From contig NZ_CP084029.1 in NCBI RefSeq assembly GCF_020181615.1, positions 1,227,043 through 1,291,042 on the forward strand: a stretch of 64,000 bases of DNA, read 5' to 3'. Below the pieces are notes generated by a model that was not told the origin of the DNA, searched no databases, and saw only the letters and a program-made list of their open reading frames with translations. This document shows, in pieces, positions 1-64,000 of the stretch. This DNA is from [Mycobacterium] crassicus. Lineage in GTDB: Bacteria > Actinomycetota > Actinomycetes > Mycobacteriales > Mycobacteriaceae. Positions within the stretch are counted from its first letter, which is position 1, and each line of letters starts with the position of its first letter. The position numbers were made by a program, and so were the translations under genes.

Positions 1-752
1 TCACCGGGTTCCGGCGGCTCGGGGTCGGAGCTGCTGAAGCGGTCCAGGATCGCTCGCGCCGTCGGCCGGTCCAGCACCGACCGCGCCGTGCTGGTGTCCA
101 GCAATGCCGACGTGCTGCGCAGCATGCGCGTCAGCCGCCCGGCCGGCGCCCCCCGCTCTGAGTCGTCCGATCCCGGGTCCGGCGTTGTCGGGTCACCACC
201 GTTGAGGCTCACCGCGAGCTTCAGGTCGGCGTTGACCGCGCACAACGGCGCCATCGGCAGCGGGTCGAGAATGCCGCCGTCGGCGAGGAGTTTCCCGTCG
301 ACCACATGCGGTGCGATCACCCCGGGAATGGCGATCGAGGCGCGGATCGCGGTGTCGACCGGCCCGCGCTGCAACCACACCGACCGGCCCGCGATCAGGT
401 CCGTCGCCACGGCGGTGTAGGGAATCGGCAGTCGTTCGATATCGATGTCGCCCAGGATGTCCCGGACGACGTCGAGAATCTTGCCGGCCCGCAGCACGCC
501 GGCCGCGGTGAATGACGGGTCCAGCAGCCGCAACACCGCACCCTGGGTCAGCGACTTGGCCCATTCGGCGAACTCGTCGAGCCGACCGGCCGCCTGCAGG
601 CCGCCGACCAGCGCACCCATCGACGACCCGGAGATTCCGGCGATCTCGTAGCCGCGCGCACGAAGTTCGGTGATCACCCCGATGTGGGCGTACCCGCGCG
701 CCCCGCCACTGCCCAGCACCACCGAGACCCGCGGTGGAGTTGAAGAACCCAT
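1..752 (-). CDS. Patatin-like phospholipase/esterase (3' end cut by window)
   Basis: Serine lipid acyl hydrolase of the bacterial patatin family, predicted to cleave acyl esters. The first 250 residues are present and the C-terminus runs off the window. The family signature is visible in order: glycine-rich oxyanion loop GSGGARG at residues 14-20, nucleophile elbow G-S-S-M-G with Ser44, and the second dyad member Asp158 in DGG. The start is the ATG whose complement lies at 750-752, preceded by a gagggg Shine-Dalgarno-like stretch. I see no signal peptide. It corresponds by position and motifs to M. tuberculosis Rv1062. Physiological substrate unknown. Confidence 0.85.
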   Translation of the reverse strand, partial: MGSSTPPRVSVVLGSGGARGYAHIGVITELRARGYEIAGISGSSMGALVGGLQAAGRLDEFAEWAKSLTQGAVLRLLDPSFTAAGVLRAGKILDVVRDILGDIDIERLPIPYTAVATDLIAGRSVWLQRGPVDTAIRASIAIPGVIAPHVVDGKLLADGGILDPLPMAPLCAVNADLKLAVSLNGGDPTTPDPGSDDSERGAPAGRLTRMLRSTSALLDTSTARSVLDRPTARAILDRFSSSDPEPPEPG

Positions 753-884
753 GCCCCTCATTCTGCGGGTTGGGTCCGGCCCGATTTTTTCCTCACCGTG
801 ATTGCAAAGCTGAGCCTTGGCTAAACGACCAGTTCAGAGTGCATGGCTGGCGGTGTGCACGGATGAAATCTCGCCTGCGGTGTT

Positions 885-915
885 TTGGCCGTGCGGAGGT
901 GCCCGCCCCTAACAT
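885..915 (+). promoter_or_regulatory. Predicted leaderless promoter of the poly-Cys leader/cysteine dioxygenase transcript
   Basis: TAACAT at 910-915 fits the mycobacterial -10 consensus TANNNT and lies exactly 7 nt before GTG 923, so transcription would begin on or next to the first codon of the leader ORF. A weak -35-like TTGGCC lies at 885-890 with a 19-nt spacer. Confidence 0.5.
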
Positions 916-922
916 GACCGAT

Positions 923-967
923 GTGATGGAGCGCGCCGGATTCCAGGGTTGTTGTTGCCGCAGCTGA
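923..967 (+). CDS. Poly-cysteine leader peptide (candidate cysteine-responsive attenuator)
   Basis: A 14-codon ORF, V/M-MERAGFQGCCCRS-stop, beginning at GTG 923 (or ATG 926) directly at the predicted transcription start and ending 54 nt before the cysteine dioxygenase ATG. Three consecutive Cys codons (950-958) lie just before the stop. Known: leaderless short ORFs with C-terminal poly-Cys tracts act as cysteine-responsive attenuators in mycobacteria. A ribosome stalled on Cys codons when charged tRNA-Cys is scarce prevents an mRNA fold that hides the downstream ribosome site. Layout and the sulfur-gene neighbours match; the mRNA fold was not computed. An upstream in-frame ATG exists at 914 but lies inside the -10 box. 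Confidence 0.65.
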   Translation: MMERAGFQGCCCRS

Positions 968-1021
968 ATGCTGCCGCCGACCCCTTCCTGAATCCACCCC
1001 ATCCGTTCTGGAGTTCTCATC

Positions 1022-1558
1022 ATGGCCATCGCTGAACCCATCGCGCTGCGACACTCGCCCTCCGGGCCCCGTTCGCTGCGCCTACCCGACCTCCTGCAGA
1101 CCACCGACCTGGCCGCCGACGCGGTGCTGGCCGGCCGCTACCAGCACCTGCTGCCCACATCCGGTCTGCCCACCGACAGCCGCTGGTTCACCCGTATCCA
1201 CGGCGACGAGCGGCTCGACATCTGGCTGATCAGCTGGGCGCCGGGGCACGCCACCGAACTGCACGATCACGGCGATTCGCTCGGCGCATTGACCGTGCTG
1301 TCCGGGTCTCTGGATGAATTCCATTGGGATGGAGAGCAGTTGGCGCGTCGCCGGCTGGAAGCCGGAGACCAGGCCGCGTTCTCCCGGGGTTGGGTCCACG
1401 ACGTGGTCTGGGCGCCGTCACCCGCGCCGGTCGGCCCTACGCTGAGCGTCCACGCCTACTCGCCGCCGCTGGCCGAAATGTCCTACTACGACGTCACGAG
1501 CAGCAACACGCTGCGCCGTCAACGCACCGAACTCACCGAACACCCGGAGGCATCGTGA
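1022..1558 (+). CDS. Cysteine dioxygenase-like cupin protein
   Basis: Cupin of 178 aa resembling bacterial type I cysteine dioxygenase, which oxidises L-cysteine to cysteine sulfinate using a mononuclear iron. The metal-binding histidines are visible as H81-x-H83 in ELHDHGDS and H126 in GWVHDVVW. Tyr146 in the YSPPL motif matches the catalytic Tyr of the family. A GGAG at 1010-1013 lies 8 nt before the ATG. The stop overlaps the GTG of the following rhodanese gene (GTGA), so the two are translationally coupled. The poly-Cys leader upstream suggests cysteine-responsive control. That is paradoxical for a purely catabolic enzyme, because such attenuators turn genes on when cysteine is low. Confidence 0.8.
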   Translation: MAIAEPIALRHSPSGPRSLRLPDLLQTTDLAADAVLAGRYQHLLPTSGLPTDSRWFTRIHGDERLDIWLISWAPGHATELHDHGDSLGALTVLSGSLDEFHWDGEQLARRRLEAGDQAAFSRGWVHDVVWAPSPAPVGPTLSVHAYSPPLAEMSYYDVTSSNTLRRQRTELTEHPEAS

Positions 1559-2037
1559 CCGTGCTCACCACCAGTCGTATCGACGGGATGCTCCGGGCGG
1601 CACGGGCCCGGATCAACCGGCTCAACGCCACCGAGGTGCCCGCGGCGTTGCGCAGTGGCGGGTACCTGGTCGACATCCGGCCGGCAGCCCAGCGCGCCCG
1701 GGAGGGCCAGGTGCCCGGTGCCCTGGTGATCGAACGCAATGTGCTGGAGTGGCGCTGCGACCCGACCAGTGACGCCCGGTTGCCGCAGGCCGTCGATGAC
1801 GATGTGCAGTGGGTGATCCTGTGCTCGGAGGGTTACACCTCGAGCCTGGCCGCCGCCGCGCTGCTCGACCTGGGTCTGCATCGCGCCACCGACGTGATCG
1901 GCGGGTATCACGCTCTGGCCGCCGCCGGGGTGTTGGTTGAGCCGAATGGGTCGAGAGGCTTGGACAGGTTGGGCATCGGTGCCCAACACCGGTCGGAGCC
2001 GCTCGGTTTCGTCTGCGGTCCACGCCGCTGGATGTGA
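1555..2037 (+). CDS. Rhodanese-like sulfurtransferase
   Basis: Single-domain rhodanese of 160 aa, expected to carry sulfane sulfur on Cys90 of the active-site loop CSEGYTSS. The fold is also supported by the LVDIRPAAQR stretch at 38-47, typical of the rhodanese N-terminal half. The start is GTG 1555, sharing four bases (GTGA) with the end of the cysteine dioxygenase gene, with GGAGG about 6 nt upstream. Pairing of a cysteine-oxidising cupin and a rhodanese under a poly-Cys leader suggests a role in sulfur or persulfide balance. It converges on the alpha/beta-hydrolase gene with 5 nt between stops. Confidence 0.8.
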   Translation: MTVLTTSRIDGMLRAARARINRLNATEVPAALRSGGYLVDIRPAAQRAREGQVPGALVIERNVLEWRCDPTSDARLPQAVDDDVQWVILCSEGYTSSLAAAALLDLGLHRATDVIGGYHALAAAGVLVEPNGSRGLDRLGIGAQHRSEPLGFVCGPRRWM

Positions 2038-2042
2038 CGGTG

Positions 2043-3710
2043 CTAGCTGGTCTCGCCGCTGTGTAGCAGGTGCCGCAGGCGCTCGGTCTTCTCCGCCGTC
2101 CAGCCCGGTGGCTGCAGCACCGCTGCCCAGGCGTTGGCGATGTCGTCCTGGTAGGAATGCCCGTGACCGTCCGGCACGTCGATCGCCACTGCCATGTCGG
2201 CAGAGACCTGCAGGAAGGTCACCACCGGCTTCCAATTCACCTCGGGCAACACGTCATAGCCGCGCGGTTCTTTGAGCCAATCGGGCTTCTTGAACAGCAG
2301 ATCGGAATTCCACCAGGCGATCGGGTCGGAGGCATGCTGCAGGTAGACCACCCGCGGGGTGCTCCAAGGGCCGGACGGACGCGCGAGGTCGCCGGCCCGG
2401 GCCGCAAACCGGACGTTGAGGCCGTCGTTGTAGATCGGCAGGACCTCCGGGGAGCCCTGATCGCGGTGGGTGGTGAGCTCGGTCCAGATGGTGTTCTGGA
2501 ATGTCGGCCCGGAAAACACCGCTCCGTCCGTCCGCGCCAGCACATTGTTGAGACTCATGAACGGTGCCTCACCGCCGAATGAGCCCAGGCTCTCGCCGAA
2601 CACCACCACCTTGGGTCGCTTCGATTCGGGAATCCGGCGCACCCGCGCGTCGACCGCCTCGAACAGGGCCTTCCCGGCCTGACGGGCGTTCTCCTTGTCC
2701 ACCAGGAAGGACAGCCAGCTCGGCAGGAACGAATACTGCATGCTCACGATCGCGGTGTTGCCGTTGAACAGGTACTCCAGCGCCGAAGCGTGCGCTTCGT
2801 TGACCCAGCCGGTGCCGGTCGTGGTCGCCACCGCGATGATGCCGCGATCCAGGCCGCCGGTGCGCTCGAGTTCGGCTGCGGCCAGTTCGGCGGCCGACTC
2901 GATCCCATCGGCCGAGTTCAGACCCGCATACGCGCGCACCGGTTCGGTGGCCGGGGCTCGGTTGAATGCGGTGAGCTGCGCGACGGTCGGCCCACCTTCG
3001 ACGAAGGCGCGGCCCTCTCGGCCCAGGGACTCCCACGACGCCAGTGACCCGGGACCGCCCGAGCGATGCGAGCTGCTCGGCGCCTCGGTATCGGGACCCA
3101 TTTCGTCGTTGAGGGTGGCGAAGGTGTTGTTCATGGTTCGCATGGCGACCTTCACCACGACACCGTTGAGCAGTGCCACCCCCAGTGCCATCAGCAGTGC
3201 CACCGCGATGACCGCTGAGATCCGCGGCGGCGCAATCCTATTGAGTTGCCGGACCAGCATGCGGGTCAGACGTCGGATCAGCTGGCCGACCTCGACCAGC
3301 AGGAACAACACCACCACCGCCAGCACGGCGGCCAGCGGGTAGCCCCACCACTTGAGATGGTCAACACCCATCAGGTCGCGGACGTGGTCCTGCCAGAAAT
3401 GAAACCGGACATTCATCACGATGATGCCGACGGTCCCGACCGGCAGCAGTACCGCCCAGGCCCATCGCGGCGGCGGCGGGCTGGTGTCCTTCGAACGCAG
3501 GTAGCGCACCAGCCAAACCGAGAACACCCCTAGGCCGTAGCCCGCGGCACCGGAGCCGCCGCTGACCAACCCTTGGAACACTGGGCCCCGCGGCAGCAGC
3601 GACGGTGTCAGGGACAGCCAGATGAACACCACGCCGACGGCCGTGCCGGTGAGCGTGTATCGCCGGATCCACCACGGTTTCTCGGCTGTCGGCACGGTGT
3701 CTGTCTGCAT
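2043..3710 (-). CDS. Membrane-anchored alpha/beta-hydrolase (Rv1069c-like)
   Basis: A 555-aa protein with several hydrophobic segments in the first ~200 residues (for example GVVFIWLSLTPSLL and LAAVLAVVVLFLLVEVG), followed by a cytoplasmic or periplasmic alpha/beta-hydrolase domain with the nucleophile elbow VFGESLGSFGG. A late Asp (HASDPIAWW) and His (PDGHGHSY) are plausible triad partners. This matches the Abhydrolase_9 family with its own N-terminal membrane domain; M. tuberculosis Rv1069c is the counterpart. It is probably a lipid or cell-envelope esterase; substrate unknown. It lies just upstream of echA8 on the same strand. Confidence 0.8.
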   Translation of the reverse strand: MQTDTVPTAEKPWWIRRYTLTGTAVGVVFIWLSLTPSLLPRGPVFQGLVSGGSGAAGYGLGVFSVWLVRYLRSKDTSPPPPRWAWAVLLPVGTVGIIVMNVRFHFWQDHVRDLMGVDHLKWWGYPLAAVLAVVVLFLLVEVGQLIRRLTRMLVRQLNRIAPPRISAVIAVALLMALGVALLNGVVVKVAMRTMNNTFATLNDEMGPDTEAPSSSHRSGGPGSLASWESLGREGRAFVEGGPTVAQLTAFNRAPATEPVRAYAGLNSADGIESAAELAAAELERTGGLDRGIIAVATTTGTGWVNEAHASALEYLFNGNTAIVSMQYSFLPSWLSFLVDKENARQAGKALFEAVDARVRRIPESKRPKVVVFGESLGSFGGEAPFMSLNNVLARTDGAVFSGPTFQNTIWTELTTHRDQGSPEVLPIYNDGLNVRFAARAGDLARPSGPWSTPRVVYLQHASDPIAWWNSDLLFKKPDWLKEPRGYDVLPEVNWKPVVTFLQVSADMAVAIDVPDGHGHSYQDDIANAWAAVLQPPGWTAEKTERLRHLLHSGETS

Positions 3711-3720
3711 GATGCCGCCT

Positions 3721-4503
3721 TTAGCGGTGGGTGAAGTTCGGCTTCCGCTTCTCGGTGAACGCCGCCATGCCCTCGGTCTGGTCTTCGGTGGCGAACGCGG
3801 AGTGGAACAGTCGGCGCTCGTAGAGCAGCCCCTCGGCCAGCGTGGATTCGAATGCCCGGTTGACCGCCTCCTTGGCCATCCGGGCCGCCGACAGCGACAT
3901 CCCCGCGATGGTGGCGGCGACCTTTCCGGCCTCGGCCAACAGGTCGTCGGCCGGAACCACCCGTGACACCAGGCCGCTGCGTTCGGCCTCGGCGGCGTCG
4001 ATGGTGCGCCCGGTCAGGATCAGATCCATCGCCTTGGCCTTGCCGATGGCCCGGGTCAGCCGCTGGGAACCACCCATGCCGGGCAGTACCCCCAGCTTGA
4101 TCTCGGGCTGGCCGAATTTGGCGGTGTCGGCGGCGATCAGCACATCGCACATCATCGCCAGCTCGCAGCCGCCGCCCAGGGCGTGTCCGGCCACCGCGGC
4201 GATCGTCGGGGTGCGCACCGCGGCCAGCTTGGACCAGGCGGCGAAGAAGTCGGCGGCGAACACCTCGGCGAAGCTCAGATCGGCCATCTCCTTGATGTCG
4301 GCGCCGGCGGCGAACGCCTTGGCGTTGCCGGTGATGATGATCGCGCCGATGCCGGGGTCTGCGTCCAGTTCGGCTGCGGCGGTGGTGACTTCGTTCATCA
4401 CCTGGCTGTTGAGCGCGTTGAGCGCTTGGGGCCGGTTCAAGGTGATGGTGCCGACCCGTCCGTCGCGGTCGACCAGGATGGTTTCGTAGGTGTGCTGGCT
4501 CAT
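3721..4503 (-). CDS. echA8: Enoyl-CoA hydratase EchA8
   Basis: Crotonase-fold enoyl-CoA hydratase (260 aa) that hydrates trans-2-enoyl-CoA in beta-oxidation. The oxyanion-hole sequence [11 protein letters not shown] (63-73) and GHALGGG (107-112), and the catalytic glutamates Glu114 (GGGCEL) and Glu134 (GQPEIKLG), are all present. An AAGGAG ribosome site lies a few bases before the ATG. The gene starts 9 nt after the echA9 stop, so echA9-echA8 form an operon, as in M. tuberculosis Rv1071c-Rv1070c. Confidence 0.92.
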
Positions 4504-4512
4504 GGGTGCTCC

Positions 4513-5550
4513 TTAGAAGGTCAGGTCGGGGTCGGCGGGGGCGAAGTAGCTTTCGATGTCGGCGTCATTGACCTCGGCCAGGGTCGCCGGTGACCATTGC
4601 GGGTTGCGGTCCTTGTCGACCAACTGGGCGCGGATGCCCTCCACCAGGTCGTGGGAGCGCAGCGAGGCGACTGAGACCCGGAACTCCTGGACCAGAACGT
4701 CTTCCAACGTGGCCAGCCCCGCCGCCCGACGCACTGAGGCCAACGTGACCGCGCAGGCGATCGGCGAGCGGGTGCCGATCAGCTCGGCGGCGGCGTTGGC
4801 ATCGGCGCTGGCGTGCGCGGCCAGGGCCGCCACGATCTGCTCGACGTTGTCGTGGGCGTAGCACTCGTCGATCCAGTCACGGTGTGCGGCAAGGGAGCTC
4901 GGTGGCGGTGTGACCGCATGTGCGTCCAGTGCGGCGGTGACCCCATCGGCGATGATCGCGGCGGTGAACTGCTCCAGGGCGTCGTGGGCGACATAGTGGT
5001 CGGCGAAACCCAGCGCGATCGCATCCGCCCCGGTGAACGGCGCACCGGTGAGAGCGGCGTGCAGACCCAATTGGCCCGGGGCTCGCGACAACAGATAGGT
5101 GCCGCCGACGTCGGGGATGAACCCGATCCCCACCTCGGGCATCGCCATCTTGGTGGTATCGGTGACGACCCGGGTGTTGGCGTGCGCGCCGACCCCGACG
5201 CCGCCGCCCATCACGATGCCGTCCATCAGCGACACGTACGGTTTGCCGTACCGGCCGATCTGCGCATTGAGCAGGTACTCGTCGTACCAGAACCGCCGCG
5301 CATCGGCCCCGTCGGCCTTGGCGCTGTGATAGATCGCGACCACGTCGCCGCCGGCGCATAATCCGCGCTCGCCGGCCCCGCGCAGTACCACCGCGTCAAC
5401 CGCCGGATCATCGGCCCAGGCGGTCAGCGCCTTGGTCAGTGCGGTGACCATCGGCCACGTCAACGAGTTGATGGCCTTCGGACGGTTGAGGGTCAGCAGG
5501 CCGACCCCGTTCTCGACATTGGTCAGGACCTCGTCATATTCGCCTGTCAC
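4513..5550 (-). CDS. echA9: Enoyl-CoA hydratase/3-hydroxyisobutyryl-CoA hydrolase EchA9
   Basis: Crotonase-superfamily protein of the 3-hydroxyisobutyryl-CoA hydrolase branch (valine degradation or acyl-CoA turnover). Visible are the CoA/oxyanion motif GLCAGGD, the second oxyanion loop GIVMGGGVGVGAHAN, and MPEVGIGFIPDVGGTY carrying the acidic catalytic residue. The GTG at 5548-5550 is chosen because it gives 345 aa, the length I recall for Rv1071c; an in-frame ATG at 5673 would add 41 residues that do not look like the family. First gene of the echA9-echA8 operon. Confidence 0.87.
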   Translation of the reverse strand: MTGEYDEVLTNVENGVGLLTLNRPKAINSLTWPMVTALTKALTAWADDPAVDAVVLRGAGERGLCAGGDVVAIYHSAKADGADARRFWYDEYLLNAQIGRYGKPYVSLMDGIVMGGGVGVGAHANTRVVTDTTKMAMPEVGIGFIPDVGGTYLLSRAPGQLGLHAALTGAPFTGADAIALGFADHYVAHDALEQFTAAIIADGVTAALDAHAVTPPPSSLAAHRDWIDECYAHDNVEQIVAALAAHASADANAAAELIGTRSPIACAVTLASVRRAAGLATLEDVLVQEFRVSVASLRSHDLVEGIRAQLVDKDRNPQWSPATLAEVNDADIESYFAPADPDLTF

Positions 5551-5709
5551 GCCTTCGCAATGTAGATACCTAGCCGTGGTCAACTGTCCCCGGGTATGGT
5601 TTGGCGGCAGAACGGCCCGTAAGTCCGTTGGGGAACCCCGGCGGGTCGTGGATCGTTGAGCAAGTGTTCGCAAACCTTCGCGTCACAGCACTAAGAGAGG
5701 ATCGGGACG

Positions 5710-6576
5710 GTGCGGGAGACCAGCAACCCGGTATTTCGTTCGATGCCCAAGCAGGGCGGCTACGCACAGTTCGGCACCGGTTTCGGGGCCGCCACAGCTG
5801 GAGCGGCGCAGCAGCAGATGAACCAGGGCTACCCCGGCCTGGAGAGTCCGCAGACCCCCTACCAGCGGGTTGAGACCCGTCCGCTGACCATTGACGACGT
5901 CGTCACCAAGACCGGTATCACGCTGGGGGTGCTGAGCGTCGCGGCGGTCATCTCCTTCTTCATGGTGTCGGCGAATCAGGCGCTGGCCGGTCCGCTGACC
6001 TTCATCGGCGCGTTCGGCGGCCTGGCACTGGTCATGGTGGCCATGTTCACCCGCAAGCAGGACAACAAGGCGCTGGTGCTCAGCTACGCGGCGCTTGAGG
6101 GGATGTTCCTCGGCGCCATCTCCTGGGTGCTGACCGCTTTCACCGTGGGGACCGGCAACGCCGGCTCGATGATCGGCCAGGCCGTGATGGGCACCCTCGG
6201 GGTGTTCGGCGGCATGCTGGTGGTCTACAAGACCGGTGCCATCCGGGTCACCCCGAAGTTCACCCGGATGCTCGTCGCCGGCATGTTCGGTGTGCTGGCC
6301 CTGATGATCGGCAACCTGGTGTTGTCGCTGTTCGGTGTCGGCGGCGGTGAGGGCCTGGGCCTGCGCAGCGGCGGCACGCTGTCGATCATCTTCTCGCTGG
6401 TGTGCATCGGCATCGCCGCGTTCAGCTTCCTGATCGACTTCGACGCAGCCGACCAGCTGATCCGCGCCGGCGCGCCGGAGAAGGCCGCCTGGGGTATCGC
6501 ATTGGGCCTGACCGTGACCCTGGTCTGGCTGTACCTGGAGATCCTGCGGCTGCTGAGCTACTTCCAGAGCGAGTGA
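5710..6576 (+). CDS. Bax inhibitor-1/YccA-family membrane protein
   Basis: Integral membrane protein of 288 aa with about seven hydrophobic helices after a ~70-residue polar N-terminus rich in Gln, Gly and Pro. The arrangement fits the Bax-inhibitor-1-like family PF12811, of which M. tuberculosis Rv1072 is a member; some family members leak calcium or protons. The start is GTG 5710, with GAGAGG about 8 nt upstream. The gene ends just before a strong intrinsic terminator at 6596. Function in mycobacteria is unknown. Confidence 0.85.
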   Translation: MRETSNPVFRSMPKQGGYAQFGTGFGAATAGAAQQQMNQGYPGLESPQTPYQRVETRPLTIDDVVTKTGITLGVLSVAAVISFFMVSANQALAGPLTFIGAFGGLALVMVAMFTRKQDNKALVLSYAALEGMFLGAISWVLTAFTVGTGNAGSMIGQAVMGTLGVFGGMLVVYKTGAIRVTPKFTRMLVAGMFGVLALMIGNLVLSLFGVGGGEGLGLRSGGTLSIIFSLVCIGIAAFSFLIDFDAADQLIRAGAPEKAAWGIALGLTVTLVWLYLEILRLLSYFQSE

Positions 6577-6595
6577 CCCGCTAGCTTTTCCCGTT

Positions 6596-6656
6596 GGCTC
6601 TGCGCTGGGGGCGCAAAAGTGCGAATAGCACCCGCCCTCAGCGCAGAGTCTTTTTT
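6596..6656. terminator. Intrinsic terminator hairpin with T-run
   Basis: The arms 6596-6613 (GGCTCTGCGCTGGGGGCG) and 6633-6650 (CGCCCTCAGCGCAGAGTC) pair with two mismatches and are followed by TTTTTT at 6651-6656. Placed 20 nt after the Bax-inhibitor-like stop, it would terminate the + strand transcript. Confidence 0.75.
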
Positions 6657-6737
6657 GTGTCGGTGGCCCCGGGCAGCACGCCGACATGGGACAGCCTGAC
6701 TCTGGGACGTCCTGAGGCGACGTCCTGAGGCGAAAAT

Positions 6738-6792
6738 GACTCTGCGCCCAGGGCGGGGGTTACTCGAACTTTCCCGCCCTGAGCGCAGAGTC
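6738..6792. repeat. Second copy of the same hairpin, next to the fadA3 stop
   Basis: The arms 6738-6757 (GACTCTGCGCCCAGGGCGGG) and 6773-6792 (CCCGCCCTGAGCGCAGAGTC) pair with one mismatch and share the GACTCTGCGC...GGGCG core with the terminator at 6596. On the minus strand it lies 8 nt after the fadA3 stop and probably acts as its terminator. Between the two hairpins the 13-mer GACGTCCTGAGGC is repeated in tandem near 6707-6732. Confidence 0.6.
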
Positions 6793-6799
6793 AACGAAA

Positions 6800-8017
6800 C
6801 TAGGAGAGCCGCTCGACGACCATGGCCATGCCCTGGCCGCCACCGACACACATGGTCTCCACGCCGAACTGCTTGTCGTGGGTGGCCAGGTTGTTCAGCA
6901 GGGTGGCGGTGATGCGGGCGCCGGTCATACCGAACGGGTGGCCGAGCGCGATCGCCCCACCGGACACGTTCAGCTTGTCCTCGTCGATACCCAGCTCGCG
7001 GGCCGAACCCAGCACCTGTACGGCGAACGCCTCGTTGATCTCGAACAGGTCGATGTCGGAGACCGACATCTTGGCGTTCTCCAGCGCCTTCTTGACGGCC
7101 TCGATCGGGCCCAGGCCCATGATCTCCGGTGACAGGCCGGACACCCCGGTGGACACGATCCGCGCCAGCGGCTTGAGGCCCAACTGCTTGGCCTTGGTGT
7201 CGCTGGTGATGATCACCGCGGCCGCCCCGTCGTTCAGCGGGCAGGCGTTGCCGGCGGTAATCGTGCCGTTGGGACGGAACACCGGCTTGAGCTGGCTGAT
7301 CTTCTCGTAGGTGGTACCGGCGCGCGGGCCGTCGTCGGTGCTGACCACGGTGCCGTCGGGCAGGGTGACCGGGGAGATCTCGCGGGCGAAGAAGCCGCTG
7401 TTGATGGCCTCCTCGGCGCGGTTCTGGCTGCGGACACCCCAGTGGTCCTGGTCCTCGCGGCTGATGCCGGTGTGCAGCACCACGTTCTCGGCGGTCTGGC
7501 CCATCGCGATGTAGACGTCGGGCAGCAGGCCGTCGGCGCGCGGGTCGTGCCACTCGGTGGCGCCGGCAGCGGCGGCCTCAGAGCGGGCCATGGCATCGTT
7601 GAACAGCGGGTTCTTGCTGTTCGGGGCGCCGTCGGCGGCACCGATGCCGAACTGCGAGACGGTCTCCACACCAGCGGAGATGAAGGCGTCGCCCTCGCCG
7701 GCCTTGATCGCGTGGAACGCCATCCGGGTGGTCTGCAGCGACGACGAGCAGTACCGGTTCACGGTCGTGCCGGGCATGAAGTCGTAGCCGAGCAGCACTG
7801 CGACGGCCCGACCGATGTTGTAGCCGGCCGCGCCACCGGGCTGGCCGCAGCCCAGCATCAGGTCGTCGATCTGGTGGGGGTTCAGCTCGGGCACCTTGGC
7901 CAGGGCAGCGGCCACCATCTGGGCGGCCAGGTCGTCGGGCCGCATGGTGACCAGAGAACCCTTGCCGGCTCGACCGATCGGCGAACGCGCAGTTGAAACG
8001 ATGACAGCTTCGGGCAC
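6800..8017 (-). CDS. fadA3: Acetyl-CoA C-acyltransferase (thiolase) FadA3
   Basis: Thiolase of 405 aa catalysing the last step of beta-oxidation (3-ketoacyl-CoA plus CoA). The acyl-accepting Cys90 lies in NRYCSSSLQT. The C-terminal catalytic His is in GHPFGMTGAR and the second Cys is in CVGGGQG. The NEAF motif is present as FEINEAFAVQ. It starts with GTG 8017 preceded by AAGGAG. Corresponds to M. tuberculosis Rv1074c. It lies 33 nt downstream of the SGNH esterase gene on the same strand and may be cotranscribed with it. Confidence 0.92.
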   Translation of the reverse strand: MPEAVIVSTARSPIGRAGKGSLVTMRPDDLAAQMVAAALAKVPELNPHQIDDLMLGCGQPGGAAGYNIGRAVAVLLGYDFMPGTTVNRYCSSSLQTTRMAFHAIKAGEGDAFISAGVETVSQFGIGAADGAPNSKNPLFNDAMARSEAAAAGATEWHDPRADGLLPDVYIAMGQTAENVVLHTGISREDQDHWGVRSQNRAEEAINSGFFAREISPVTLPDGTVVSTDDGPRAGTTYEKISQLKPVFRPNGTITAGNACPLNDGAAAVIITSDTKAKQLGLKPLARIVSTGVSGLSPEIMGLGPIEAVKKALENAKMSVSDIDLFEINEAFAVQVLGSARELGIDEDKLNVSGGAIALGHPFGMTGARITATLLNNLATHDKQFGVETMCVGGGQGMAMVVERLS

Positions 8018-8050
8018 GGTGACTCCTTGAGATCGGGTACTCCAGGGAAT

Positions 8051-8905
8051 CTAGTCCGACGACGCCATTACCGGTGAATCGGGTTCGCCCAGTACCGCGC
8101 AGAGCGCCGGGATCATTTGGCTCGCCGCCAGGGCATAACCCGCCGCTGACGGGTGGTACTGGTCGGCGGCGAAAAGCAGTTCGGGGCTGTCATGGAACTC
8201 CCGCGCGCGGAAGTCTGCGAACGGGACGGCGACGCCGCCGGCGGCTCTGACCGCCTGGGTCTGGGCCCGGGCCAGCTGGCAGGCCCGCGCGTGCGCGACC
8301 CAGCGCAGCGGCCGCGGGATCGCGCTGATCGCACCGAACTTCGGGCAGGTGCCCACGATCACCACGGTGCCGCTGGCCCGCAATCGTTTGACCGCGGCGC
8401 GCAGTCGCTGCACCGAGCCGGCGATGCCGTTGAGCGCGGTGACGTCATTGGCACCGATCATGATCACGGCCACATCCGGTGGCGGGCCCGCGACGAACAT
8501 CGCGTCGACCTGGCCGGCGAGCCCCTTGGAGGTGGCGCCCACAAGCGCCTTGGTGCTCAACCGAACTCTTTTGCCGGTCTGCCGCGCCAGCGCGTTGGCG
8601 ATCAGCGCCCCGGGTACCTCTGCCGCGGAACGACAGCCGTACCCGGTCGCGGTCGAGTCGCCGAAAACCATCAGATGCAGATCGACGTTCGCTCCGCGGC
8701 GGAAAGGCTGAACTTCGGCGTCGTCGGCAACGTATACACCGTCAGCACGGGGTGGAAGATCCCAAGCCTTGGGGATCGTCTTGCGGGCCCGGTCGGCCTG
8801 GCCCGCCAGAAGATTGCGAACACCCAGGTAGAGGGTGCCGCTGGAGGCGAACGCACCCGCAGCGGCCAGCGTCACCGCCGACCGTCGCGTCAGCCGGATG
8901 CCCAT
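8051..8905 (-). CDS. GDSL/SGNH-family esterase, exported (Rv1075c-like)
   Basis: A 284-aa SGNH hydrolase. Block I is FGDSTATGYG with the nucleophilic Ser; block III is IGANDV; block V contains DQYHPS with the catalytic Asp and His. The N-terminus has an Arg pair followed by a hydrophobic stretch (RRSAVTLAAAGAFASSGTLYLG), so it is probably a signal peptide or membrane anchor. The M. tuberculosis counterpart Rv1075c is a cell-wall-associated esterase. Likely acts on acyl esters outside the membrane. Confidence 0.85.
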   Translation of the reverse strand: MGIRLTRRSAVTLAAAGAFASSGTLYLGVRNLLAGQADRARKTIPKAWDLPPRADGVYVADDAEVQPFRRGANVDLHLMVFGDSTATGYGCRSAAEVPGALIANALARQTGKRVRLSTKALVGATSKGLAGQVDAMFVAGPPPDVAVIMIGANDVTALNGIAGSVQRLRAAVKRLRASGTVVIVGTCPKFGAISAIPRPLRWVAHARACQLARAQTQAVRAAGGVAVPFADFRAREFHDSPELLFAADQYHPSAAGYALAASQMIPALCAVLGEPDSPVMASSD

Positions 8906-9087
8906 GCCCCGATTTTAGGGAGCGAAACGGCGCTGGGCCTGCGCGCAGCAAACAAAAGAAATCACGATGTGGACCCGATGCGGCATCGGAACGAATTCTA
9001 AGATTTCCTCACATATTTTCGCGTGTGACGATAGTCCGTACCGCGTTGGCAGTGCCGGCCCGGGCCGGCTGGAGGGGAGTGTGCACC

Positions 9088-10143
9088 ATGACCGCACCCA
9101 GTGAGATGCCCAGCTCGCCGCGTACCTTCACCCGTCTGCGCCCCGGCCCGCGACTCCACCGTTTCCCCCGCAACGACGGGCTGCCCGTCGAGGTCGTCGA
9201 GGACCCGCCCAGCGTTGAAGGACGGCTGGCGTGGCTCGCGGCCCGGCTCACGATCAGGCCGGTGCTCTCGGTCGGCAGCTACCTTCCGCGGATGCCGTGG
9301 CCGTTCGGGCTGGTCGACTTCGCCGCCAAGGCGGTGCTGCCGGCACCGGGCACTGAGCGCGTCACCATCCGGCTGCCGCGCTGCACGGCCCAGATGGTGC
9401 GTGCCGCCGGGGTGCTGCCGGCCGACGGCACCCGCCGGGTGGTGCTGTACATGCACGGCGGGGCCTTCCTGACCTGCGGGGCCAACACCCATGGTCGGCT
9501 CGTCACCAAATTGTCGAAGTACGCCGACAGCCCGGTGCTGGTGGTGGAGTACCGGATGATCCCCAAGTACTCCATCAACGACGCGATCGACGACTGTTAC
9601 GACGCCTACCGCTGGCTGCGCCGCCAGGGCTACGCGCCGGACCAGATCGTGCTGGCCGGCGACTCCGCGGGCGGCTACCTGTCGCTGGCGCTGGCGCAGC
9701 GGCTGATGGAGGAGAGCGGCGACGACGAAACCCCGGCGGCGATCGTCGCGATGTCACCGCTACTGGAGATCGCCAAGGAAGCCAAGAAGGCGCACCCCAA
9801 CATCCACACCGGAGCGATGTTCCCGCCCCAGGCGTTCGACGCGTTCGTCGAACTGATCCACGACGCGGCCCGGCGGGACCGCGTCCACGGCGGTGCGGTC
9901 TACGAACCGCTGCAGCACGTCCAGCCCGGACTGCCGCGCACCCTGATCCACGTCTCCGGGTCGGAGGTGCTGCTGCACGACGCCCGGCTGGGGGCCAAGG
10001 TGCTGGCGGCGGCCGGTGTCCCGGTGGAGCTGCGGGTGTGGCCCGGTCAGATCCACGTCTTCCAGATCGCCGCGCCACTGGTTCCCGAAGCCACCCGCTC
10101 GCTGCGCCAGATCGGCGAATACATCCGTGAGGCCACCGGCTAG
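9088..10143 (+). CDS. lipU: Hormone-sensitive-lipase-family esterase LipU
   Basis: Alpha/beta-hydrolase of the HSL family (351 aa), an ester or lipid hydrolase. The oxyanion motif HGG is in YMHGGAFLTCG, the nucleophile Ser in GDSAGGYLS, and the late His in GQIHVFQ. The ATG at 9088 is chosen because GGAGGGGA (9071-9078) lies about 9 nt upstream; an in-frame GTG at 9079 is the alternative. The AT-richer intergenic stretch 8906-9087 separates it from the divergent SGNH esterase gene. Corresponds to Rv1076. Confidence 0.88.
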   Translation: MTAPSEMPSSPRTFTRLRPGPRLHRFPRNDGLPVEVVEDPPSVEGRLAWLAARLTIRPVLSVGSYLPRMPWPFGLVDFAAKAVLPAPGTERVTIRLPRCTAQMVRAAGVLPADGTRRVVLYMHGGAFLTCGANTHGRLVTKLSKYADSPVLVVEYRMIPKYSINDAIDDCYDAYRWLRRQGYAPDQIVLAGDSAGGYLSLALAQRLMEESGDDETPAAIVAMSPLLEIAKEAKKAHPNIHTGAMFPPQAFDAFVELIHDAARRDRVHGGAVYEPLQHVQPGLPRTLIHVSGSEVLLHDARLGAKVLAAAGVPVELRVWPGQIHVFQIAAPLVPEATRSLRQIGEYIREATG

Positions 10144-10189
10144 ACGGGCCGGGGCCTGGCGAACAGACTGACCTGAGACGATGACAGGC

Positions 10190-11584
10190 ATGCGGATAGC
10201 GAGCCACATCAGTGACCTCATCGGCAATACCCCCCTGGTCGAGCTGAGTTCGATCGTTCCCGCCGGGGCGGGCCGGGTGGTGGCCAAAGTCGAGTACCTC
10301 AACCCCGGTGCCAGCTCCAAGGACCGCATAGCGGTCAAGATGATCGACGCGGCCGAGGCCAGCGGCGCGCTGAAGCCGGGCGGCACCATCGTGGAGCCCA
10401 CCTCCGGGAACACCGGTGTCGGCCTGGCGCTGGTGGCCCAGCGCCGCGGTTACAAGTGCGTGTTCGTCTGCCCTGACAAGGTCAGCGAGGACAAGCAGAA
10501 CGTCATGCGGGCCTACGGCGCCGAAGTGGTGGTGTGCCCGACAGCTGTGCCGCCGGAAGATCCGGCCAGCTACTACAGCGTCTCCAACCGGCTGGTCGAG
10601 GAGATCGACGGTGCCTGGAAGCCGGACCAGTACTCCAACCAGGCCGGACCGGAGAGCCACTACGAGACCACCGGCCCGGAGGTCTGGTCCGACACCGACG
10701 GTCAGGTCACGCACTTCGTCGCCGGGATCGGAACCGGCGGCACCATCACCGGCACCGGCCGCTACCTCAAGGAGGTCTCGCAGGGTCGGGTGCAGATCAT
10801 CGGCGCCGACCCGGAAGGCTCGGTGTACTCCGGCGGAACCGGCCGGCCCTACCTGGTGGAGGGCGTCGGCGAGGACTTCTGGCCCGCCGCCTACGACCCG
10901 AGCATCCCCGACGAGATCATCGCGGTGTCCGACGCCGACTCGTTCGACATGACCCGGCGCCTGGCCCGCGAGGAGGCGTTGCTGGTCGGCGGCTCCTGCG
11001 GAATGGCCGTGGTGGCAGCCGTTGAGGTGGCCGTCAAAGCCGGGCCCGACGCGCTCGTCGTGGTCCTGCTGCCGGACGGCGGCCGCGGCTACATGTCGAA
11101 GCTCTTCAACGACGCCTGGATGTCGTCCTACGGGTTCCTACGCTCCCGGTTGGACGGCTCCACCGTGCAGCCCACGGTCGCAGATGTGCTGCGCGCCAAG
11201 TCCGGTGCGCTGCCGGACCTGGTGCACACCCACCCGTCGGAGACGCTGCGCGACGCCATCGGGATTCTGCGGGAATACGGGGTGTCGCAGATGCCCGTCG
11301 TCGGCGCCGAGCCGCCGGTGATGGCCGGTGAGGTGGCCGGCAGCGTGTCCGAACGCGACCTGCTCTCGGCGGTGTTCGAGGGCCGCGCAAAGCTCGCGGA
11401 CGCGGTGTCCCTGCACATGGGCCCGCCGCTGCCGCTGATCGGGTCCGGCGAAGTGGTCGGCTCCGCCGCGACCATGCTGGCTGACGTCGATGCGGTGATG
11501 GTGGTCGAGGACGGCAAGCCTGTAGGTGTCATCACTCGACACGACCTGTTGGGATTCATGTCCGAGGGCTCACGCCGTCGATAA
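10190..11584 (+). CDS. cbs: Cystathionine beta-synthase
   Basis: PLP enzyme of the transsulfuration pathway joining homocysteine and serine to cystathionine. From ATG 10190 it has 464 aa, the family length in mycobacteria; an ATG 9 nt upstream is also possible. The PLP lysine is Lys44 in ASSKDRIA. The phosphate loop appears as GTGGTITG and the substrate loop as TSGNTG. Two C-terminal CBS domains (about 335-464) replace a haem domain, as in Rv1077. With metB 0.8 kb downstream it gives a near-complete transsulfuration locus. Confidence 0.93.
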   Translation: MRIASHISDLIGNTPLVELSSIVPAGAGRVVAKVEYLNPGASSKDRIAVKMIDAAEASGALKPGGTIVEPTSGNTGVGLALVAQRRGYKCVFVCPDKVSEDKQNVMRAYGAEVVVCPTAVPPEDPASYYSVSNRLVEEIDGAWKPDQYSNQAGPESHYETTGPEVWSDTDGQVTHFVAGIGTGGTITGTGRYLKEVSQGRVQIIGADPEGSVYSGGTGRPYLVEGVGEDFWPAAYDPSIPDEIIAVSDADSFDMTRRLAREEALLVGGSCGMAVVAAVEVAVKAGPDALVVVLLPDGGRGYMSKLFNDAWMSSYGFLRSRLDGSTVQPTVADVLRAKSGALPDLVHTHPSETLRDAIGILREYGVSQMPVVGAEPPVMAGEVAGSVSERDLLSAVFEGRAKLADAVSLHMGPPLPLIGSGEVVGSAATMLADVDAVMVVEDGKPVGVITRHDLLGFMSEGSRRR

Positions 11585-11650
11585 GCCTGTTTCGTTCATT
11601 CACCTGCGGTAGCGTGTTGATCTTTCTCCGACGCGACCCGAAGGGTGGAG

Positions 11651-12337
11651 ATGACCGACCTGCCGCCGTCCCAGCCCGGCAACTATCCGCCGCCGCCCGA
11701 CGACTACCCGGAGCCTGGTAACTACCCGCCGCCCCCGCCGGGCAACTTCCCGCCGCCGGGCAACTATCCGCCGCCGCCTCCGGGCAACTATCCGCCGCCG
11801 CCGCCCGCTAACTTTCCGCCGCCGCCTCCGGGCTACTACCAGGCGCCGGTCTACGCCCCGGTGGGGCAGCTTCCTACCCAGGCCTACGCATCGTGGCTGA
11901 CCCGGGTTGCCGCGTTCCTGATCGACTCGCTCCCCATCCTGTTGATCCGCAGCATCCCCGCCATGATCGCCGCGTCCACGATGCACAAGGAGTGCATCAC
12001 CACCTCGGAGGGATACGGCTGCACGACCATGCCGTCCGGCGCGGGCATGATTCTGATGTTCCTGGGTTGGCTGGCGGCGGTCGGCTACGCGGTCTGGAAC
12101 TTCGGCTACCGGCAGGGGACCACCGGGTCGAGCATCGGCAAGTCGGTGCTGAAGTTCAAGGTCGTCTCGGAACAGACCGGTCAGCCGATCGGGTTCGGGA
12201 TGTCGGTCGTGCGGCAACTGGCCCACTTGGTTGACTACCTCACCTTCTGCGTCGGCTACCTGTTTCCGCTGTGGGACGCCAAACGCCAGACGCTGGCAGA
12301 CAAGATCATGACGACGGTCTGCCTGCCGACCCGGTGA
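11651..12337 (+). CDS. pra: Proline-rich antigen homologue Pra (RDD-family membrane protein)
   Basis: A 228-aa protein. The N-terminal ~75 residues are tandem proline repeats of the type GNYPPPPP/GNFPPPG (DNA about 11675-11850). The rest is an RDD-type membrane domain with hydrophobic helices near SWLTRVAAFLIDSLPILL and AGMILMFLGWLAAVGYAVW. The start ATG 11651 is preceded by AAGGGTGGAG. Corresponds to the 36-kDa proline-rich antigen Rv1078. Repeat number is expected to vary between strains. Function not known. Confidence 0.88.
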   Translation: MTDLPPSQPGNYPPPPDDYPEPGNYPPPPPGNFPPPGNYPPPPPGNYPPPPPANFPPPPPGYYQAPVYAPVGQLPTQAYASWLTRVAAFLIDSLPILLIRSIPAMIAASTMHKECITTSEGYGCTTMPSGAGMILMFLGWLAAVGYAVWNFGYRQGTTGSSIGKSVLKFKVVSEQTGQPIGFGMSVVRQLAHLVDYLTFCVGYLFPLWDAKRQTLADKIMTTVCLPTR

Positions 12338-12344
12338 GGTGGCC

Positions 12345-12350
12345 TAGGCT
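12345..12350 (+). promoter_or_regulatory. Predicted leaderless -10 box of metB
   Basis: TAGGCT lies 8 nt before ATG 12359, and no Shine-Dalgarno sequence is present. Confidence 0.45.
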
Positions 12351-12358
12351 GATCAGCG

Positions 12359-13513
12359 ATGACTGAGCACCGCACACCCACTGGTCTGGCCACCACGGCG
12401 ATCCACGCCGGTTTCCGTCCCGACCCGGCCACCGGCGCGGTCAACGCTCCGATCTACGCCAGCAGCACCTTCGCCCAGGACGGTGTCGGCGGCCTGCGTG
12501 GCGGTTTCGAGTACGCCCGCACCGGCAACCCGACCCGCGCCGCCCTGGAAACCGCCCTGGCCGCGGTCGAGCGGGGCCGATTCGGCCGGGCGTTCAGTTC
12601 CGGCATGGCTGCCACCGACTGCGCCCTGCGGGCGATCCTGCGCCCCGGTGACCACCTGATCATCCCGGACGACGCCTACGGCGGCACCTTCCGGCTGATC
12701 GACAAGGTGTTCACCCAGTGGGGCGTGACCCACACGCCGGTCGCGCTGGCCGACTTGGACGCGGTGCGTGCCGCGGTCACCGACCAGACCCGGCTGATCT
12801 GGGTGGAGACCCCCACCAATCCGCTGCTGTCGATCGCCGACATCGAAGGCATTGCCGCCATCGGCCGCGACACCGGCGCGAAGGTCTTGGTGGACAACAC
12901 GTTTGCCTCGCCCGCACTGCAACAGCCGCTGACGCTGGGTGCCGACGTGGTGTTGCACTCGACCACCAAGTACATCGGTGGCCACTCCGACGTGGTCGGC
13001 GGTGCGTTGGTCACCGACGACGAAGAGCTCGACACCGCCTTCGCTTTCCTGCAGAACGGCGCAGGCGCGGTACCCGGCCCGTTCGACGCCTACCTGACCA
13101 TGCGAGGCCTCAAGACGCTGGTGTTGCGGATGCAGCGGCACAGTGAGAACGCCGCGGCCGTAGCGGAATTCCTCAGCGGGCACCCGGCGGTGGACAGCGT
13201 GCTCTACCCGGGCCTGCCCGGCCACGCCGGACACGAGGTGGCCGCCCGCCAGATGAGCGGGTTCGGCGGCATGGTGTCGGTACGGATGCGTGGTGGTCGG
13301 CCGGCCGCCGAAAAGCTGTGCGGGGCAACCAGGATCTTCATCCTGGCCGAGTCCCTCGGCGGGGTGGAGTCGCTGATCGAACACCCCGGCGCGATGACGC
13401 ATGCCTCGACGGCCGGGTCACAGCTCGAGGTCCCCGACGACCTGGTGCGGCTGTCGGTGGGTATCGAGGACATCAGCGACCTGCTCGACGATCTCGGGCA
13501 GGCGCTGGGCTGA
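12359..13513 (+). CDS. metB: Cystathionine gamma-synthase/lyase MetB
   Basis: Cys/Met-metabolism PLP enzyme (384 aa) that forms or cleaves cystathionine. The PLP lysine is Lys204 in STTKYIGGHSD. The phosphate-binding SSGMAATD (80-87) and the arginine-containing EYARTGNPTR (51-60) are as in the family. Corresponds to Rv1079, lying close to cbs. It converges on greA; a small GCCCAG/CTGGGC hairpin at 13522-13539 lies between the stops. Confidence 0.93.
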   Translation: MTEHRTPTGLATTAIHAGFRPDPATGAVNAPIYASSTFAQDGVGGLRGGFEYARTGNPTRAALETALAAVERGRFGRAFSSGMAATDCALRAILRPGDHLIIPDDAYGGTFRLIDKVFTQWGVTHTPVALADLDAVRAAVTDQTRLIWVETPTNPLLSIADIEGIAAIGRDTGAKVLVDNTFASPALQQPLTLGADVVLHSTTKYIGGHSDVVGGALVTDDEELDTAFAFLQNGAGAVPGPFDAYLTMRGLKTLVLRMQRHSENAAAVAEFLSGHPAVDSVLYPGLPGHAGHEVAARQMSGFGGMVSVRMRGGRPAAEKLCGATRIFILAESLGGVESLIEHPGAMTHASTAGSQLEVPDDLVRLSVGIEDISDLLDDLGQALG

Positions 13514-13539
13514 GCTGTTGTGCCCAGCCAGTCCTGGGC

Positions 13540-14034
13540 TCAGGAGTGGTAGGGCTCCGCGCTGACCAGGGTCACCTTCACGGTCTTGCCGCTGGGCACC
13601 GTGTAGCTGCGCTCCTCGTCCACCTTGGCGCCGAGCAGGGCGTGCCCCAGCGGCGAGTTCGGTGAGTACACCTCGAGCTTGTCCTCGCTGATGCCTTCCT
13701 GGCGGGTGGCGATCAGGAAGGTCTCGGTGTCGGACTTGTCGCCGTCGTAGAAGACCTTGACCACCGAACCCGGCAGTGCCACCCCGGACTGCGTCGGCGC
13801 CTCGCCGACCTTGGCACTGTTGAGCAGCTCCTGCAGTTGCCGAATGCGGGCCTCCTGCTGGCCCTGCTCCTCGCGGGCCGCGTGATAGCCGCCGTTCTCC
13901 CGCAGGTCGCCCTCTTCGCGCCGGTCGTTGATCTCCGCGGCGATCACCGGACGGTTAGCGATCAGCTGGTCGAGCTCGGCCTTGAGCCGGTCGTGTGACT
14001 CCTGCGTCAACCAGGTCACCTGGGTGTCCGTCAT
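13540..14034 (-). CDS. greA: Transcription elongation factor GreA
   Basis: GreA/GreB factor of 164 aa that rescues backtracked RNA polymerase by stimulating transcript cleavage. The N-terminal antiparallel coiled coil includes the acidic tip sequence [15 protein letters not shown]. The C-terminal FKBP-like domain includes SPLGHALLG. The ATG (complement 14032-14034) is preceded by AAGGAG and gives the family length. A longer in-frame reading to 14157 is not supported. Upstream lies a set of ATACACGGT inverted repeats (see 14122-14160). Corresponds to Rv1080c. Confidence 0.95.
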
Positions 14035-14121
14035 CTCACTGTGCTCCTTGTGTCGTCCTACCCGGCGATTTCGGTCAGCGGGGGTCGACGTCTTTAGTAA
14101 TGCAGTGGTTCTAATGCAGCA

Positions 14122-14160
14122 ATACACGGTCCCAGCCGGAACCGTGTATCGATACACGGT
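14122..14160. promoter_or_regulatory. Three-half-site palindrome upstream of greA
   Basis: ATACACGGT (14122-14130), ACCGTGTAT (14141-14149) and ATACACGGT (14152-14160). The last two form a perfect 20-bp palindrome at 14141-14160; the first two form a second palindrome with a 10-bp spacer. Two direct TAATGCAG copies lie between this and greA (14098-14105 and 14112-14119). The layout suggests an operator for a dimeric regulator such as TetR/GntR, or a terminator for the gene ending at 14173. Confidence 0.5.
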
Positions 14161-14172
14161 ACCACCGCGCTG

Positions 14173-14595
14173 TCAGGGGGACTGTAAATAACTTGGCACA
14201 TCGGTGCCGCAGCCGTACACATCGCCCATGACCGGGGGCTGGGAAGACTTGACGATCGTGGTCACCTGCACGGTCGCCGATTCGGACGGCGGAATCAGCA
14301 GTTCGCGCCGGCCTGTCTCGCTGCCGTCCCCGGTCCGGACCCGCACGATGCACACCACCGGGCGGGACGGATCGGGCCGGGTCACGTTGATCGTCACCGA
14401 CACCGTCTGGTCGTCGATCACCTCGTAGCCGTACAGATCGCCTTTGACGTCGGAGGTGGTCAGCCGCTGATAACCCACGACGGCAAGGGCGGCCGCCGTC
14501 GCGATCGCCAGTGCGGCCAGCGTGATCGCCAGCAACCGCCGCGGCAGCGCGCTGGCGCGGGAATCCCCGTAGCGGGCCGGCATCGGGTCGGTCAT
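14173..14595 (-). CDS. DUF4307 family membrane protein (Rv1081c-like)
   Basis: Small protein of 140 aa with one N-terminal transmembrane helix (LLAITLAALAIATAAALAVVGY, about 20-41) and an extracytoplasmic beta-rich domain containing two late cysteines. The ATG at complement 14593-14595 gives close to the length of Rv1081c. Lies upstream of greA on the same strand. Function unknown. Confidence 0.78.
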   Translation of the reverse strand: MTDPMPARYGDSRASALPRRLLAITLAALAIATAAALAVVGYQRLTTSDVKGDLYGYEVIDDQTVSVTINVTRPDPSRPVVCIVRVRTGDGSETGRRELLIPPSESATVQVTTIVKSSQPPVMGDVYGCGTDVPSYLQSP

Positions 14596-14703
14596 GGTGT
14601 GCGGTGTCCAATGGTCGGTGAGTCGGGATCGGTTGCTGAGCCCGCCGCACATGGTGGAACGATGGGGGCCGGAAACCAACTGGAACTATAGGGGACTGTA
14701 CGG

Positions 14704-15573
14704 ATGAGCGGACTGCGGTTGATGGCGGTGCACGCCCACCCCGACGACGAGTCCAGCAAGGGGGCGGCGACGCTGGCGCGTTACGCCGCCGCCGGCCACC
14801 GGGTGATGGTGGTGACGCTGACCGGCGGGGAACGCGGCGACATTCTCAACCCGGCCATGGATCTGCCGGACGTGCACGGGCGTATCGCCGAGGTTCGTCG
14901 CGACGAGATGGCCAAGGCCGCGGAGATCCTCGGCGTCGAACATCACTGGCTGGGCTTCGTGGACTCCGGGCTGCCCAAGGGCGATCCGTTGCCGCCGCTG
15001 CCGGAAGGCTGCTTTGCGCTGGAACCGCTGGAGGTACCGACACAGCGGCTGGTGGAAGTCATCCGGGATTTCCGGCCGCACGTGATGACCACCTACGACG
15101 AGAACGGTGGATACCCGCACCCGGACCACATCCGCTGCCACCAGGTTTCGCTGGCCGCCTTCGAGGCCGCCGGTGACTACCGTCTTTTCCCGAAATCCGG
15201 CGACGCCTGGTCGGTCTCCAAGCTGTACTACAACCACGGGTTTCTGCGTCAGCGGATGCAGATGTTGCAGGACGAGTTCGCCAAGATCGGCCAGGTCGGT
15301 CCGTTCGCGCGATGGCTGGAGCACTGGCAGCCCGACCATGACGTGTTCGCCGACCGGGTGACCAGCCGCGTCGAATGCTCGCCCTACTTCTCCCAGCGCG
15401 ACGACGCGCTGCGTGCGCACGCCACCCAGATCGACCCGGACGGCGATTTCTTCGCCGCCCCGATCGAGTGGCAGCAACGACTGTGGCCCACCGAGGAGTT
15501 CGAGCTGGCCCGGTCTCGGGTGCCGGTTAGCCTGCCCGAGACCGACCTGTTCGCCGGGATCGAGGACAACTGA
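14704..15573 (+). CDS. mca: Mycothiol S-conjugate amidase Mca
   Basis: Zinc amidase of the LmbE/PIG-L family (289 aa) that cleaves mycothiol S-conjugates so that the mercapturic acid can be exported, a detoxification step specific to actinomycetes. Metal ligands appear in the N-terminal HAHPDDE (His12, Asp15) and in [10 protein letters not shown]. The sequence [28 protein letters not shown] is split here only by function: the GGERGD end is the family hallmark. Stop and next start overlap (TGATG). Corresponds to Rv1082. Confidence 0.93.
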
Positions 15574-15827
15574 TGAATCATGCTGTGCTGACCGCGCTGT
15601 GGATCATGGCCGATGACGTGCCCCGCGACACCGGGCCCGACTTCGGCAAGGCCAGCCCCTTCGGACTGCTGGTCATTGTGTTGCTGCTGCTCGGCACCTT
15701 CGGGCTGGTGTGGTCGATGAACCGGCAACTCAAGAAGGTCCCGGAGTCATTCGACCCGGAGGATCCGGCTGCCGATCAGGCCGCCGACGAGGGCACCTTG
15801 GAACCGGGACCGGACTCGACGGGCTAG
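15573..15827 (+). CDS. Small single-pass membrane protein (Rv1083-like)
   Basis: An 84-aa protein with one transmembrane helix (PFGLLVIVLLLLGTFGLVW, about 30-48) and an acidic C-terminal tail rich in Asp, Glu and Pro. It starts on the ATG that overlaps the mca stop by one base, so it is translationally coupled to mca. Corresponds to Rv1083. Function unknown. Confidence 0.75.
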   Translation: MNHAVLTALWIMADDVPRDTGPDFGKASPFGLLVIVLLLLGTFGLVWSMNRQLKKVPESFDPEDPAADQAADEGTLEPGPDSTG

Positions 15828-15851
15828 GCCGGCTTTAGGCAGGCTGGGTTC

Positions 15852-17858
15852 ATGGCCAATCGACTCGCCCAGTCCACCAGCCCATACCTGCGTCAGCACG
15901 CCGACAATCCGGTGCACTGGCAGGAGTGGACACCCGAGGCGCTGGCCGAAGCCGCGCAGCGTGACGTACCGATCCTGTTGTCGGTCGGTTACGCCGCCTG
16001 CCACTGGTGTCATGTCATGGCCCACGGGTCGTTCGAGGACGCCCAGGTCGCCGAGGCGATGAACGCCGACTTCGTGTGCATCAAAGTCGACCGCGAGGAA
16101 CGCCCGGATATCGACGCGATCTACATGAACGCCACCATTGCGCTCACCGGCCGTGGCGGCTGGCCGATGACCTGTTTTCTGACCCCCGACGGCCAGCCGT
16201 TCTACTGCGGGACCTATTACCCGAAAGACACGTTCCTGAACCTGCTTTCGGCGATCGTCGCCACCTGGCGGGAGCGCCGCGACGAGGTCGACGACGCCTC
16301 GCAGCGTATTGCCGGTGAGCTGCGCGCGATGGCCGCCGGCCTGCCCGGGGGCGGGCCGCCGGTCGACGCGATGCTCTGTGACGCCGCCGTGGCCGCGGTG
16401 CTGGCTGACGAGGACACCCAACACGGCGGCTTCGGCGGCGCGCCGAAGTTCCCGCCGTCAGCGTTGCTGGAAACCCTGCTGCGCCACCACGAACGGACCG
16501 CGAGCCGCGCCGCGCTGGACGCGGTCATCCGGGCCGGTGCGGCGATGGCCCGGGGCGGCATCTACGACCAGCTGGCCGGGGGCTTCGCCCGATACAGCGT
16601 CGACAACGCCTGGGTGGTACCGCATTTCGAGAAGATGCTGTACGACAACGCGCTGTTGTTGCGGGCCTATGCGCACTGGGCTCGGCGCACCGGCGACCCG
16701 CTGGCGATGCGGGTGACCGACCAGACCGCCCGGTTCCTGCTCGATGAGCTCTCCGACGGCGGCATGTTCGTCTCGTCGCTGGACGCCGACGCCGACGGCC
16801 GGGAGGGCTCGACGTATGTGTGGACCCGCGAGCAGCTGATCGATGTCCTCGGTGACGACGACGGCGTGTGGGCGGCGGATGTTTTCGGGGTGACTCCGGG
16901 CGGGACCTTTGAAGCCGGGGCGTCGGTGTTACAGCTGCCGGTGGATCCCGACGACGTGTCGCGGTTCGACCGGGTCCGGCAGCAATCGCTGGTCGCCCGC
17001 CGTGGCCGGCCCCAGCCCGACCGCGACGACAAGGTCGTCACCGCCTGGAATGGCATGGCGATCACCGCTCTGATCGAAGCCGCTGTGGCGCTGGGTGATT
17101 CGAGTCTGTTCACTGCCGCGCAGGGCTGCGCGGCGGCCGTGCTCGACCTGCACCTGGTGGACGGGCGGCTGCGCCGGGCCAGTCTGGGTGGCCGGGTGGG
17201 GGACAGCGCCGCGATCCTGGAGGACTATGGCGCGCTGGCCACCGGGCTGCTCAGCGTGTACCAGCTCAGCGCGGACCCGCGGTGGCGCGATGCCGCCATC
17301 GGCCTGCTGGACACCGCACTGGCGCACTTCGCCGATCCGGGCCGGGCCGGCCGCTGGTTCGACAGCGCCGACGACGCCGAGGCGCTGATGATGCGGCCGG
17401 CCGACCCGCTGGACGGGGCCACCCCGTCGGGGGCGGCCCTGATCACCGAGGCGCTGCTGACCGCGGCGCACCTGGTCGACGCCGAGCGCAGCGACCGCTA
17501 CCGGCAGGCCGCCGCCGACGCGCTGGCGGCGCATTCGGCGCTGCTGGCCCGTTCGCCGCGCTCGGTCGGGCACTGGCTGGCGGTCGCCGAGGCCCACATC
17601 CGGGGGCCGCTGCAGGTCGCGGTGGCCTGCGGGAACCCCGATTCCGCGCTGCTGTCCGAGGCGCGCCGGCTGGCGCCGGGCGGGGCGATCGTCGTCGGTG
17701 GGCCGGCCGGCTCGTCGGAACTGCTCATCGGGCGGGACCTGGTGAACGGGTCCGACGCCGCCTACGTCTGTCGGGGCCCGGTGTGCGACCTGCCGGTGAC
17801 CACCGCGGAGCAATTGGCCGCGGCCCTTGAGGCCCCCGCAAACCCGGCTTCCGTGTAA
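15852..17858 (+). CDS. DUF255 thioredoxin-domain protein (YyaL/SSP411 family)
   Basis: A 668-aa protein whose N-terminal ~170 residues form a thioredoxin-like domain with the hallmark CHWCHVM (residues 51-57) and the DREERPDID motif. The remainder is an (alpha/alpha)6-barrel-like region resembling N-acylglucosamine 2-epimerase/glycosidase folds. M. tuberculosis Rv1084 is the counterpart. The whole length of the family is present. Role unresolved. Confidence 0.85.
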   Translation: MANRLAQSTSPYLRQHADNPVHWQEWTPEALAEAAQRDVPILLSVGYAACHWCHVMAHGSFEDAQVAEAMNADFVCIKVDREERPDIDAIYMNATIALTGRGGWPMTCFLTPDGQPFYCGTYYPKDTFLNLLSAIVATWRERRDEVDDASQRIAGELRAMAAGLPGGGPPVDAMLCDAAVAAVLADEDTQHGGFGGAPKFPPSALLETLLRHHERTASRAALDAVIRAGAAMARGGIYDQLAGGFARYSVDNAWVVPHFEKMLYDNALLLRAYAHWARRTGDPLAMRVTDQTARFLLDELSDGGMFVSSLDADADGREGSTYVWTREQLIDVLGDDDGVWAADVFGVTPGGTFEAGASVLQLPVDPDDVSRFDRVRQQSLVARRGRPQPDRDDKVVTAWNGMAITALIEAAVALGDSSLFTAAQGCAAAVLDLHLVDGRLRRASLGGRVGDSAAILEDYGALATGLLSVYQLSADPRWRDAAIGLLDTALAHFADPGRAGRWFDSADDAEALMMRPADPLDGATPSGAALITEALLTAAHLVDAERSDRYRQAAADALAAHSALLARSPRSVGHWLAVAEAHIRGPLQVAVACGNPDSALLSEARRLAPGGAIVVGGPAGSSELLIGRDLVNGSDAAYVCRGPVCDLPVTTAEQLAAALEAPANPASV

Positions 17859-17861
17859 CCT
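17856..17861 (+). promoter_or_regulatory. Predicted leaderless -10 box of the ketosteroid-isomerase-like gene
   Basis: TAACCT, overlapping the stop of the preceding gene, lies 7 nt before ATG 17869. It supports that start over longer in-frame readings. Confidence 0.45.
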
Positions 17862-17868
17862 GCGGCAC

Positions 17869-18252
17869 ATGACGAGCGCACCCGAGCGGGCCCAGGCCAT
17901 CACCGAGACCGTCCACCGCTACATCGAGCTGGTCGGCGGCGGCGACGCCGATGCGCTGGTCGGGCTGTACGCCACCGACGCCACCCTGGAGGACCCGGTC
18001 GGCGGCGAGGTGCACATCGGTCACCAGGCCATCCGCAACTTCTACTCGGCCATCACCGGGCTGGACCGCAAGGCCGAGCTGGTGACGCTGCGGGTCGCCG
18101 GCAACGAAGCGGCGTTCCACTTCGCGCTGACCATCACCAATGGTGACCACCGGATGCGTATCGAGCCCATCGACGTGATGGTGTTCGACGGCGAGGGCAA
18201 GATCGCCGGGATGAAGGCCTACTGGTCGGCGGAGAACATCACCCAGCTGTAG
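17869..18252 (+). CDS. Ketosteroid-isomerase-like (SnoaL/NTF2-fold) protein
   Basis: A 127-aa NTF2-fold protein. The positions of Tyr18, Asp42 (TLEDPVG) and Asp102 (IDVMVF) match the catalytic Tyr/Asp/Asp arrangement of steroid delta-5-3-ketoisomerase (Tyr16/Asp40/Asp103 in Comamonas numbering). It may therefore isomerise delta-5 to delta-4 3-ketosteroids. No other sterol genes are next to it. Substrate assignment is inference. Confidence 0.75.
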   Translation: MTSAPERAQAITETVHRYIELVGGGDADALVGLYATDATLEDPVGGEVHIGHQAIRNFYSAITGLDRKAELVTLRVAGNEAAFHFALTITNGDHRMRIEPIDVMVFDGEGKIAGMKAYWSAENITQL

Positions 18253-18268
18253 GCCGGGTCGATACGGC

Positions 18269-18979
18269 TCAGTACAGCGCCGCGAACCAGATCGCGATGT
18301 ACTGACAGATCGCCGCCACGGCGGTGCAGGCGTGGAAGAACTCGTGGTAGCCGAACGTCTGCGGCCACGGGTCCGGCCATTTCAGCGCGTACATGATCGC
18401 GCCGATGCTGTAGAGCGCGCCGCCGACGGTCAGCAGCACCATGGCCGCCACGCCGGCGTTGTGCATGATCGTCGCGATGAAGAACGCCGACACCCAACCC
18501 AGCAGCAGGTAGAGCGGCACACCGACCCATTTCGGGGCGGTCGGCCAGCACAGCTTCAGCACCACCCCGGCCAGCGCGCCGCCCCACACGATCATCATCA
18601 CCAGCCGTTCCTGCTCGCCGTGGTCCATGGCCAGCAGTGCGAACGGGGTGTAGGTACCGGCGATGAAGATGAAGATCATCGCGTGGTCGAGTCGCTTCAT
18701 CCGGATCCGAGCGGCAACCGATTTCCAGGTGACCCGGTGATACGTTGCGCTGACGGCGAACATGCCCACCACCGAGATGGTGTAGGCCAGTGTCGCCAGC
18801 CCGGCTTCGAGTCCGGCCAGCGGCCAGGTCACCGCGATCAGCGTGATCCCGGCGATGACCGCCACAATGGCTGACACCAGGTGAATCCACCCGCGTGCCC
18901 GCGGCCTGACGTGTGCCGCCGCAATATCGGCAGGCAGATCAGGGTTCGGCTCGGCGATGATGTCGGCGTCGGTGCTCAT
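18269..18979 (-). CDS. Hemolysin III/PAQR-family membrane protein
   Basis: A 236-aa protein with seven hydrophobic helices. The PAQR/hemolysin III signature histidines and Ser are visible in VSATYHRV and YHEFFH near the C-terminus, with a conserved Asp in [14 protein letters not shown]. In the family these residues coordinate zinc. GGAAGGG precedes the ATG. Corresponds to Rv1085c. It is called 'hemolysin' by homology; envelope or lipid-modifying activity is possible. Confidence 0.85.
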
Positions 18980-19036
18980 GGGCCCTTCCCCACGCGGATT
19001 CGCGGACTGATTCGCGGCAACTTCTCTCGATCACAG

Positions 19037-19042
19037 TAGTCT
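19037..19042 (+). promoter_or_regulatory. Predicted leaderless -10 box of the Z-prenyl synthase gene
   Basis: TAGTCT lies 8 nt before GTG 19051, with no Shine-Dalgarno sequence. Confidence 0.45.
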
Positions 19043-19050
19043 GGGTTTTT

Positions 19051-19848
19051 GTGGTGATCATCCCGGCGCGCCTGAAGGAGCCGCTCTACCGGCTCTACGA
19101 ATTGCGCCTGCGGCAGGGGCTGGCGGCGTCGCGGTCGGCGCTGCCGCGTCACATCGCCGTACTGTGCGACGGCAACCGGAGATGGGCCCGTGACGCCGGC
19201 TACGAGGACGTCAGCTACGGCTACCGGATGGGCGCGGCCAAGATCGCCGAGATGCTGCGGTGGTGCGCCGACGCCGGCATCGAGATGGCCACCGTCTACC
19301 TGCTGTCCACCGAGAATCTGCAGCGCGATCCCGAGGAGCTCGCCGCGCTCATCGAGATCATCACCGACGTGGTGGAGGAGATCTGCGCGCCCGCCAACCG
19401 CTGGAGCGTGCGCACCGTCGGGGATCTGGAGCTGATCGGAGCCGAGCCCGCCCAACGACTGCGGACCGCCGTAGAGGGCACAGCAAGTACTGCGGGGACC
19501 AGCGGCTTCCACGTCAACGTCGCCGTCGGCTACGGCGGCCGGCAGGAGATCGTCGACGCGGTACGCGGGCTGCTCGGCAAGGAACTGGCCAACGGTGCCA
19601 CCGCCGAGGAGCTCGTCGACGCGGTCACCGTCGAGGGCATCTCGGAGAATCTCTACACCTCGGGTCAGCCGGATCCCGATCTGGTGATCCGCACCTCCGG
19701 GGAGCAACGCCTGTCGGGCTTCCTGCTGTGGCAGAGCGCCTACTCGGAGATGTGGTTCACCGAGGCGCACTGGCCGGCCTTCCGCCGGGTCGACTTCCTG
19801 CGGGCACTGCGCGACTACAGCGTGCGGCACAGGCGATTCGGGCGGTAA
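19051..19848 (+). CDS. Short-chain Z-isoprenyl diphosphate synthase (Rv1086-like)
   Basis: Cis-prenyltransferase (265 aa) of the UppS fold. Rv1086, the counterpart, adds one isoprene to geranyl diphosphate to make omega,E,Z-farnesyl diphosphate, the precursor of decaprenyl phosphate used in arabinogalactan synthesis. Motif I is CDGNRRWARDAGY with the catalytic Asp; later motifs are VGYGGRQEIVDAVR and PDLVIRTSGEQRLSGF, and YSEMWF closes the active site. Starts on GTG 19051. Confidence 0.9.
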   Translation: MVIIPARLKEPLYRLYELRLRQGLAASRSALPRHIAVLCDGNRRWARDAGYEDVSYGYRMGAAKIAEMLRWCADAGIEMATVYLLSTENLQRDPEELAALIEIITDVVEEICAPANRWSVRTVGDLELIGAEPAQRLRTAVEGTASTAGTSGFHVNVAVGYGGRQEIVDAVRGLLGKELANGATAEELVDAVTVEGISENLYTSGQPDPDLVIRTSGEQRLSGFLLWQSAYSEMWFTEAHWPAFRRVDFLRALRDYSVRHRRFGR

Positions 19849-19854
19849 CCGGCC

Positions 19855-21222
19855 ATGGTGATGCTGTCAGCGCTGGTCTTCACCTTGAGCTGGTGGCTCG
19901 GGATGTACCTGCTGGCGCGCGACCCGCGCAAGCCGGTGCTGGTGCTGGCCGCGATCGGCCTGTGCGGCTTCGCGGCCGTGGTCGCCGCCGACGCGGTACG
20001 GGCGGTGTGGCAGCCGGTGCTGCTCGGCCGGGTGGAGATCTATCTGGCGGTGGTGCCCGGGGTGGCCTGGTTCGCGGTGCTGCTGGAGCTGGCGCGGCCC
20101 TGTGATCGCTGGTCTCGGCGCGGGCGGGACACGGTGCTGATCAGCGTGGTCGGGGCGGCGGCGCTGGCCGGCGCGGCCTGGGCCGGCAGTGTCGACGGGC
20201 CGCTGCGGCCCGGGCACTGGCTGTTGTTCGCGGTGATCTCGGTGGCGACGCTGGGCGCGATGCTCAAGGCCATGGTCCGGCCCGCGCAGCCCGGTTCGGT
20301 GCTCGGTGTGGTGATTGTCGCGACGCTGTTCTTCGCGCTCGCCAACGCGGTCCTGATCATCCCGCTGGGGGTGGTGCCCAGCGGGATCGCATTGGCCTCC
20401 ACCGGCGTCGACGTGCTGCTGCTGGGCCTGGCGGTGGCGTTGTGGGACGCCTTCGACGAGGGCCAGGCGCTGCGGCTGGACATGCTGCGCTCCTTCCTGG
20501 CCTCCGTCGCGATGGCGGCGCTGCTGGGTGGGCAGGTACTGATCGGGCTGGCGATGACCCGCAGCGACACCGGTACGCAGACCGCGCTGACGGTGCTGCT
20601 GTTCACCACGATCGCGGTCGCGATCGAGGTGCAGGTCTTCGTCGATCGGCTGGCCGGGATCTTCGACCGGCTGGCGTTCTGGCGGTCCCCGGAGTTGCGC
20701 GCCGACCGCGCCGCGTTGCGGGACACCGAGGCGGCGCTGGCACTGCGCTCGAGCGGTCCGCTCGACGATCTCGACGAGGAGGCGTTCGCCCGGCTCACCC
20801 GGCGGGCGCTGGGCCATTACGGGGACCTCTCGAAGCTGGTTGCCAGCCCACTGACCGCACTGCCGGCCATCGACGAGCGACTGGCCGCCCGCGGCGCACC
20901 CGACGCACCGCTGGAACGCGCCAACGAACTCAAGGCGCTGCTGGCCGACCGGATCGCCGCGCTCAAGCCGCGCGATGGCGGCGAGTTCGGCACCACCGAG
21001 CAGTGGCGCCACTACAACGCCCTGTACTTCCCCTACGTGGTGGGTGTGCGTGCCTACGCGCAGAACGCCACCGCCGCCGGACTCGATCCCACCGCCCGAC
21101 AGGCCTGGCAGTGGCTGGTCACCGAGGTGCCGCAGCGCTCGTTGCACAACTGGCAGAACGCCGGAGCCCGGGTGATCGCCGCCGACTTACGCGGCCGGGC
21201 GGCGGTGCCGCAGTCCCTCTGA
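19855..21222 (+). CDS. Uncharacterised polytopic membrane protein with cytoplasmic C-terminal domain
   Basis: A 455-aa protein. The first ~270 residues hold about seven to eight hydrophobic helices with short loops. Residues ~275-455 are hydrophilic, helical and rich in Arg, Asp and Glu, ending in a Trp-rich section (QAWQWLVTEVPQRSLHNWQ). No catalytic motif was recognised. The ATG follows the prenyl synthase stop by 6 nt, so cotranscription is likely and a link to prenyl-phosphate or envelope metabolism is possible. A 7TM sensor-like layout is another reading. Confidence 0.7.
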   Translation: MVMLSALVFTLSWWLGMYLLARDPRKPVLVLAAIGLCGFAAVVAADAVRAVWQPVLLGRVEIYLAVVPGVAWFAVLLELARPCDRWSRRGRDTVLISVVGAAALAGAAWAGSVDGPLRPGHWLLFAVISVATLGAMLKAMVRPAQPGSVLGVVIVATLFFALANAVLIIPLGVVPSGIALASTGVDVLLLGLAVALWDAFDEGQALRLDMLRSFLASVAMAALLGGQVLIGLAMTRSDTGTQTALTVLLFTTIAVAIEVQVFVDRLAGIFDRLAFWRSPELRADRAALRDTEAALALRSSGPLDDLDEEAFARLTRRALGHYGDLSKLVASPLTALPAIDERLAARGAPDAPLERANELKALLADRIAALKPRDGGEFGTTEQWRHYNALYFPYVVGVRAYAQNATAAGLDPTARQAWQWLVTEVPQRSLHNWQNAGARVIAADLRGRAAVPQSL

Positions 21223-21332
21223 CCTGCGGCTGGCAGTGCTTGGCAGCGCTACGGCTCGATGTGGCAGTGGTCTGTGAGCAGGTTCGAAGGTGTTCGTAGA
21301 CGACTCCGAAGAACCTTGAAGGGAGCTTGATC

Positions 21333-21740
21333 ATGACCGCTGTCACCACCCCCATCCTGTCTGACGCGACCGACTCACTGCTGCGCTTCGCCCTGCGCGC
21401 CGACGCCACCGTCACCGGGGCCGTCGGCCTGGCCGGTGTGCTGCTCGCCCGCCAGATGTCGGCCCTGTCGGGCTTCACCGCAGCGCAGGAGTACGCGGTA
21501 GCCGCCTTCTGCGTCCTCTACGGTGCGGCCGTGTACTTCCTGTCCGCGCTTCCGGACGTGCGCCGGGCCGGCATCGGTGTGATCGCCGCCAACCTGGTGT
21601 GCACGGTGGCCGCTGTCGCGGTGGTCGAAACCGGTGTTCTGCCATTGACCGGAATCGGTGTCGCGGCGACGCTGGCCAGCGCCGCCTACACCGGGTTCTT
21701 CGCGTGGTTGCAGTACCGCGGGCTGCGCCGCCTGCCGTGA
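21333..21740 (+). CDS. Small four-helix membrane protein
   Basis: A 135-aa protein with four hydrophobic helices (around 20-36, 46-62, 70-90, 96-118) and almost no loops. GAAGGGA at about 21318-21324 sets the ATG at 21333; a TTG two codons upstream is not needed. No motif recognised. The AT-richer 110-nt gap before it probably carries its promoter. Confidence 0.65.
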   Translation: MTAVTTPILSDATDSLLRFALRADATVTGAVGLAGVLLARQMSALSGFTAAQEYAVAAFCVLYGAAVYFLSALPDVRRAGIGVIAANLVCTVAAVAVVETGVLPLTGIGVAATLASAAYTGFFAWLQYRGLRRLP

Positions 21741-21779
21741 TTGAGGGTCACTGAGCGCGTCGCCCCAGCCGCCACCATC

Positions 21780-21785
21780 TACAGT
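21780..21785 (+). promoter_or_regulatory. Predicted leaderless -10 box of the DUF732 gene
   Basis: TACAGT lies 7 nt before ATG 21793, with the T-rich spacer TTTTCCC and no Shine-Dalgarno sequence. Confidence 0.5.
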
Positions 21786-21792
21786 TTTTCCC

Positions 21793-22350
21793 ATGATGTG
21801 GCGGCTGGCGGCGATGACGCTGATTCCGGGAACCCTGATCTTCGCCGTCGCGCCGGCGCAGGCCGACGACAAGAGCTACCTCAGCTACCTGGACTCGCAC
21901 GGATTCAAGTACCAGAACAACCCGGGGCTCGTCACCCCGTCCGGGGCCGTGCAATTCGGCCAGATCATCTGCCAGAACCTGCGACGCGGCCGCCCTGCCC
22001 GGGACCGGTTCGACAAGAAGATCGCCGACGGAATCCCCAAGGTCGTCGTCGACGCCGCACAGAACGAGATGTGCCCGGAGACCCTGGCGAGCACCGCGCC
22101 GACGAACGTTCCGTCGCCCACTCCGCCCACGCCGCCGCCGGGGCCCGAACTCCCGCCGCCTCCGCCGCCGTTCCCGCCGGCACCCGAGTTCCCGCCGCCC
22201 CCGCCGCCGTTCCCGCCGGGACCCGAGCTGCCGCCCCCGCCGCCGTTCCCGCCGGCTCCCGAGTTCCCGCCGCCCCCACCGGCGCCCGAGCTGCCGCCCC
22301 CGCCGGCCCCGCCGGCTCAGCCGCAGCCGGGCACCGCGACCCAGCCCTAG
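21793..22350 (+). CDS. Secreted DUF732 protein with long proline-rich tail
   Basis: A 185-aa protein. A Sec signal peptide (MMWRLAAMTLIPGTLIFAVAPAQA, cut after AQA) is followed by a DUF732-type domain (about 25-105) with a Cys pair (IICQNL and NEMCPE) likely forming a disulfide. The C-terminal ~75 residues are almost wholly Pro-Glu/Phe repeats of the form PPPFPPAPE/PPPPFPPGPE (DNA about 22132-22320). DUF732 proteins are abundant small exported mycobacterial proteins of unknown role. The tail is a candidate cell-wall-spanning segment or surface antigen. Confidence 0.8.
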   Translation: MMWRLAAMTLIPGTLIFAVAPAQADDKSYLSYLDSHGFKYQNNPGLVTPSGAVQFGQIICQNLRRGRPARDRFDKKIADGIPKVVVDAAQNEMCPETLASTAPTNVPSPTPPTPPPGPELPPPPPPFPPAPEFPPPPPPFPPGPELPPPPPFPPAPEFPPPPPAPELPPPPAPPAQPQPGTATQP

Positions 22351-22361
22351 ACGAAGCTGCC

Positions 22362-23300
22362 CTAAAGCTTGCGCAGGCGCAGCCGATTGATGGAGTGATC
22401 GGCGTCCTTGCGCAGCACCAGGGTGGCCCGCGGCCGAGTGGGCAGGATGTTCTCGATCAGGTTGGGCCGGTTGATGGAGCGCCAGATGTCGCGCGCGGCC
22501 GCCACCGCCTGCTGGTCGTTGAGCGCCGCGTAGTGGTGGAAGTGCGACACCGGATTGGCGAACGAGGTGGAGCGCATCGCCAGGAACCGCGAGACGTACC
22601 AGTGCTCGATGTCTTCCACCCTGGCGTCGACGTACAGCGAGAAGTCGAACAGGTCCGAGATCATCAGCGTCGGCCCGGTCTGCAGCACGTTGAGGCCTTC
22701 GAGGATCAGGATGTCCGGGTGGCGGACCACCTGCTTGGCGCCGGGCACGATGTCATAGCTCAGGTGTGAGTACACCGGCGCGCACGCGTACTCGGTGCCG
22801 GACTTCACCGAGGTCACGAAGCGCATCAGCGCGCGCCGGTTGTAGCTTTCCGGAAACCCTTTGCGGTGCATCAGGTTGCGGCGTTCCAACTCGTGGTTGG
22901 GGTACAGGAATCCGTCGGTGGTGACCAGGTCCACCCGCGGGTGGTGGCCCCACCGGGCCAGCAGGGCCTGCAGCACACGGGCCGTCGTCGACTTGCCGAC
23001 CGCCACGCTGCCGGCCACGCCGATGATGAACGGCACCGGCCGGTCCGGGCTCTGGTCGTTCTCACCGAGGAACTCCGCGGTGGCCGCGAAGAGCTGCTGA
23101 CGGGCGGCGACCTGAAGATGGAGCAGACGCGCCAGCGGCAGATAGACCTCTTCGACCTCGAGTAGGTCGACCTGCTCACCGAGGCCGCGCAGGGCCACGA
23201 CCTCTTCTTCGGTGAGCGGCATCGGCGTCGACATACGCAGTGTCCGCCATTGACGTCGGTCGAACTCCACGTAGGGACTCGGCTCGCTAAGCCGCCGCAT
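22362..23300 (-). CDS. coaA: Pantothenate kinase, type I (CoaA)
   Basis: Phosphorylates pantothenate, the first and rate-setting step of CoA synthesis. 312 aa, the length I recall for Rv1092c. The P-loop is [12 protein letters not shown] (about 94-105), followed by [13 protein letters not shown] with the catalytic Asp, and [21 protein letters not shown]. CoA itself inhibits enzymes of this type. Divergent from the DUF885 gene. Confidence 0.95.
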
Positions 23301-23331
23301 GACCGTACAGTCTTGCAGTAGGCCCGACCGT

Positions 23332-23337
23332 TAGCCT
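23332..23337 (+). promoter_or_regulatory. Predicted leaderless -10 box of the DUF885 gene
   Basis: TAGCCT lies 8 nt before ATG 23346, with no Shine-Dalgarno sequence. Confidence 0.45.
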
Positions 23338-23345
23338 GATCGGGT

Positions 23346-24545
23346 ATGGGACCCGACGCATTGATCCGTGAGTATCTGCTGCTCGGTCTGCGCTTCGACC
23401 GGATCGAAACCGGTTACGTCGATGCGTTCACCGGCGATCCGGCGCTGCAACGACTCGTCGAGAACGAGCCGATGCCCGACCCTGCCGCACTGGCCCGTCA
23501 GGCCGAGAAACTGGGTGCGGCCCTACCGGGTGGACTCGATGCGACGCGCGCCGACTACCTGCGGGTGCACCTGCGCGCGCTGGCCTGCGCGGGACGCAAG
23601 TTCGCCGGCGAGCAGATCGGTTTCGTCGAGGAGGTGCGCGACTACTTCGACGTCGACATCGTCAAGGGCGACACCGACCGCTATCGCCAGGCACACGCCC
23701 GGCTGGACGAAGCGCTGGGTGGCACCGGCCCGCTGGCCGATCGGATGGCCGCGCACCGCAAGGCCGAGGAGATTCCGCCGGAGCGGCTGGAGGCGTGCAT
23801 CCACGCGTTCTCCTCGGCGCTGCGCGACCGGGTGCGCGAGCACTTCCCGCTGCCGGACACCGAGACCGTCACCTACGAGGTGGTCACCGACAAGCCGTGG
23901 TCGGGGTTCAACTACTACCGCGGCGACTACCGCTCCACGGTGGCCGTCAACGCCGACCTCAAACAGCTGATGTCGAACCTGCCGCGGCTGGTGGCCCACG
24001 AGTCCTACCCGGGCCATCACACCGAGCACTGTCGCAAGGAGGCCGGGCTGGTCGCGCAGCTCGGTCAGGCCGAGCAGACCATTTTCCTGGTCAACACCCC
24101 GCAGTGCCTGATGGCCGAAGGCCTGGCCGACCTGGCGCTGTACGCCGCGGTCGGATCAGGTTGGGGCGCCTGGGCCACGGAGATCTACGCCGACCTGGGA
24201 CTGCGGTTCGACGGCGAACGGGCCGAAGCGGTGTCCGAGGCCGCCGCCGCGCTGGCCGATGTGCGCCAGGACGCGGCGCTGATGCTGCACGACGAGCACC
24301 GGGACGCCGACGAGGTGGCCGACTACCTGCGCCGCTGGTTGCTGGTCTCCGACGAGCGGGCCCGGCAGAGCCTGCGGTTCCTGTCGTCTCCGCTGTGGCG
24401 GGCCTACACCTCGACCTACGTGGAGGGCTACCGGCTGCTGCGCGGCTGGCTGGACGCCCGGCCGGCCGGCGTGAGCCTCACCGAGCGGTTCGGTCGGCTG
24501 CTCGACGAGCCGCTGATCCCGTCGGCTATAGACTTGCGCCCGTGA
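23346..24545 (+). CDS. DUF885-family putative metallohydrolase
   Basis: A 399-aa protein carrying the [11 protein letters not shown] motif at about 218-228, the HExxPGHH form of a zinc-peptidase-like motif that marks DUF885. A downstream Glu in the [10 protein letters not shown] segment is a plausible third ligand. Family members are shorter or longer (~400-600 aa); this is the compact form. No signal peptide. It overlaps the GTG of glyA by four bases (GTGA). Possible carboxypeptidase-like activity is inferred from the motif only. Confidence 0.75.
24529..24534 (+). promoter_or_regulatory. Predicted leaderless -10 box of glyA, inside the DUF885 3' end
   Basis: TAGACT lies 7 nt before GTG 24542. 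It lies within the last codons of the upstream gene and gives glyA its own promoter. Confidence 0.45.
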
Positions 24546-25852
24546 CTGCCGCACCCAAAACCCGCCTTGCCTCCACGATGTCGACCCCGCTGGCCGACCT
24601 CGACCCCGACATCGCCGAGTTGCTGGGCAAGGAGTTGGGCCGTCAGCGCGACACGCTGGAGATGATCGCCTCGGAGAACTTCGTGCCGCGGGCGGTGCTG
24701 CAGGCACAGGGCAGTGTGCTGACCAACAAGTACGCCGAGGGCCTGCCGGGCCGGCGTTACTACGGCGGGTGCGAGCACGTCGACGTGGTCGAGAACATCG
24801 CCCGTGACCGTGCCAAGGAGCTGTTCGGCGCCGACTTCGCCAACGTGCAGCCGCACTCGGGCGCGCAGGCCAACGCCGCGGTGCTGCAGGCGCTGATGGA
24901 GCCCGGTGACCGCCTGCTCGGCCTGGACCTGGCCAACGGGGGACACCTGACCCACGGGATGCGGCTGAACTTCTCCGGCAAGCTGTACGAAAACGCCTTC
25001 TACGGGGTGGACGCGGTCACCCACCGCGTCGACATGGACGTCGTCCGGGCGCAGGCACTCGAGTTCAAGCCGAAGGTGATCATCGCCGGCTGGTCGGCCT
25101 ACCCGCGCGTCCTCGACTTTGAGGCCTTCGCCTCCATCGCCGACGAGGTCGGCGCGACGCTGTGGGTGGACATGGCGCACTTCGCCGGACTGGTGGCCGC
25201 CGGGCTGCACCCCTCGCCGGTGCCGCACGCCCAGGTGGTGTCGACCACGGTGCACAAGACTCTCGGCGGCCCGCGGTCCGGTCTGATCGTCGGCAAGAAG
25301 GAGTTCGCCAAGCAGATCAACTCGGCGGTCTTCCCGGGCCAGCAGGGTGGCCCGCTGATGCACGTCATCGCTGCCAAGGCTGTCGCGCTGAAGATCGCCG
25401 GCACGGCCGAGTTCGCCGAGCGTCAGCAGCGGGTGCTCTCCGGCGCGAAGATCATCGCCGAGCGGCTGTTGGCCGCCGACGTGGCCAAGGCCGGCGTCTC
25501 GGTGGTCAGTGGCGGTACCGACGTGCACCTGGTGCTCGTCGACCTGCGGGACTCGCCGCTGGACGGCCAGATGGCCGAGGACCTGCTGCACGAGGTCGGC
25601 ATCACCGTCAACCGCAACGCGGTCCCGAACGACCCGCGGCCGCCGATGGTCACCTCCGGGCTTCGGGTGGGCACCCCGGCGCTGGCCGCGCGTGGCTTCG
25701 GCGACGCCGAGTTCACCGAGGTCGCCGACGTCATGGCCACCGCCCTGGCGGCCGGCTCGTCGGCCGACCTGCCGGCGCTGCGCGCCCGGGTCGCCAAGTT
25801 GGCTCAGGACTTCCCGCTGTATGACGGCCTGGAGGACTGGAAGCTCGCCTGA
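24542..25852 (+). CDS. glyA: Serine hydroxymethyltransferase GlyA
   Basis: PLP enzyme interconverting serine plus tetrahydrofolate with glycine plus methylene-tetrahydrofolate. The PLP lysine is in [14 protein letters not shown]. Other family blocks are [17 protein letters not shown], and [11 protein letters not shown] with the PLP-contacting residues. GTG 24542 (436 aa) is preferred because of the TAGACT box 7 nt upstream and the GTGA overlap. ATG 24578 would give 424 aa, closer to Rv1093, but has no Shine-Dalgarno. Confidence 0.93.
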
Positions 25853-25920
25853 CCGGGCGCAGCGGGTCGCCCGTGGATGACACGCCGGACCCGAGTTGAC
25901 AGAATAGTGTGAATTCGGGT

Positions 25921-25926
25921 TACAGT
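25921..25926 (+). promoter_or_regulatory. Predicted leaderless -10 box of desA2
   Basis: TACAGT lies 7 nt before ATG 25934. A TTGACA hexamer lies at 25896-25901 with a 19-nt spacer, making this one of the better promoter matches in the window. Confidence 0.55.
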
Positions 25927-25933
25927 AACTTTC

Positions 25934-26761
25934 ATGGCTGAACGTCCCGTTGCTAATGCACTGATCCGCGAGCTCGAACCGGTGGTCGACGCGAACATGG
26001 TTCGCCACATCGGCACGGTCGATCCGTGGTACGCGCACGACTACGTCCCGTTCGAGCAGGGCCGGAACTTCGCCTTCCTCGGCGGCACAGACTGGGACCC
26101 GTCGCAGGTCACGCTGCCCAAGGTGATCACCGACGCCTGCGAGATCCTGCTCATCGAGAAGGACAGTCTGGCCGGCTACCACCGCGAGCTCGTCGAGCAC
26201 TTCATCCTCGAGGACAAATGGGGACGCTGGATCGGCCGGTGGACCGCCGAGGAGCACCTGCACGCCATCGCGCTGCGGGAGTACCTGGTGGTCACCCGCG
26301 AGGTCGACCCGGACGCCAACGAGAGCGTCCGGATGGAGCATGTGCAGAAGGGCTACCGTGCCGACCGCTACAGCCAGGTCGAGACGCTGGTGTTCATGGC
26401 CTTCTACGAGCGCGCGTGCGCCGAGTTCTGCCGCAACCTGGCCGCCAAGACCGATGAGCCGGTGCTCAAGGGGCTGATCGGCCGGATCGCCGGCGACGAG
26501 GAGCGCCACGAAGAGTTCTTCGCGAACCTGGTCACACACTGCCTGGAGTACGTGTCCGAGGAGACGGTGGCCGCCATCGCCGCCCGGGCCGCCGAGCTGA
26601 AGGTCGTGGGCGCCGACATCGATGCCTACGCCGACCGCCAGGCCGGAATCGCCGAGGCCGGGATCTTCGGACCCGACCAGTTACGCCGGGTGATCTCCGA
26701 CCGAATCAGCGCCTGGGGGCTGGCCGCTCACCCCGACCTGAAGCGCTTCGCTATCAGCTGA
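25934..26761 (+). CDS. desA2: Acyl-ACP desaturase DesA2
   Basis: Soluble di-iron acyl-ACP desaturase-like protein (275 aa), the same length as Rv1094. The carboxylate/His ligands are in ILLIEKDS, TAEEHLH, QVETLVFMAFYERA and GDEERHEEFF, i.e. two ExxH-type motifs on a four-helix bundle. In M. tuberculosis DesA1/DesA2 act in mycolic acid synthesis. Whether DesA2 itself is an active desaturase is debated in the literature. Confidence 0.92.
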   Translation: MAERPVANALIRELEPVVDANMVRHIGTVDPWYAHDYVPFEQGRNFAFLGGTDWDPSQVTLPKVITDACEILLIEKDSLAGYHRELVEHFILEDKWGRWIGRWTAEEHLHAIALREYLVVTREVDPDANESVRMEHVQKGYRADRYSQVETLVFMAFYERACAEFCRNLAAKTDEPVLKGLIGRIAGDEERHEEFFANLVTHCLEYVSEETVAAIAARAAELKVVGADIDAYADRQAGIAEAGIFGPDQLRRVISDRISAWGLAAHPDLKRFAIS

Positions 26762-26804
26762 TTAGCTCCGGCGCGCCTGCGCGGCGGGCGCGCGTCGACG
26801 GGGG

Positions 26805-26810
26805 TACCGT
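26805..26810 (+). promoter_or_regulatory. Predicted leaderless -10 box of phoAT-phoH2
   Basis: TACCGT lies 8 nt before ATG 26819. Confidence 0.45.
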
Positions 26811-26818
26811 CGCAATCG

Positions 26819-27064
26819 ATGGCTAGCCACACGCTCTGCTGTCTAGGCGGCACCACCGGTCGTGAACACGACAGGACCGGCCCTGGTCCTGGTGCTGCAT
26901 GTCCCCGTCGAATTGCTCGCGCGGGGTCGCGCGGGCCTGCACCCGCTGGAGCGCTGAAGTGCCTGAAATCCGGACGTATGTGCTCGACACCTCCGTACTG
27001 CTGTCGGACCCGTGGGCCTGCGCCCGCTTCGCCGAACACCAGGTCGTTGTCCCGCTGGTGGTGA
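26819..27064 (+). CDS. phoAT: Candidate PhoAT antitoxin-like small protein overlapping phoH2
   Basis: An 81-aa basic, Cys- and Pro-rich ORF that begins at a leaderless-type ATG and overlaps the first 106 nt of phoH2 in another frame. In M. tuberculosis and M. smegmatis, phoH2 is cotranscribed with a short upstream overlapping gene, phoAT, that relieves PhoH2 toxicity. The position and overlap here fit that description. Against it, low-complexity composition is common for alternative frames in GC-rich DNA, so the call rests on position and promoter. Confidence 0.5.
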
Positions 27065-28266
27065 TCAGCGAGCTGGAGGCAAAACGCCACCATCACGAGC
27101 TCGGCTGGTTCGCCCGCCAGGCGTTGCGCCTCTTCGACGACATGAGGTTGGAGCACGGTCGTCTTGATCAGCCCATTCCCGTTGGGAAGCAAGGCGGTAC
27201 GTTGCATGTCGAGCTCAACCACAGCGACCCCGCGGTGCTGCCGACCGGGTTCCGCACCGACAGCAACGACTCCCGGATCCTGACCTGCGCCGCCAACCTG
27301 GCGGCTGAGGGGCGGCGAGTCACGTTGGTGAGCAAGGACATTCCGCTGCGAGTCAAGGCCGCCGCACTCGGCCTGGCCGCCGACGAATACCACGCCCAGG
27401 ACGTCGTCGTCTCCGGCTGGACCGGGATGGACGAGGTCGAGGCGTCTGTCGAGGACATCGACACCCTGTTCGACGAGGGCGAGATCGACCTGACTGCCGC
27501 GCGGGATCTCCCGTGCCACACCGGAATCCGGCTGTTGGCCGGCGCCTCGCACGCGCTGGGCCGGGTCAACGCAGCCAAGCGGGTGCAGCTGGTCCGCGGT
27601 GACCGGGAGGTGTTCGGCCTGCGCGGGCGCTCCGCCGAGCAGCGGGTGGCGTTGGACCTGTTGCTCGACGAATCGGTCGGCATCGTCTCGCTGGGCGGTA
27701 AAGCCGGCACCGGCAAATCCGCGCTGGCGCTGTGCGCCGGCCTGGAAGCAGTCTTGGAACGGCGGACCCAGCGCAAGGTGGTGGTGTTCCGGCCGCTGTA
27801 CGCCGTCGGCGGACAGGAGCTCGGCTACCTGCCGGGCTCCGAGAACGAGAAGATGGGGCCGTGGGCCCAGGCGGTGTTCGACACCCTGGAGGGCCTGGCC
27901 AGCCCGGCGGTGCTCGAGGAAGTGTTGTCCCGCGGCATGCTCGAAGTGCTGCCGCTGACCCACATCCGGGGCCGGTCGCTGCACGACTCGTTTGTGATCG
28001 TCGACGAGGCCCAGTCGCTGGAGCGCAACGTGCTGTTGACGGTGTTGTCCCGGCTGGGCACCGGATCGCGGGTGGTGCTCACCCACGACGTCGCCCAGCG
28101 GGACAACCTGCGGGTCGGCCGGCACGACGGGATCGCCGCGGTGATCGAGAAGCTCAAGGGCCACCCGCTGTTCGCCCACATCACGCTGCTGCGCAGCGAA
28201 CGCTCGCCGATCGCGGCACTGGTCACCGAGATGCTCGAGGAGATCAACCCCGAAGCCCTGCCCTGA
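26959..28266 (+). CDS. phoH2: PhoH2: PIN-domain RNase fused to PhoH ATPase/helicase
   Basis: Two-domain protein of 435 aa. Residues ~5-135 form a PIN RNase domain with acidic residues in [18 protein letters not shown] and [10 protein letters not shown]. Residues ~230-435 form a PhoH P-loop ATPase with Walker [10 protein letters not shown] and Walker [10 protein letters not shown]. Characterised mycobacterial PhoH2 is an ATP-dependent RNA helicase/RNase. GTG 26959 is chosen because CTGGAG (26945-26950) lies 8 nt upstream and it gives the Rv1095-like N-terminus [11 protein letters not shown]. Confidence 0.92.
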
Positions 28267-28274
28267 GCCCCCGG

Positions 28275-28280
28275 TAGGCT
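28275..28280 (+). promoter_or_regulatory. Predicted leaderless -10 box of the deacetylase gene
   Basis: TAGGCT lies 6 nt before GTG 28287. Confidence 0.45.
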
Positions 28281-28286
28281 GCCGGG

Positions 28287-29135
28287 GTGGCAAAACCCTG
28301 GCGCATCGGTGTCGTGGCGATAGCAGTTGCGGTGCTCGGCGCCTGCACCAGCCATGTACACGAGGCGTCGGCCGAGCCGGTGGACTGCGCCATGGTCAAG
28401 TGTGTGGCGCTGACCTTCGACGACGGGCCGTCGCCCTACACCGACCGGCTGCTGCGGATCTTGAATGACGCCGACGCGCGTGCGACGTTCTTCCTGATCG
28501 GCAACAAGGTGGCGGCCGACCCGGCCGGCGCTGCGCGGATCGCCGAGGCCGGGATGGAGATCGGCAGCCACACCTGGGAACACCCGAATATGACCACGAT
28601 CCCGGCGACGGATGTGGCCGCCCAGTTCAGCCGGGCCAACGACGCGATCCGGTCGGCCACCGGGGTGACGCCGACGCTGTGGCGTCCGCCCGGCGGGCTC
28701 ACCGACGATGCGGTGAACGCCCGCGCCGCCCAATTCGGGCTGGCCGGCATCCTCTGGGATGTCATCCCGTTCGACTGGATCAACGACGCCGACACCGCCG
28801 CCACCCGCTACATGCTGATGACCCAGATCAAGCCCGGCTCGGTGGTGCTGTTCCACGACACGTACTCGTCCACCGTCGATCTGGTGTACCAATTCCTGCC
28901 GGTGCTGAAAGCCAATGGCTACCACCTGGTTACGGTCGGCGAGCTGCTCGGCCCGCGTGCACCGGGCAGCGTCTACGGCAGCCGGGACAACGGCCCCCCG
29001 GTCAACGACTTGCACGACATCCCGCCCGCGGACATCCCGGGGTTGCCGGCGACGCCGTCGCCGCCGCCGATGCCGAACTTCCCGATCACCGACATCGCCG
29101 GGGCGAATTCCGGGGGACCCAACAACGGGGCGTGA
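28287..29135 (+). CDS. Exported polysaccharide deacetylase, probable lipoprotein (Rv1096-like)
   Basis: NodB-domain carbohydrate esterase 4 enzyme of 282 aa. Motif 1 is TFDDGPS; motif 2 is SHTWEHPN with the two zinc His; motif 3 is WRPPGG; motif 5 is VLFHDTY. The N-terminus is a lipoprotein signal ending in V-L-G-A-C (Cys20), so it should sit on the outer face of the membrane. The C-terminus is Pro- and Asn-rich. Rv1096 is a peptidoglycan N-deacetylase, the probable function here. Confidence 0.87.
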   Translation: MAKPWRIGVVAIAVAVLGACTSHVHEASAEPVDCAMVKCVALTFDDGPSPYTDRLLRILNDADARATFFLIGNKVAADPAGAARIAEAGMEIGSHTWEHPNMTTIPATDVAAQFSRANDAIRSATGVTPTLWRPPGGLTDDAVNARAAQFGLAGILWDVIPFDWINDADTAATRYMLMTQIKPGSVVLFHDTYSSTVDLVYQFLPVLKANGYHLVTVGELLGPRAPGSVYGSRDNGPPVNDLHDIPPADIPGLPATPSPPPMPNFPITDIAGANSGGPNNGA

Positions 29136-29144
29136 TCGGCGTGG

Positions 29145-30542
29145 TCACCGAGCGGGACCGTCGGCGGTGTCGATGTCACCCGCCTTGGCCGCGGCCCGGA
29201 GTCGGTGGAAGTCGTCGAGTGACTTCTCGGCGTAGGCATAGGACCACTCGACGATCGCATTGGTCACCGTGTCGTTGCTACCGACGTACCCGCGCAACAT
29301 CGAGAGATTGGCGCTCTGGGCGTGTGCCCGCGCCAAGGCCACCGCGCACGCGATCACGTACTCGCCGAACGTTTTCGCGGGCATGCCTTGGAGTTCGACG
29401 GTGCCCTTCATGTCATGGAACTGGCGAACGTAGAAGTCGCGGCCGTCGTAGCGCATCGTGCCCAGGAATACGTCGGAGCTGCCCTGCAGGATCCGCTGGC
29501 CGTCCATCACCCGAACGCCTTGGCCGTAGGTCGCGATGGCCTCGCGCAGAATCCCCGGCTGCGGCGCGTGCCCGAACTCGTCGAGCACCGACCGGGACGC
29601 CTCCTTGGCCTGCAGGATCAGCGGTTCGTCGGTGGGACCGGTCAGGATCGCCAGGTAACACCGTGTCCCGACGCTACCCACCCCCACGACCCGGCGGGCG
29701 ATGTCGGTGACTCGAAAGTGCGACAGCACAACGGCGACGTCGACGGGCACGCCCCCGATGTATTCGCGCAGCGACTCGACCAGTTCGGTCTCGGCGTCGA
29801 CGTCCACGTGCTCCAGCACCGGAGGGTTCTCCAGCAGCCGGGGTGTCCCGTCGGGTCCCAGCGTCATGATCCGCGCGAACACCCTTGACGAGGTCTGCTT
29901 GCGGGCCCGCTTGAGGGTGCGGTTGAGGACGGCCGCAACGCCGGCGTCCATCTGGTTGCGATAGCGCTCGGGTTCCATGCGCAGGTAGTAGCGGTCCAGA
30001 ACCGTCATGCCGAGCATGGTGTCCAGTCCGGTGCGGTACGCGCGCACCGTCCGCTCCGCCATCTGCCGGATCGCCTTGGATGGGTACCGGGCGTGCCGGC
30101 CCCCGATGACGACGCTGGTGACCAAGCGCTTGAGGTCCCATTCCGCCGGTGCGATGGCGGCCTCGTCGAAATCGTTGAGGTCGAACACCAGCGCCCGGTC
30201 GGGTGCGGCGTAGATGCCGAAGTTCGCCAGGTGGGCGTCACCGCAGCACAGCACCTCGATCCCGCTGGATTTACCGGCGGCAAGGTCGGCGGCCATGACC
30301 GCGGCCGAGCCGCGATAGAACGAGAACGGGTCGGCGAGCATCCGCGCGAACCGCAGCGGAACCAGCTCCGGCACCCTCCTAGCGTTCTGCGCGACGAGGA
30401 TTTCGGTGGCACTGCGCGTGCTCGGCGTCAGCTGGGCCAGCTCCCGGCGGGGGGTGATCTTGCGCTGCGCCCGGCCCCGCGCCAGATCCTGCTCGGGGTC
30501 CCGCAGATCGATCACGCGCTCGCGCAGCGCCCGCCTGGGCAT
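29145..30542 (-). CDS. DUF2252 family protein
   Basis: A 465-aa protein of the DUF2252 family, distantly kinase-like. CCGDAHLANFG resembles the phosphotransferase HGDLHxxN loop, and VFDLNDFDEA resembles the metal-binding segment of aminoglycoside-kinase-like proteins. The ATG at complement 30540-30542 is preceded by a minus-strand TAGAGT box 8 nt away. The open frame continues upstream to 30893, but that part overlaps the divergent gene and is rejected. Function unknown; a small-molecule kinase is possible. Confidence 0.8.
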   Translation of the reverse strand: MPRRALRERVIDLRDPEQDLARGRAQRKITPRRELAQLTPSTRSATEILVAQNARRVPELVPLRFARMLADPFSFYRGSAAVMAADLAAGKSSGIEVLCCGDAHLANFGIYAAPDRALVFDLNDFDEAAIAPAEWDLKRLVTSVVIGGRHARYPSKAIRQMAERTVRAYRTGLDTMLGMTVLDRYYLRMEPERYRNQMDAGVAAVLNRTLKRARKQTSSRVFARIMTLGPDGTPRLLENPPVLEHVDVDAETELVESLREYIGGVPVDVAVVLSHFRVTDIARRVVGVGSVGTRCYLAILTGPTDEPLILQAKEASRSVLDEFGHAPQPGILREAIATYGQGVRVMDGQRILQGSSDVFLGTMRYDGRDFYVRQFHDMKGTVELQGMPAKTFGEYVIACAVALARAHAQSANLSMLRGYVGSNDTVTNAIVEWSYAYAEKSLDDFHRLRAAAKAGDIDTADGPAR

Positions 30543-30550
30543 GACTGCGA

Positions 30551-30556
30551 ACTCTA
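30551..30556 (-). promoter_or_regulatory. Predicted leaderless -10 box of the DUF2252 gene
   Basis: On the minus strand TAGAGT lies 8 nt before the ATG at 30542. Confidence 0.4.
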
Positions 30557-30612
30557 GCGCGCGCGGCGAATTCTGGTGGATGAGACGACGAAGCGTGCCA
30601 GAATCGGAACGC

Positions 30613-32640
30613 ATGACTGATTTCACCAGGCGTGCGATTCTCGGTCGATTTGCTGCCGTCGGCGTCACCGCCGCGGCCGCATCCGCTCTGGCATCCGCGT
30701 GCGAAGACAAGCACGTCGAGGGCGGCACCGTGCAGACCGACAACAAGGTCAAGCCGGCCACCGATGCCACCAAGTCCGCCAACTCCCAAGTGCTCAACTC
30801 GCTGCCGTTCAACGACCGCGGCGACTTCGACGACGCCCAGCGTAATCTCATCGCCAAACCCGACACCCTGACGATCAAAGGTGCCGACGGCAACGCCGTC
30901 TGGGATCTGGAGAGCTACAAGACGTTCATCGGTGACGACAAGCCGGCACCGGACACCGTCAATCCCAGTCTTTGGCGCAATGCGCAGCTGTGCATGAACT
31001 ACGGCCTGTTCAAGGTCGTCGACCGGATCTACCAGGTGCGCGGCTACGACCTGTCGAACATCACCTTCATCCAGGGCGACACCGGGTGGATCGTGTTCGA
31101 CACCTTGATCTCGCCCGAGACCGCCAAAGCCGCGCTGGATCTGGCGAATCAGCATCTGGGGGAGAAGCCGATCGTCGCCGTCGTGCACAGTCACTCCCAT
31201 ACCGATCACTACGGCGGGGTGCGCGGCATCATCGCGCAGCAGGACGTCGACTCCGGCAAGGTCAAGGTGATCGCGCCGGTGAACTTCGTCGAGGATGTGG
31301 TCGACGAGAATGTGATCGCGGGCAATGCGATGTCGCGCCGGGCGGTCTACATGTACGGCGCCTTGCTGCCCCGAGACGCCCAGGGCGGAGTGAACGCCGG
31401 TCTGGGGCAGACGATTTCGACCGGGAAACCGAGCCTGGTCATCCCGACCGACATCGTCAGCACGACCGGAACGAAGCTGACCGTCGACGGTGTCGAGATG
31501 GTGTTCCAGATGACCCCGGGCACCGAGGCGCCCACCGAGATGAACACCTTCTTCCCGCAGTTCAAGGCGATGTGGATGGCGGAGAACACCACCAACACCA
31601 TGCACAACCTGCTCACGCTGCGCGGCGCTCAGGTGCGTAACCCGCTGATCTGGGCGGCGTTCATCGACGAGACGATCCGGCTGTACGGCCCGCAGACCGA
31701 GGTGAAGTTCCAGAGCCACCACTGGCCGATGTGGGGCAACGCCAAGATCATCGACTACTTCAAGCGCCAGCGCGATCTGTACAAGTACACCCACGATCAG
31801 TCGGTGCGGCTGATGAACCACGGCTACATCGGCTCGGAGATCGCCGAAGAGATCGCGCTTCCGTCGGAGCTGGACAGCTTCTGGCCGGGCCGCGGCTACT
31901 ACGGAACCCTGCGCCACAACTCGCGCGCGGTGTACCAGCGCTACATGGGTTGGTATGACGGCAACCCATCCGATCTCAACGACCTCCCGCCGGCCGACGC
32001 CGCCACCAAGTACATCGAGTACATGGGGGGCGAGGGAGCGGTACTGCGGAAAGTCAAGGGCGACTTCGACTCCGGCAACTACCGCTGGGCCGCGACGGTG
32101 CTCAAGCACGTCGTGTTCGCCAACCCCGACAGCGTCGACGGCAAGAACCTGCTGGCCGACTGCTACGAGCAGCTCGGCTATCAGGCCGAGTCCGGGCCCT
32201 GGCGTTCGGAGTACCTGCAGGGAGCCGCTGAACTGCGCAACGGAGTTCCGGACATCGCTGCCACCGACACCGCGAGCCCGGACACCATCCGGGCCATGCC
32301 CCCGGAGAAGCTGTTCGACTATCTCGCCGTGCGGCTCAACGGGCCGAAGGCTGCGGGCAAGAAGATCACGCTCAACATGAAGTTCACCGACCTGAACTCC
32401 GAATACGGACTCACGGTGGAGAACGCGGTGCTGAACTACGCGCCCGAGCCGGTCGCGGGAGCCGACGCCAACCTCACCCTGACCAAGGCGACGCTCGACG
32501 ATATCGAGCTCAAGAACGTCACCCTGGATGAGGCCATCTCCTCGAAGCGGATCACCATAGACGGCAACCGGGGTGCCTTCGACGAGTTCATGGGGCTGCT
32601 CGACACGTTCCCGTTCTGGTTCAACATCGTCACGCCCTGA
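30613..32640 (+). CDS. Exported alkylsulfatase (metallo-beta-lactamase fold, SdsA-like)
   Basis: Type III alkylsulfatase-like zinc enzyme of 675 aa that would hydrolyse alkyl sulfates such as dodecyl sulfate. The zinc motif is HSHSHTDHYGG (about 195-205), followed by the conserved MPGTEAPTEMN-type substrate/zinc segment. The C-terminal ~130 residues resemble the SCP2-like domain of SdsA1. The N-terminus TRRAILGRF plus a hydrophobic run ending in SAC suggests Tat export, perhaps with lipidation. ATG 30613 is preceded by CAGAAT 8 nt upstream. The 3' end overlaps the convergent lipoprotein gene by 11 nt. Confidence 0.87.
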   Translation: MTDFTRRAILGRFAAVGVTAAAASALASACEDKHVEGGTVQTDNKVKPATDATKSANSQVLNSLPFNDRGDFDDAQRNLIAKPDTLTIKGADGNAVWDLESYKTFIGDDKPAPDTVNPSLWRNAQLCMNYGLFKVVDRIYQVRGYDLSNITFIQGDTGWIVFDTLISPETAKAALDLANQHLGEKPIVAVVHSHSHTDHYGGVRGIIAQQDVDSGKVKVIAPVNFVEDVVDENVIAGNAMSRRAVYMYGALLPRDAQGGVNAGLGQTISTGKPSLVIPTDIVSTTGTKLTVDGVEMVFQMTPGTEAPTEMNTFFPQFKAMWMAENTTNTMHNLLTLRGAQVRNPLIWAAFIDETIRLYGPQTEVKFQSHHWPMWGNAKIIDYFKRQRDLYKYTHDQSVRLMNHGYIGSEIAEEIALPSELDSFWPGRGYYGTLRHNSRAVYQRYMGWYDGNPSDLNDLPPADAATKYIEYMGGEGAVLRKVKGDFDSGNYRWAATVLKHVVFANPDSVDGKNLLADCYEQLGYQAESGPWRSEYLQGAAELRNGVPDIAATDTASPDTIRAMPPEKLFDYLAVRLNGPKAAGKKITLNMKFTDLNSEYGLTVENAVLNYAPEPVAGADANLTLTKATLDDIELKNVTLDEAISSKRITIDGNRGAFDEFMGLLDTFPFWFNIVTP

Positions 32641-33244
32641 TCCGGCGGTAGTTGCCGGGGGCGGCATGGGGGACCGCCGGCGGACCGGCGGTCACGCACT
32701 TGCCGTTGGAGCCGTCATTGCCGCCGACGTAGTCCCAGCCGCTTGGGCAGTCGCAGTACGGGCCGAGGATGCCGCTCCCGACATGGCAGGTGAATCCGGG
32801 TGACACTTGGTTGTGGATCACCGGAGGGCAGTCCCCGGAGGTAGGTGCGGTTGTCCCGTCCGGGCATTTGACGTCGGGAGGGGGGCACGTCTGGGGGCTG
32901 TACACGGTTGTGCCGTTCCCGCATGTGACCGGTGACGGGCAGGTCTCGGTCCCCGTAGTGGTGGTGCCACCCGGGCATTCGTTGGTGACCGGCGTCGGGC
33001 AGCGTTGATCCGCGGGAACTGTTGTGCCGTCAGGACAGGACGTTTGCGGTTGCGAGGTCGTTCCGGCGTCGTCGGGCCGGCTTGATCCTCCCGAATCGTG
33101 GTGTTGACCCGACTTTTGTTGGGTGGTCTTGGTGACTGTCGGCCCCGGGCTGACGGTGCTGGGCTCGCTGGCACAGCCGCCGAGGGCGAACATGATCGCG
33201 GCGGTCAGCGAAACGAGGGCGCCGAGGGCGCGTCGATGTCCCAT
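32630..33244 (-). CDS. Cys-rich repeat lipoprotein
   Basis: A 204-aa protein. The lipoprotein signal peptide ends in A-L-G-G-C (Cys24). A Ser/Thr/Gln-rich linker follows, then at least five imperfect repeats built on C-P-D/G-G-T-T...C-P (for example SCPDGTTVPADQRCP and KCPDGTTAPTSGDCP). The C-terminal segment has further Cys (FTCHVGSG, PYCDCPSGWDY, GKCV). The spaced cysteines suggest disulfide-linked small modules on the cell surface. No family name recognised. Confidence 0.7.
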   Translation of the reverse strand: MGHRRALGALVSLTAAIMFALGGCASEPSTVSPGPTVTKTTQQKSGQHHDSGGSSRPDDAGTTSQPQTSCPDGTTVPADQRCPTPVTNECPGGTTTTGTETCPSPVTCGNGTTVYSPQTCPPPDVKCPDGTTAPTSGDCPPVIHNQVSPGFTCHVGSGILGPYCDCPSGWDYVGGNDGSNGKCVTAGPPAVPHAAPGNYRRIRA

Positions 33245-33331
33245 GCCAACTCCTCAAGCCGGGTCAGCAAACGATTTTCGGGGATCAGTTTCGCACGCGC
33301 ATAGCGCTCTAACAGGGTTTTGCAGGGGAAG

Positions 33332-34663
33332 CTATCCCGACGACGACTCGGTCCTCGGTTTCAGAGCGAAGCGGAGACGGAGAACGACGGCGGCCGAGGC
33401 CAGCGAAAATGCCCCGACCACCCACAGTCCGGCCTTGTTGCTGCCGGTCAGATCGGCCAGCCAGCCGGTGACGTAGGGACCGCCGAAACCGCTGACGTTG
33501 CCCAGCGAGTTGATCAACGCGATGCCGCCGGCGGCCGCCGTTCCGGTGAGAAACGTCGACGGCAGCGCCCAGAAGACCGGCATTGCGCACATGATCGAGC
33601 ACGTCGACAGCGTGATCGCGACCATCGCCAGGTACGGATTGGCCATATACAACGCCGCGGGAATGCTCACGCCCCCGACGATCGCGGGGATCGCCACATG
33701 CCAGACGCGTTCCCCGGTCCGGTCGGCGTGGCGGGCCCACGGCACCATCACGACGGCCGCGATGGCCCAGGGAACAGCGATCACGACGCCGCGTCCGATG
33801 ACGCTCAGTTGACTGCCGTACTGCTGGGTGAACCCGGCGACGACCGTCGGCAGGAAGAACCCGACGGCGTACAGGCCGTAGACGATCCCGAAGTAGACGA
33901 ACGCCAATGCCAGCATTCGGGGATGGCTCAGCGCCTTTCGCAGCGGCCAACGCTGACCCGCCTCGGCCGCCGCCCGCTCTTGGGCCAATGTCGTTTCCAG
34001 CCACTGCCTCTCGTCGGCGTCGAGCCAGCGTGCCTGCGCCGGACGGTCGGTCAGGTAGAACCAGCACGCGAACGCGAGCGCAATCGCGGGCAGCCCCTCG
34101 ACCAGGAACATGACACGCCACCCGGCCAGACCGAAAACTCCCTGGCCCCAGTCGATCACGAATGAGGACAAGGTGGAGCCGATCGCTGTCGACACCGGCA
34201 CCGCCACCATGAAAAGCGAGATCGCCCGGGACCGCTGCTTCTGCGGGAACCAGAACGTCAGAAACAGGATGATGCCCGGGAAGAATCCCGCCTCGGCCAC
34301 CCCCAACAGGAATCGCAGCACCACGAGCGTCGCCGCGTTGGGCACGAAAGCGATTGCGGTGCTGACGATCCCCCAGGTCAGCATGATGCGGGCAAGCCAA
34401 CGCCGGCCGCCGAACCTGTGCAGAGCGATATTGCTGGGTATTTCCAGCAACAGGTAGCCGAAGAAGAAGATCCCCGAGGCGAACCCGAACATGGTCGCGG
34501 TCATGCCGAGTTCGTCGTTCATGCCGTTGGGCCCGGCGAAGCCGATGTTGACGCGGTCCAGGTAGTTGACGAAGTAGAGCAGCCCCAGGAACGGGATGAG
34601 ACGACGAGAGACCTCCGCCAGCGTCGTCCGGCCCAGCTCAGCCCCGGCGGGGTCAGCCTTCAT
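33332..34663 (-). CDS. MFS transporter, anion:cation symporter (ACS) family
   Basis: Twelve-helix major facilitator of 443 aa. The N-terminal signature YFVNYLDRVNIGFA is typical of ACS-family transporters for organic anions (glucarate, phthalate, hexuronate, allantoate types). The family loop-2/3 motif RFGGRRWLARIM is present. Substrate cannot be read from sequence. Lies 16 nt upstream-side of fumC's stop on the same strand; a dicarboxylate-like substrate would fit but is speculation. Confidence 0.85.
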   Translation of the reverse strand: MKADPAGAELGRTTLAEVSRRLIPFLGLLYFVNYLDRVNIGFAGPNGMNDELGMTATMFGFASGIFFFGYLLLEIPSNIALHRFGGRRWLARIMLTWGIVSTAIAFVPNAATLVVLRFLLGVAEAGFFPGIILFLTFWFPQKQRSRAISLFMVAVPVSTAIGSTLSSFVIDWGQGVFGLAGWRVMFLVEGLPAIALAFACWFYLTDRPAQARWLDADERQWLETTLAQERAAAEAGQRWPLRKALSHPRMLALAFVYFGIVYGLYAVGFFLPTVVAGFTQQYGSQLSVIGRGVVIAVPWAIAAVVMVPWARHADRTGERVWHVAIPAIVGGVSIPAALYMANPYLAMVAITLSTCSIMCAMPVFWALPSTFLTGTAAAGGIALINSLGNVSGFGGPYVTGWLADLTGSNKAGLWVVGAFSLASAAVVLRLRFALKPRTESSSG

Positions 34664-34679
34664 CCGCGGCCCGGTGGGG

Positions 34680-36074
<1,395 letters not shown>

Positions 36075-36110
36075 AGCTATGCAGTCCTCGCTATTGCTGA
36101 TTCAGACAGT

Positions 36111-37151
36111 TCAGGGCAGGGGGTAGGCGGCGTGTGCGTCGCCGGTGAAGTCGACGGCCGAGTACTCGTTGAGCTTCGACAGCCGGTGGTATGCCTCGAT
36201 CATCCGGACGGTGCCGGACTTGGAGCGCATCACGATCGACTGGGTGGTGCAGCCGCCCGGGAAGTAGCGCACCCCCTTGAGCAGGTCGCCGTCGGTGACG
36301 CCGGTGGCGCAGAAGAACACGTTCTCGCCGGAGACCAGGTGTTCGGTGGTCAGCACCTCGTCCAGGTCGTATCCGGCGTCCAGGGCCCGCTGCCGCTCGG
36401 CGTCGTCGGTGGGCGCCAGCTGGGCCTGGATCGCGCCGCCCATGCAGCGGATCGCGGCGGCGGCGATGATGCCCTCCGGGGTGCCGCCGATCCCGGCCAG
36501 CATGTCGGTGCCCGAGTCGGGCCGGCACGCCGAGATGGCGCCGGCCACATCGCCGTCGGAGATCAGCCGGATGCGGGCGCCGGTGGCTCGCGCGTCGGCG
36601 ATCAGCTGGGCGTGCCGCGGCCGGTCCAGGATGCACACCGTCATGTCCCGGGTGGACATGCCCTTGACCTTGGCGACCGCGCTGATGTTGTCGGCGATCG
36701 GCTTGGTGATGTCCAGCACGTCGGCGGCTTCGGGCCCGACGGCGATCTTGTTCATGTAGAACACCGCCGACGGGTCGAACATCGAGCCGCGCTCGGCCAC
36801 CGCCAGCACCGAGATGGCGTTGGGCATCCCCTTGCTCATCAGGGTGGTGCCGTCGATCGGGTCGACGGCGAAGTCGCAGTCCGGGCCGTCGCCGTTGCCG
36901 ACCTCTTCGCCGTTGTAGAGCATCGGCGCGTCGTCTTTCTCGCCCTCGCCGATCACCACCACACCGCGCATCGACACGGAGTTGACCAGTTCACGCATCG
37001 CGTCGACGGCCGCGCCGTCGCCGCCCTCCTTGTCGCCGCGGCCGACCCAGCGGCCGGCGGCCATGGCCCCGGCCTCGGTTACCCGCACCAGTTCCAAGGC
37101 GAGGTTGCGGTCCGGAGCTTCGCGTCGAGGTGGTCCCGTCATGCCAGTCAC
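36111..37151 (-). CDS. glpX: Fructose-1,6-bisphosphatase, class II (GlpX)
   Basis: Gluconeogenic enzyme (346 aa) dephosphorylating fructose-1,6-bisphosphate. Metal and substrate motifs visible are [19 protein letters not shown] and GIGGTPEGI. GlpX is the only FBPase reported for M. tuberculosis and is needed for growth on lipids. Upstream gene of the glpX-fumC pair. Confidence 0.94.
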
Positions 37152-37206
37152 GGTTGCTCATTGTCCCAGAACCGGCTCAGCACGACTGAGCTGGGATACT
37201 GGCAGC

Positions 37207-37848
37207 GTGACCTCCGAGCCCCAGCCGCCGACCCTCCCTGCCCCGAGGCCCGCCAAACCACGTCTGCTGCAGGACGGCCGTGACATGTTCTGGTCGATCG
37301 CACCGCTGGTCCTGGCCTGCATCGTGCTGGCCGGTGTGGCCGGGACGTGCTCGTTCAACCCCGGCGGGAACCCGACCGGGCCGGTGCCGTCCTACGACGC
37401 CGTCGCCGCACTGAACGCCGACGCGCAGACCTTCGGGTTCCCGGTGCGGCTGCCGCACCTGCCGGAGGGTTGGCAACCCAACTCCGGGAGTCGCGGCAGC
37501 ATCACCGACGGGCACAGCGACTCCTCCGGTCAGCGGTTGCGCGCGGTCACCTCGCGTGTCGGCTACATCAGCCCGACCGGGATGTACATCAGCCTGAGCC
37601 AGAGCAACGCCGACGAGGTCCCGCTGGTCGCGTCCCTCAGCCCCGGACTGCACCCGACCGGCACCGAAGACGTCGACGGCACCACCTGGGTGGTCTATGA
37701 GGGTGAGGGGAAGCCGGTGTGGACCACCCGGTTGGCCTCGAAGGCCGGGCCCGCTCAGCTGGCGATTACGGGTGCGGCCGGCCCGGACGAGTTCCGCACG
37801 CTGGCCGCGGCCACGCAATCCCAGCCACCGTTACCGCCTGAACACTAG
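37207..37848 (+). CDS. DUF4245 membrane-anchored protein (Rv1100-like)
   Basis: A 213-aa protein with a short Pro-rich cytoplasmic start, one transmembrane helix (FWSIAPLVLACIVLAGVAGTCSF, about 29-51) and an extracytoplasmic domain. The GTG at 37207 is preceded by GATACT with a 6-nt spacer, a near match to the leaderless layout. Divergent from glpX. Function unknown. Confidence 0.75.
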   Translation: MTSEPQPPTLPAPRPAKPRLLQDGRDMFWSIAPLVLACIVLAGVAGTCSFNPGGNPTGPVPSYDAVAALNADAQTFGFPVRLPHLPEGWQPNSGSRGSITDGHSDSSGQRLRAVTSRVGYISPTGMYISLSQSNADEVPLVASLSPGLHPTGTEDVDGTTWVVYEGEGKPVWTTRLASKAGPAQLAITGAAGPDEFRTLAAATQSQPPLPPEH

Positions 37849-37856
37849 GGAGAGCC

Positions 37857-38660
37857 ATGTCAGCACCCGCAGCCGATCTGACCGGTTGGATCCCGGCGCC
37901 GTTCACCGGCGGCGGTTTCACCCATGACGTGTACCGCAAGGGTGAGGGGCCCGGCGTGGTGCTGATCCCGGAGATCCCGGGAATTCATCCCGGGGTTTTG
38001 GGGCTCGGCGATCATCTGGTGGACAACGGGTTCACGGTGGCCATCCCGTCGCTGTTCGGCGAACCCGGCAGGCCGGTAACCATGGGCTATGTGTTGCCGA
38101 CGTTGGCCCGGGTGTGCGTGACCCGGGAATTCCAGGCGTTCGCCACCAACCGGCAGCGCCCGGTCACGCGGTTCCTGCGTGCACTGGCCCGCGACCTGAA
38201 TGCCTCGACACCGGGTAAGGGCGTCGGCGTGATCGGTCAGTGCTTCACCGGCGGATTCGCCCTGGCCGCCGCGGTCGACGAGGCCGTGTTGGCCCCGGTC
38301 CTCAGCCAGCCGTCGGTACCGCTGCCATTGACCCCCAAGCAGCGGCGGGACGCCGGGTTGTCCGACGTCGAGCTGGGGGTGATCGCAGATCGGGCCGCCA
38401 ATGAGGGGCTGTGCGCGATCGGTCTGCGTTTCAGCGAGGACAAGATGGCGCCCGGTGAGCGCTTCGGCACCCTCAAGGACCGGCTGGGCGATGCCTTCGA
38501 GGTGATCGAGATCGACTCGTCGCCCGCCAATGCGCACGGGTTCACCCCGATGGCGCATTCGGTGCTGACCGAGGAGGTCCGCGATCTCGACGGACACCCG
38601 GCCTACGAGGCGCGCAAGCGGGTGGTCGAGTTCCTCACCGAGCGGTTGATGGCTGGCTAG
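37857..38660 (+). CDS. Dienelactone hydrolase family protein
   Basis: Alpha/beta-hydrolase of 267 aa with the Cys-nucleophile elbow G-Q-C-F-T-G-G, the hallmark of dienelactone hydrolases. His in NAHGFTP near the C-terminus is the likely triad His. AGGGAG lies 5 nt before the ATG, 8 nt after the preceding stop. The 3' end overlaps the convergent permease gene by 26 nt. Ring-cleavage lactones or other esters are possible substrates. Confidence 0.83.
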   Translation: MSAPAADLTGWIPAPFTGGGFTHDVYRKGEGPGVVLIPEIPGIHPGVLGLGDHLVDNGFTVAIPSLFGEPGRPVTMGYVLPTLARVCVTREFQAFATNRQRPVTRFLRALARDLNASTPGKGVGVIGQCFTGGFALAAAVDEAVLAPVLSQPSVPLPLTPKQRRDAGLSDVELGVIADRAANEGLCAIGLRFSEDKMAPGERFGTLKDRLGDAFEVIEIDSSPANAHGFTPMAHSVLTEEVRDLDGHPAYEARKRVVEFLTERLMAG

Positions 38661-39786
38661 TCGCCCGCTGCAACTTGCGGGGCAACCACTTTCGGTCGGG
38701 CTTCGGCTCCTCGTCGTGGCTCTCCATCTCCACGCCGTGGTACACCGCCAGATAGACGTCGATGGTGGTGACGATGATGATCATCAGCACCGGGCCGATC
38801 ACGATGCCCCAGAAGTTGAACATGCTGATCCCGGCGAAGACCGCCAGCAGCATCAGCGCCGAGTTCAGCCGGGCCTCGCGCGGCACCAGGATCGGGCGCA
38901 GGAAGTTGTCGATGTTGGTCACGACGATCAGGTGGAAGGCCACCACGAACACCCCACCGGCGACATTGCCGAACAACGCCATGCCGATGCCGAACGGAAT
39001 GGTCACGATTCCCCCGCCGAGCGGGATGACCGACAACGCGGTCAGCAGGATCGCGAAGACGAAGAATGCCTGGTGAAACCCGGCGATGTAGATCGAGGCG
39101 GCCCCGGCCAGCCCCTGGCAGAACGCGATGACGAACTGCCCGCCGACGGTGCCCCGCACCATCGAGCCCATCTTGGCCAGGTACAGATCGGTGACTTCGG
39201 CGCCGAGCGGGTTGAGCTGGCGGATCAGGGTCTGCACCTCCTCGCGGTGGGTCAGCAGCGCGAGGAACACGTACAAGAAGATGATCGCGGAGGTGAGCGC
39301 ACCGACGACGCCCCCGACGGCGCCCTGCAGCACGTGCAGCAGCAGCTCGCCGCCCTTCTGCGCCACATTCACCATCGCCTCGCGCATGGTGTCCATGGTC
39401 AGTTCGAAGTGCGCGAACGGAATTCGCGCCAGCAGGCCGTTGGCGAACTTCAGTGCCTTGTCGCCCAGTGCGGTGGGGTCGGTGGCCTGTACCCATTCGG
39501 CCACATCGCCGGCGGTTCGGGTGATCTGCGCGACGGCCAGAAACACCGACAACCCGACCGGCACGATGACGGCGATCAGCGCGGCCAGCAGCGTGCCGGT
39601 GGCCGCCAGCCCGGTGGGCATCCGTCGACCCAGGGCGCGGAACAGCGGGTTGAACAGGTAAGCGCTCACCGCGGCCACCACGATCAGCACGAAATAGCCG
39701 CGCAGGAAGTAGGCCCCGAACACCAGCGCGATGACGGTGAAGACGGCCAGGGCCCGCCGTTGCGTGAGCGTGAAGTCGCGATTCAT
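38635..39786 (-). CDS. AI-2E family (TqsA/PerM-like) permease
   Basis: A 383-aa membrane protein with about eight hydrophobic helices in the AI-2E exporter pattern: two N-terminal helices, a long soluble loop (about 90-150), then a helix cluster containing PLGGGIVTIPFGIGMAL and NIDNFLRPILVPREARLNS, the family's conserved segment. Corresponds to Rv1101c. Some members export small molecules or exchange Na+/H+; substrate here unknown. Confidence 0.85.
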   Translation of the reverse strand: MNRDFTLTQRRALAVFTVIALVFGAYFLRGYFVLIVVAAVSAYLFNPLFRALGRRMPTGLAATGTLLAALIAVIVPVGLSVFLAVAQITRTAGDVAEWVQATDPTALGDKALKFANGLLARIPFAHFELTMDTMREAMVNVAQKGGELLLHVLQGAVGGVVGALTSAIIFLYVFLALLTHREEVQTLIRQLNPLGAEVTDLYLAKMGSMVRGTVGGQFVIAFCQGLAGAASIYIAGFHQAFFVFAILLTALSVIPLGGGIVTIPFGIGMALFGNVAGGVFVVAFHLIVVTNIDNFLRPILVPREARLNSALMLLAVFAGISMFNFWGIVIGPVLMIIIVTTIDVYLAVYHGVEMESHDEEPKPDRKWLPRKLQRATSQPSTAR

Positions 39787-39848
39787 ATCCGCACTAGCTA
39801 AGCACGCCTTAGTCGGCGCACCCTGTTAAAAGAGGGAAGGTGATTGCG

Positions 39849-40127
39849 ATGTATGACCGGGATTTGACCACCAGGTGGCGAGCCGAGATCGAATTCGACG
39901 AGGACGACACCCACACGCACGCGACGTTGCGCATGGAGTTCGGCGATGGGCAGGGCATGACCACGCGCGGTGACGCATACCGGCACCCTGGCGACGGCAG
40001 CCAGCCGATGGTCGGGGAGGAGATCGCCGCGGCGCGGGCGTTGATCGCGCTCGGCACCGCGTTGCTGGGGACCGCGTCGGCGCAGATCGAACAAGCCACC
40101 CACCATCTGGTGCACTTGTATCGCTGA
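39849..40127 (+). CDS. DUF1876 (Rv1738-like) small protein
   Basis: A 92-aa protein with the DUF1876 layout: a beta-hairpin start (WRAEIEFDED), the GDAYRHPGD loop and the helix VGEEIAAARALIALGTALL. Rv1738 of M. tuberculosis is a hypoxia/dormancy-induced member with a fold like ribosome-hibernation factors. GAGGGAAGG (about 39832-39840) sets the ATG at 39849. It sits between the syntenic backbone and the cyclase array. Confidence 0.8.
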   Translation: MYDRDLTTRWRAEIEFDEDDTHTHATLRMEFGDGQGMTTRGDAYRHPGDGSQPMVGEEIAAARALIALGTALLGTASAQIEQATHHLVHLYR

Positions 40128-40162
40128 CCGAGTGAATGCCCGAATACCGCATAAGACTCGCT

Positions 40163-40186
40163 GGTAGCGGCGGAAAAGCCTATTCT
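40163..40186 (+). promoter_or_regulatory. Promoter of cyclase-STAND gene 1
   Basis: GGTAG (40163) - 5 nt - GAAAAG (40173) - 2 nt - TATTCT -10 box (40181-40186). The same elements with identical spacing occur before gene 2. The shared GATCGGCGGCGTCGGGATGA block follows, ending at the start codon. Confidence 0.6.
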
Positions 40187-40224
40187 TTGCCGATCGGATA
40201 GGTTCGCTGATCGGCGGCGTCGGG

Positions 40225-43200
40225 ATGACGGTAACGATATGTCGGGCGTGCGGCACCGAACCACTGGAGAATGCGCGATTCTGCCACTCCTGTGGCTCGC
40301 CGATCACTGCGGCCATCCGACCGGCCGAATACAAGCAGGCGACGGTGTTGTTCGCCGACGTGGTGCACTCGATGGACATCGCCGCGGCGGTCGGCGCCGA
40401 ACGGCTGCGCGAGATCATGACCGAGCTGTTCAACCGGTGTGTGGCCATAGTGCGGCGTTATGGCGGCACGATGGACAAGTTCACCGGCGACGGGGTGATG
40501 GCGGTGTTCGGTGCGCCGGTGTCGTTGGAGGACCATGCGTTTCGGGCCTGTCTGGCGGCCCTGGAGATCCAGCGTGAGAGCATCGCTGCCGCCGGTGGTG
40601 GTCTGCAACTCCGAGTCGGCCTGAACTCCGGCGAGGTGGTCGCGGGGGAGATCGGAGCCGGGCCGGGCAGCTACACGACGATCGGTGCTCAGGTCGGGCT
40701 GGCACAACGGATGGAGTCGGTGGCGCCGCCGGGCGGGGTGATGCTCAGCGAAGCGACCGCGCGACTGGTTGAGGGCCGGGTGGTGCTGGCCGCACCGGAA
40801 CTGGTGTGCATCAAGGGTGCCGTCGAGCCCGTGCCGGCTCGTCGGTTACTTTGTGCCGAGGACCACGACGGGGCCCGCGGGCGGGCGGACGCGAGCCTGG
40901 TCGGCCGCCGCTGGGAACTGGCCGCCGTGACGGCGATCCTGGAGCGGGCCGTCGATGGCCACGGTGGTGTCGTCGGCGTTGTGGCACCACCCGGCATCGG
41001 CAAGAGCCGACTGGTGCGCGAGATCTCCGCGGTGGCGACCGAACGGGGTATCCCGGTGTACTCCAGCTTTTGTGAGTCCCACGCCAGCGACATCCCGTTT
41101 CATGTGGTGGAGACGCTGCTGCGCACCGCCACCGGGGTGGCCGATCTCGACCCCGGCGCGGCACGGGCACAGGTTCGGGCCCGGGTTCCCGGCGCCGACG
41201 CCCAGGATCTGCTGCTGTTCGACGATCTGATCGGCATTGCCGATCCCGACGTGGAGCTGCCCCGCGTCGACCCCGACGCGCGACGGCGACGGTTGACTGC
41301 GTTGGTCAATGCGGCCACGTTGGCCCGGACGACTCCGGTGGTATATGTCATCGAGGACGCGCACTGGATCGACGAGGTCAGTGAGTCCATGCTGGCCGAC
41401 TTCATGGCGGTGATCCCGCAAACCCGGTCCCTGGTGGTGATCACCTATCGGCCCGAGTATCACGGCGGGTTGACGCGTATCGCCGGTTCTCACACGATTA
41501 CCCTTGCGCCGCTGAGCGATTCGGAATCAACGGCCCTGATCTACCAATTGCTGGGCGCTGACCCGTCGGTGGCGGCGCTGTCCGGACAGGTTATGGACAG
41601 GGCGGCCGGTAATCCGTTCTTCGCCCAGGAGATGGTGCGCGATCTGGCTGAACGCGGTGTGCTGCACGGCAAGCGAGGGGGATATCTGCTTGCCGGCGCG
41701 ACCGATCAGGTGAGCGTTCCGGCCACCCTGCAGGCCACCATCGCCGCCCGTATCGACCGACTGGAGCCGGCCGCCAAGCGCACGCTGTGTGCCGCCGCGG
41801 TGATCGGGTCACGGTTCAGTACGGAGCTTTTGACGGCCCTGGACATCACCCCGACGTTCACCGAGTTGATGGCGGCCGAGTTGGTCGATCAGGTCCGGTT
41901 CACCCCGTACCCGGAGTACGCCTTCCACCACCCGTTGATCCGCGCGGTGGCCTATGAATCGCAGCTCAAATCCGATCGCGCAGCGCTGCATCGGCGGCTG
42001 GCCGCGGCCATCGAATCGCGCGATCCCGCAGCGGCCGAGGCGAATGCCTCGCTGATCGGCGAGCACTTGGAAGCCGCGGGGGAGTTGCGGGCTGCCTATG
42101 CCTGGCACATGCGTGCCGGAGCCTGGTCGACCAACCGTAATATCGCTGCGGCTCAGGTGAGTTGGGAACGCGCCCGACAGGTCGCCGATGCGTTGCCCGA
42201 AGGCGATCCGGATCGGCCGGCGATGCGGATCGCCCCGCGCACGCTGATCTGTGCCCACGGATTCCGGGCGAATATCACGATCGCCGGAGAAAGGTTCGAT
42301 GAACTGCGGGGGCTGTGTGCGGCCGCCGGTGACAAGACGTCGTTAGCGGTCGCGATGACCGGGCTGATCGCCGAGCACATGTTTCACGGCCGGGTGTTGG
42401 CGGCATCAAGGCAGGCCTCCGAACAGCGGACGCGGATCGAGTCGATCGGCGACCCGACACTGACAGTCGGGCTGTCTTTCGGACTGAGCGGAAGCAAGAT
42501 CAGCACCGGGGAGGCGGGGGAAGTGCTGCAGTGGTCGCAATACGTGATCGACCTCGCCGACGGCGACCCTCGGAAAGGGAATCTCATTGTCGGGTCCCCG
42601 CTGGCCCTGGCCTTGGCTGCCAGGGGCTTCGCCCGGAGCACGCTGGGGCGTACCGGATGGCGAGAGGACTTCAGTCGGGCGACCGCCATGGCTGGTAGCA
42701 CCGACCCGCTGTCGTACGCCATCTGTGTGGCTTGGACATACGGCATCGCGATCGCGGCGGGAGTGCTATTACCTGATCGCCACATAGTCCAGGCAATCGA
42801 AGACGCGGTGCGCATCGCCGAGCGGTCGGCCGACGATATTTCCGTTGGCTTCGCCATGTACGCATTGGGCGTGGCCAAGCTGCACCAGGATCCACCGGCG
42901 GATGAGCGCGCTGTGGAGTTGTTCGGACGAATCCGCGACATGTGTGTGCGCGGTCGGTTCTATTCATCGGAGATTGCCTCGATCGATGACTGGATCACGG
43001 TTGCAATGGTCAGGCGGGGGGCTCTCGATCGTGCGGTGGCCGTGGCACGGAATGCCCTGGACCAACAATATGGTTCGGGTCAGCTGGGCTATTGCGTGCT
43101 CGGTACGCGGATTCTGGCCGAGATGCTGTTGGATCGCGGTCGCAGCGATGACCTGACGGAGGCCCAGACGATCATCGACCGGCTGGCCGCGGCTCCGCTG

Positions 43201-43368
43201 AGTGACGATTACGTTCTGCGGGATCTCATCCTGTTGCGATTGCGTGCGCTGCTGGCCCGGACTCGCGGTGATGAAGCCGGTTACCGGGATTTCGCGGATC
43301 GATATCGCGCCATGGCCAACCATCTGGACTTCGAGGGCCACATGGCGCTGGCGGAGGCGATGATTTGA
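40225..43368 (+). CDS. Zinc ribbon-cyclase-STAND ATPase protein, array gene 1
   Basis: A 1047-aa cytoplasmic multidomain protein. Zinc ribbon: Cys6/Cys9/Cys20/Cys23. Class III cyclase homology domain about 38-210: metal aspartates Asp45 and Asp89 and base-contacting Lys85 are kept, but the second substrate residue (normally Asp) is Ala155 and the transition-state Asn is Gly158; Arg162 is kept. AAA/STAND ATPase: Walker A APPGIGKS (254-261) and Walker B YVIEDAHW (Asp378). The remaining ~500 residues are helical, TPR-like repeats. No HTH. It has its own promoter and is separated from gene 2 by 140 nt. Activity as a cyclase is uncertain; ATP-dependent signalling is likely. Confidence 0.85.
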   Translation: MTVTICRACGTEPLENARFCHSCGSPITAAIRPAEYKQATVLFADVVHSMDIAAAVGAERLREIMTELFNRCVAIVRRYGGTMDKFTGDGVMAVFGAPVSLEDHAFRACLAALEIQRESIAAAGGGLQLRVGLNSGEVVAGEIGAGPGSYTTIGAQVGLAQRMESVAPPGGVMLSEATARLVEGRVVLAAPELVCIKGAVEPVPARRLLCAEDHDGARGRADASLVGRRWELAAVTAILERAVDGHGGVVGVVAPPGIGKSRLVREISAVATERGIPVYSSFCESHASDIPFHVVETLLRTATGVADLDPGAARAQVRARVPGADAQDLLLFDDLIGIADPDVELPRVDPDARRRRLTALVNAATLARTTPVVYVIEDAHWIDEVSESMLADFMAVIPQTRSLVVITYRPEYHGGLTRIAGSHTITLAPLSDSESTALIYQLLGADPSVAALSGQVMDRAAGNPFFAQEMVRDLAERGVLHGKRGGYLLAGATDQVSVPATLQATIAARIDRLEPAAKRTLCAAAVIGSRFSTELLTALDITPTFTELMAAELVDQVRFTPYPEYAFHHPLIRAVAYESQLKSDRAALHRRLAAAIESRDPAAAEANASLIGEHLEAAGELRAAYAWHMRAGAWSTNRNIAAAQVSWERARQVADALPEGDPDRPAMRIAPRTLICAHGFRANITIAGERFDELRGLCAAAGDKTSLAVAMTGLIAEHMFHGRVLAASRQASEQRTRIESIGDPTLTVGLSFGLSGSKISTGEAGEVLQWSQYVIDLADGDPRKGNLIVGSPLALALAARGFARSTLGRTGWREDFSRATAMAGSTDPLSYAICVAWTYGIAIAAGVLLPDRHIVQAIEDAVRIAERSADDISVGFAMYALGVAKLHQDPPADERAVELFGRIRDMCVRGRFYSSEIASIDDWITVAMVRRGALDRAVAVARNALDQQYGSGQLGYCVLGTRILAEMLLDRGRSDDLTEAQTIIDRLAAAPLSDDYVLRDLILLRLRALLARTRGDEAGYRDFADRYRAMANHLDFEGHMALAEAMI

Positions 43369-43445
43369 GGGCGAATTCATTACTCGCGGTATCACTGACG
43401 CGGTCGCTGCCGCCGCCACTGTGACGATTACGTAACAAATGCTCA

Positions 43446-43469
43446 GGTAGTAACCGAAAAGAATATTCT
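43446..43469 (+). promoter_or_regulatory. Promoter of the five-gene operon (genes 2-6)
   Basis: GGTAG (43446) - 5 nt - GAAAAG (43456) - 2 nt - TATTCT (43464-43469), the same geometry as at 40163. This is a duplicated promoter driving genes 2 to 6. Confidence 0.6.
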
Positions 43470-43508
43470 TGGCCGAACGCTTGAGTTTCACGGATCGGCG
43501 GCGTCGGG

Positions 43509-46500
43509 ATGAGCACGTCAACTGCGTGCCGTAAGTGCGGCACGGACCTACTCGCGAACGCGCAGTATTGCCACTCCTGCGGTTCGCCGGTCACAGTTGC
43601 CACAACACCGGCCGAGTTCAAACAGGTGACAGTGTTGTTCGCCGACGTGGTGCATTCGATGGACATCGCCGCGGCGGTGGGGGCCGAGCGGTTGCGCGAG
43701 ATCATGGCGCAGTTGTTCGACCGCTGCGCGGCGGTGGTGCGGCGTTACGGCGGAACGGTGGACAAGTTCACCGGTGACGGGATCATGGCGGTGTTCGGTG
43801 CGCCCGTGGCGCTGGAGGATCACGCGTTTCGGGCGTGTTTGGCGGCGTTGGAGATTCAGGCGGCCGAGGACGTTGCGCTGCAGCTGAGAGTCGGGCTGAA
43901 CTCCGGTGAAGTGGTTGCCGGCGAGATCGGGCTCGGACCGGGTAGCTACACGGCGATCGGTGAGCAGGTCGGGATGGCGCAGCGGATGGAGTCGGTGGCG
44001 CCACCGGGCGGGGTGATGCTCAGCGAATCGACGGCCCGATTGATCGAGGACGTGGCCGTCCTGGCCGAGCCGGAGCTGGTGTGCATCAAGGGCGTCGTCG
44101 AACCGGTCCGGGTGCGCCGACTGCTGGGGGTGGCGAATCAGCATCGGCGGGGCAGGCGAACCGAACCGACGCTGGTGGGGCGCACCTGGGAGTTGAACAC
44201 CATCGCCGGGATTCTCGATGAGGCGATCGGTGGGGCCGGGTGCGTGGTCAGCGCGGTAGGTCCGCCGGGTATCGGTAAGAGCCGCATCGTTCGGGAATCG
44301 GCCGCGGTAGCCGAACGGCGGAGTGTGGAGGTGTTCACCACCCACTGTGAATCGCATACCAGCGACATCCCTTTCCACGCGGTGGTGGGGTTGCTGCGAG
44401 CCGGACTGGGCGTAGAAGGCCTCGGGCATCAGGCGGCCCGGACCCGGGTCCGTGGCCGCGTCGCCGGCGCTGACCCCGAAGACCTGGTGCTGCTGGATGA
44501 CCTGTTGGGTATTGCCGATCCCGACGTCAAGCCGCCCGACGTCGAAGCCGATGCCCGGCGGCGGCGGTTGACGGCGTTGGTCAATGCCGTATCGGTAGCC
44601 CGGGAAACACCGGCGTTGTATGTGATCGAAGATGCCCACTGGATCGATGAGGTCAGCGAATCGATGCTGGCCGATTTTCTGGCGGTGATCCGACAGACCC
44701 ATTCGATGGTGCTGATCACGTATCGCCCTGAGTATCGCGGCGCGCTGGCCACCATCCGCGGGGCGCAGACGATCGTGCTGCGACCGTTGAACACCGCGCA
44801 AGCCGCGACGCTGATCGGGGAGCTACTGGGCAGCGATTCCTCGGTACGCGGGCTGACGCAGCTCATCGCCGAACGTGCATCGGGAAACCCATTTTTCGCC
44901 GAAGAGATCGTGCGCGACTTGGCCGAGCGCGGCATCATCCGCGGCACTCGCGGCTCGTACGTACTGACCGGTCATGTCGCCGACGTGGGGGTGCCGGCAA
45001 CCCTGCAGTCCGCGATCGCCGCCCGCGTCGACCGACTCAGTCCTTCGGCCAAGCGAACGTTGAGCGCCGCGGCCGTCGTCGGGACACGATTCAACCCCGA
45101 TCTGCTGACCGCACTGGGGATCGCGCCGATACTCGATGAGTTGGTCAAGGCCGAGCTGGTCGATCAGGTCGGGTTCACCTCGCGCCCCGAGTACGCCTTC
45201 CGGCACCCGTTGATCCGCTCGGTGGCCTACGACTCCCAGCTGAGATCCGATCGTGCCGAGCTGCACCAGCGGGTGGCCGCCGCGATCGAACACAGCGACC
45301 CGGAGTCGGCGGACGAGAACGCCGCCCTGATCGCCGAACACCTCGAAGCGGCAGGCGATCTCCACGCAGCATGTGACTGGCACATGCGCGCCGGTACGTG
45401 GCTGACCCATCGGAACACGATCGCGGCACGGGCCAGCTGGCAGCGTGCGCGCGACGTTGCCGACCGATTGCCCGACTCAGACCCATATCGCACCGCACTG
45501 CGGATCTCGCCGCGGACGCTGCTGTGCGCCACATCGTGGCTTGCCGGTGGCAGTATGGCCGACACCGGGTTTGACGAACTGCGCGACCTGGCCGGTGCCG
45601 CCGACGACAAGGTGTCGCTGGCCATCGGGATGGCGGGGTGGCTGCCGGCGTTGATCGTGCACGCCCGATTCCGGGAAGCATCGCAGTTGGCTTCCGAGCT
45701 CACCAGCCTGCTCGAATCGATCGGCGATCCGACGTTGACCCTCGGACTGCTCTACAGTGCGCTCGCCGCCAAGTTCCAGCGAGCCGAGATGACCGAAGTC
45801 GTGCGGCTGGCGCAACGGATGATCGACTTGGCCGACGGCGATGCCACCAAGGGCAATCTGGTAGTCGACTCACCGTTGGCATGCGCGATCATGTTGCGGG
45901 GATGCGCACGATGTTGCCTCGGCGACCACGGCTGGCGAGACGACATCGAACAGGCCACGACGATGCTCCTGGCATTCCAACCGTCGTTCCGCGCGGTGGT
46001 ACTGCTGTTCAAATACACCCTTGTCGGTGGCGGCGTGTGGCTGCCGGATGCTGCCGCCCTGCAGGAGACGGCTGAGGTGCTCGAGCTCGCGGAGCGATCC
46101 GGCGACGATCTCCCTCTCGCTTCCGCCCGGAACGTGCGCGGCCTCGCACTGCTGACCCAGGAAGGTCCCAGCCGGGAAGCGGGCTTGGCCCTGCTTGGTG
46201 CGGCCCGTGAAGCCGCTGTGCAAGAACGCTTCACGATGATCGCTGCCTTTTACGCCGACAATGCCTTCGCCGAGGAGAAGGCCCGAGACGGCGACCTCGG
46301 CGGCGCGATCGAACTGTCGCGAATCGTCCTCAACGAGCTGTTCGCCTCCGGTGATGTACTCGGGCTTGGGCAGGCCACTGCTGTTCTGGGCGAGTTCCTG
46401 CTGCTCAGAGGTACAGACGCCGACGTGCGGGAAGCGGAGGCGGCCATCGCCCGGCTGGTGGCCGTGCCGACCGAGCCGGGGTTCGTCGTGCACGACATCT

Positions 46501-46640
46501 GGCTGCTGCGGCTGCGGGCGCTGCTGGCCCAGGCGAACGGAGATGCGAACGGCTACCGGGATCTGGTCGCCGGCTACCGGAAGATGGCTACTGATCTCGG
46601 TTTTGAACGGCACATCGCACAAGCGCAGGCGATGACATGA
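43509..46640 (+). CDS. Zinc ribbon-cyclase-STAND ATPase protein, array gene 2
   Basis: A 1043-aa paralogue of gene 1. Zinc ribbon Cys7/Cys10/Cys21/Cys24. Cyclase domain: Asp46 and Asp90 metal ligands and Lys86 kept; substrate Asp replaced by Glu152, transition-state Asn by Gly155, Arg159 kept. Walker A GPPGIGKS (251-258); Walker B LYVIEDAHW. TPR-like C-terminal half ending in the family tail (GYRDLVAGYRKMA). First gene of the operon; its TGA overlaps the next ATG (ATGA). The N-terminus is closest to gene 1, including the CHSCGSP ribbon. Confidence 0.85.
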   Translation: MSTSTACRKCGTDLLANAQYCHSCGSPVTVATTPAEFKQVTVLFADVVHSMDIAAAVGAERLREIMAQLFDRCAAVVRRYGGTVDKFTGDGIMAVFGAPVALEDHAFRACLAALEIQAAEDVALQLRVGLNSGEVVAGEIGLGPGSYTAIGEQVGMAQRMESVAPPGGVMLSESTARLIEDVAVLAEPELVCIKGVVEPVRVRRLLGVANQHRRGRRTEPTLVGRTWELNTIAGILDEAIGGAGCVVSAVGPPGIGKSRIVRESAAVAERRSVEVFTTHCESHTSDIPFHAVVGLLRAGLGVEGLGHQAARTRVRGRVAGADPEDLVLLDDLLGIADPDVKPPDVEADARRRRLTALVNAVSVARETPALYVIEDAHWIDEVSESMLADFLAVIRQTHSMVLITYRPEYRGALATIRGAQTIVLRPLNTAQAATLIGELLGSDSSVRGLTQLIAERASGNPFFAEEIVRDLAERGIIRGTRGSYVLTGHVADVGVPATLQSAIAARVDRLSPSAKRTLSAAAVVGTRFNPDLLTALGIAPILDELVKAELVDQVGFTSRPEYAFRHPLIRSVAYDSQLRSDRAELHQRVAAAIEHSDPESADENAALIAEHLEAAGDLHAACDWHMRAGTWLTHRNTIAARASWQRARDVADRLPDSDPYRTALRISPRTLLCATSWLAGGSMADTGFDELRDLAGAADDKVSLAIGMAGWLPALIVHARFREASQLASELTSLLESIGDPTLTLGLLYSALAAKFQRAEMTEVVRLAQRMIDLADGDATKGNLVVDSPLACAIMLRGCARCCLGDHGWRDDIEQATTMLLAFQPSFRAVVLLFKYTLVGGGVWLPDAAALQETAEVLELAERSGDDLPLASARNVRGLALLTQEGPSREAGLALLGAAREAAVQERFTMIAAFYADNAFAEEKARDGDLGGAIELSRIVLNELFASGDVLGLGQATAVLGEFLLLRGTDADVREAEAAIARLVAVPTEPGFVVHDIWLLRLRALLAQANGDANGYRDLVAGYRKMATDLGFERHIAQAQAMT

Positions 46641-49600
46641 CCGCCTGCGTCGCATGCGCCACCGAACTGCCGGCCAATGCCAAGTTCTGTCTCGAGTGTG
46701 GCGCGGCTGTCGCGGCGGCCGCACCTGCTGAGTTCAAGCAGGTGACAGTGTTGTTCGCCGACGTGGTGCATTCGATGGACCTCGCCGCGGCAGTGGGTGC
46801 GGAGCGGTTGCGCGAGATCATGGTCGAGCTCTTCCAGCGTTGCGCCGCCGTGGTGCAACGCTACGGCGGAACCGTGGACAAGTTCACCGGCGACGGCGTC
46901 ATGGCCGTGTTCGGTGCGCCGGTGGCGTTGGAGGACCACGCCTTTCGCGCCTGCTTGGCGGCGATGGATATCCAAGGAACTGAAGAGCGTGCACTGCAGC
47001 TGCGGGTCGGGTTGGACTCAGGTGAGGTGGTCGCCGGCGAGATCGGTTCCGGGCCGGGCAGTTACACCGCGATCGGTGAGCACGTGGGTATGGCGCAGCG
47101 GATGGAGTCGGTCGCTCCGCCGGGTGGGGTGATGCTCAGCGAATCGACCGCCCGCTTGGTTGACGACGTCGTGACGCTGGGCGAGCCGGAGTTGGTGCAG
47201 ATCAAGGGGGCCGCCGAGCCGGTGGTGACCCGTCGGCTGCTGGGGGTGCCGTCGGGCCATCAACAGGCCGGGCGACGAGACGCGTCGTTGGTGGGCCGCG
47301 GCTGGGAGATGGCGGCGTTGACCGGCATGCTGGATGCGGCGATCGATGGCAGCGGCCGTGTGGTCGGCATCGTCGGACCGCCCGGTATCGGCAAGAGCCG
47401 CATTGTCCGAGAGGCCACCGCTGTCGCGGCAGGCCGTGCCGTCGAGGTGTTCACCGCCTACTGTGAGTCGCACGCCAGCGAGATCCCGTTCCATGCGGTG
47501 ACACCCTTGCTGCGAATGGCATTGCGGGTGGCCGACCTTGACGACGACGGGGCACGTGCACGAATCAGGGAACGCGTACCCGATGCCGATCCGCAAGACC
47601 TACTGCTGCTTGACGATCTGCTCGGCATTCGAGACAGCAGCGTCGAACTGCCCGACATCGATCCCGATGCCCGGCACCGGCGGCTGACTCGTCTCGCGAA
47701 CACGGTCTCGCTGGCCCGGCGGACGCCGGCCGTGTACGTCATTGAGGACGCGCATTGGATCGATGAGGCCAGCGAGTCGCTGCTGGCAGGCTTTCTCACG
47801 GTGATCTGGCAAACCCCGTCGTTGGTGTTGGTCACCTACCGGCCGGAGTATCACGGCGCGCTGACCCGTATACCGAACTCGCAGATGGTCACCCTGGCCC
47901 CATTGAATGCTGCGCAGGCATCCGTCTTGGCCGGTGAACTGGTCGGTTCGCATCCCTCGGTTGCCCACCTGGCCGCCCAGGTCGTCGAGCGGGCGGCCGG
48001 CAATCCGTTCTTCGCAGAGGAGTTGGTGCGTGATCTGGCTGAACGTGGTGTGCTGGCCGGTGACCGTGGCAACTATGTATGCGACGTTGAAGGCGCCGAG
48101 GCGAGCGTGCCCGCCACCTTGCAGGCCACCATCGCAGCCCGCATCGACCGGCTCGGTGCCGCAGCAAAGCACACGCTGAACACCGCCGCCGTTATCGGGT
48201 TGCGTTTCAGCGCAGAGCAGTTGGCATTTTTCGATGGCGAGTCTGCGATGGCTGAGTTGATCGAGGCTGAACTCATCGATCAGGTGCGGTTCACCCCGGA
48301 CATCGAATATGCCTTCCACCACCCGCTGATCCGCACGGTGGCCTACGAATCGCAGCTGAAATCCAGCCGCGCCCGCCTGCATCGGCGTCTGGCCGCCGCA
48401 ATAGTGCAGCGTCACCCGGATTCGCTGGATGAGAACGCGGCGCTGATCGCCGAGCATCACGAGGCCGCCGGGGACCTGCATGCTGCCTTCGACTGGCACA
48501 TGCGCGCCGGGACATGGGCGCAATACCGCGATGTCAGGGCCGCGAGAGTCAGTTGGGAACGTGCCCGATCGGTCGCCGACCGGATGGCGGTCGACGACCC
48601 GGGCCGGATGTCGATGCGGATTGCCCCGCGCACCCTGCTGTGCGGGAGCACATTTCGCGTCAGCGGCACGATTGCCGCCACCGGGTTCGACGAGCTGTGT
48701 GAGCTGTGTGCCGACGCCGGCGACAAAGTGTCACTGGCGATCGGCACGGCAGGGCTGATGACAGCACTGATATTCCACAGCCGGTTCCGGGAAGCCGCGC
48801 GTCTCGCGTCGGACTGCGCCGATCTGGTTGAGGCGATCGGCGACCCGACGCTGACCGTAGCGCTTGGTATCGCGGCGAGCAACGGGAAGTGGCATGCGGG
48901 TGAGGTGGTCGAGAGTTTGCGCTTGGCGCAGCGGGTCATCGACCTGGCCGACGGCGATCCCACCAAGGGCAATCTGGTTGTCGGGTCGCCGTTGGCGCTG
49001 GCGATGGCGCTGCGAGGCGCCAATCGATGTTGCCTCGGCATCCCGGGTTGGAGGGAAGATCTCGATCAGGCCATCGTGACGGCTCGCACCGTCGTCGACG
49101 CGATGTCCTACGTCTTCACCGTACTGATGAGGTACTTCTTCCCCATCTGGAGCGGTGCGTTGCTGCCGGATGCGGCAGCTGACCGCGACACCGCCGAAGC
49201 AATCGAGATCGCCGAGCATTCCGGCGACGACTTCGTGGTGGATTACGCCCGTTTGAGTCGCATCGCGGCCTTCGCCGAGGAGGACGGCTCGCACCACGCA
49301 ACGGTGCTCGCGCTGCTCGCCGAGGGACGTGACGCAAGCCTGCGACACGGATACGCGCAGAAAGCTGTGCGGTTCATCGACGGCGGACTTGCGAGAGAGA
49401 AAGCCAAGGCAGGAGATGTCGATGGCGCGATCCAGCTGGCGCGCACGGCCGTCGAATACCTGTCCGACGTCGGCGAAATGATGAGCTACGGAGCGGACAC
49501 CGTCGTCTTGGTGGAGTCCCTGCTGCAGCGTGGTACGAACGGCGACCTCGCGGAGGCGCAGGCAGCTATCGACCGCCTGGCAGCGGTGCCGACCGACCCC

Positions 49601-49762
49601 GGGTTCGTGTTGTACGAGATCCCGTTGCTGCGGCTGCGGGCGCTGATGGCGCGCGCGAGCGGCGACGAGGACGGCTATCACGGCTTCGTCGATCGGTACC
49701 TCAAGAGAGCCACCGAGGTCGGCTACGAAGGCCACATCGCACAAGCGCGGGCGATGACATGA
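46637..49762 (+). CDS. Zinc ribbon-cyclase-STAND ATPase protein, array gene 3
   Basis: A 1041-aa paralogue. Zinc ribbon Cys4/Cys7/Cys18/Cys21 in the ACVACATEL...FCLECG form shared with genes 4 and 5. Cyclase domain: Asp42, Lys82, Asp86 kept; substrate Asp is Glu148, Asn is Gly151, Arg155 kept. STAND ATPase with GPPGIGKS and VYVIEDAHW. Helical repeat C-terminus, no HTH. Overlaps both neighbours by 4 nt (ATGA at each end). The DNA around its start (about 46614-46672) is almost identical to that around the start of gene 4 (49736-49794), the mark of a unit duplication. Confidence 0.85.
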   Translation: MTACVACATELPANAKFCLECGAAVAAAAPAEFKQVTVLFADVVHSMDLAAAVGAERLREIMVELFQRCAAVVQRYGGTVDKFTGDGVMAVFGAPVALEDHAFRACLAAMDIQGTEERALQLRVGLDSGEVVAGEIGSGPGSYTAIGEHVGMAQRMESVAPPGGVMLSESTARLVDDVVTLGEPELVQIKGAAEPVVTRRLLGVPSGHQQAGRRDASLVGRGWEMAALTGMLDAAIDGSGRVVGIVGPPGIGKSRIVREATAVAAGRAVEVFTAYCESHASEIPFHAVTPLLRMALRVADLDDDGARARIRERVPDADPQDLLLLDDLLGIRDSSVELPDIDPDARHRRLTRLANTVSLARRTPAVYVIEDAHWIDEASESLLAGFLTVIWQTPSLVLVTYRPEYHGALTRIPNSQMVTLAPLNAAQASVLAGELVGSHPSVAHLAAQVVERAAGNPFFAEELVRDLAERGVLAGDRGNYVCDVEGAEASVPATLQATIAARIDRLGAAAKHTLNTAAVIGLRFSAEQLAFFDGESAMAELIEAELIDQVRFTPDIEYAFHHPLIRTVAYESQLKSSRARLHRRLAAAIVQRHPDSLDENAALIAEHHEAAGDLHAAFDWHMRAGTWAQYRDVRAARVSWERARSVADRMAVDDPGRMSMRIAPRTLLCGSTFRVSGTIAATGFDELCELCADAGDKVSLAIGTAGLMTALIFHSRFREAARLASDCADLVEAIGDPTLTVALGIAASNGKWHAGEVVESLRLAQRVIDLADGDPTKGNLVVGSPLALAMALRGANRCCLGIPGWREDLDQAIVTARTVVDAMSYVFTVLMRYFFPIWSGALLPDAAADRDTAEAIEIAEHSGDDFVVDYARLSRIAAFAEEDGSHHATVLALLAEGRDASLRHGYAQKAVRFIDGGLAREKAKAGDVDGAIQLARTAVEYLSDVGEMMSYGADTVVLVESLLQRGTNGDLAEAQAAIDRLAAVPTDPGFVLYEIPLLRLRALMARASGDEDGYHGFVDRYLKRATEVGYEGHIAQARAMT

Positions 49763-52700
49763 CCGCCTGCGTCGCCTGCGCCACCGAACTGCAGGCCAAT
49801 GCCAAGTTCTGCTTCGAGTGCGGTGCGTCCGTTGCGGCGGCCGCACCGGCTGAATTCAAGCAGGTGACGGTGTTGTTCGCCGACGTGGTGCATTCGATGG
49901 ACATCGCCGCGGCGGTGGGCCCGGAGCGGTTGCGCGAGATCATGGGCGCGCTCTTCGACCTCTGTGCGGCCGTGGTGCAGCGGTTTGGCGGGCGGGTGGA
50001 GAAGTTCATCGGTGACGCCGTTATGGCGGTGTTCGGTGCGCCGGTGTCGTTGGAGGACCATGCTTTTCGGGCTTGCCTGGCGGCGTTGGAGATCCAGCGT
50101 GTGAACGCCGCGACCGGCGACGGCGGCCTGCAACTGCGGGTTGGCCTGAACTCGGGCCAGGTGGTTGCGGGTGAGATCGGTTCGGGGCCAGGCAGCTATA
50201 CCGCGATCGGCGAGCAGGTTGGTCTCGCGCAGCGGATGGAGTCGGTTGCGCCAGTAGGTGGGGTTCTGCTCAGCGATTCGACGGCACGCCTGGTCGGGGG
50301 CTGGGTGGTATTGGCCGATCCGGAGTGGGTGCGGATCAAGGGTGTGGCAGAACCGGTGCGGGTGCATCGATTGTTAGGGGCGTCGCCGGAGAGTCGGCAT
50401 ACCGCTCGACAGGATCCGTCGTTGGTGGGCCGCGGCTGGGAAATGGGCGCACTGACCGGGATCCTGGAGCGGGCGATCAGTGGTACTGGCTGCGTGATCG
50501 GTGTGGTGGGGCCACCCGGAATAGGTAAGAGCCGCATTGCTCGCGAGGTCAGCGGCGTCGCGCAGGGCCGGGGTGTGGCGGTGTTCGCCGCCTACTGCGA
50601 GTCGCACGCCGTCGAAGTCCCGTTCCATGCGGTGACCTCACTGCTTGCCACCGCGCTCAGCATCAGCGGGCTCGGTGACGAAGCGGCACGCGCGCGAATC
50701 AGGGACCGTGCGCCGGACGCCGATCCCCAGGATCTGCTCCTGCTCGACGATCTACTCGGTATTCGGGGCGACAGCGTTGAGCTGGCCGCGATCGATCCCG
50801 ATGCCCGGCGCCGCCGGCTGACGCGGCTGGTCAATAACCTGTCGCTGGCTCGGCAGGAGCCGGTCGTCTACGTCATCGAGGACGTCCACTGGATCGATGA
50901 GGTCAGCGAATTGCTGCTGGCGGATTTTCTCGCCGTGATTCCGCAGACTGCATCGCTGGTGGTGATCACCTACCGACCTGAATACCACGGTGTATTGACC
51001 CGGATTCCGAACTCGCAGACCATCACGCTGGCGCCGTTGAATGCGTCGCAGTCCGCGACGCTGGCAACCGAACTGCTCGGCTCGCACCCGTCGGTGTCGA
51101 CGTTGTGCCAGCGGGTCGTCGAGCGTGCGGCCGGAAATCCGTTCTTCGCCGAGGAGATCGTCCGGGATCTCGCCGATCGCGGTGTGCTCAGCGGGTCTCG
51201 CGGTGGCTATGTCTGCGAGATCGATGATGCCGACGTCGCGGTGCCGGCAACGTTGCAAGCTGCTATCGCCTCCCGTATCGATCGGCTTGAACCGGCCGCC
51301 AAACAGACGCTGAATGCCGCTGCGGTGATCGGACTGCGTTTCGACGCAGAGCAATTGGCGGTGCTCGACGGCGGTGCGCAGGTGGATGGGTTGATCGCTG
51401 CAGAACTCGTGGAGCAGGTGCGGTTCACCCCTCACCCGGAGTACACCTTCCGGCATCCACTGGTCCGGATCGTCGCCTACGAATCACAACTCAGGGCGCA
51501 GCGTGCCAACCTGCACCGGCGCTTTGCCACCGCGATCGAACAACGCCACGCCGACGCGATCGATGAGAATGCGGCGTTGATCGCTGAGCATCTCGAGTCC
51601 GCTGGCGACCTGCCCGCGGCGTACAGCTGGCGCATGCGGGCCGGGGCCTGGGCGCAGCATCGCGACATCAGGGCCGCGCGGGTCAGTTGGGATCGCGCCC
51701 GCGCAATCGCTGACCAGTTGCCCACCGACCACCCCGGTCGGGAGTCGCAGCGGATCGCCCCGCGCACCCTGTTGTGTGCGAGCACCAGCTGGGTCGGTGG
51801 CAGCGTCGCCGATGCCGGCTTTGACGAGTTGCACGAACTGTGCACCGACGTCGACGACAAGCTGTCGCTGGCGGTTGGGATGGCCGGCCTGATGACGGCG
51901 CTGATCTTTCACAGCCGATATGTCGAGGCGTCACGCATCGCGTCGGACTGCAGCCGGCTGCTGGAGCTGATCGGCGATCCGACGATGACGGTTGCGCTTG
52001 CCATCGCGCCGTGCAACATCAAGTTGCAGGCCGGCGAAGCGGCCGAAAGTCTGCGCCTGGCGCAGCTGGTCATCGACCTGGCCGACGGCGACCCGGCGAA
52101 GGGCAATCTGGTGATCGGCTCGCCACTGGCGATTGCGATCATGTTCCGCGGCTCCAGTCGATATTGCCTTGGGCTCCCGGGCTGGAAGGAAGACCTCGAT
52201 CAGGCGTTGGTGATGGCCCGCGGTGTCGACTCCAGGACCTTTGTCACGGTCGTGCTGGGCAAGTACGGCCTCGCCCTCTACGCCCGAGTGGTGTTGTCCG
52301 ACGCGGCGGCCGACCGCGACACCGCTCAGGCGTTGGAGATGGCCGAGCAGGCCGGCGACGACTACGCGGTGGATACCGCACGACTGGCTCGTGGGATCGT
52401 TCTGCTCAACCAGGGCGGGTCCCAACGTGAAGCCGGCTTCGCCCTGCTGACTCAGTACCGTGACGCCTACCTGCGGCACGGCTATGCACAACGGGCAGTG
52501 CGATTTTTCGAGGCCGAGCTCGCGCGGGAGAAGGCCCGCATCGGCGAGATCGACGAAGCTGTCGAGCTGGCCCGCACTGCCGTCGACTACCTGTTCGAGA
52601 CGGGCGACATGATGGCCCGCGGCGAGACCACCAGAATTTTGGTGGAAGCACTGCTGCAGCGCGGCAACGATATTGACCGCACGGAGGCGCGGGGCGCCAT

Positions 52701-52893
52701 CGACCGATTGGCGGCGGTGCCCACCGATGCCGGCTACGCGCTGTTCGACATCCCGCTACTCCGGATGCGGGCGCTGCTGGCACTCGCGAACGGCGACGAG
52801 CTGGGCTACCGCGACTTCGCAGACCGCTACCGCACAAAGGCCAACGAACTCGGCTACGAAGGGCACATCGCGTTGGCGGAGGCGATGAGGTGA
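49759..52893 (+). CDS. Zinc ribbon-cyclase-STAND ATPase protein, array gene 4
   Basis: A 1044-aa paralogue. Zinc ribbon Cys4/Cys7/Cys18/Cys21. Cyclase domain: Asp42, Lys82 (in EKFIGDAVMA, unlike DKFTGDG of genes 1-3), Asp86; substrate Asp is Glu152, Asn is Gly155, Arg159 kept. STAND ATPase GPPGIGKS and VYVIEDVHW. Helical repeat C-terminus. ATGA overlap with gene 3 and GTGA overlap with gene 5. The EKFIGDA variant groups genes 4 and 5 together. Confidence 0.85.
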   Translation: MTACVACATELQANAKFCFECGASVAAAAPAEFKQVTVLFADVVHSMDIAAAVGPERLREIMGALFDLCAAVVQRFGGRVEKFIGDAVMAVFGAPVSLEDHAFRACLAALEIQRVNAATGDGGLQLRVGLNSGQVVAGEIGSGPGSYTAIGEQVGLAQRMESVAPVGGVLLSDSTARLVGGWVVLADPEWVRIKGVAEPVRVHRLLGASPESRHTARQDPSLVGRGWEMGALTGILERAISGTGCVIGVVGPPGIGKSRIAREVSGVAQGRGVAVFAAYCESHAVEVPFHAVTSLLATALSISGLGDEAARARIRDRAPDADPQDLLLLDDLLGIRGDSVELAAIDPDARRRRLTRLVNNLSLARQEPVVYVIEDVHWIDEVSELLLADFLAVIPQTASLVVITYRPEYHGVLTRIPNSQTITLAPLNASQSATLATELLGSHPSVSTLCQRVVERAAGNPFFAEEIVRDLADRGVLSGSRGGYVCEIDDADVAVPATLQAAIASRIDRLEPAAKQTLNAAAVIGLRFDAEQLAVLDGGAQVDGLIAAELVEQVRFTPHPEYTFRHPLVRIVAYESQLRAQRANLHRRFATAIEQRHADAIDENAALIAEHLESAGDLPAAYSWRMRAGAWAQHRDIRAARVSWDRARAIADQLPTDHPGRESQRIAPRTLLCASTSWVGGSVADAGFDELHELCTDVDDKLSLAVGMAGLMTALIFHSRYVEASRIASDCSRLLELIGDPTMTVALAIAPCNIKLQAGEAAESLRLAQLVIDLADGDPAKGNLVIGSPLAIAIMFRGSSRYCLGLPGWKEDLDQALVMARGVDSRTFVTVVLGKYGLALYARVVLSDAAADRDTAQALEMAEQAGDDYAVDTARLARGIVLLNQGGSQREAGFALLTQYRDAYLRHGYAQRAVRFFEAELAREKARIGEIDEAVELARTAVDYLFETGDMMARGETTRILVEALLQRGNDIDRTEARGAIDRLAAVPTDAGYALFDIPLLRMRALLALANGDELGYRDFADRYRTKANELGYEGHIALAEAMR

Positions 52894-55800
52894 CCGCCTG
52901 CGTCGGGTGCGCCACCGAATTGCAGGCCAATGCCAAGTTCTGCTTCGAGTGCGGGGCGCCGGTTGCGGCGGCTGCACCGGCCGAGTTCAAACAGGTGACG
53001 GTGTTGTTCGCCGACGTGGTGCATTCGATGGACCTCGCTGCGGCGGTCGGTGCGGAGCGGTTGCGCGAGATCATGGGCGCGCTCTTCGGCCGCTGTGCTG
53101 CGGTGGTGCGGCGCTACGACGGGGTGGTCGAGAAGTTCATCGGCGATGCCGTCATGGCCGTGTTCGGTGTACCGGTGGCATTGGAGGACCACGCGTTACG
53201 GGCATGCCTGGCGGCACTGGACATCCAGCAGCAGGCGCAACAGCTGGCGGCTGAAGTGGCTCGCGCCGACGGCGTCAGCCTGGAGCTTCGGGTGGGGCTG
53301 AACTCCGGCCAGGTGGTCGCCGGTGACCTCGGATCCGATCCGTTGAGCTACACCGCGATCGGCGAGCAGGTCGGGTTGGCGCAGCGAATGGAGTCGGTGG
53401 CGCCGCCGGGCGGGGTGGTGCTCAGCCAATCGACCGTCCGCTTGGTCGAAGACGTCGCCGTACTGGACGAGCCGGTGGCAGTCCAGTTCAAGGGTGCCGG
53501 CGCCCAGGTGTCCGTGTGTCGACTTCTGGCGGTGTCGCCGGAGCGCCGGCATGTCCCGAGGCAGGATTCGACACTGGTGGGGCGGTCCTGGGAGATGGCT
53601 GCGCTCAAGGGAATCCTGGATGAGTCGATCGCCGGGACCGGTTGCGTGGTAGGTGTGGCCGGACCTCCCGGCATCGGCAAGAGCCGGATCGTCCGTGAGG
53701 TCGCCTCGCTGGCACGGAGCCGCGGCATCGAGTTATTCGCCGCCTACTGCGAGTCCCACGCGCGCGAGATCCCGTTCTACACGGCGAATTCGCTGCTGCG
53801 CAACGCACTCGGGATAGACAAACTCGACGACGAGTCGGCACGTGCCCGAATAGAGGAACACGCGCCGGATGCCGATGCTGCGGATCTGCTACTGCTCGAG
53901 GATCTGCTCGGCGTTCGCGAGAGCGGCATCGAGTTGCCCGCGATCGACCCCGACGCCCGACGACGCCGGGTTACGCGGTTGGTCAACGCCATGTCGCTGG
54001 CGCGCACAACTCCGGCGGTCTATATCATCGAGGACGCGCATTGGATCGACGAGGTCAGCGACGTGTTGCTGGCAGATCTACTCCTTGTGACGCGGCAAAC
54101 CCCCTCGATGGTGCTGATCACCTACCGGCCCGAATATCACGGGGCGCTGACCAGGACGGTCAGTTCGCAGGCGATCACGCTCGAGCCTCTGAACGCGTCG
54201 CAGACGGCCATGCTCGCTGCCGAACTGATCGGTCCAGACCCGTCGACGGCGGGGCTGTGCAGGCGGGTCGTAGAGCGGGCAGCCGGGAATCCGCTGTTCG
54301 CCGAGGAGATGGTGCGAGACCTGGCCGAGCGCGCGGTGCTGACCGGATCACGTGGCCGATATGTGTGCGCGGTCGATGATGCCGAGCTCGTGGTGCCGGC
54401 AACGGTGCAGGCCACCATTGCCTCGCGCATCGACCGACTCGACCCGATGGTCAAACGGACTCTGCAAGCCGCTGCGGTGATCGGGTTGCGGTTCGACTCC
54501 GAGCAGTTGGCCTTGCTCGACGACATGGCGCAGATCGAGCCACTGCTGGAGGCGGAACTCATTGATCAGGTGCGACTCGCCCCGCATGCCGAGTACGCGT
54601 TTCATCACCCGCTGGTCCGGATCGTGGCGTATGAATCACAGTTGAAGTCGCAGCGCGCCATGCTGCATAGGCGCCTTGCCACCGCGATAGAGCAACACCA
54701 CCCGGGTGCGCTCGATGAGAACGCAGCGATGATCGCCGAGCATCTTGAGGCGGCCGAGGACCTACCCGCCGCGTTCGGCTGGCACATGCGTGCCGGGGCC
54801 TGGGCGCAGGATCTTGACATCCGTGCCGCGCGCGTCAGCTGGGATTGCGCCCGTGCGGTGGCCGACCGATTGCCGATGAACGATCCTGACCGCCTACCGA
54901 TGCGGATCGCCCCACGAACCCTGTTGTGCGGCAGTGCTTGGCGAGTGGGAGGAAGTTCTTCCGACACTGGCTTCGACGAACTGCGCGAGCTGTGCACGGC
55001 TTCTGGTGACCAGGTGTCTCTGGCTGTCGGGATGGCCGGCCTGCTGACCGCCATGGCATTCAACTCCCACTATCAGGAAGTGCCGCAGCTGACTGCGCAA
55101 CTGGTCGACTTGCTCGACACCATCGGTGACCCTGATCTTTCGGTCGGACTGCTGTTCGCTGCGCTCTGGGCAAAGCTGGAACCCGGCGATGCGCTGGAGG
55201 GTTTGCAACTGGCGCAGCGACTGATCGACCTGGCCGAGGGCGATCCGGAGAAGGGCAACCTGCTACTCGGCTCACCTCTGACTGCCGCGATAGCCGTTCG
55301 GGGCGTTTTCGGAATGCTGCGTGGCTGTCCGGGCTGGGGCGACGACCTCGACGAGGCCATCGAGATGGCCCGTGCGTGTGACCCCACCACTCGTGCCGTC
55401 ACGGTGATGTTCCAATGCCTGTTGATCCCGCAAGGCGCGATCCTGCCCGATGCCACGATGAGCAACAGCGCGGACCTACTGGAAGTGGCGGAGCAGTCCG
55501 GTGATGAATTCGCCTTGGCCGCCGCCCGTCTCGCCCGGGGAATTGCCCTTACCTACCAACCTGATTCAGATCGGGAGCGGGGTGTGGAAATGCTGACACT
55601 GGCTCGGGAAGCCGCATTGAAGCAACGATTCATCGCCAGCCTCGCGCAGGTTGCCGACACTCAGATCGCCCTGCAGATGGCGCAAACGGGTGATCTCGAT
55701 GGTGCGATCGGGCTGTTACGCAAGGTGGTTCGGACACTGTTCGAAAGCGGTGTCGTCATCTGGTACGTACCGGCGGCCATCCGGTTGGTGCAGATGCTGC

Positions 55801-56039
55801 TTGAGCGCGACTCCACCGAAGACCGGCAGGAGGCCGAAGCTGTACTCGATGGCTTCGCGAATGCGGTGAACGTGGCTGAATTAGGCCTTTATGAAGCCTG
55901 GTTGCTGCACGGCCGTGCGTTGCTGGCGCGGGCGCAGGGTGACGGCGCTGCGCACCGGCAATACGTCGAACAGTATCGGACGAAGGCGAAGATGTGCGGC
56001 TACGCCGGACATCTGGTGATGGCGGAGGCGATGATGTGA
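52890..56039 (+). CDS. Zinc ribbon-cyclase-STAND ATPase protein, array gene 5
   Basis: A 1049-aa paralogue starting on GTG. Zinc ribbon Cys4/Cys7/Cys18/Cys21. Cyclase domain: Asp42, Lys82, Asp86; a longer Gln/Ala-rich insertion (QQQAQQLAAEVARADG, about 113-128) before the LELRVGL strand; substrate Asp is Glu159, Asn is Gly162, Arg166 kept; the usual GPGSY loop is SDPLSY. STAND ATPase GPPGIGKS and VYIIEDAHW. Helical repeat C-terminus. Its TGA overlaps the GTG of the LuxR gene, so regulator and cyclase protein should be made in step. Confidence 0.85.
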   Translation: MTACVGCATELQANAKFCFECGAPVAAAAPAEFKQVTVLFADVVHSMDLAAAVGAERLREIMGALFGRCAAVVRRYDGVVEKFIGDAVMAVFGVPVALEDHALRACLAALDIQQQAQQLAAEVARADGVSLELRVGLNSGQVVAGDLGSDPLSYTAIGEQVGLAQRMESVAPPGGVVLSQSTVRLVEDVAVLDEPVAVQFKGAGAQVSVCRLLAVSPERRHVPRQDSTLVGRSWEMAALKGILDESIAGTGCVVGVAGPPGIGKSRIVREVASLARSRGIELFAAYCESHAREIPFYTANSLLRNALGIDKLDDESARARIEEHAPDADAADLLLLEDLLGVRESGIELPAIDPDARRRRVTRLVNAMSLARTTPAVYIIEDAHWIDEVSDVLLADLLLVTRQTPSMVLITYRPEYHGALTRTVSSQAITLEPLNASQTAMLAAELIGPDPSTAGLCRRVVERAAGNPLFAEEMVRDLAERAVLTGSRGRYVCAVDDAELVVPATVQATIASRIDRLDPMVKRTLQAAAVIGLRFDSEQLALLDDMAQIEPLLEAELIDQVRLAPHAEYAFHHPLVRIVAYESQLKSQRAMLHRRLATAIEQHHPGALDENAAMIAEHLEAAEDLPAAFGWHMRAGAWAQDLDIRAARVSWDCARAVADRLPMNDPDRLPMRIAPRTLLCGSAWRVGGSSSDTGFDELRELCTASGDQVSLAVGMAGLLTAMAFNSHYQEVPQLTAQLVDLLDTIGDPDLSVGLLFAALWAKLEPGDALEGLQLAQRLIDLAEGDPEKGNLLLGSPLTAAIAVRGVFGMLRGCPGWGDDLDEAIEMARACDPTTRAVTVMFQCLLIPQGAILPDATMSNSADLLEVAEQSGDEFALAAARLARGIALTYQPDSDRERGVEMLTLAREAALKQRFIASLAQVADTQIALQMAQTGDLDGAIGLLRKVVRTLFESGVVIWYVPAAIRLVQMLLERDSTEDRQEAEAVLDGFANAVNVAELGLYEAWLLHGRALLARAQGDGAAHRQYVEQYRTKAKMCGYAGHLVMAEAMM

Positions 56040-58654
56040 GCGAAATGAGTTTGCCGTGGCCCCTGATCGGACGATCCGAGGAGATGCAAAAGATCCAAGC
56101 GGCCCTTTCGGCTTCGGATGTTTCCGGGGCCGTTGTTTGGGGCGCGGAGGGGGTGGGGAAGAGCCGGATCACCCGTGACATGTTGTCGATCGTCATGTCG
56201 CAGGGCACCGAAGTGCGGTGGGCGGTGTGTACCTCCGCGGCGCGGAGTGTTCCACTCGGTGCCTTCGCGGCATGGGCGCCGTCGGGAGTCACCCAGACGG
56301 TAGCTCTGGTGCGAGGGGTGATTGAGACGCTGACGGCCGCACCCTCGGGCGCCACGGTGGTGGGCGTCGACGATGTGCATCTGATCGATGACCTGTCCGC
56401 GTTCGTTGTGCATCAGATCGTGCAACGGGGTCTGGCGAAGGTGATTTTCACTGTTCGGGAAGGCGAATCGATTCCGGCGGCAGTGCACGAGATCTGGGAG
56501 GCCGGTCGGTTCGAACGGCTCGACCTGCAGCCGCTGTCACTCGAGCAGCTCACCGGCCTGCTGTCGGCATCTTTGGGTGCCCCGGTGGATCCGGATGCGG
56601 CACAGCGGCTGTGGAAGCTCACTCGTGGCAACGTCTTATACCTTCGCAACATCGTTGAGCACGAGATTGCCGATGGCCGAATGGTGCAACAGCAGGGCTG
56701 CTGGCGTTGGGTCGGGGATCCGATCATCCCGCCCAGCCTCGCCGGGCTCATCGAGTCCCGCATCGGGTCGTTACCCGGGCCGGTCAGTGATGTGATCGAC
56801 GTGCTGGCGGTCGGGGAACCGATCGCCCTGGCCGCCCTGACCCGGATCACCGATGCGGCCGCGGTCGAAGAGGCCGATGTGCGCGGACTTATCACGGTGG
56901 AGGCGGGTCCCGGCGGCGTTCAGGTGCGGGTCGCGCATCCGCTCTACGGCGAGGTGCGCCGCAGCCGTGCGGCGGCCACCCGGCTGCGGCGGTTGCGTGG
57001 ACTGGTCGCCGCCGAACTCGCCGCAGCCGATGATCGAGACGATGTCCAGGTGGTGGTGCGGCGCGCTGCACTGAGCCTTGATTCCGACCTCACCCCCGAT
57101 GTCGACCTGCTGGTCAGGGCCGCCCATGGTGCTGTCTGGCTGGCGGATCTGGCACTCGCCGAACGGGCTGCCGCAGAGGCGATCCGTGCCGGTGGCGGCC
57201 CAGAGCCGAGCTTCGTCCGGGCGCACGCACTGTCGTGGTCGGGGCGCGGTGAGGAGGCCGACGATGTGCTCGCCGCGATCGACATCAGCGACCTGACGGA
57301 CGGTGACCGTGCCAGGTTGGCGTTTCTGCGGGCCAGCAACGTGCTCTGGGCGCTGGGCGAGCCGGCCCGGGCGAAGGAGATCATCGACGAGGCGTCCGGC
57401 GCGGTGGCGTCGCAGGCCCGCAACTACATCGACGCCTTCCTGACGGTGTACTGGTTCGCCGTGGATCGGCCGGATGCGGCCAGGCAGGCCGCCGAAAAGC
57501 TCGACCTGGACGAGTTGCCCGCGGTGGTGGGCGCTGAGATCGCGTGGGTACTGGCCGCCATTGCTGCCGATGCGGGGCGCACCGCCGAAGCCGTTGCCAC
57601 CGCCGAGGCCGGGTACCGCGTCGTCGCCCGTTCCCTGGAGGCCCCCCACATGGGCTTCAACATCGCCGACGCGCACGTCGGCGCCCTGCTGATGGCCGGA
57701 CGGGTGAACGACGCCGGCGAAACGGCCGAGCGGGTCAGTCGGCAGGCGGCAGACCTGCCCGGTGCGGCCCAGTCACTCGGGGCTGCCGTGGCAGGCTTGG
57801 CGGCCCTCGGCGCCGGGCGCCTCGACACCGCGTGCGGGCTGCTGGAGCAGGCGGAAGCGGGGTTGTCCGCCAGCCATGCCATCGGTTGGGGATACCGCTA
57901 CCTCGTCCCGAGTATCACGGCGCGGGCCATGCGCGGTGCCGTCGATGCGGCTGCCGCCGCGCTCGACGCGCTCGACCGCCTGCGACGTCCGTTCCGGTTG
58001 CTCGATTACGACCGGAGTCTGGCCCGGGCGTGGGTGGCCGCCGGCCAGGGTGCCGTCAGTGAGGCAATTGCCGTTGTCAGCGAAGCAGCCGAGACAGCCG
58101 CGGCCCGAGGGCAATTCGCGGCCGAAGTGGTCTGCCTGCAGACCGCCGCCCAGTTCGGGGATCGCACCGGAGCGGCCAGGTTGCGCGAGCTGGAAGCCCT
58201 TGTCGAGGGACCCCGCGTCGGTGTGGCCGCCCGGTTCGCCGCCGCACTCCGCGAGGGTGATGGCGCGGAGTTGGTCTCGGTTTCAGAGGATTTCGAGCGC
58301 ATCGGTGACCTCGTCGCCGCTGTCGATTCCAGCGCCCAGGCCGCGCTGACCTTTCGTCGTCAGGGCTTGCGAGGAACAGCGCTGGGATGCGCGGCACGCG
58401 CCTCGGCGCTGGCCGAACAATGCGGAGGCGCTGACACGCCGGCGCTTCGCCAAGCCGCGGAGCCCTTACCGCTGACCGATCGGGAGTCCGAGATCGTGAT
58501 GCTGATCGGGGAGGGGTTGTCGAACCGGGCCGTCGCTGAGCGCCTGGCTCTTTCGGTCCGCACCGTTGAGAGTCATATCTACCGGGCCATGCTGAAGACC
58601 GGGACCTCCAGGCGTGACGAACTCGCCGCCCTGCGGCCTCGGCGCCGGACGTGA
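56036..58654 (+). CDS. LAL-type LuxR-family regulator with STAND ATPase
   Basis: An 872-aa transcription factor. An N-terminal STAND ATPase domain (Walker A GAEGVGKS, 36-43; Walker B-like VVGVDDVHLID) is followed by helical repeats and a C-terminal LuxR-type HTH (about 815-865) with PLTDRESEIVMLIGEG and the recognition helix region RTVESHIYRAM. It has no zinc ribbon and no cyclase domain, unlike the five genes before it. GTG 56036 overlaps the gene 5 stop; GGCGGAGGCG lies upstream. Last gene of the operon. Inference: it is the DNA-binding output of the module, possibly binding the CAGTAGTG inverted repeats that begin 11 nt after its stop. Confidence 0.88.
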   Translation: MSEMSLPWPLIGRSEEMQKIQAALSASDVSGAVVWGAEGVGKSRITRDMLSIVMSQGTEVRWAVCTSAARSVPLGAFAAWAPSGVTQTVALVRGVIETLTAAPSGATVVGVDDVHLIDDLSAFVVHQIVQRGLAKVIFTVREGESIPAAVHEIWEAGRFERLDLQPLSLEQLTGLLSASLGAPVDPDAAQRLWKLTRGNVLYLRNIVEHEIADGRMVQQQGCWRWVGDPIIPPSLAGLIESRIGSLPGPVSDVIDVLAVGEPIALAALTRITDAAAVEEADVRGLITVEAGPGGVQVRVAHPLYGEVRRSRAAATRLRRLRGLVAAELAAADDRDDVQVVVRRAALSLDSDLTPDVDLLVRAAHGAVWLADLALAERAAAEAIRAGGGPEPSFVRAHALSWSGRGEEADDVLAAIDISDLTDGDRARLAFLRASNVLWALGEPARAKEIIDEASGAVASQARNYIDAFLTVYWFAVDRPDAARQAAEKLDLDELPAVVGAEIAWVLAAIAADAGRTAEAVATAEAGYRVVARSLEAPHMGFNIADAHVGALLMAGRVNDAGETAERVSRQAADLPGAAQSLGAAVAGLAALGAGRLDTACGLLEQAEAGLSASHAIGWGYRYLVPSITARAMRGAVDAAAAALDALDRLRRPFRLLDYDRSLARAWVAAGQGAVSEAIAVVSEAAETAAARGQFAAEVVCLQTAAQFGDRTGAARLRELEALVEGPRVGVAARFAAALREGDGAELVSVSEDFERIGDLVAAVDSSAQAALTFRRQGLRGTALGCAARASALAEQCGGADTPALRQAAEPLPLTDRESEIVMLIGEGLSNRAVAERLALSVRTVESHIYRAMLKTGTSRRDELAALRPRRRT

Positions 58655-58665
58655 AACCCCGCGCT

Positions 58666-58713
58666 CAGTAGTGCTGTCGTCGAACCGGGCGAAATTGCAG
58701 TAACCCGCCACTG
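58666..58713. promoter_or_regulatory. Tandem inverted-repeat operator Z
   Basis: Two 16-bp elements 32 bp apart (start to start): CAGTAGTGCTGTCGTC at 58666-58681 (left half perfect, right half decayed) and CAGTAACCCGCCACTG at 58698-58713. The 16-nt spacer ends in AAATTG, as GATTG does at operator Y. It lies 73 nt upstream of the secreted-protein ATG. GTCCGTGA-GAT follows at 58732, also present at operator X. Confidence 0.55.
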
Positions 58714-58786
58714 AGGCGCCACCTACCCGATGTCCGTGACGATCCTGTTACGCCAACCGGCGCTTTCGTGATGACAGGAGATGATC

Positions 58787-59311
58787 ATGAACACAACGTA
58801 TTGTCCGTCCGTCCCGATGGCGGTGGCAGTGATCGGCGCCTGCCTCATCGCGATCCCTCCGTCGGTGCCACCGACCGTCCAGTCGCCCGCGGTTGCGTTG
58901 GCGTCGGTCGGAGACCTGATGGTCAACGACTTGGGTGCCGGCGGCGTGACTGCGGTCGTCGATGTACTGACCGGCGTGGACCCCGGTACGGCGCTTGCCG
59001 GCGTCCCGGACCAGTACTACGACTACTTGGACGGTTTGGGTATACCTGTCGAGGACCAGGACGGGGCCATCGGTGGGCTGGTCGCGGCAACCGCGGCGCT
59101 TGCTCACCTCATCGCGTCGCTTTTCACGGATCCGTTTTCCTGGCTGATGAACGCCATTGATTGGGTCGCAAATCTTTTCGGCTTCGACCTGTTCCCCGAC
59201 GAAGCCGCGAGCGCACTGGCGACCGCCGTGCCGAACTTCGACCTCTCGGTTCCCGATGTCGGCATCCCGGGTCTCGACCTTTCAAACCTGCTCGCTGACT
59301 TCGGGATATAG
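58787..59311 (+). CDS. Secreted protein of unknown function downstream of the LuxR gene
   Basis: A 174-aa protein. A signal peptide (AVAVIGACLIAIPPSVPPTVQSPAVA) precedes a mature part rich in Asp, Gly, Ala and Leu, with an amphipathic hydrophobic stretch in the middle (LVAATAALAHLIASLF) and repeated VP-D/N-F/V-D/G motifs near the end (VPNFDLSVPDVGIPGLDL). AGGAG at 58776-58780 selects ATG 58787 over ATG 58781. No family recognised. Its promoter region carries operator Z. Confidence 0.65.
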   Translation: MNTTYCPSVPMAVAVIGACLIAIPPSVPPTVQSPAVALASVGDLMVNDLGAGGVTAVVDVLTGVDPGTALAGVPDQYYDYLDGLGIPVEDQDGAIGGLVAATAALAHLIASLFTDPFSWLMNAIDWVANLFGFDLFPDEAASALATAVPNFDLSVPDVGIPGLDLSNLLADFGI

Positions 59312-59397
59312 CCGTCACGATGACCGCGCAGGGCGGGGTCGTTACCGAGTCGTACCGGTACTGCGACTCGCGGGCGTGGTTGAGGGGCTTCACTGTT

Positions 59398-59502
59398 CCC
59401 GGCCATCGCACGACAGTCCCGCAGCAATTCCCGATAGCCGGCTTCATCGCCGCCGGCGCGGGCCGGCAGTGCATGCAGCCGCAGCAGGGCGATCTCGACC
59501 AC
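59398..59502 (-). pseudogene. Remnant of the C-terminus of another cyclase-STAND gene
   Basis: The minus-strand translation contains ALLRLHALPARAGGDEAGYR and then a D-C-R-A-M-A tail. It aligns with the C-terminal ends of the array proteins (gene 1: LLRLRALLARTRGDEAGYRD...RYRAMA). Only about 35 residues are recognisable. They are in the opposite orientation to the array and are not part of a full gene. Confidence 0.55.
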
Positions 59503-59517
59503 CGCGGAGTCTTGATC

Positions 59518-59580
59518 GGCCGCCCTGGCCGAACAATGCGGTGGTGCATACACGCCGGCCCTGCGCCAGGCCACCGGTAG
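59518..59580 (+). pseudogene. Remnant of a LuxR regulator 3' region
   Basis: The translation ALAEQCGGAYTPALRQATG-stop matches ALAEQCGGADTPALRQAAE of the LuxR regulator (about 58405-58456), including the identical 17-mer CTGGCCGAACAATGCGG. The HTH that should follow is missing; operator X begins 13 nt after the stop. Thus a LuxR end plus operator unit appears duplicated and then deleted. Confidence 0.55.
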
Positions 59581-59592
59581 CTGCTACGAATG

Positions 59593-59608
59593 CAGTAGTG
59601 CACTACTG
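59593..59608. promoter_or_regulatory. Perfect 16-bp palindrome, operator X
   Basis: CAGTAGTGCACTACTG is a perfect inverted repeat. GTCCGTGA-GGAT follows at 59626, 33 nt from the palindrome start, against 34 nt at operator Z. It lies 66-72 nt upstream of the small ORF starts. Confidence 0.6.
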
Positions 59609-59673
59609 AACTCCTGCCACCCCTGGTCCGTGAGGATTTGTATGGAACGAAATCCGGCACTCACAGGGGGGAG

Positions 59674-59862
59674 ATGGCAATGATCGCTCTACGGGCGAGT
59701 GGCCACGACTGGGCCAAGGACGGCACCTTGCTCCGCGTCGACTGGGAACACGGCATCGGTTGGGTCGCCACGCACTATGACCTGAACCTGCGCGTGATCC
59801 AGCTGGTCAGGGGCTCCGCTGAAGAAGTGCACCGGGCAGCGGCCCGGTGGGCGCAGGCCTAG
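59674..59862 (+). CDS. Small protein of unknown function downstream of operator X
   Basis: A 60-62 aa protein (MIALRASGHDWAKDGTLLRV...). GGGGGGAG at about 59666-59673 favours the second ATG (59680) by spacing; ATG 59674 is possible. Central DWEHGIGWVATHYD and a C-terminal helix (SAEEVHRAAARWAQA) suggest a small folded domain. No family recognised. Its stop overlaps the convergent acyltransferase stop by 4 nt. Confidence 0.55.
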   Translation: MAMIALRASGHDWAKDGTLLRVDWEHGIGWVATHYDLNLRVIQLVRGSAEEVHRAAARWAQA

Positions 59863-61163
59863 TTCAGGTGTGGGAGCTCATCTTCGGCACCCCTGAACCG
59901 GTGCAGGTGCTCCCGGACCCCGGGGTTTGAGATGGCCGCGAATTCCATGGGCGGTAAGGACATCTGAAAGGCCAGTCCCAAGCCATCCGCCCCCTCCATC
60001 AGGGTGCCGATTCCCGCAACAGGCAACTTCATCAACGGCGTGACGTAGCACGGGACGGTGTCTTCGAAGCGGACTCGATAGACGCCGAAGCCACTCCAGT
60101 TCGTGACAACCGGGTTCCACCGGTTCGGATTGAAGGCAGTGGAGACGCAGCGAGCGGCCCGCCATGCGCCGGCAGCATCGAGGAACTGTTGGTTGATCCG
60201 CATGTCGCAGTGATCGTCGGCAAAGTGGTCCACGCTGTAGCGGATACGTTCGGCGATCGAAGCGGCAACCTGACCGCGGTGCAGCTCCAGATTGAGCGTC
60301 GTGAGGATATTGCCGACAAGCATCGGATCGAGGCCACAACGCTTCCGCGTGTTCACGGCGATCGCGAGACTGCGATGGTCCACCGCGGGATCCGCATTCA
60401 TGAGCGATTCGGACACATGCGCGCACACAACGTCGTTGGCAGACAAACGCACCCGGCTGCCGTAGGCGTCCCGCAAACGGGCGATTTCGTCGTCACTGAA
60501 GTACAGATTCAGAATCCGCTGCGTCCGGGCATCCTTTGCCAGGTACAGCGCACTGCGGGCAAGTTCTGCGAATCCGAGACAACGCACCCCGGGCTCCCGA
60601 GCGCCGTCGGCGGGCAGATGTTCGTCGAGGTAGGCGGCACGATCTTCCACGATCAACGGCTCCGTGACCGGCCTGCCGGCAGCGGCAGCGACCCACGCGT
60701 TCAAGAAGTGCATCGCCGTCTGCATGTCGCCGATCGCGTGGTGCCATGAAAAACCGATCGCCGTCGCATCGTTCGCGAGTTGCGTGACACGCACCTTGCA
60801 CAACGGACCGCGCCCCCATCGAGCCGTGGGACCGTTCACCGGGTCGACGAGCCAGCCTCCGGCGTCGTCTGAGGCGGAACGGATCGCCTGGCGCAGCGTG
60901 CAGTCCGACGACACCGTGGTGAAGGGCACCCCCTGCCCTTCGCATCGGATCCGCATCCTGCCGCGGCTCATGGCGATCCGTCCCGCGAAGATGGGAAGAT
61001 TCGTGAGTGCCTGCGCAAATGCGCCGCTGAGCGCCCGCACGTCGAGCTGCCGTTGGAAGAAGAAGACAATGTGCACCGCCAAGTTCGCCACAATGGCATC
61101 AGCTACGTTGCAGCGGATTTCGAACCGCTGTGGTTGCAATGGCCGGACGAGCTGAGTCGACAT
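59859..61163 (-). CDS. BAHD-like acyltransferase (transferase family PF02458-like)
   Basis: A 434-aa CoA-dependent acyltransferase-like protein. The catalytic HxxxD motif appears as HHAIGDM at about 144-150 in the position expected for BAHD/condensation-fold enzymes (SWHHAIGDMQTAMHFLNAW). The second conserved stretch, NWSGFGVYRVRF, occupies the place of the DFGWG motif. BAHD enzymes acylate alcohols or amines of secondary metabolites and are better known from plants and fungi. It starts 6 nt after the P450 stop, so the two form an operon, suggesting hydroxylation followed by acylation of one compound. Confidence 0.75.
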   Translation of the reverse strand: MSTQLVRPLQPQRFEIRCNVADAIVANLAVHIVFFFQRQLDVRALSGAFAQALTNLPIFAGRIAMSRGRMRIRCEGQGVPFTTVSSDCTLRQAIRSASDDAGGWLVDPVNGPTARWGRGPLCKVRVTQLANDATAIGFSWHHAIGDMQTAMHFLNAWVAAAAGRPVTEPLIVEDRAAYLDEHLPADGAREPGVRCLGFAELARSALYLAKDARTQRILNLYFSDDEIARLRDAYGSRVRLSANDVVCAHVSESLMNADPAVDHRSLAIAVNTRKRCGLDPMLVGNILTTLNLELHRGQVAASIAERIRYSVDHFADDHCDMRINQQFLDAAGAWRAARCVSTAFNPNRWNPVVTNWSGFGVYRVRFEDTVPCYVTPLMKLPVAGIGTLMEGADGLGLAFQMSLPPMEFAAISNPGVREHLHRFRGAEDELPHLN

Positions 61164-61169
61164 GATGGT

Positions 61170-62516
61170 CTACGTTCGCCGGTTCATTGTTACGCGGGCG
61201 CCAAGCTTGGGGGTATGAGCGACTCCGCGAAAATACGACTTCTCGTCGGCGGCGGCATCGCTCTGGATCGAGAAGTGCTGCAGCACCGTCCGCAGCACGA
61301 CATCTATTTCGGCGACCGCAAAATCAGCGCCGAGGCAGCGGCGTGCTCCGCCGCCGAAAGCCAGCCATGCCGGTGAAACCGGCCTGGTGTCGCGGAAGCG
61401 ATACGGGTCGAACCGTTCGGGGTGCGGGAAGAGTTCCGGATCCCCGTGCAGATCCGCGATGCGCACGAGCACTGTGTGCTCCTGCGGAATCCGCCACGGG
61501 CCGAGGTCGAAGTTCGACGCCTTGACCCGGCGGCCGATCACGTCGACGACGGTGCGAACTCGCAGCACCTCCAAGATTGTGGCCCGGCGAAGGTCGCCGC
61601 CCCCCTCATCGGCCTCTCTGACCAGGTCAGCCAGCAGATCGGGGTGACGACGCAGCCGCTCGAACGCCCAGCCCAATGCCGTTGCCGTGGTTTCGTGTCC
61701 CGCACCGATGAAGGTCAGCAGTTCGTCACAGAGCTCGCGTCGCGGTATCTGCGTTCCGTCGTCGTGCCTGCTGCGCAGCAACATTGCCAGGATGTCCGCT
61801 CGCTCGCCGAGATCCGGATCGGCATCGGCCTGAGCGATCAGGGTGAACATGATCCGGTCGATTGCCTGGCGGAACTCGTCCAGCTTGGCCCACGGGCCGT
61901 GGCGTCCGACCCAGAATGGCGGCGCCGGTACAAAGGCCATGACCTGTCCCAGCCTCATATAGGGCGGGACGATCTCACGTAGTTTGTCGAGGTCTGCGGC
62001 TTCGGTCCCACCAGCACCGAAGATGGCCCGCAATATCACATTGAGGGTGATCCTGCTCATCGGCTCGAGAATCCGAAATTCTTTGCCCTCAGGCCAGTTT
62101 GCGCATTCGCGCAGGGTTTCTTCCTCGATGATCTTCTCGTAGTTGTCCAGGCTCCGGCCGTGAAATGCCGGTGCGAGCAGCCGGCGCCGATCGCGATGCC
62201 GACCGCCGTCGAGCCCGAAGACGGATCCGGGTCCGAACCAGTTGCTGAGGTTCGGCTGTACGTTGGTCAGCTGTTCGGTGCTCGCGGTACAGACCGACCT
62301 CACCAGAGCGGGTTCGGATACGACGACGGATCGGCCAAAGAATGGGACGTTGATCTCGAAGACGCGTCCGTGCCGCGTTACCCAGTGCCGCATCGCTTTG
62401 CGGCGGAAGAAGGCGAATTCAACCCCCTGCACGAGCTTGGGTAGGCGGACCGGCGGCGGGTTCGATCCGGGCGTCGTCGCTTCTTCGTCGGAATTGACCA
62501 AGGCCAGATCGGTCAT
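61170..62516 (-). CDS. Cytochrome P450
   Basis: Haem monooxygenase of 448 aa. The I-helix oxygen-binding motif is AGHETTAT, the K-helix ExxR is EVLR, the meander is near RFDPYRF, and the haem-Cys loop is FGGGARRCLGADFA. No membrane anchor; a class I bacterial P450 needing external ferredoxin/reductase (none nearby). ATG 62516 is chosen because GGAGG lies 5 nt upstream; an in-frame ATG 4 codons earlier is possible. The divergent region to 62699 holds operator Y. Confidence 0.92.
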   Translation of the reverse strand: MTDLALVNSDEEATTPGSNPPPVRLPKLVQGVEFAFFRRKAMRHWVTRHGRVFEINVPFFGRSVVVSEPALVRSVCTASTEQLTNVQPNLSNWFGPGSVFGLDGGRHRDRRRLLAPAFHGRSLDNYEKIIEEETLRECANWPEGKEFRILEPMSRITLNVILRAIFGAGGTEAADLDKLREIVPPYMRLGQVMAFVPAPPFWVGRHGPWAKLDEFRQAIDRIMFTLIAQADADPDLGERADILAMLLRSRHDDGTQIPRRELCDELLTFIGAGHETTATALGWAFERLRRHPDLLADLVREADEGGGDLRRATILEVLRVRTVVDVIGRRVKASNFDLGPWRIPQEHTVLVRIADLHGDPELFPHPERFDPYRFRDTRPVSPAWLAFGGGARRCLGADFAVAEIDVVLRTVLQHFSIQSDAAADEKSYFRGVAHTPKLGARVTMNRRT

Positions 62517-62584
62517 GTGCTCCTCCAACGGTGATGTGCTGCTACGCCCGAGGGAATCGTCGCTCGGTGTTGCTGCGACGCATT

Positions 62585-62632
62585 CGGTAGTGCCCTACTG
62601 CAAACGGACCAGATTGCAGTGGTCCGCTACTG
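62585..62632. promoter_or_regulatory. Tandem inverted-repeat operator Y in the P450/ABC divergent region
   Basis: CGGTAGTGCCCTACTG (62585-62600) and CAGTGGTCCGCTACTG (62617-62632), start-to-start 32 bp as at operator Z. The 16-nt spacer matches that of Z at 11 of 16 positions by eye. It lies 66 nt before ATG 62699 and about 70-115 nt upstream of the P450 ATG, so it may control both directions. Confidence 0.6.
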
Positions 62633-62698
62633 CGCTCGTCGCGCCAGGCGCGAGGAACGATTTCACGATCACAGCGCAGAAGAAAGAAGGCGCACATC

Positions 62699-62890
62699 AT
62701 GTCCACGTTGTCTGCGATACACGCCCATCCGCAGCTGGTGCCGCACTTGAAGCACTTCGAGGTAGTCGTTGTCGACGCCGTACGTGCGATGTTCCACCCT
62801 GAGAGCCGGCCGGAACGGGAGCACTATCCACCGTCGTTGAACTTCCTTCTCGAGGACGCCGCCATGGCCCGAGAGATGCGACACCTGTGA
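62699..62890 (+). CDS. Small protein translationally coupled to the ABC transporter
   Basis: A 63-aa hydrophilic protein with several His ([15 protein letters not shown]), a short Val-rich strand and a helical C-terminus. AGAAAGAAGG lies 8-9 nt before the ATG. The stop overlaps the GTG of the ATPase gene (GTGA). No membrane segment or family recognised. Confidence 0.6.
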
Positions 62891-63657
62891 CGGCGCAACC
62901 CGCGCAGGTCGGTGAGCAGGGTGTTTCCGGCCGACACCGCCTTCGCGTTGCTCCGAAACCGGTGGCACTGCAGCTCCAGGGGGTCGCCAAGCAGTACCAC
63001 CGGGGAGACGAGCAGGTGAACGTGCTCGTCGAGTTCGACTTCTGCGTCAATGCAGGAGAGTTCGTCGTCGTGACCGGACCGTCGGGGGCGGGCAAATCGA
63101 CCCTGCTGCACGTCGCCGGCGGGTTGGATGCGCCGGATACCGGCACGGTCGCGGTGGCCGGCCACGATGTCTGGGCGATGAGCGCTCGGGCCCGCGCCGA
63201 GTTCCGGCGACGCCACCTCGGATTCGTGTTCCAGTTCTTCAACCTGGTGCCGATGCTGAGCGCCGTCGAGAATGTGTCGTTGCCGCTGGTGCTCGACGGT
63301 GTGTCGGCCCGGGCAGCGGATGCACGCGCCGAGGAGCTGCTGCACCGGGTCGGGCTGGCCGATCGGGCTCGCCACCGGCCGGCCGAACTGTCGGGTGGAC
63401 AGATGCAGCGGGTCGCGGTGGCGCGTGCGCTGGCGGCCCGGCCGTCGATCATCCTCGCCGACGAGCCGACCGGGAACCTCGACCGGCGGTCGTCGATGGA
63501 GATCGTGGAGCTGCTGCGGTCGCTGTCTGATGAAGACGGCACCGCGGTAGTGGTGGTGACACACGACCGGGCCGCGGCGCGCTACGGCTCCCGCGAGGTG
63601 CACTTGGTCGACGGGCGCGCCTACGGAGTCGCCGGCGTATCCGGCACGCGGCGATGA
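62887..63657 (+). CDS. ABC transporter ATP-binding protein (MacB/LolD type)
   Basis: A 256-aa ATPase. Walker A is GPSGAGKST, the Q-loop is in [12 protein letters not shown], the signature is [15 protein letters not shown], Walker B is [12 protein letters not shown] and the H-loop is VVTHD. The FQFFNL and PTGNLD variants mark the MacB/LolD/FtsE-like group that works with FtsX-type permeases, which move lipoproteins, peptides or envelope components rather than drive import. Overlaps the permease start (ATGA). Confidence 0.92.
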
Positions 63658-64000
63658 TGCAGCGACTGTCGGCCGGATGGCTGTCGTTTCGGCGAATCCA
63701 CCTCGCCGCCTTGGGCGCCGATTGGCGCCGGACGCTGCTGAGCGTGATCGGCGTCGCGCTGGGGGTGACGGTGGTGCTCGGGGTGTTGGTACTCAAGTCC
63801 GAGCTGGTGCGCCCATTCGACGCATTCGGCCCGTCGCTGGCCCACGCCGCCGGCAGCGGGGTGGTCGAGGTGACTCCGAACGTCAACGGCCGGTTACCGC
63901 TCGAGACGGTGAACCGGCTGCGCACCGAGGTTACCGGAGCGCAGGCGGTGATCCCGATCGTCGCCAACTTGACGCCGGTGGACATCACCGGAGGCCGCGA
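63654..64000 (+). CDS. FtsX/MacB-type ABC permease (5' part; runs off window)
   Basis: The first ~115 codons from ATG 63654 (or 63657) show a short cytoplasmic start, one transmembrane helix (LLSVIGVALGVTVVLGVLVL, about 30-49) and the beginning of a large extracytoplasmic domain, the usual MacB/FtsX permease layout. Coupled to the ATPase gene by ATGA. Confidence 0.8.
   Translation, partial: MMQRLSAGWLSFRRIHLAALGADWRRTLLSVIGVALGVTVVLGVLVLKSELVRPFDAFGPSLAHAAGSGVVEVTPNVNGRLPLETVNRLRTEVTGAQAVIPIVANLTPVDITGGR

Follow-up and report, generated by a model that had tools for sequence, protein, structure and literature searches.

Introduction

In Mycobacterium tuberculosis a class III cyclase domain (CHD) is joined to an AAA/NB-ARC region in the mclx proteins Rv0386, Rv1358 and Rv2488c, each a single chain that ends in a LuxR HTH. 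Two adjacent genes of the same species, Rv0891c-Rv0890c, encode a cyclase domain on the one hand and a LuxR-type STAND protein on the other. MalT/LAL regulators are built from an ATPase, a helical arm and a C-terminal LuxR HTH, and include the mycobacterial IniR, described as a MalT-like STAND regulator linked to trehalose (PMC5760070). CHD-STAND proteins devoid of an HTH, usually named 'adenylate/guanylate cyclase domain-containing', are common in mycobacteria, the family being present in 61 of 88 genus genomes (E 1e-250). The titles and abstract openings of the literature searched mention no role for these proteins and no array that unites them with a LuxR gene. A LuxR partner lying nearby over many lineages would offer them a concrete, testable output.

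Here we characterize such an array in [Mycobacterium] crassicus, within a stretch of 64,000 nucleotides of contig NZ_CP084029.1 (the window). The array has a defined architecture and gene order, a conserved leader and a long-lived neighbourhood, and its relatives display domain mosaicism and gene loss. It looks like a changing set of receptors around a steadier regulator, rather than one protein in pieces.

Array layout and genomic context

The array spans positions 40225 to 58654 of the window on the forward strand (Table 1), where five co-directional ORFs of similar length are followed by one of 886 aa. This confirms, in place and strand, the six genes proposed by a first-pass annotation of the sequence, namely five CHD-STAND genes and one LuxR gene. 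That annotation also reported 4-nt overlaps at each junction from gene 2 to gene 6; those at junctions 2-3 (ATGA), 3-4 (ATGA) and 4-5 (GTGA) stand, while the one at junction 5-6 (GTGA) depends on gene 6 starting at residue 15 of its ORF. This GTG is the most likely start, and the related locus L142 shows the same 4-nt overlap at its LuxR start; the database copy of gene 6 (P0125, 869 aa) begins instead at the ATG at 56045. Judged from the overlaps, genes 2 to 6 are likely co-transcribed, and the cyclase genes and the LuxR regulator form a probable operon. Genes 1 and 2 are separated by 140 bp, which contain the second leader copy.

Table 1. Positions in the window of the six genes and the two leader copies.
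Feature	Positions	Strand	Remarks
Leader copy 1, up to and including ATG of gene 1	40181..40227	+	17 copies in 14/14 Mycolicibacter-type loci
Gene 1, CHD-STAND protein, 1047 aa (P0001)	40225..43368	+	own subfamily
Leader copy 2, in the 140-bp gap, up to and including ATG of gene 2	43464..43511	+	one base longer than copy 1
Gene 2, CHD-STAND protein, 1043 aa (P0002)	43509..46640	+	third subfamily
Gene 3, CHD-STAND protein, 1041 aa (P0003)	46637..49762	+	LuxR-linked clade
Gene 4, CHD-STAND protein, 1044 aa (P0004)	49759..52893	+	LuxR-linked clade; structure model
Gene 5, CHD-STAND protein, 1049 aa (P0005)	52890..56039	+	LuxR-linked clade
Gene 6, LAL/MalT-type LuxR regulator (P0006 from residue 15)	56036..58654	+	ORF opens 55994; alternative start 56045

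The host genome (4.87 Mb) contains five proteins of the CHD-STAND family and a single match to gene 6, both at E 1e-60, and 10 GerE domains. Among the matches listed, the nearest named relative of gene 1 belongs to Mycolicibacter sp. MYC017 (90%), and the nearest named LuxR relative of gene 6 to [Mycobacterium] nativiensis (86%). Compared domain by domain with their nearest orthologues, genes 1, 2, 4 and 5 have dN/dS values between 0.13 and 0.45, with no positive selection seen in the arms of these four; gene 3, outside this set, has an open reading frame.

Concerning the flanks, gene 1 is directly preceded, on its own strand, by a gene for a small Rv2632c-like protein (PF08962; 39849-40127). 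Downstream of the array, on the reverse strand, a PF02458 'Transferase' protein (E 1.4e-24) adjoins a cytochrome P450, the two genes occupying 59859-61163 and 61170-62528.

Domain architecture and catalytic residues

Each product of genes 1-5 consists of a zinc-ribbon-like start, the CHD, a STAND ATPase and a TPR-like arm. Guanylate_cyc and AAA_16 pass the Pfam cut-off in every one of the five, and an HTH is found in none of them. The gene 6 protein comprises an ATPase, a helical arm and a C-terminal LuxR HTH (GerE, 41.2 bits against a cut-off of 23.5), the make-up of LAL/MalT-type regulators, with no CHD found by Pfam. The HMM searches hence agree with the first reading of the domains, except that the zinc ribbon it assigned to genes 1-5 is backed by its four cysteines, kept in 121, 121, 121 and 122 of 124 relatives, but scores below the Pfam cut-off. 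Similarly, AAA_16 in gene 6 reaches 29.7 bits, under the cut-off of 32.6, the ATPase fold being supported by a structure model and Foldseek.

A P-loop ATPase with Walker A and B motifs, a winged-helix region and a helical arm, which characterize STAND proteins, are found in genes 1-5, as judged by Pfam and alignment, and in gene 6; for genes 4 and 6 the assignment draws on structure models and Foldseek. The predicted structure of gene 4, poor over the CHD and not resolving it, matches Avs3, Apaf-1, CED-4 and plant NLRs. Throughout the alignment of 124 members the arms vary between members while the N-terminal platform is conserved. Genes 1-5 score 233-256 bits against TIGR03903 (TOMM kinase/cyclase fusion), far from its curated cut-off of 705.75, and the PycC models of PADLOC match only the CHD. 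A known effector domain is found neither in the six proteins nor in those flanking genes to which Pfam was applied.

Of the 124 distinct members in the CHD alignment, 84 come from cyclase-anchored loci, 35 from LuxR-anchored ones and 5 from the window; they were obtained from 132 by merging identical sequences after dropping rows with fewer than 900 aligned residues or less than 40% identity to gene 4. Both metal-binding Asp of an active class III cyclase are present in 124/124. The transition-state pair is incomplete: the Arg is present in every member, while the Asn position, checked against CyaB (3r5g), is Gly in all of them, which makes catalysis by CHD-STAND proteins doubtful; ATP binding is plausible from the residues retained. 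Mclx2 and Mclx3 are also reported to lack the transition-state Asn (PMC4452763). With the Asn lost in every aligned CHD-STAND member, cAMP production should not be assumed from the annotation. The base-recognition Lys is kept in 81 of the 124, replaced by Gln in 17 and by a gap in 19, and the base-recognition Thr is kept in 95; genes 1-5 all retain both. The gap falls almost wholly on LuxR-linked rows (18/19).

Phylogeny of the CHD-STAND genes

A FastTree tree of the 124 members, a mixed sample drawn from 77 cyclase-anchored loci (the best-scoring of 248 relatives) and 60 LuxR-picked loci, places genes 3-5 in a 16-row clade with support 100, in which the LuxR gene is no more than 6.3 kb away from every row but L088. 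The companions of gene 2 are one gene of genome G325 and a MAG gene (L100), and those of gene 1 are genes of G308, G166 and G197. On this tree the array is drawn from three subfamilies, which does not support the idea of an amplified input part or of a simple fivefold amplification.

Tree rows were labeled LuxR-linked when less than 8 kb from a LuxR gene, so that the first two genes of the array count as unlinked. The label needs 8 changes on the tree, where most linked cyclase genes belong to one of two clades. The second of these comprises 23 rows, mostly convergent to the LuxR gene (L161, L164, L165, L166, L169-L174, L176 and related loci).

It should be noted that the first-pass annotation had regarded the array as a fused CHD-ATPase-HTH protein split into input and output genes. 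With the gene 4 ATPase part as query, scores were computed for the 8000 candidates that had the most words in common with it, and all passed E 1e-10. The HTH is absent from all 120 matches listed, hence genes 1-5 are ordinary members of a family that lacks it. Between genes 4 and 6 the ATPase parts are 24% identical (25% by profile comparison), no open frame of the host genome combines CHD and GerE matches when match positions are compared, and none of the six array proteins unites CHD and LuxR HTH in one chain as mclx proteins do. Together with the tree, these data argue against a split mclx (Rv1358-type) protein.

Association between the LuxR gene and the cyclase genes

Orthologues of gene 6 (E 1e-220) occur in 145 of 396 genus genomes. 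We hand-chose 60 loci from the better-scoring matches and counted as cyclase neighbour any whole or partial cyclase gene in the fetched flank that reaches 80 residues and 40% identity. Such a neighbour lies near 42 of the 60. The 18 misses are probably over-counted, since 15 of them have at most 3.5 kb of downstream sequence, and in another, L153 (G085), a cyclase gene does lie 2.3 kb away in convergent orientation but falls below the 40% line.

When loci sharing at least 2.5 kb of common flanking ORFs are merged, 17 setting groups result and 13 of them include a cyclase neighbour. In this count 27 of the 61 loci belong to a single group, a short contig may form its own setting, and kinship is ignored. 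Other flanking ORF families reach at most 14 of 61 loci under strict clustering; loose clustering chained the cyclase region with other ORFs into a group with members outside the LuxR and cyclase sets in 39 loci, which strict clustering split. Plain synteny is therefore an unlikely cause of the proximity. The association between cyclase-STAND and LuxR genes, as first proposed, proves to be a lasting neighbourhood that recurs in other genomes; the differing arms on a conserved N-terminal platform also fit the first reading. The commonest arrangement around the LuxR orthologues is convergent, i.e. not an operon.

Seen from the cyclase side the picture is different. A gene-6-like gene occurs in 9 of the 77 cyclase-anchored loci (six at 70% identity or more, three at 36-37%), a GerE domain in 10 with a widened GerE model, and a LuxR-type gene of either kind in 11, leaving 66 without one in the fetched flanks; some contigs are short, and among loci with full flanks GerE is present in 7 of 39. 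Across 88 genomes, 32 have both LuxR orthologue and cyclase family, 29 cyclase only, 3 LuxR only and 24 neither (Fisher p 0.0003, on a hand-compiled table that ignores kinship), so 29 of the 61 genomes with the family have no orthologue of gene 6 at the cut-offs used. Cyclase genes routinely found away from a LuxR gene are what the first-pass annotation had said would speak against its model, and this is largely the situation encountered. From these comparisons, the LuxR partnership is real but one-sided.

Mosaicism and gene loss in relatives

Segment identities indicate that relatives join parts from different array members, and the following tests of such mosaics were picked after the trees had been seen. 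In L124_6108 and L128 the ATPase region goes with gene 5 and the arm with gene 4, swapped placings being rejected (p 2.8e-92 and 2e-5), with a CHD test not significant for L124_6108 (p 0.094). L085_6885 has an ATPase region with the gene 5 relatives and an arm with gene 3 (p 0.005 and 1e-6; CHD p 0.015). L124_9266 was rejected as a mosaic: its arm is strongly excluded from the gene 2 group (p 1.9e-10), but the CHD side is not significant (p 0.17).

Deletions are also observed. The closest relative found, G166 (L118), has gene 1, a deletion scar and the LuxR gene, the scar retaining 31 gene-2-like first residues fused to a gene-4-like arm, after which the frame changes. The cyclase gene has shrunk to an in-frame stub of 94 residues in L142 (13559-13843) and to a 38-residue zinc-ribbon ORF in L121 (from 8683); L153 has about 20 similar residues running out of frame (from 13709) and a broken LuxR ORF, and L122 a 26-residue stub ahead of a full cyclase gene. 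Full-length cyclase genes directly upstream of the LuxR gene number five in the window, two in four, one in six and none in three of the 14 Mycolicibacter-type loci. In this sample, relatives tend to keep the regulator while sensors are gained, lost and recombined, and the comparisons indicate that CHD-STAND arrays change by recombination and deletion.

The array is genuine and unusually long for its family. Elsewhere among the loci seen, tight cyclase runs reach at most three genes, in M. fragae (L079); G070 and G082 have at least nine CHD-STAND genes each (E 1e-250), mostly scattered, with four within about 20 kb in G070. The M. fragae run (L079 9941-23130) is followed by a LAL-type gene 36% identical to gene 6, and is possibly an independent array.

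Conserved leader

The leader reads TATTCTT, then roughly CCGATCGG and GATCGGCGGCG ahead of the ATG. Its 17 copies in the 14 Mycolicibacter-type loci (15 of them distinct; two lie in the window) vary in single bases, and a looser pattern was applied where the first one found none. With the strict pattern (at most 3 mismatches) only the gene 1 copy is retrieved in the host genome, since copy 2 is one base longer. The leader is kept in the three loci with only a cyclase stub (L142, L121 and L153), in one of which the LuxR gene is broken. We take TATTCT to fit a mycobacterial -10 box; the sigma-70-like promoter scan called none at the leader, its one site in the region lying elsewhere (2.1 expected). 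Five of the 15 distinct leaders reach 7/7 hairpin pairs, against 2.8% of shuffled spacers, with a mean of 6.3 pairs versus 5.1 and the best 5' arm at differing places. Leader plus LuxR gene would appear to be the steadier unit, and the receptors the changeable part.

Proposed mechanism and alternatives

As a whole, with a rough probability of 0.45, the data are best explained by STAND receptors of the MalT/NLR type whose genes form a probable operon, and one regulon, with the gene of a MalT-like LuxR regulator. In this model ADP would keep each product of genes 1-5 inactive; once a ligand occupies the TPR/MalT-III-like arm, ATP could replace the ADP and the proteins would assemble via their ATPase domains, gathering the CHDs into an ATP-binding or weakly catalytic signalling module. 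The LuxR protein, itself presumably a ligand-gated STAND activator, would bind and control the shared leader and probably other targets too, which would make receptors and regulator one regulon. Against this model stand the one-sided link, the convergent arrangement that prevails around LuxR orthologues, the promoter scan with no call at the leader, the poor structure prediction over the CHD, and mosaic tests that were picked after the trees and include two non-significant CHD results.

Co-regulation only is a possible but rather unlikely account: the LuxR protein would control the cyclase genes, or merely be co-transcribed with them, and the CHD-STAND proteins would act alone. The many cyclase-anchored loci lacking a LuxR-type gene agree with it, as does the way in which leader and LuxR gene outlast a decayed cyclase gene, but it leaves unexplained both the proximity across most settings and the concentration of linked cyclase genes in two clades, which suggests partner-specific lineages.

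The preferred receptor-regulator reading can be extended, tentatively and with less than even odds by a wide gap, to an NLR-like birth-and-death cluster, in which the CHD-STAND receptors of an array would exchange ATPase and arm segments, so that new sensor combinations act on a single conserved MalT-like transcription factor under one leader. If true, a bacterium with domain-swapped receptor arrays would offer a simple model for the diversification of STAND/NLR receptor clusters.

It is improbable that the five sensors join one LuxR output protein in mixed STAND oligomers or pass their signal straight to it, as the first-pass annotation proposed. The cyclase neighbourhood of LuxR orthologues, their co-occurrence with the family over the 88 genomes and the divergence of arms on conserved platforms all fit, yet most cyclase-anchored loci have no LuxR neighbour, the ATPase parts of the two protein types have little identity, the LuxR gene stays (broken in one) in the 3 of 14 Mycolicibacter-type loci where the upstream cyclase is only a stub, and the closest relative, G166, keeps it behind a scar. 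That the proteins are working adenylate cyclases, raising cAMP and acting via cAMP receptors and not LuxR, is very unlikely, as the invariant Gly and the Lys column, lost to gap or Gln in part of the family, outweigh the invariant metal Asp and Arg and the Lys and Thr retained by the array's five. Finally, an NLR-like anti-phage or conflict system with diversifying arms that recognise invaders, suggested by the Foldseek and PycC (CHD only) matches and by receptor turnover and domain swapping, is highly improbable given that no known effector domain turned up in the six proteins or the Pfam-scanned neighbours, the arm dN/dS well below 1 and a DNA-binding partner that suggests gene regulation.

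Comparison with known systems

Genes 1-5 share CHD and ATPase with the mclx proteins and differ from them by the absence of an HTH. In architecture and length they equal the HTH-less mycobacterial CHD-STAND proteins, of which they are members; elsewhere, in the loci seen, such genes mostly stand one to three in a row, whereas here five lie beside a LuxR gene. Gene 6 resembles MalT/LAL regulators such as IniR, from which it is set apart by being encoded together with CHD-STAND genes. By description, the array is also like Rv0891c-Rv0890c, where a cyclase gene and a LuxR-type STAND gene are likewise neighbours.
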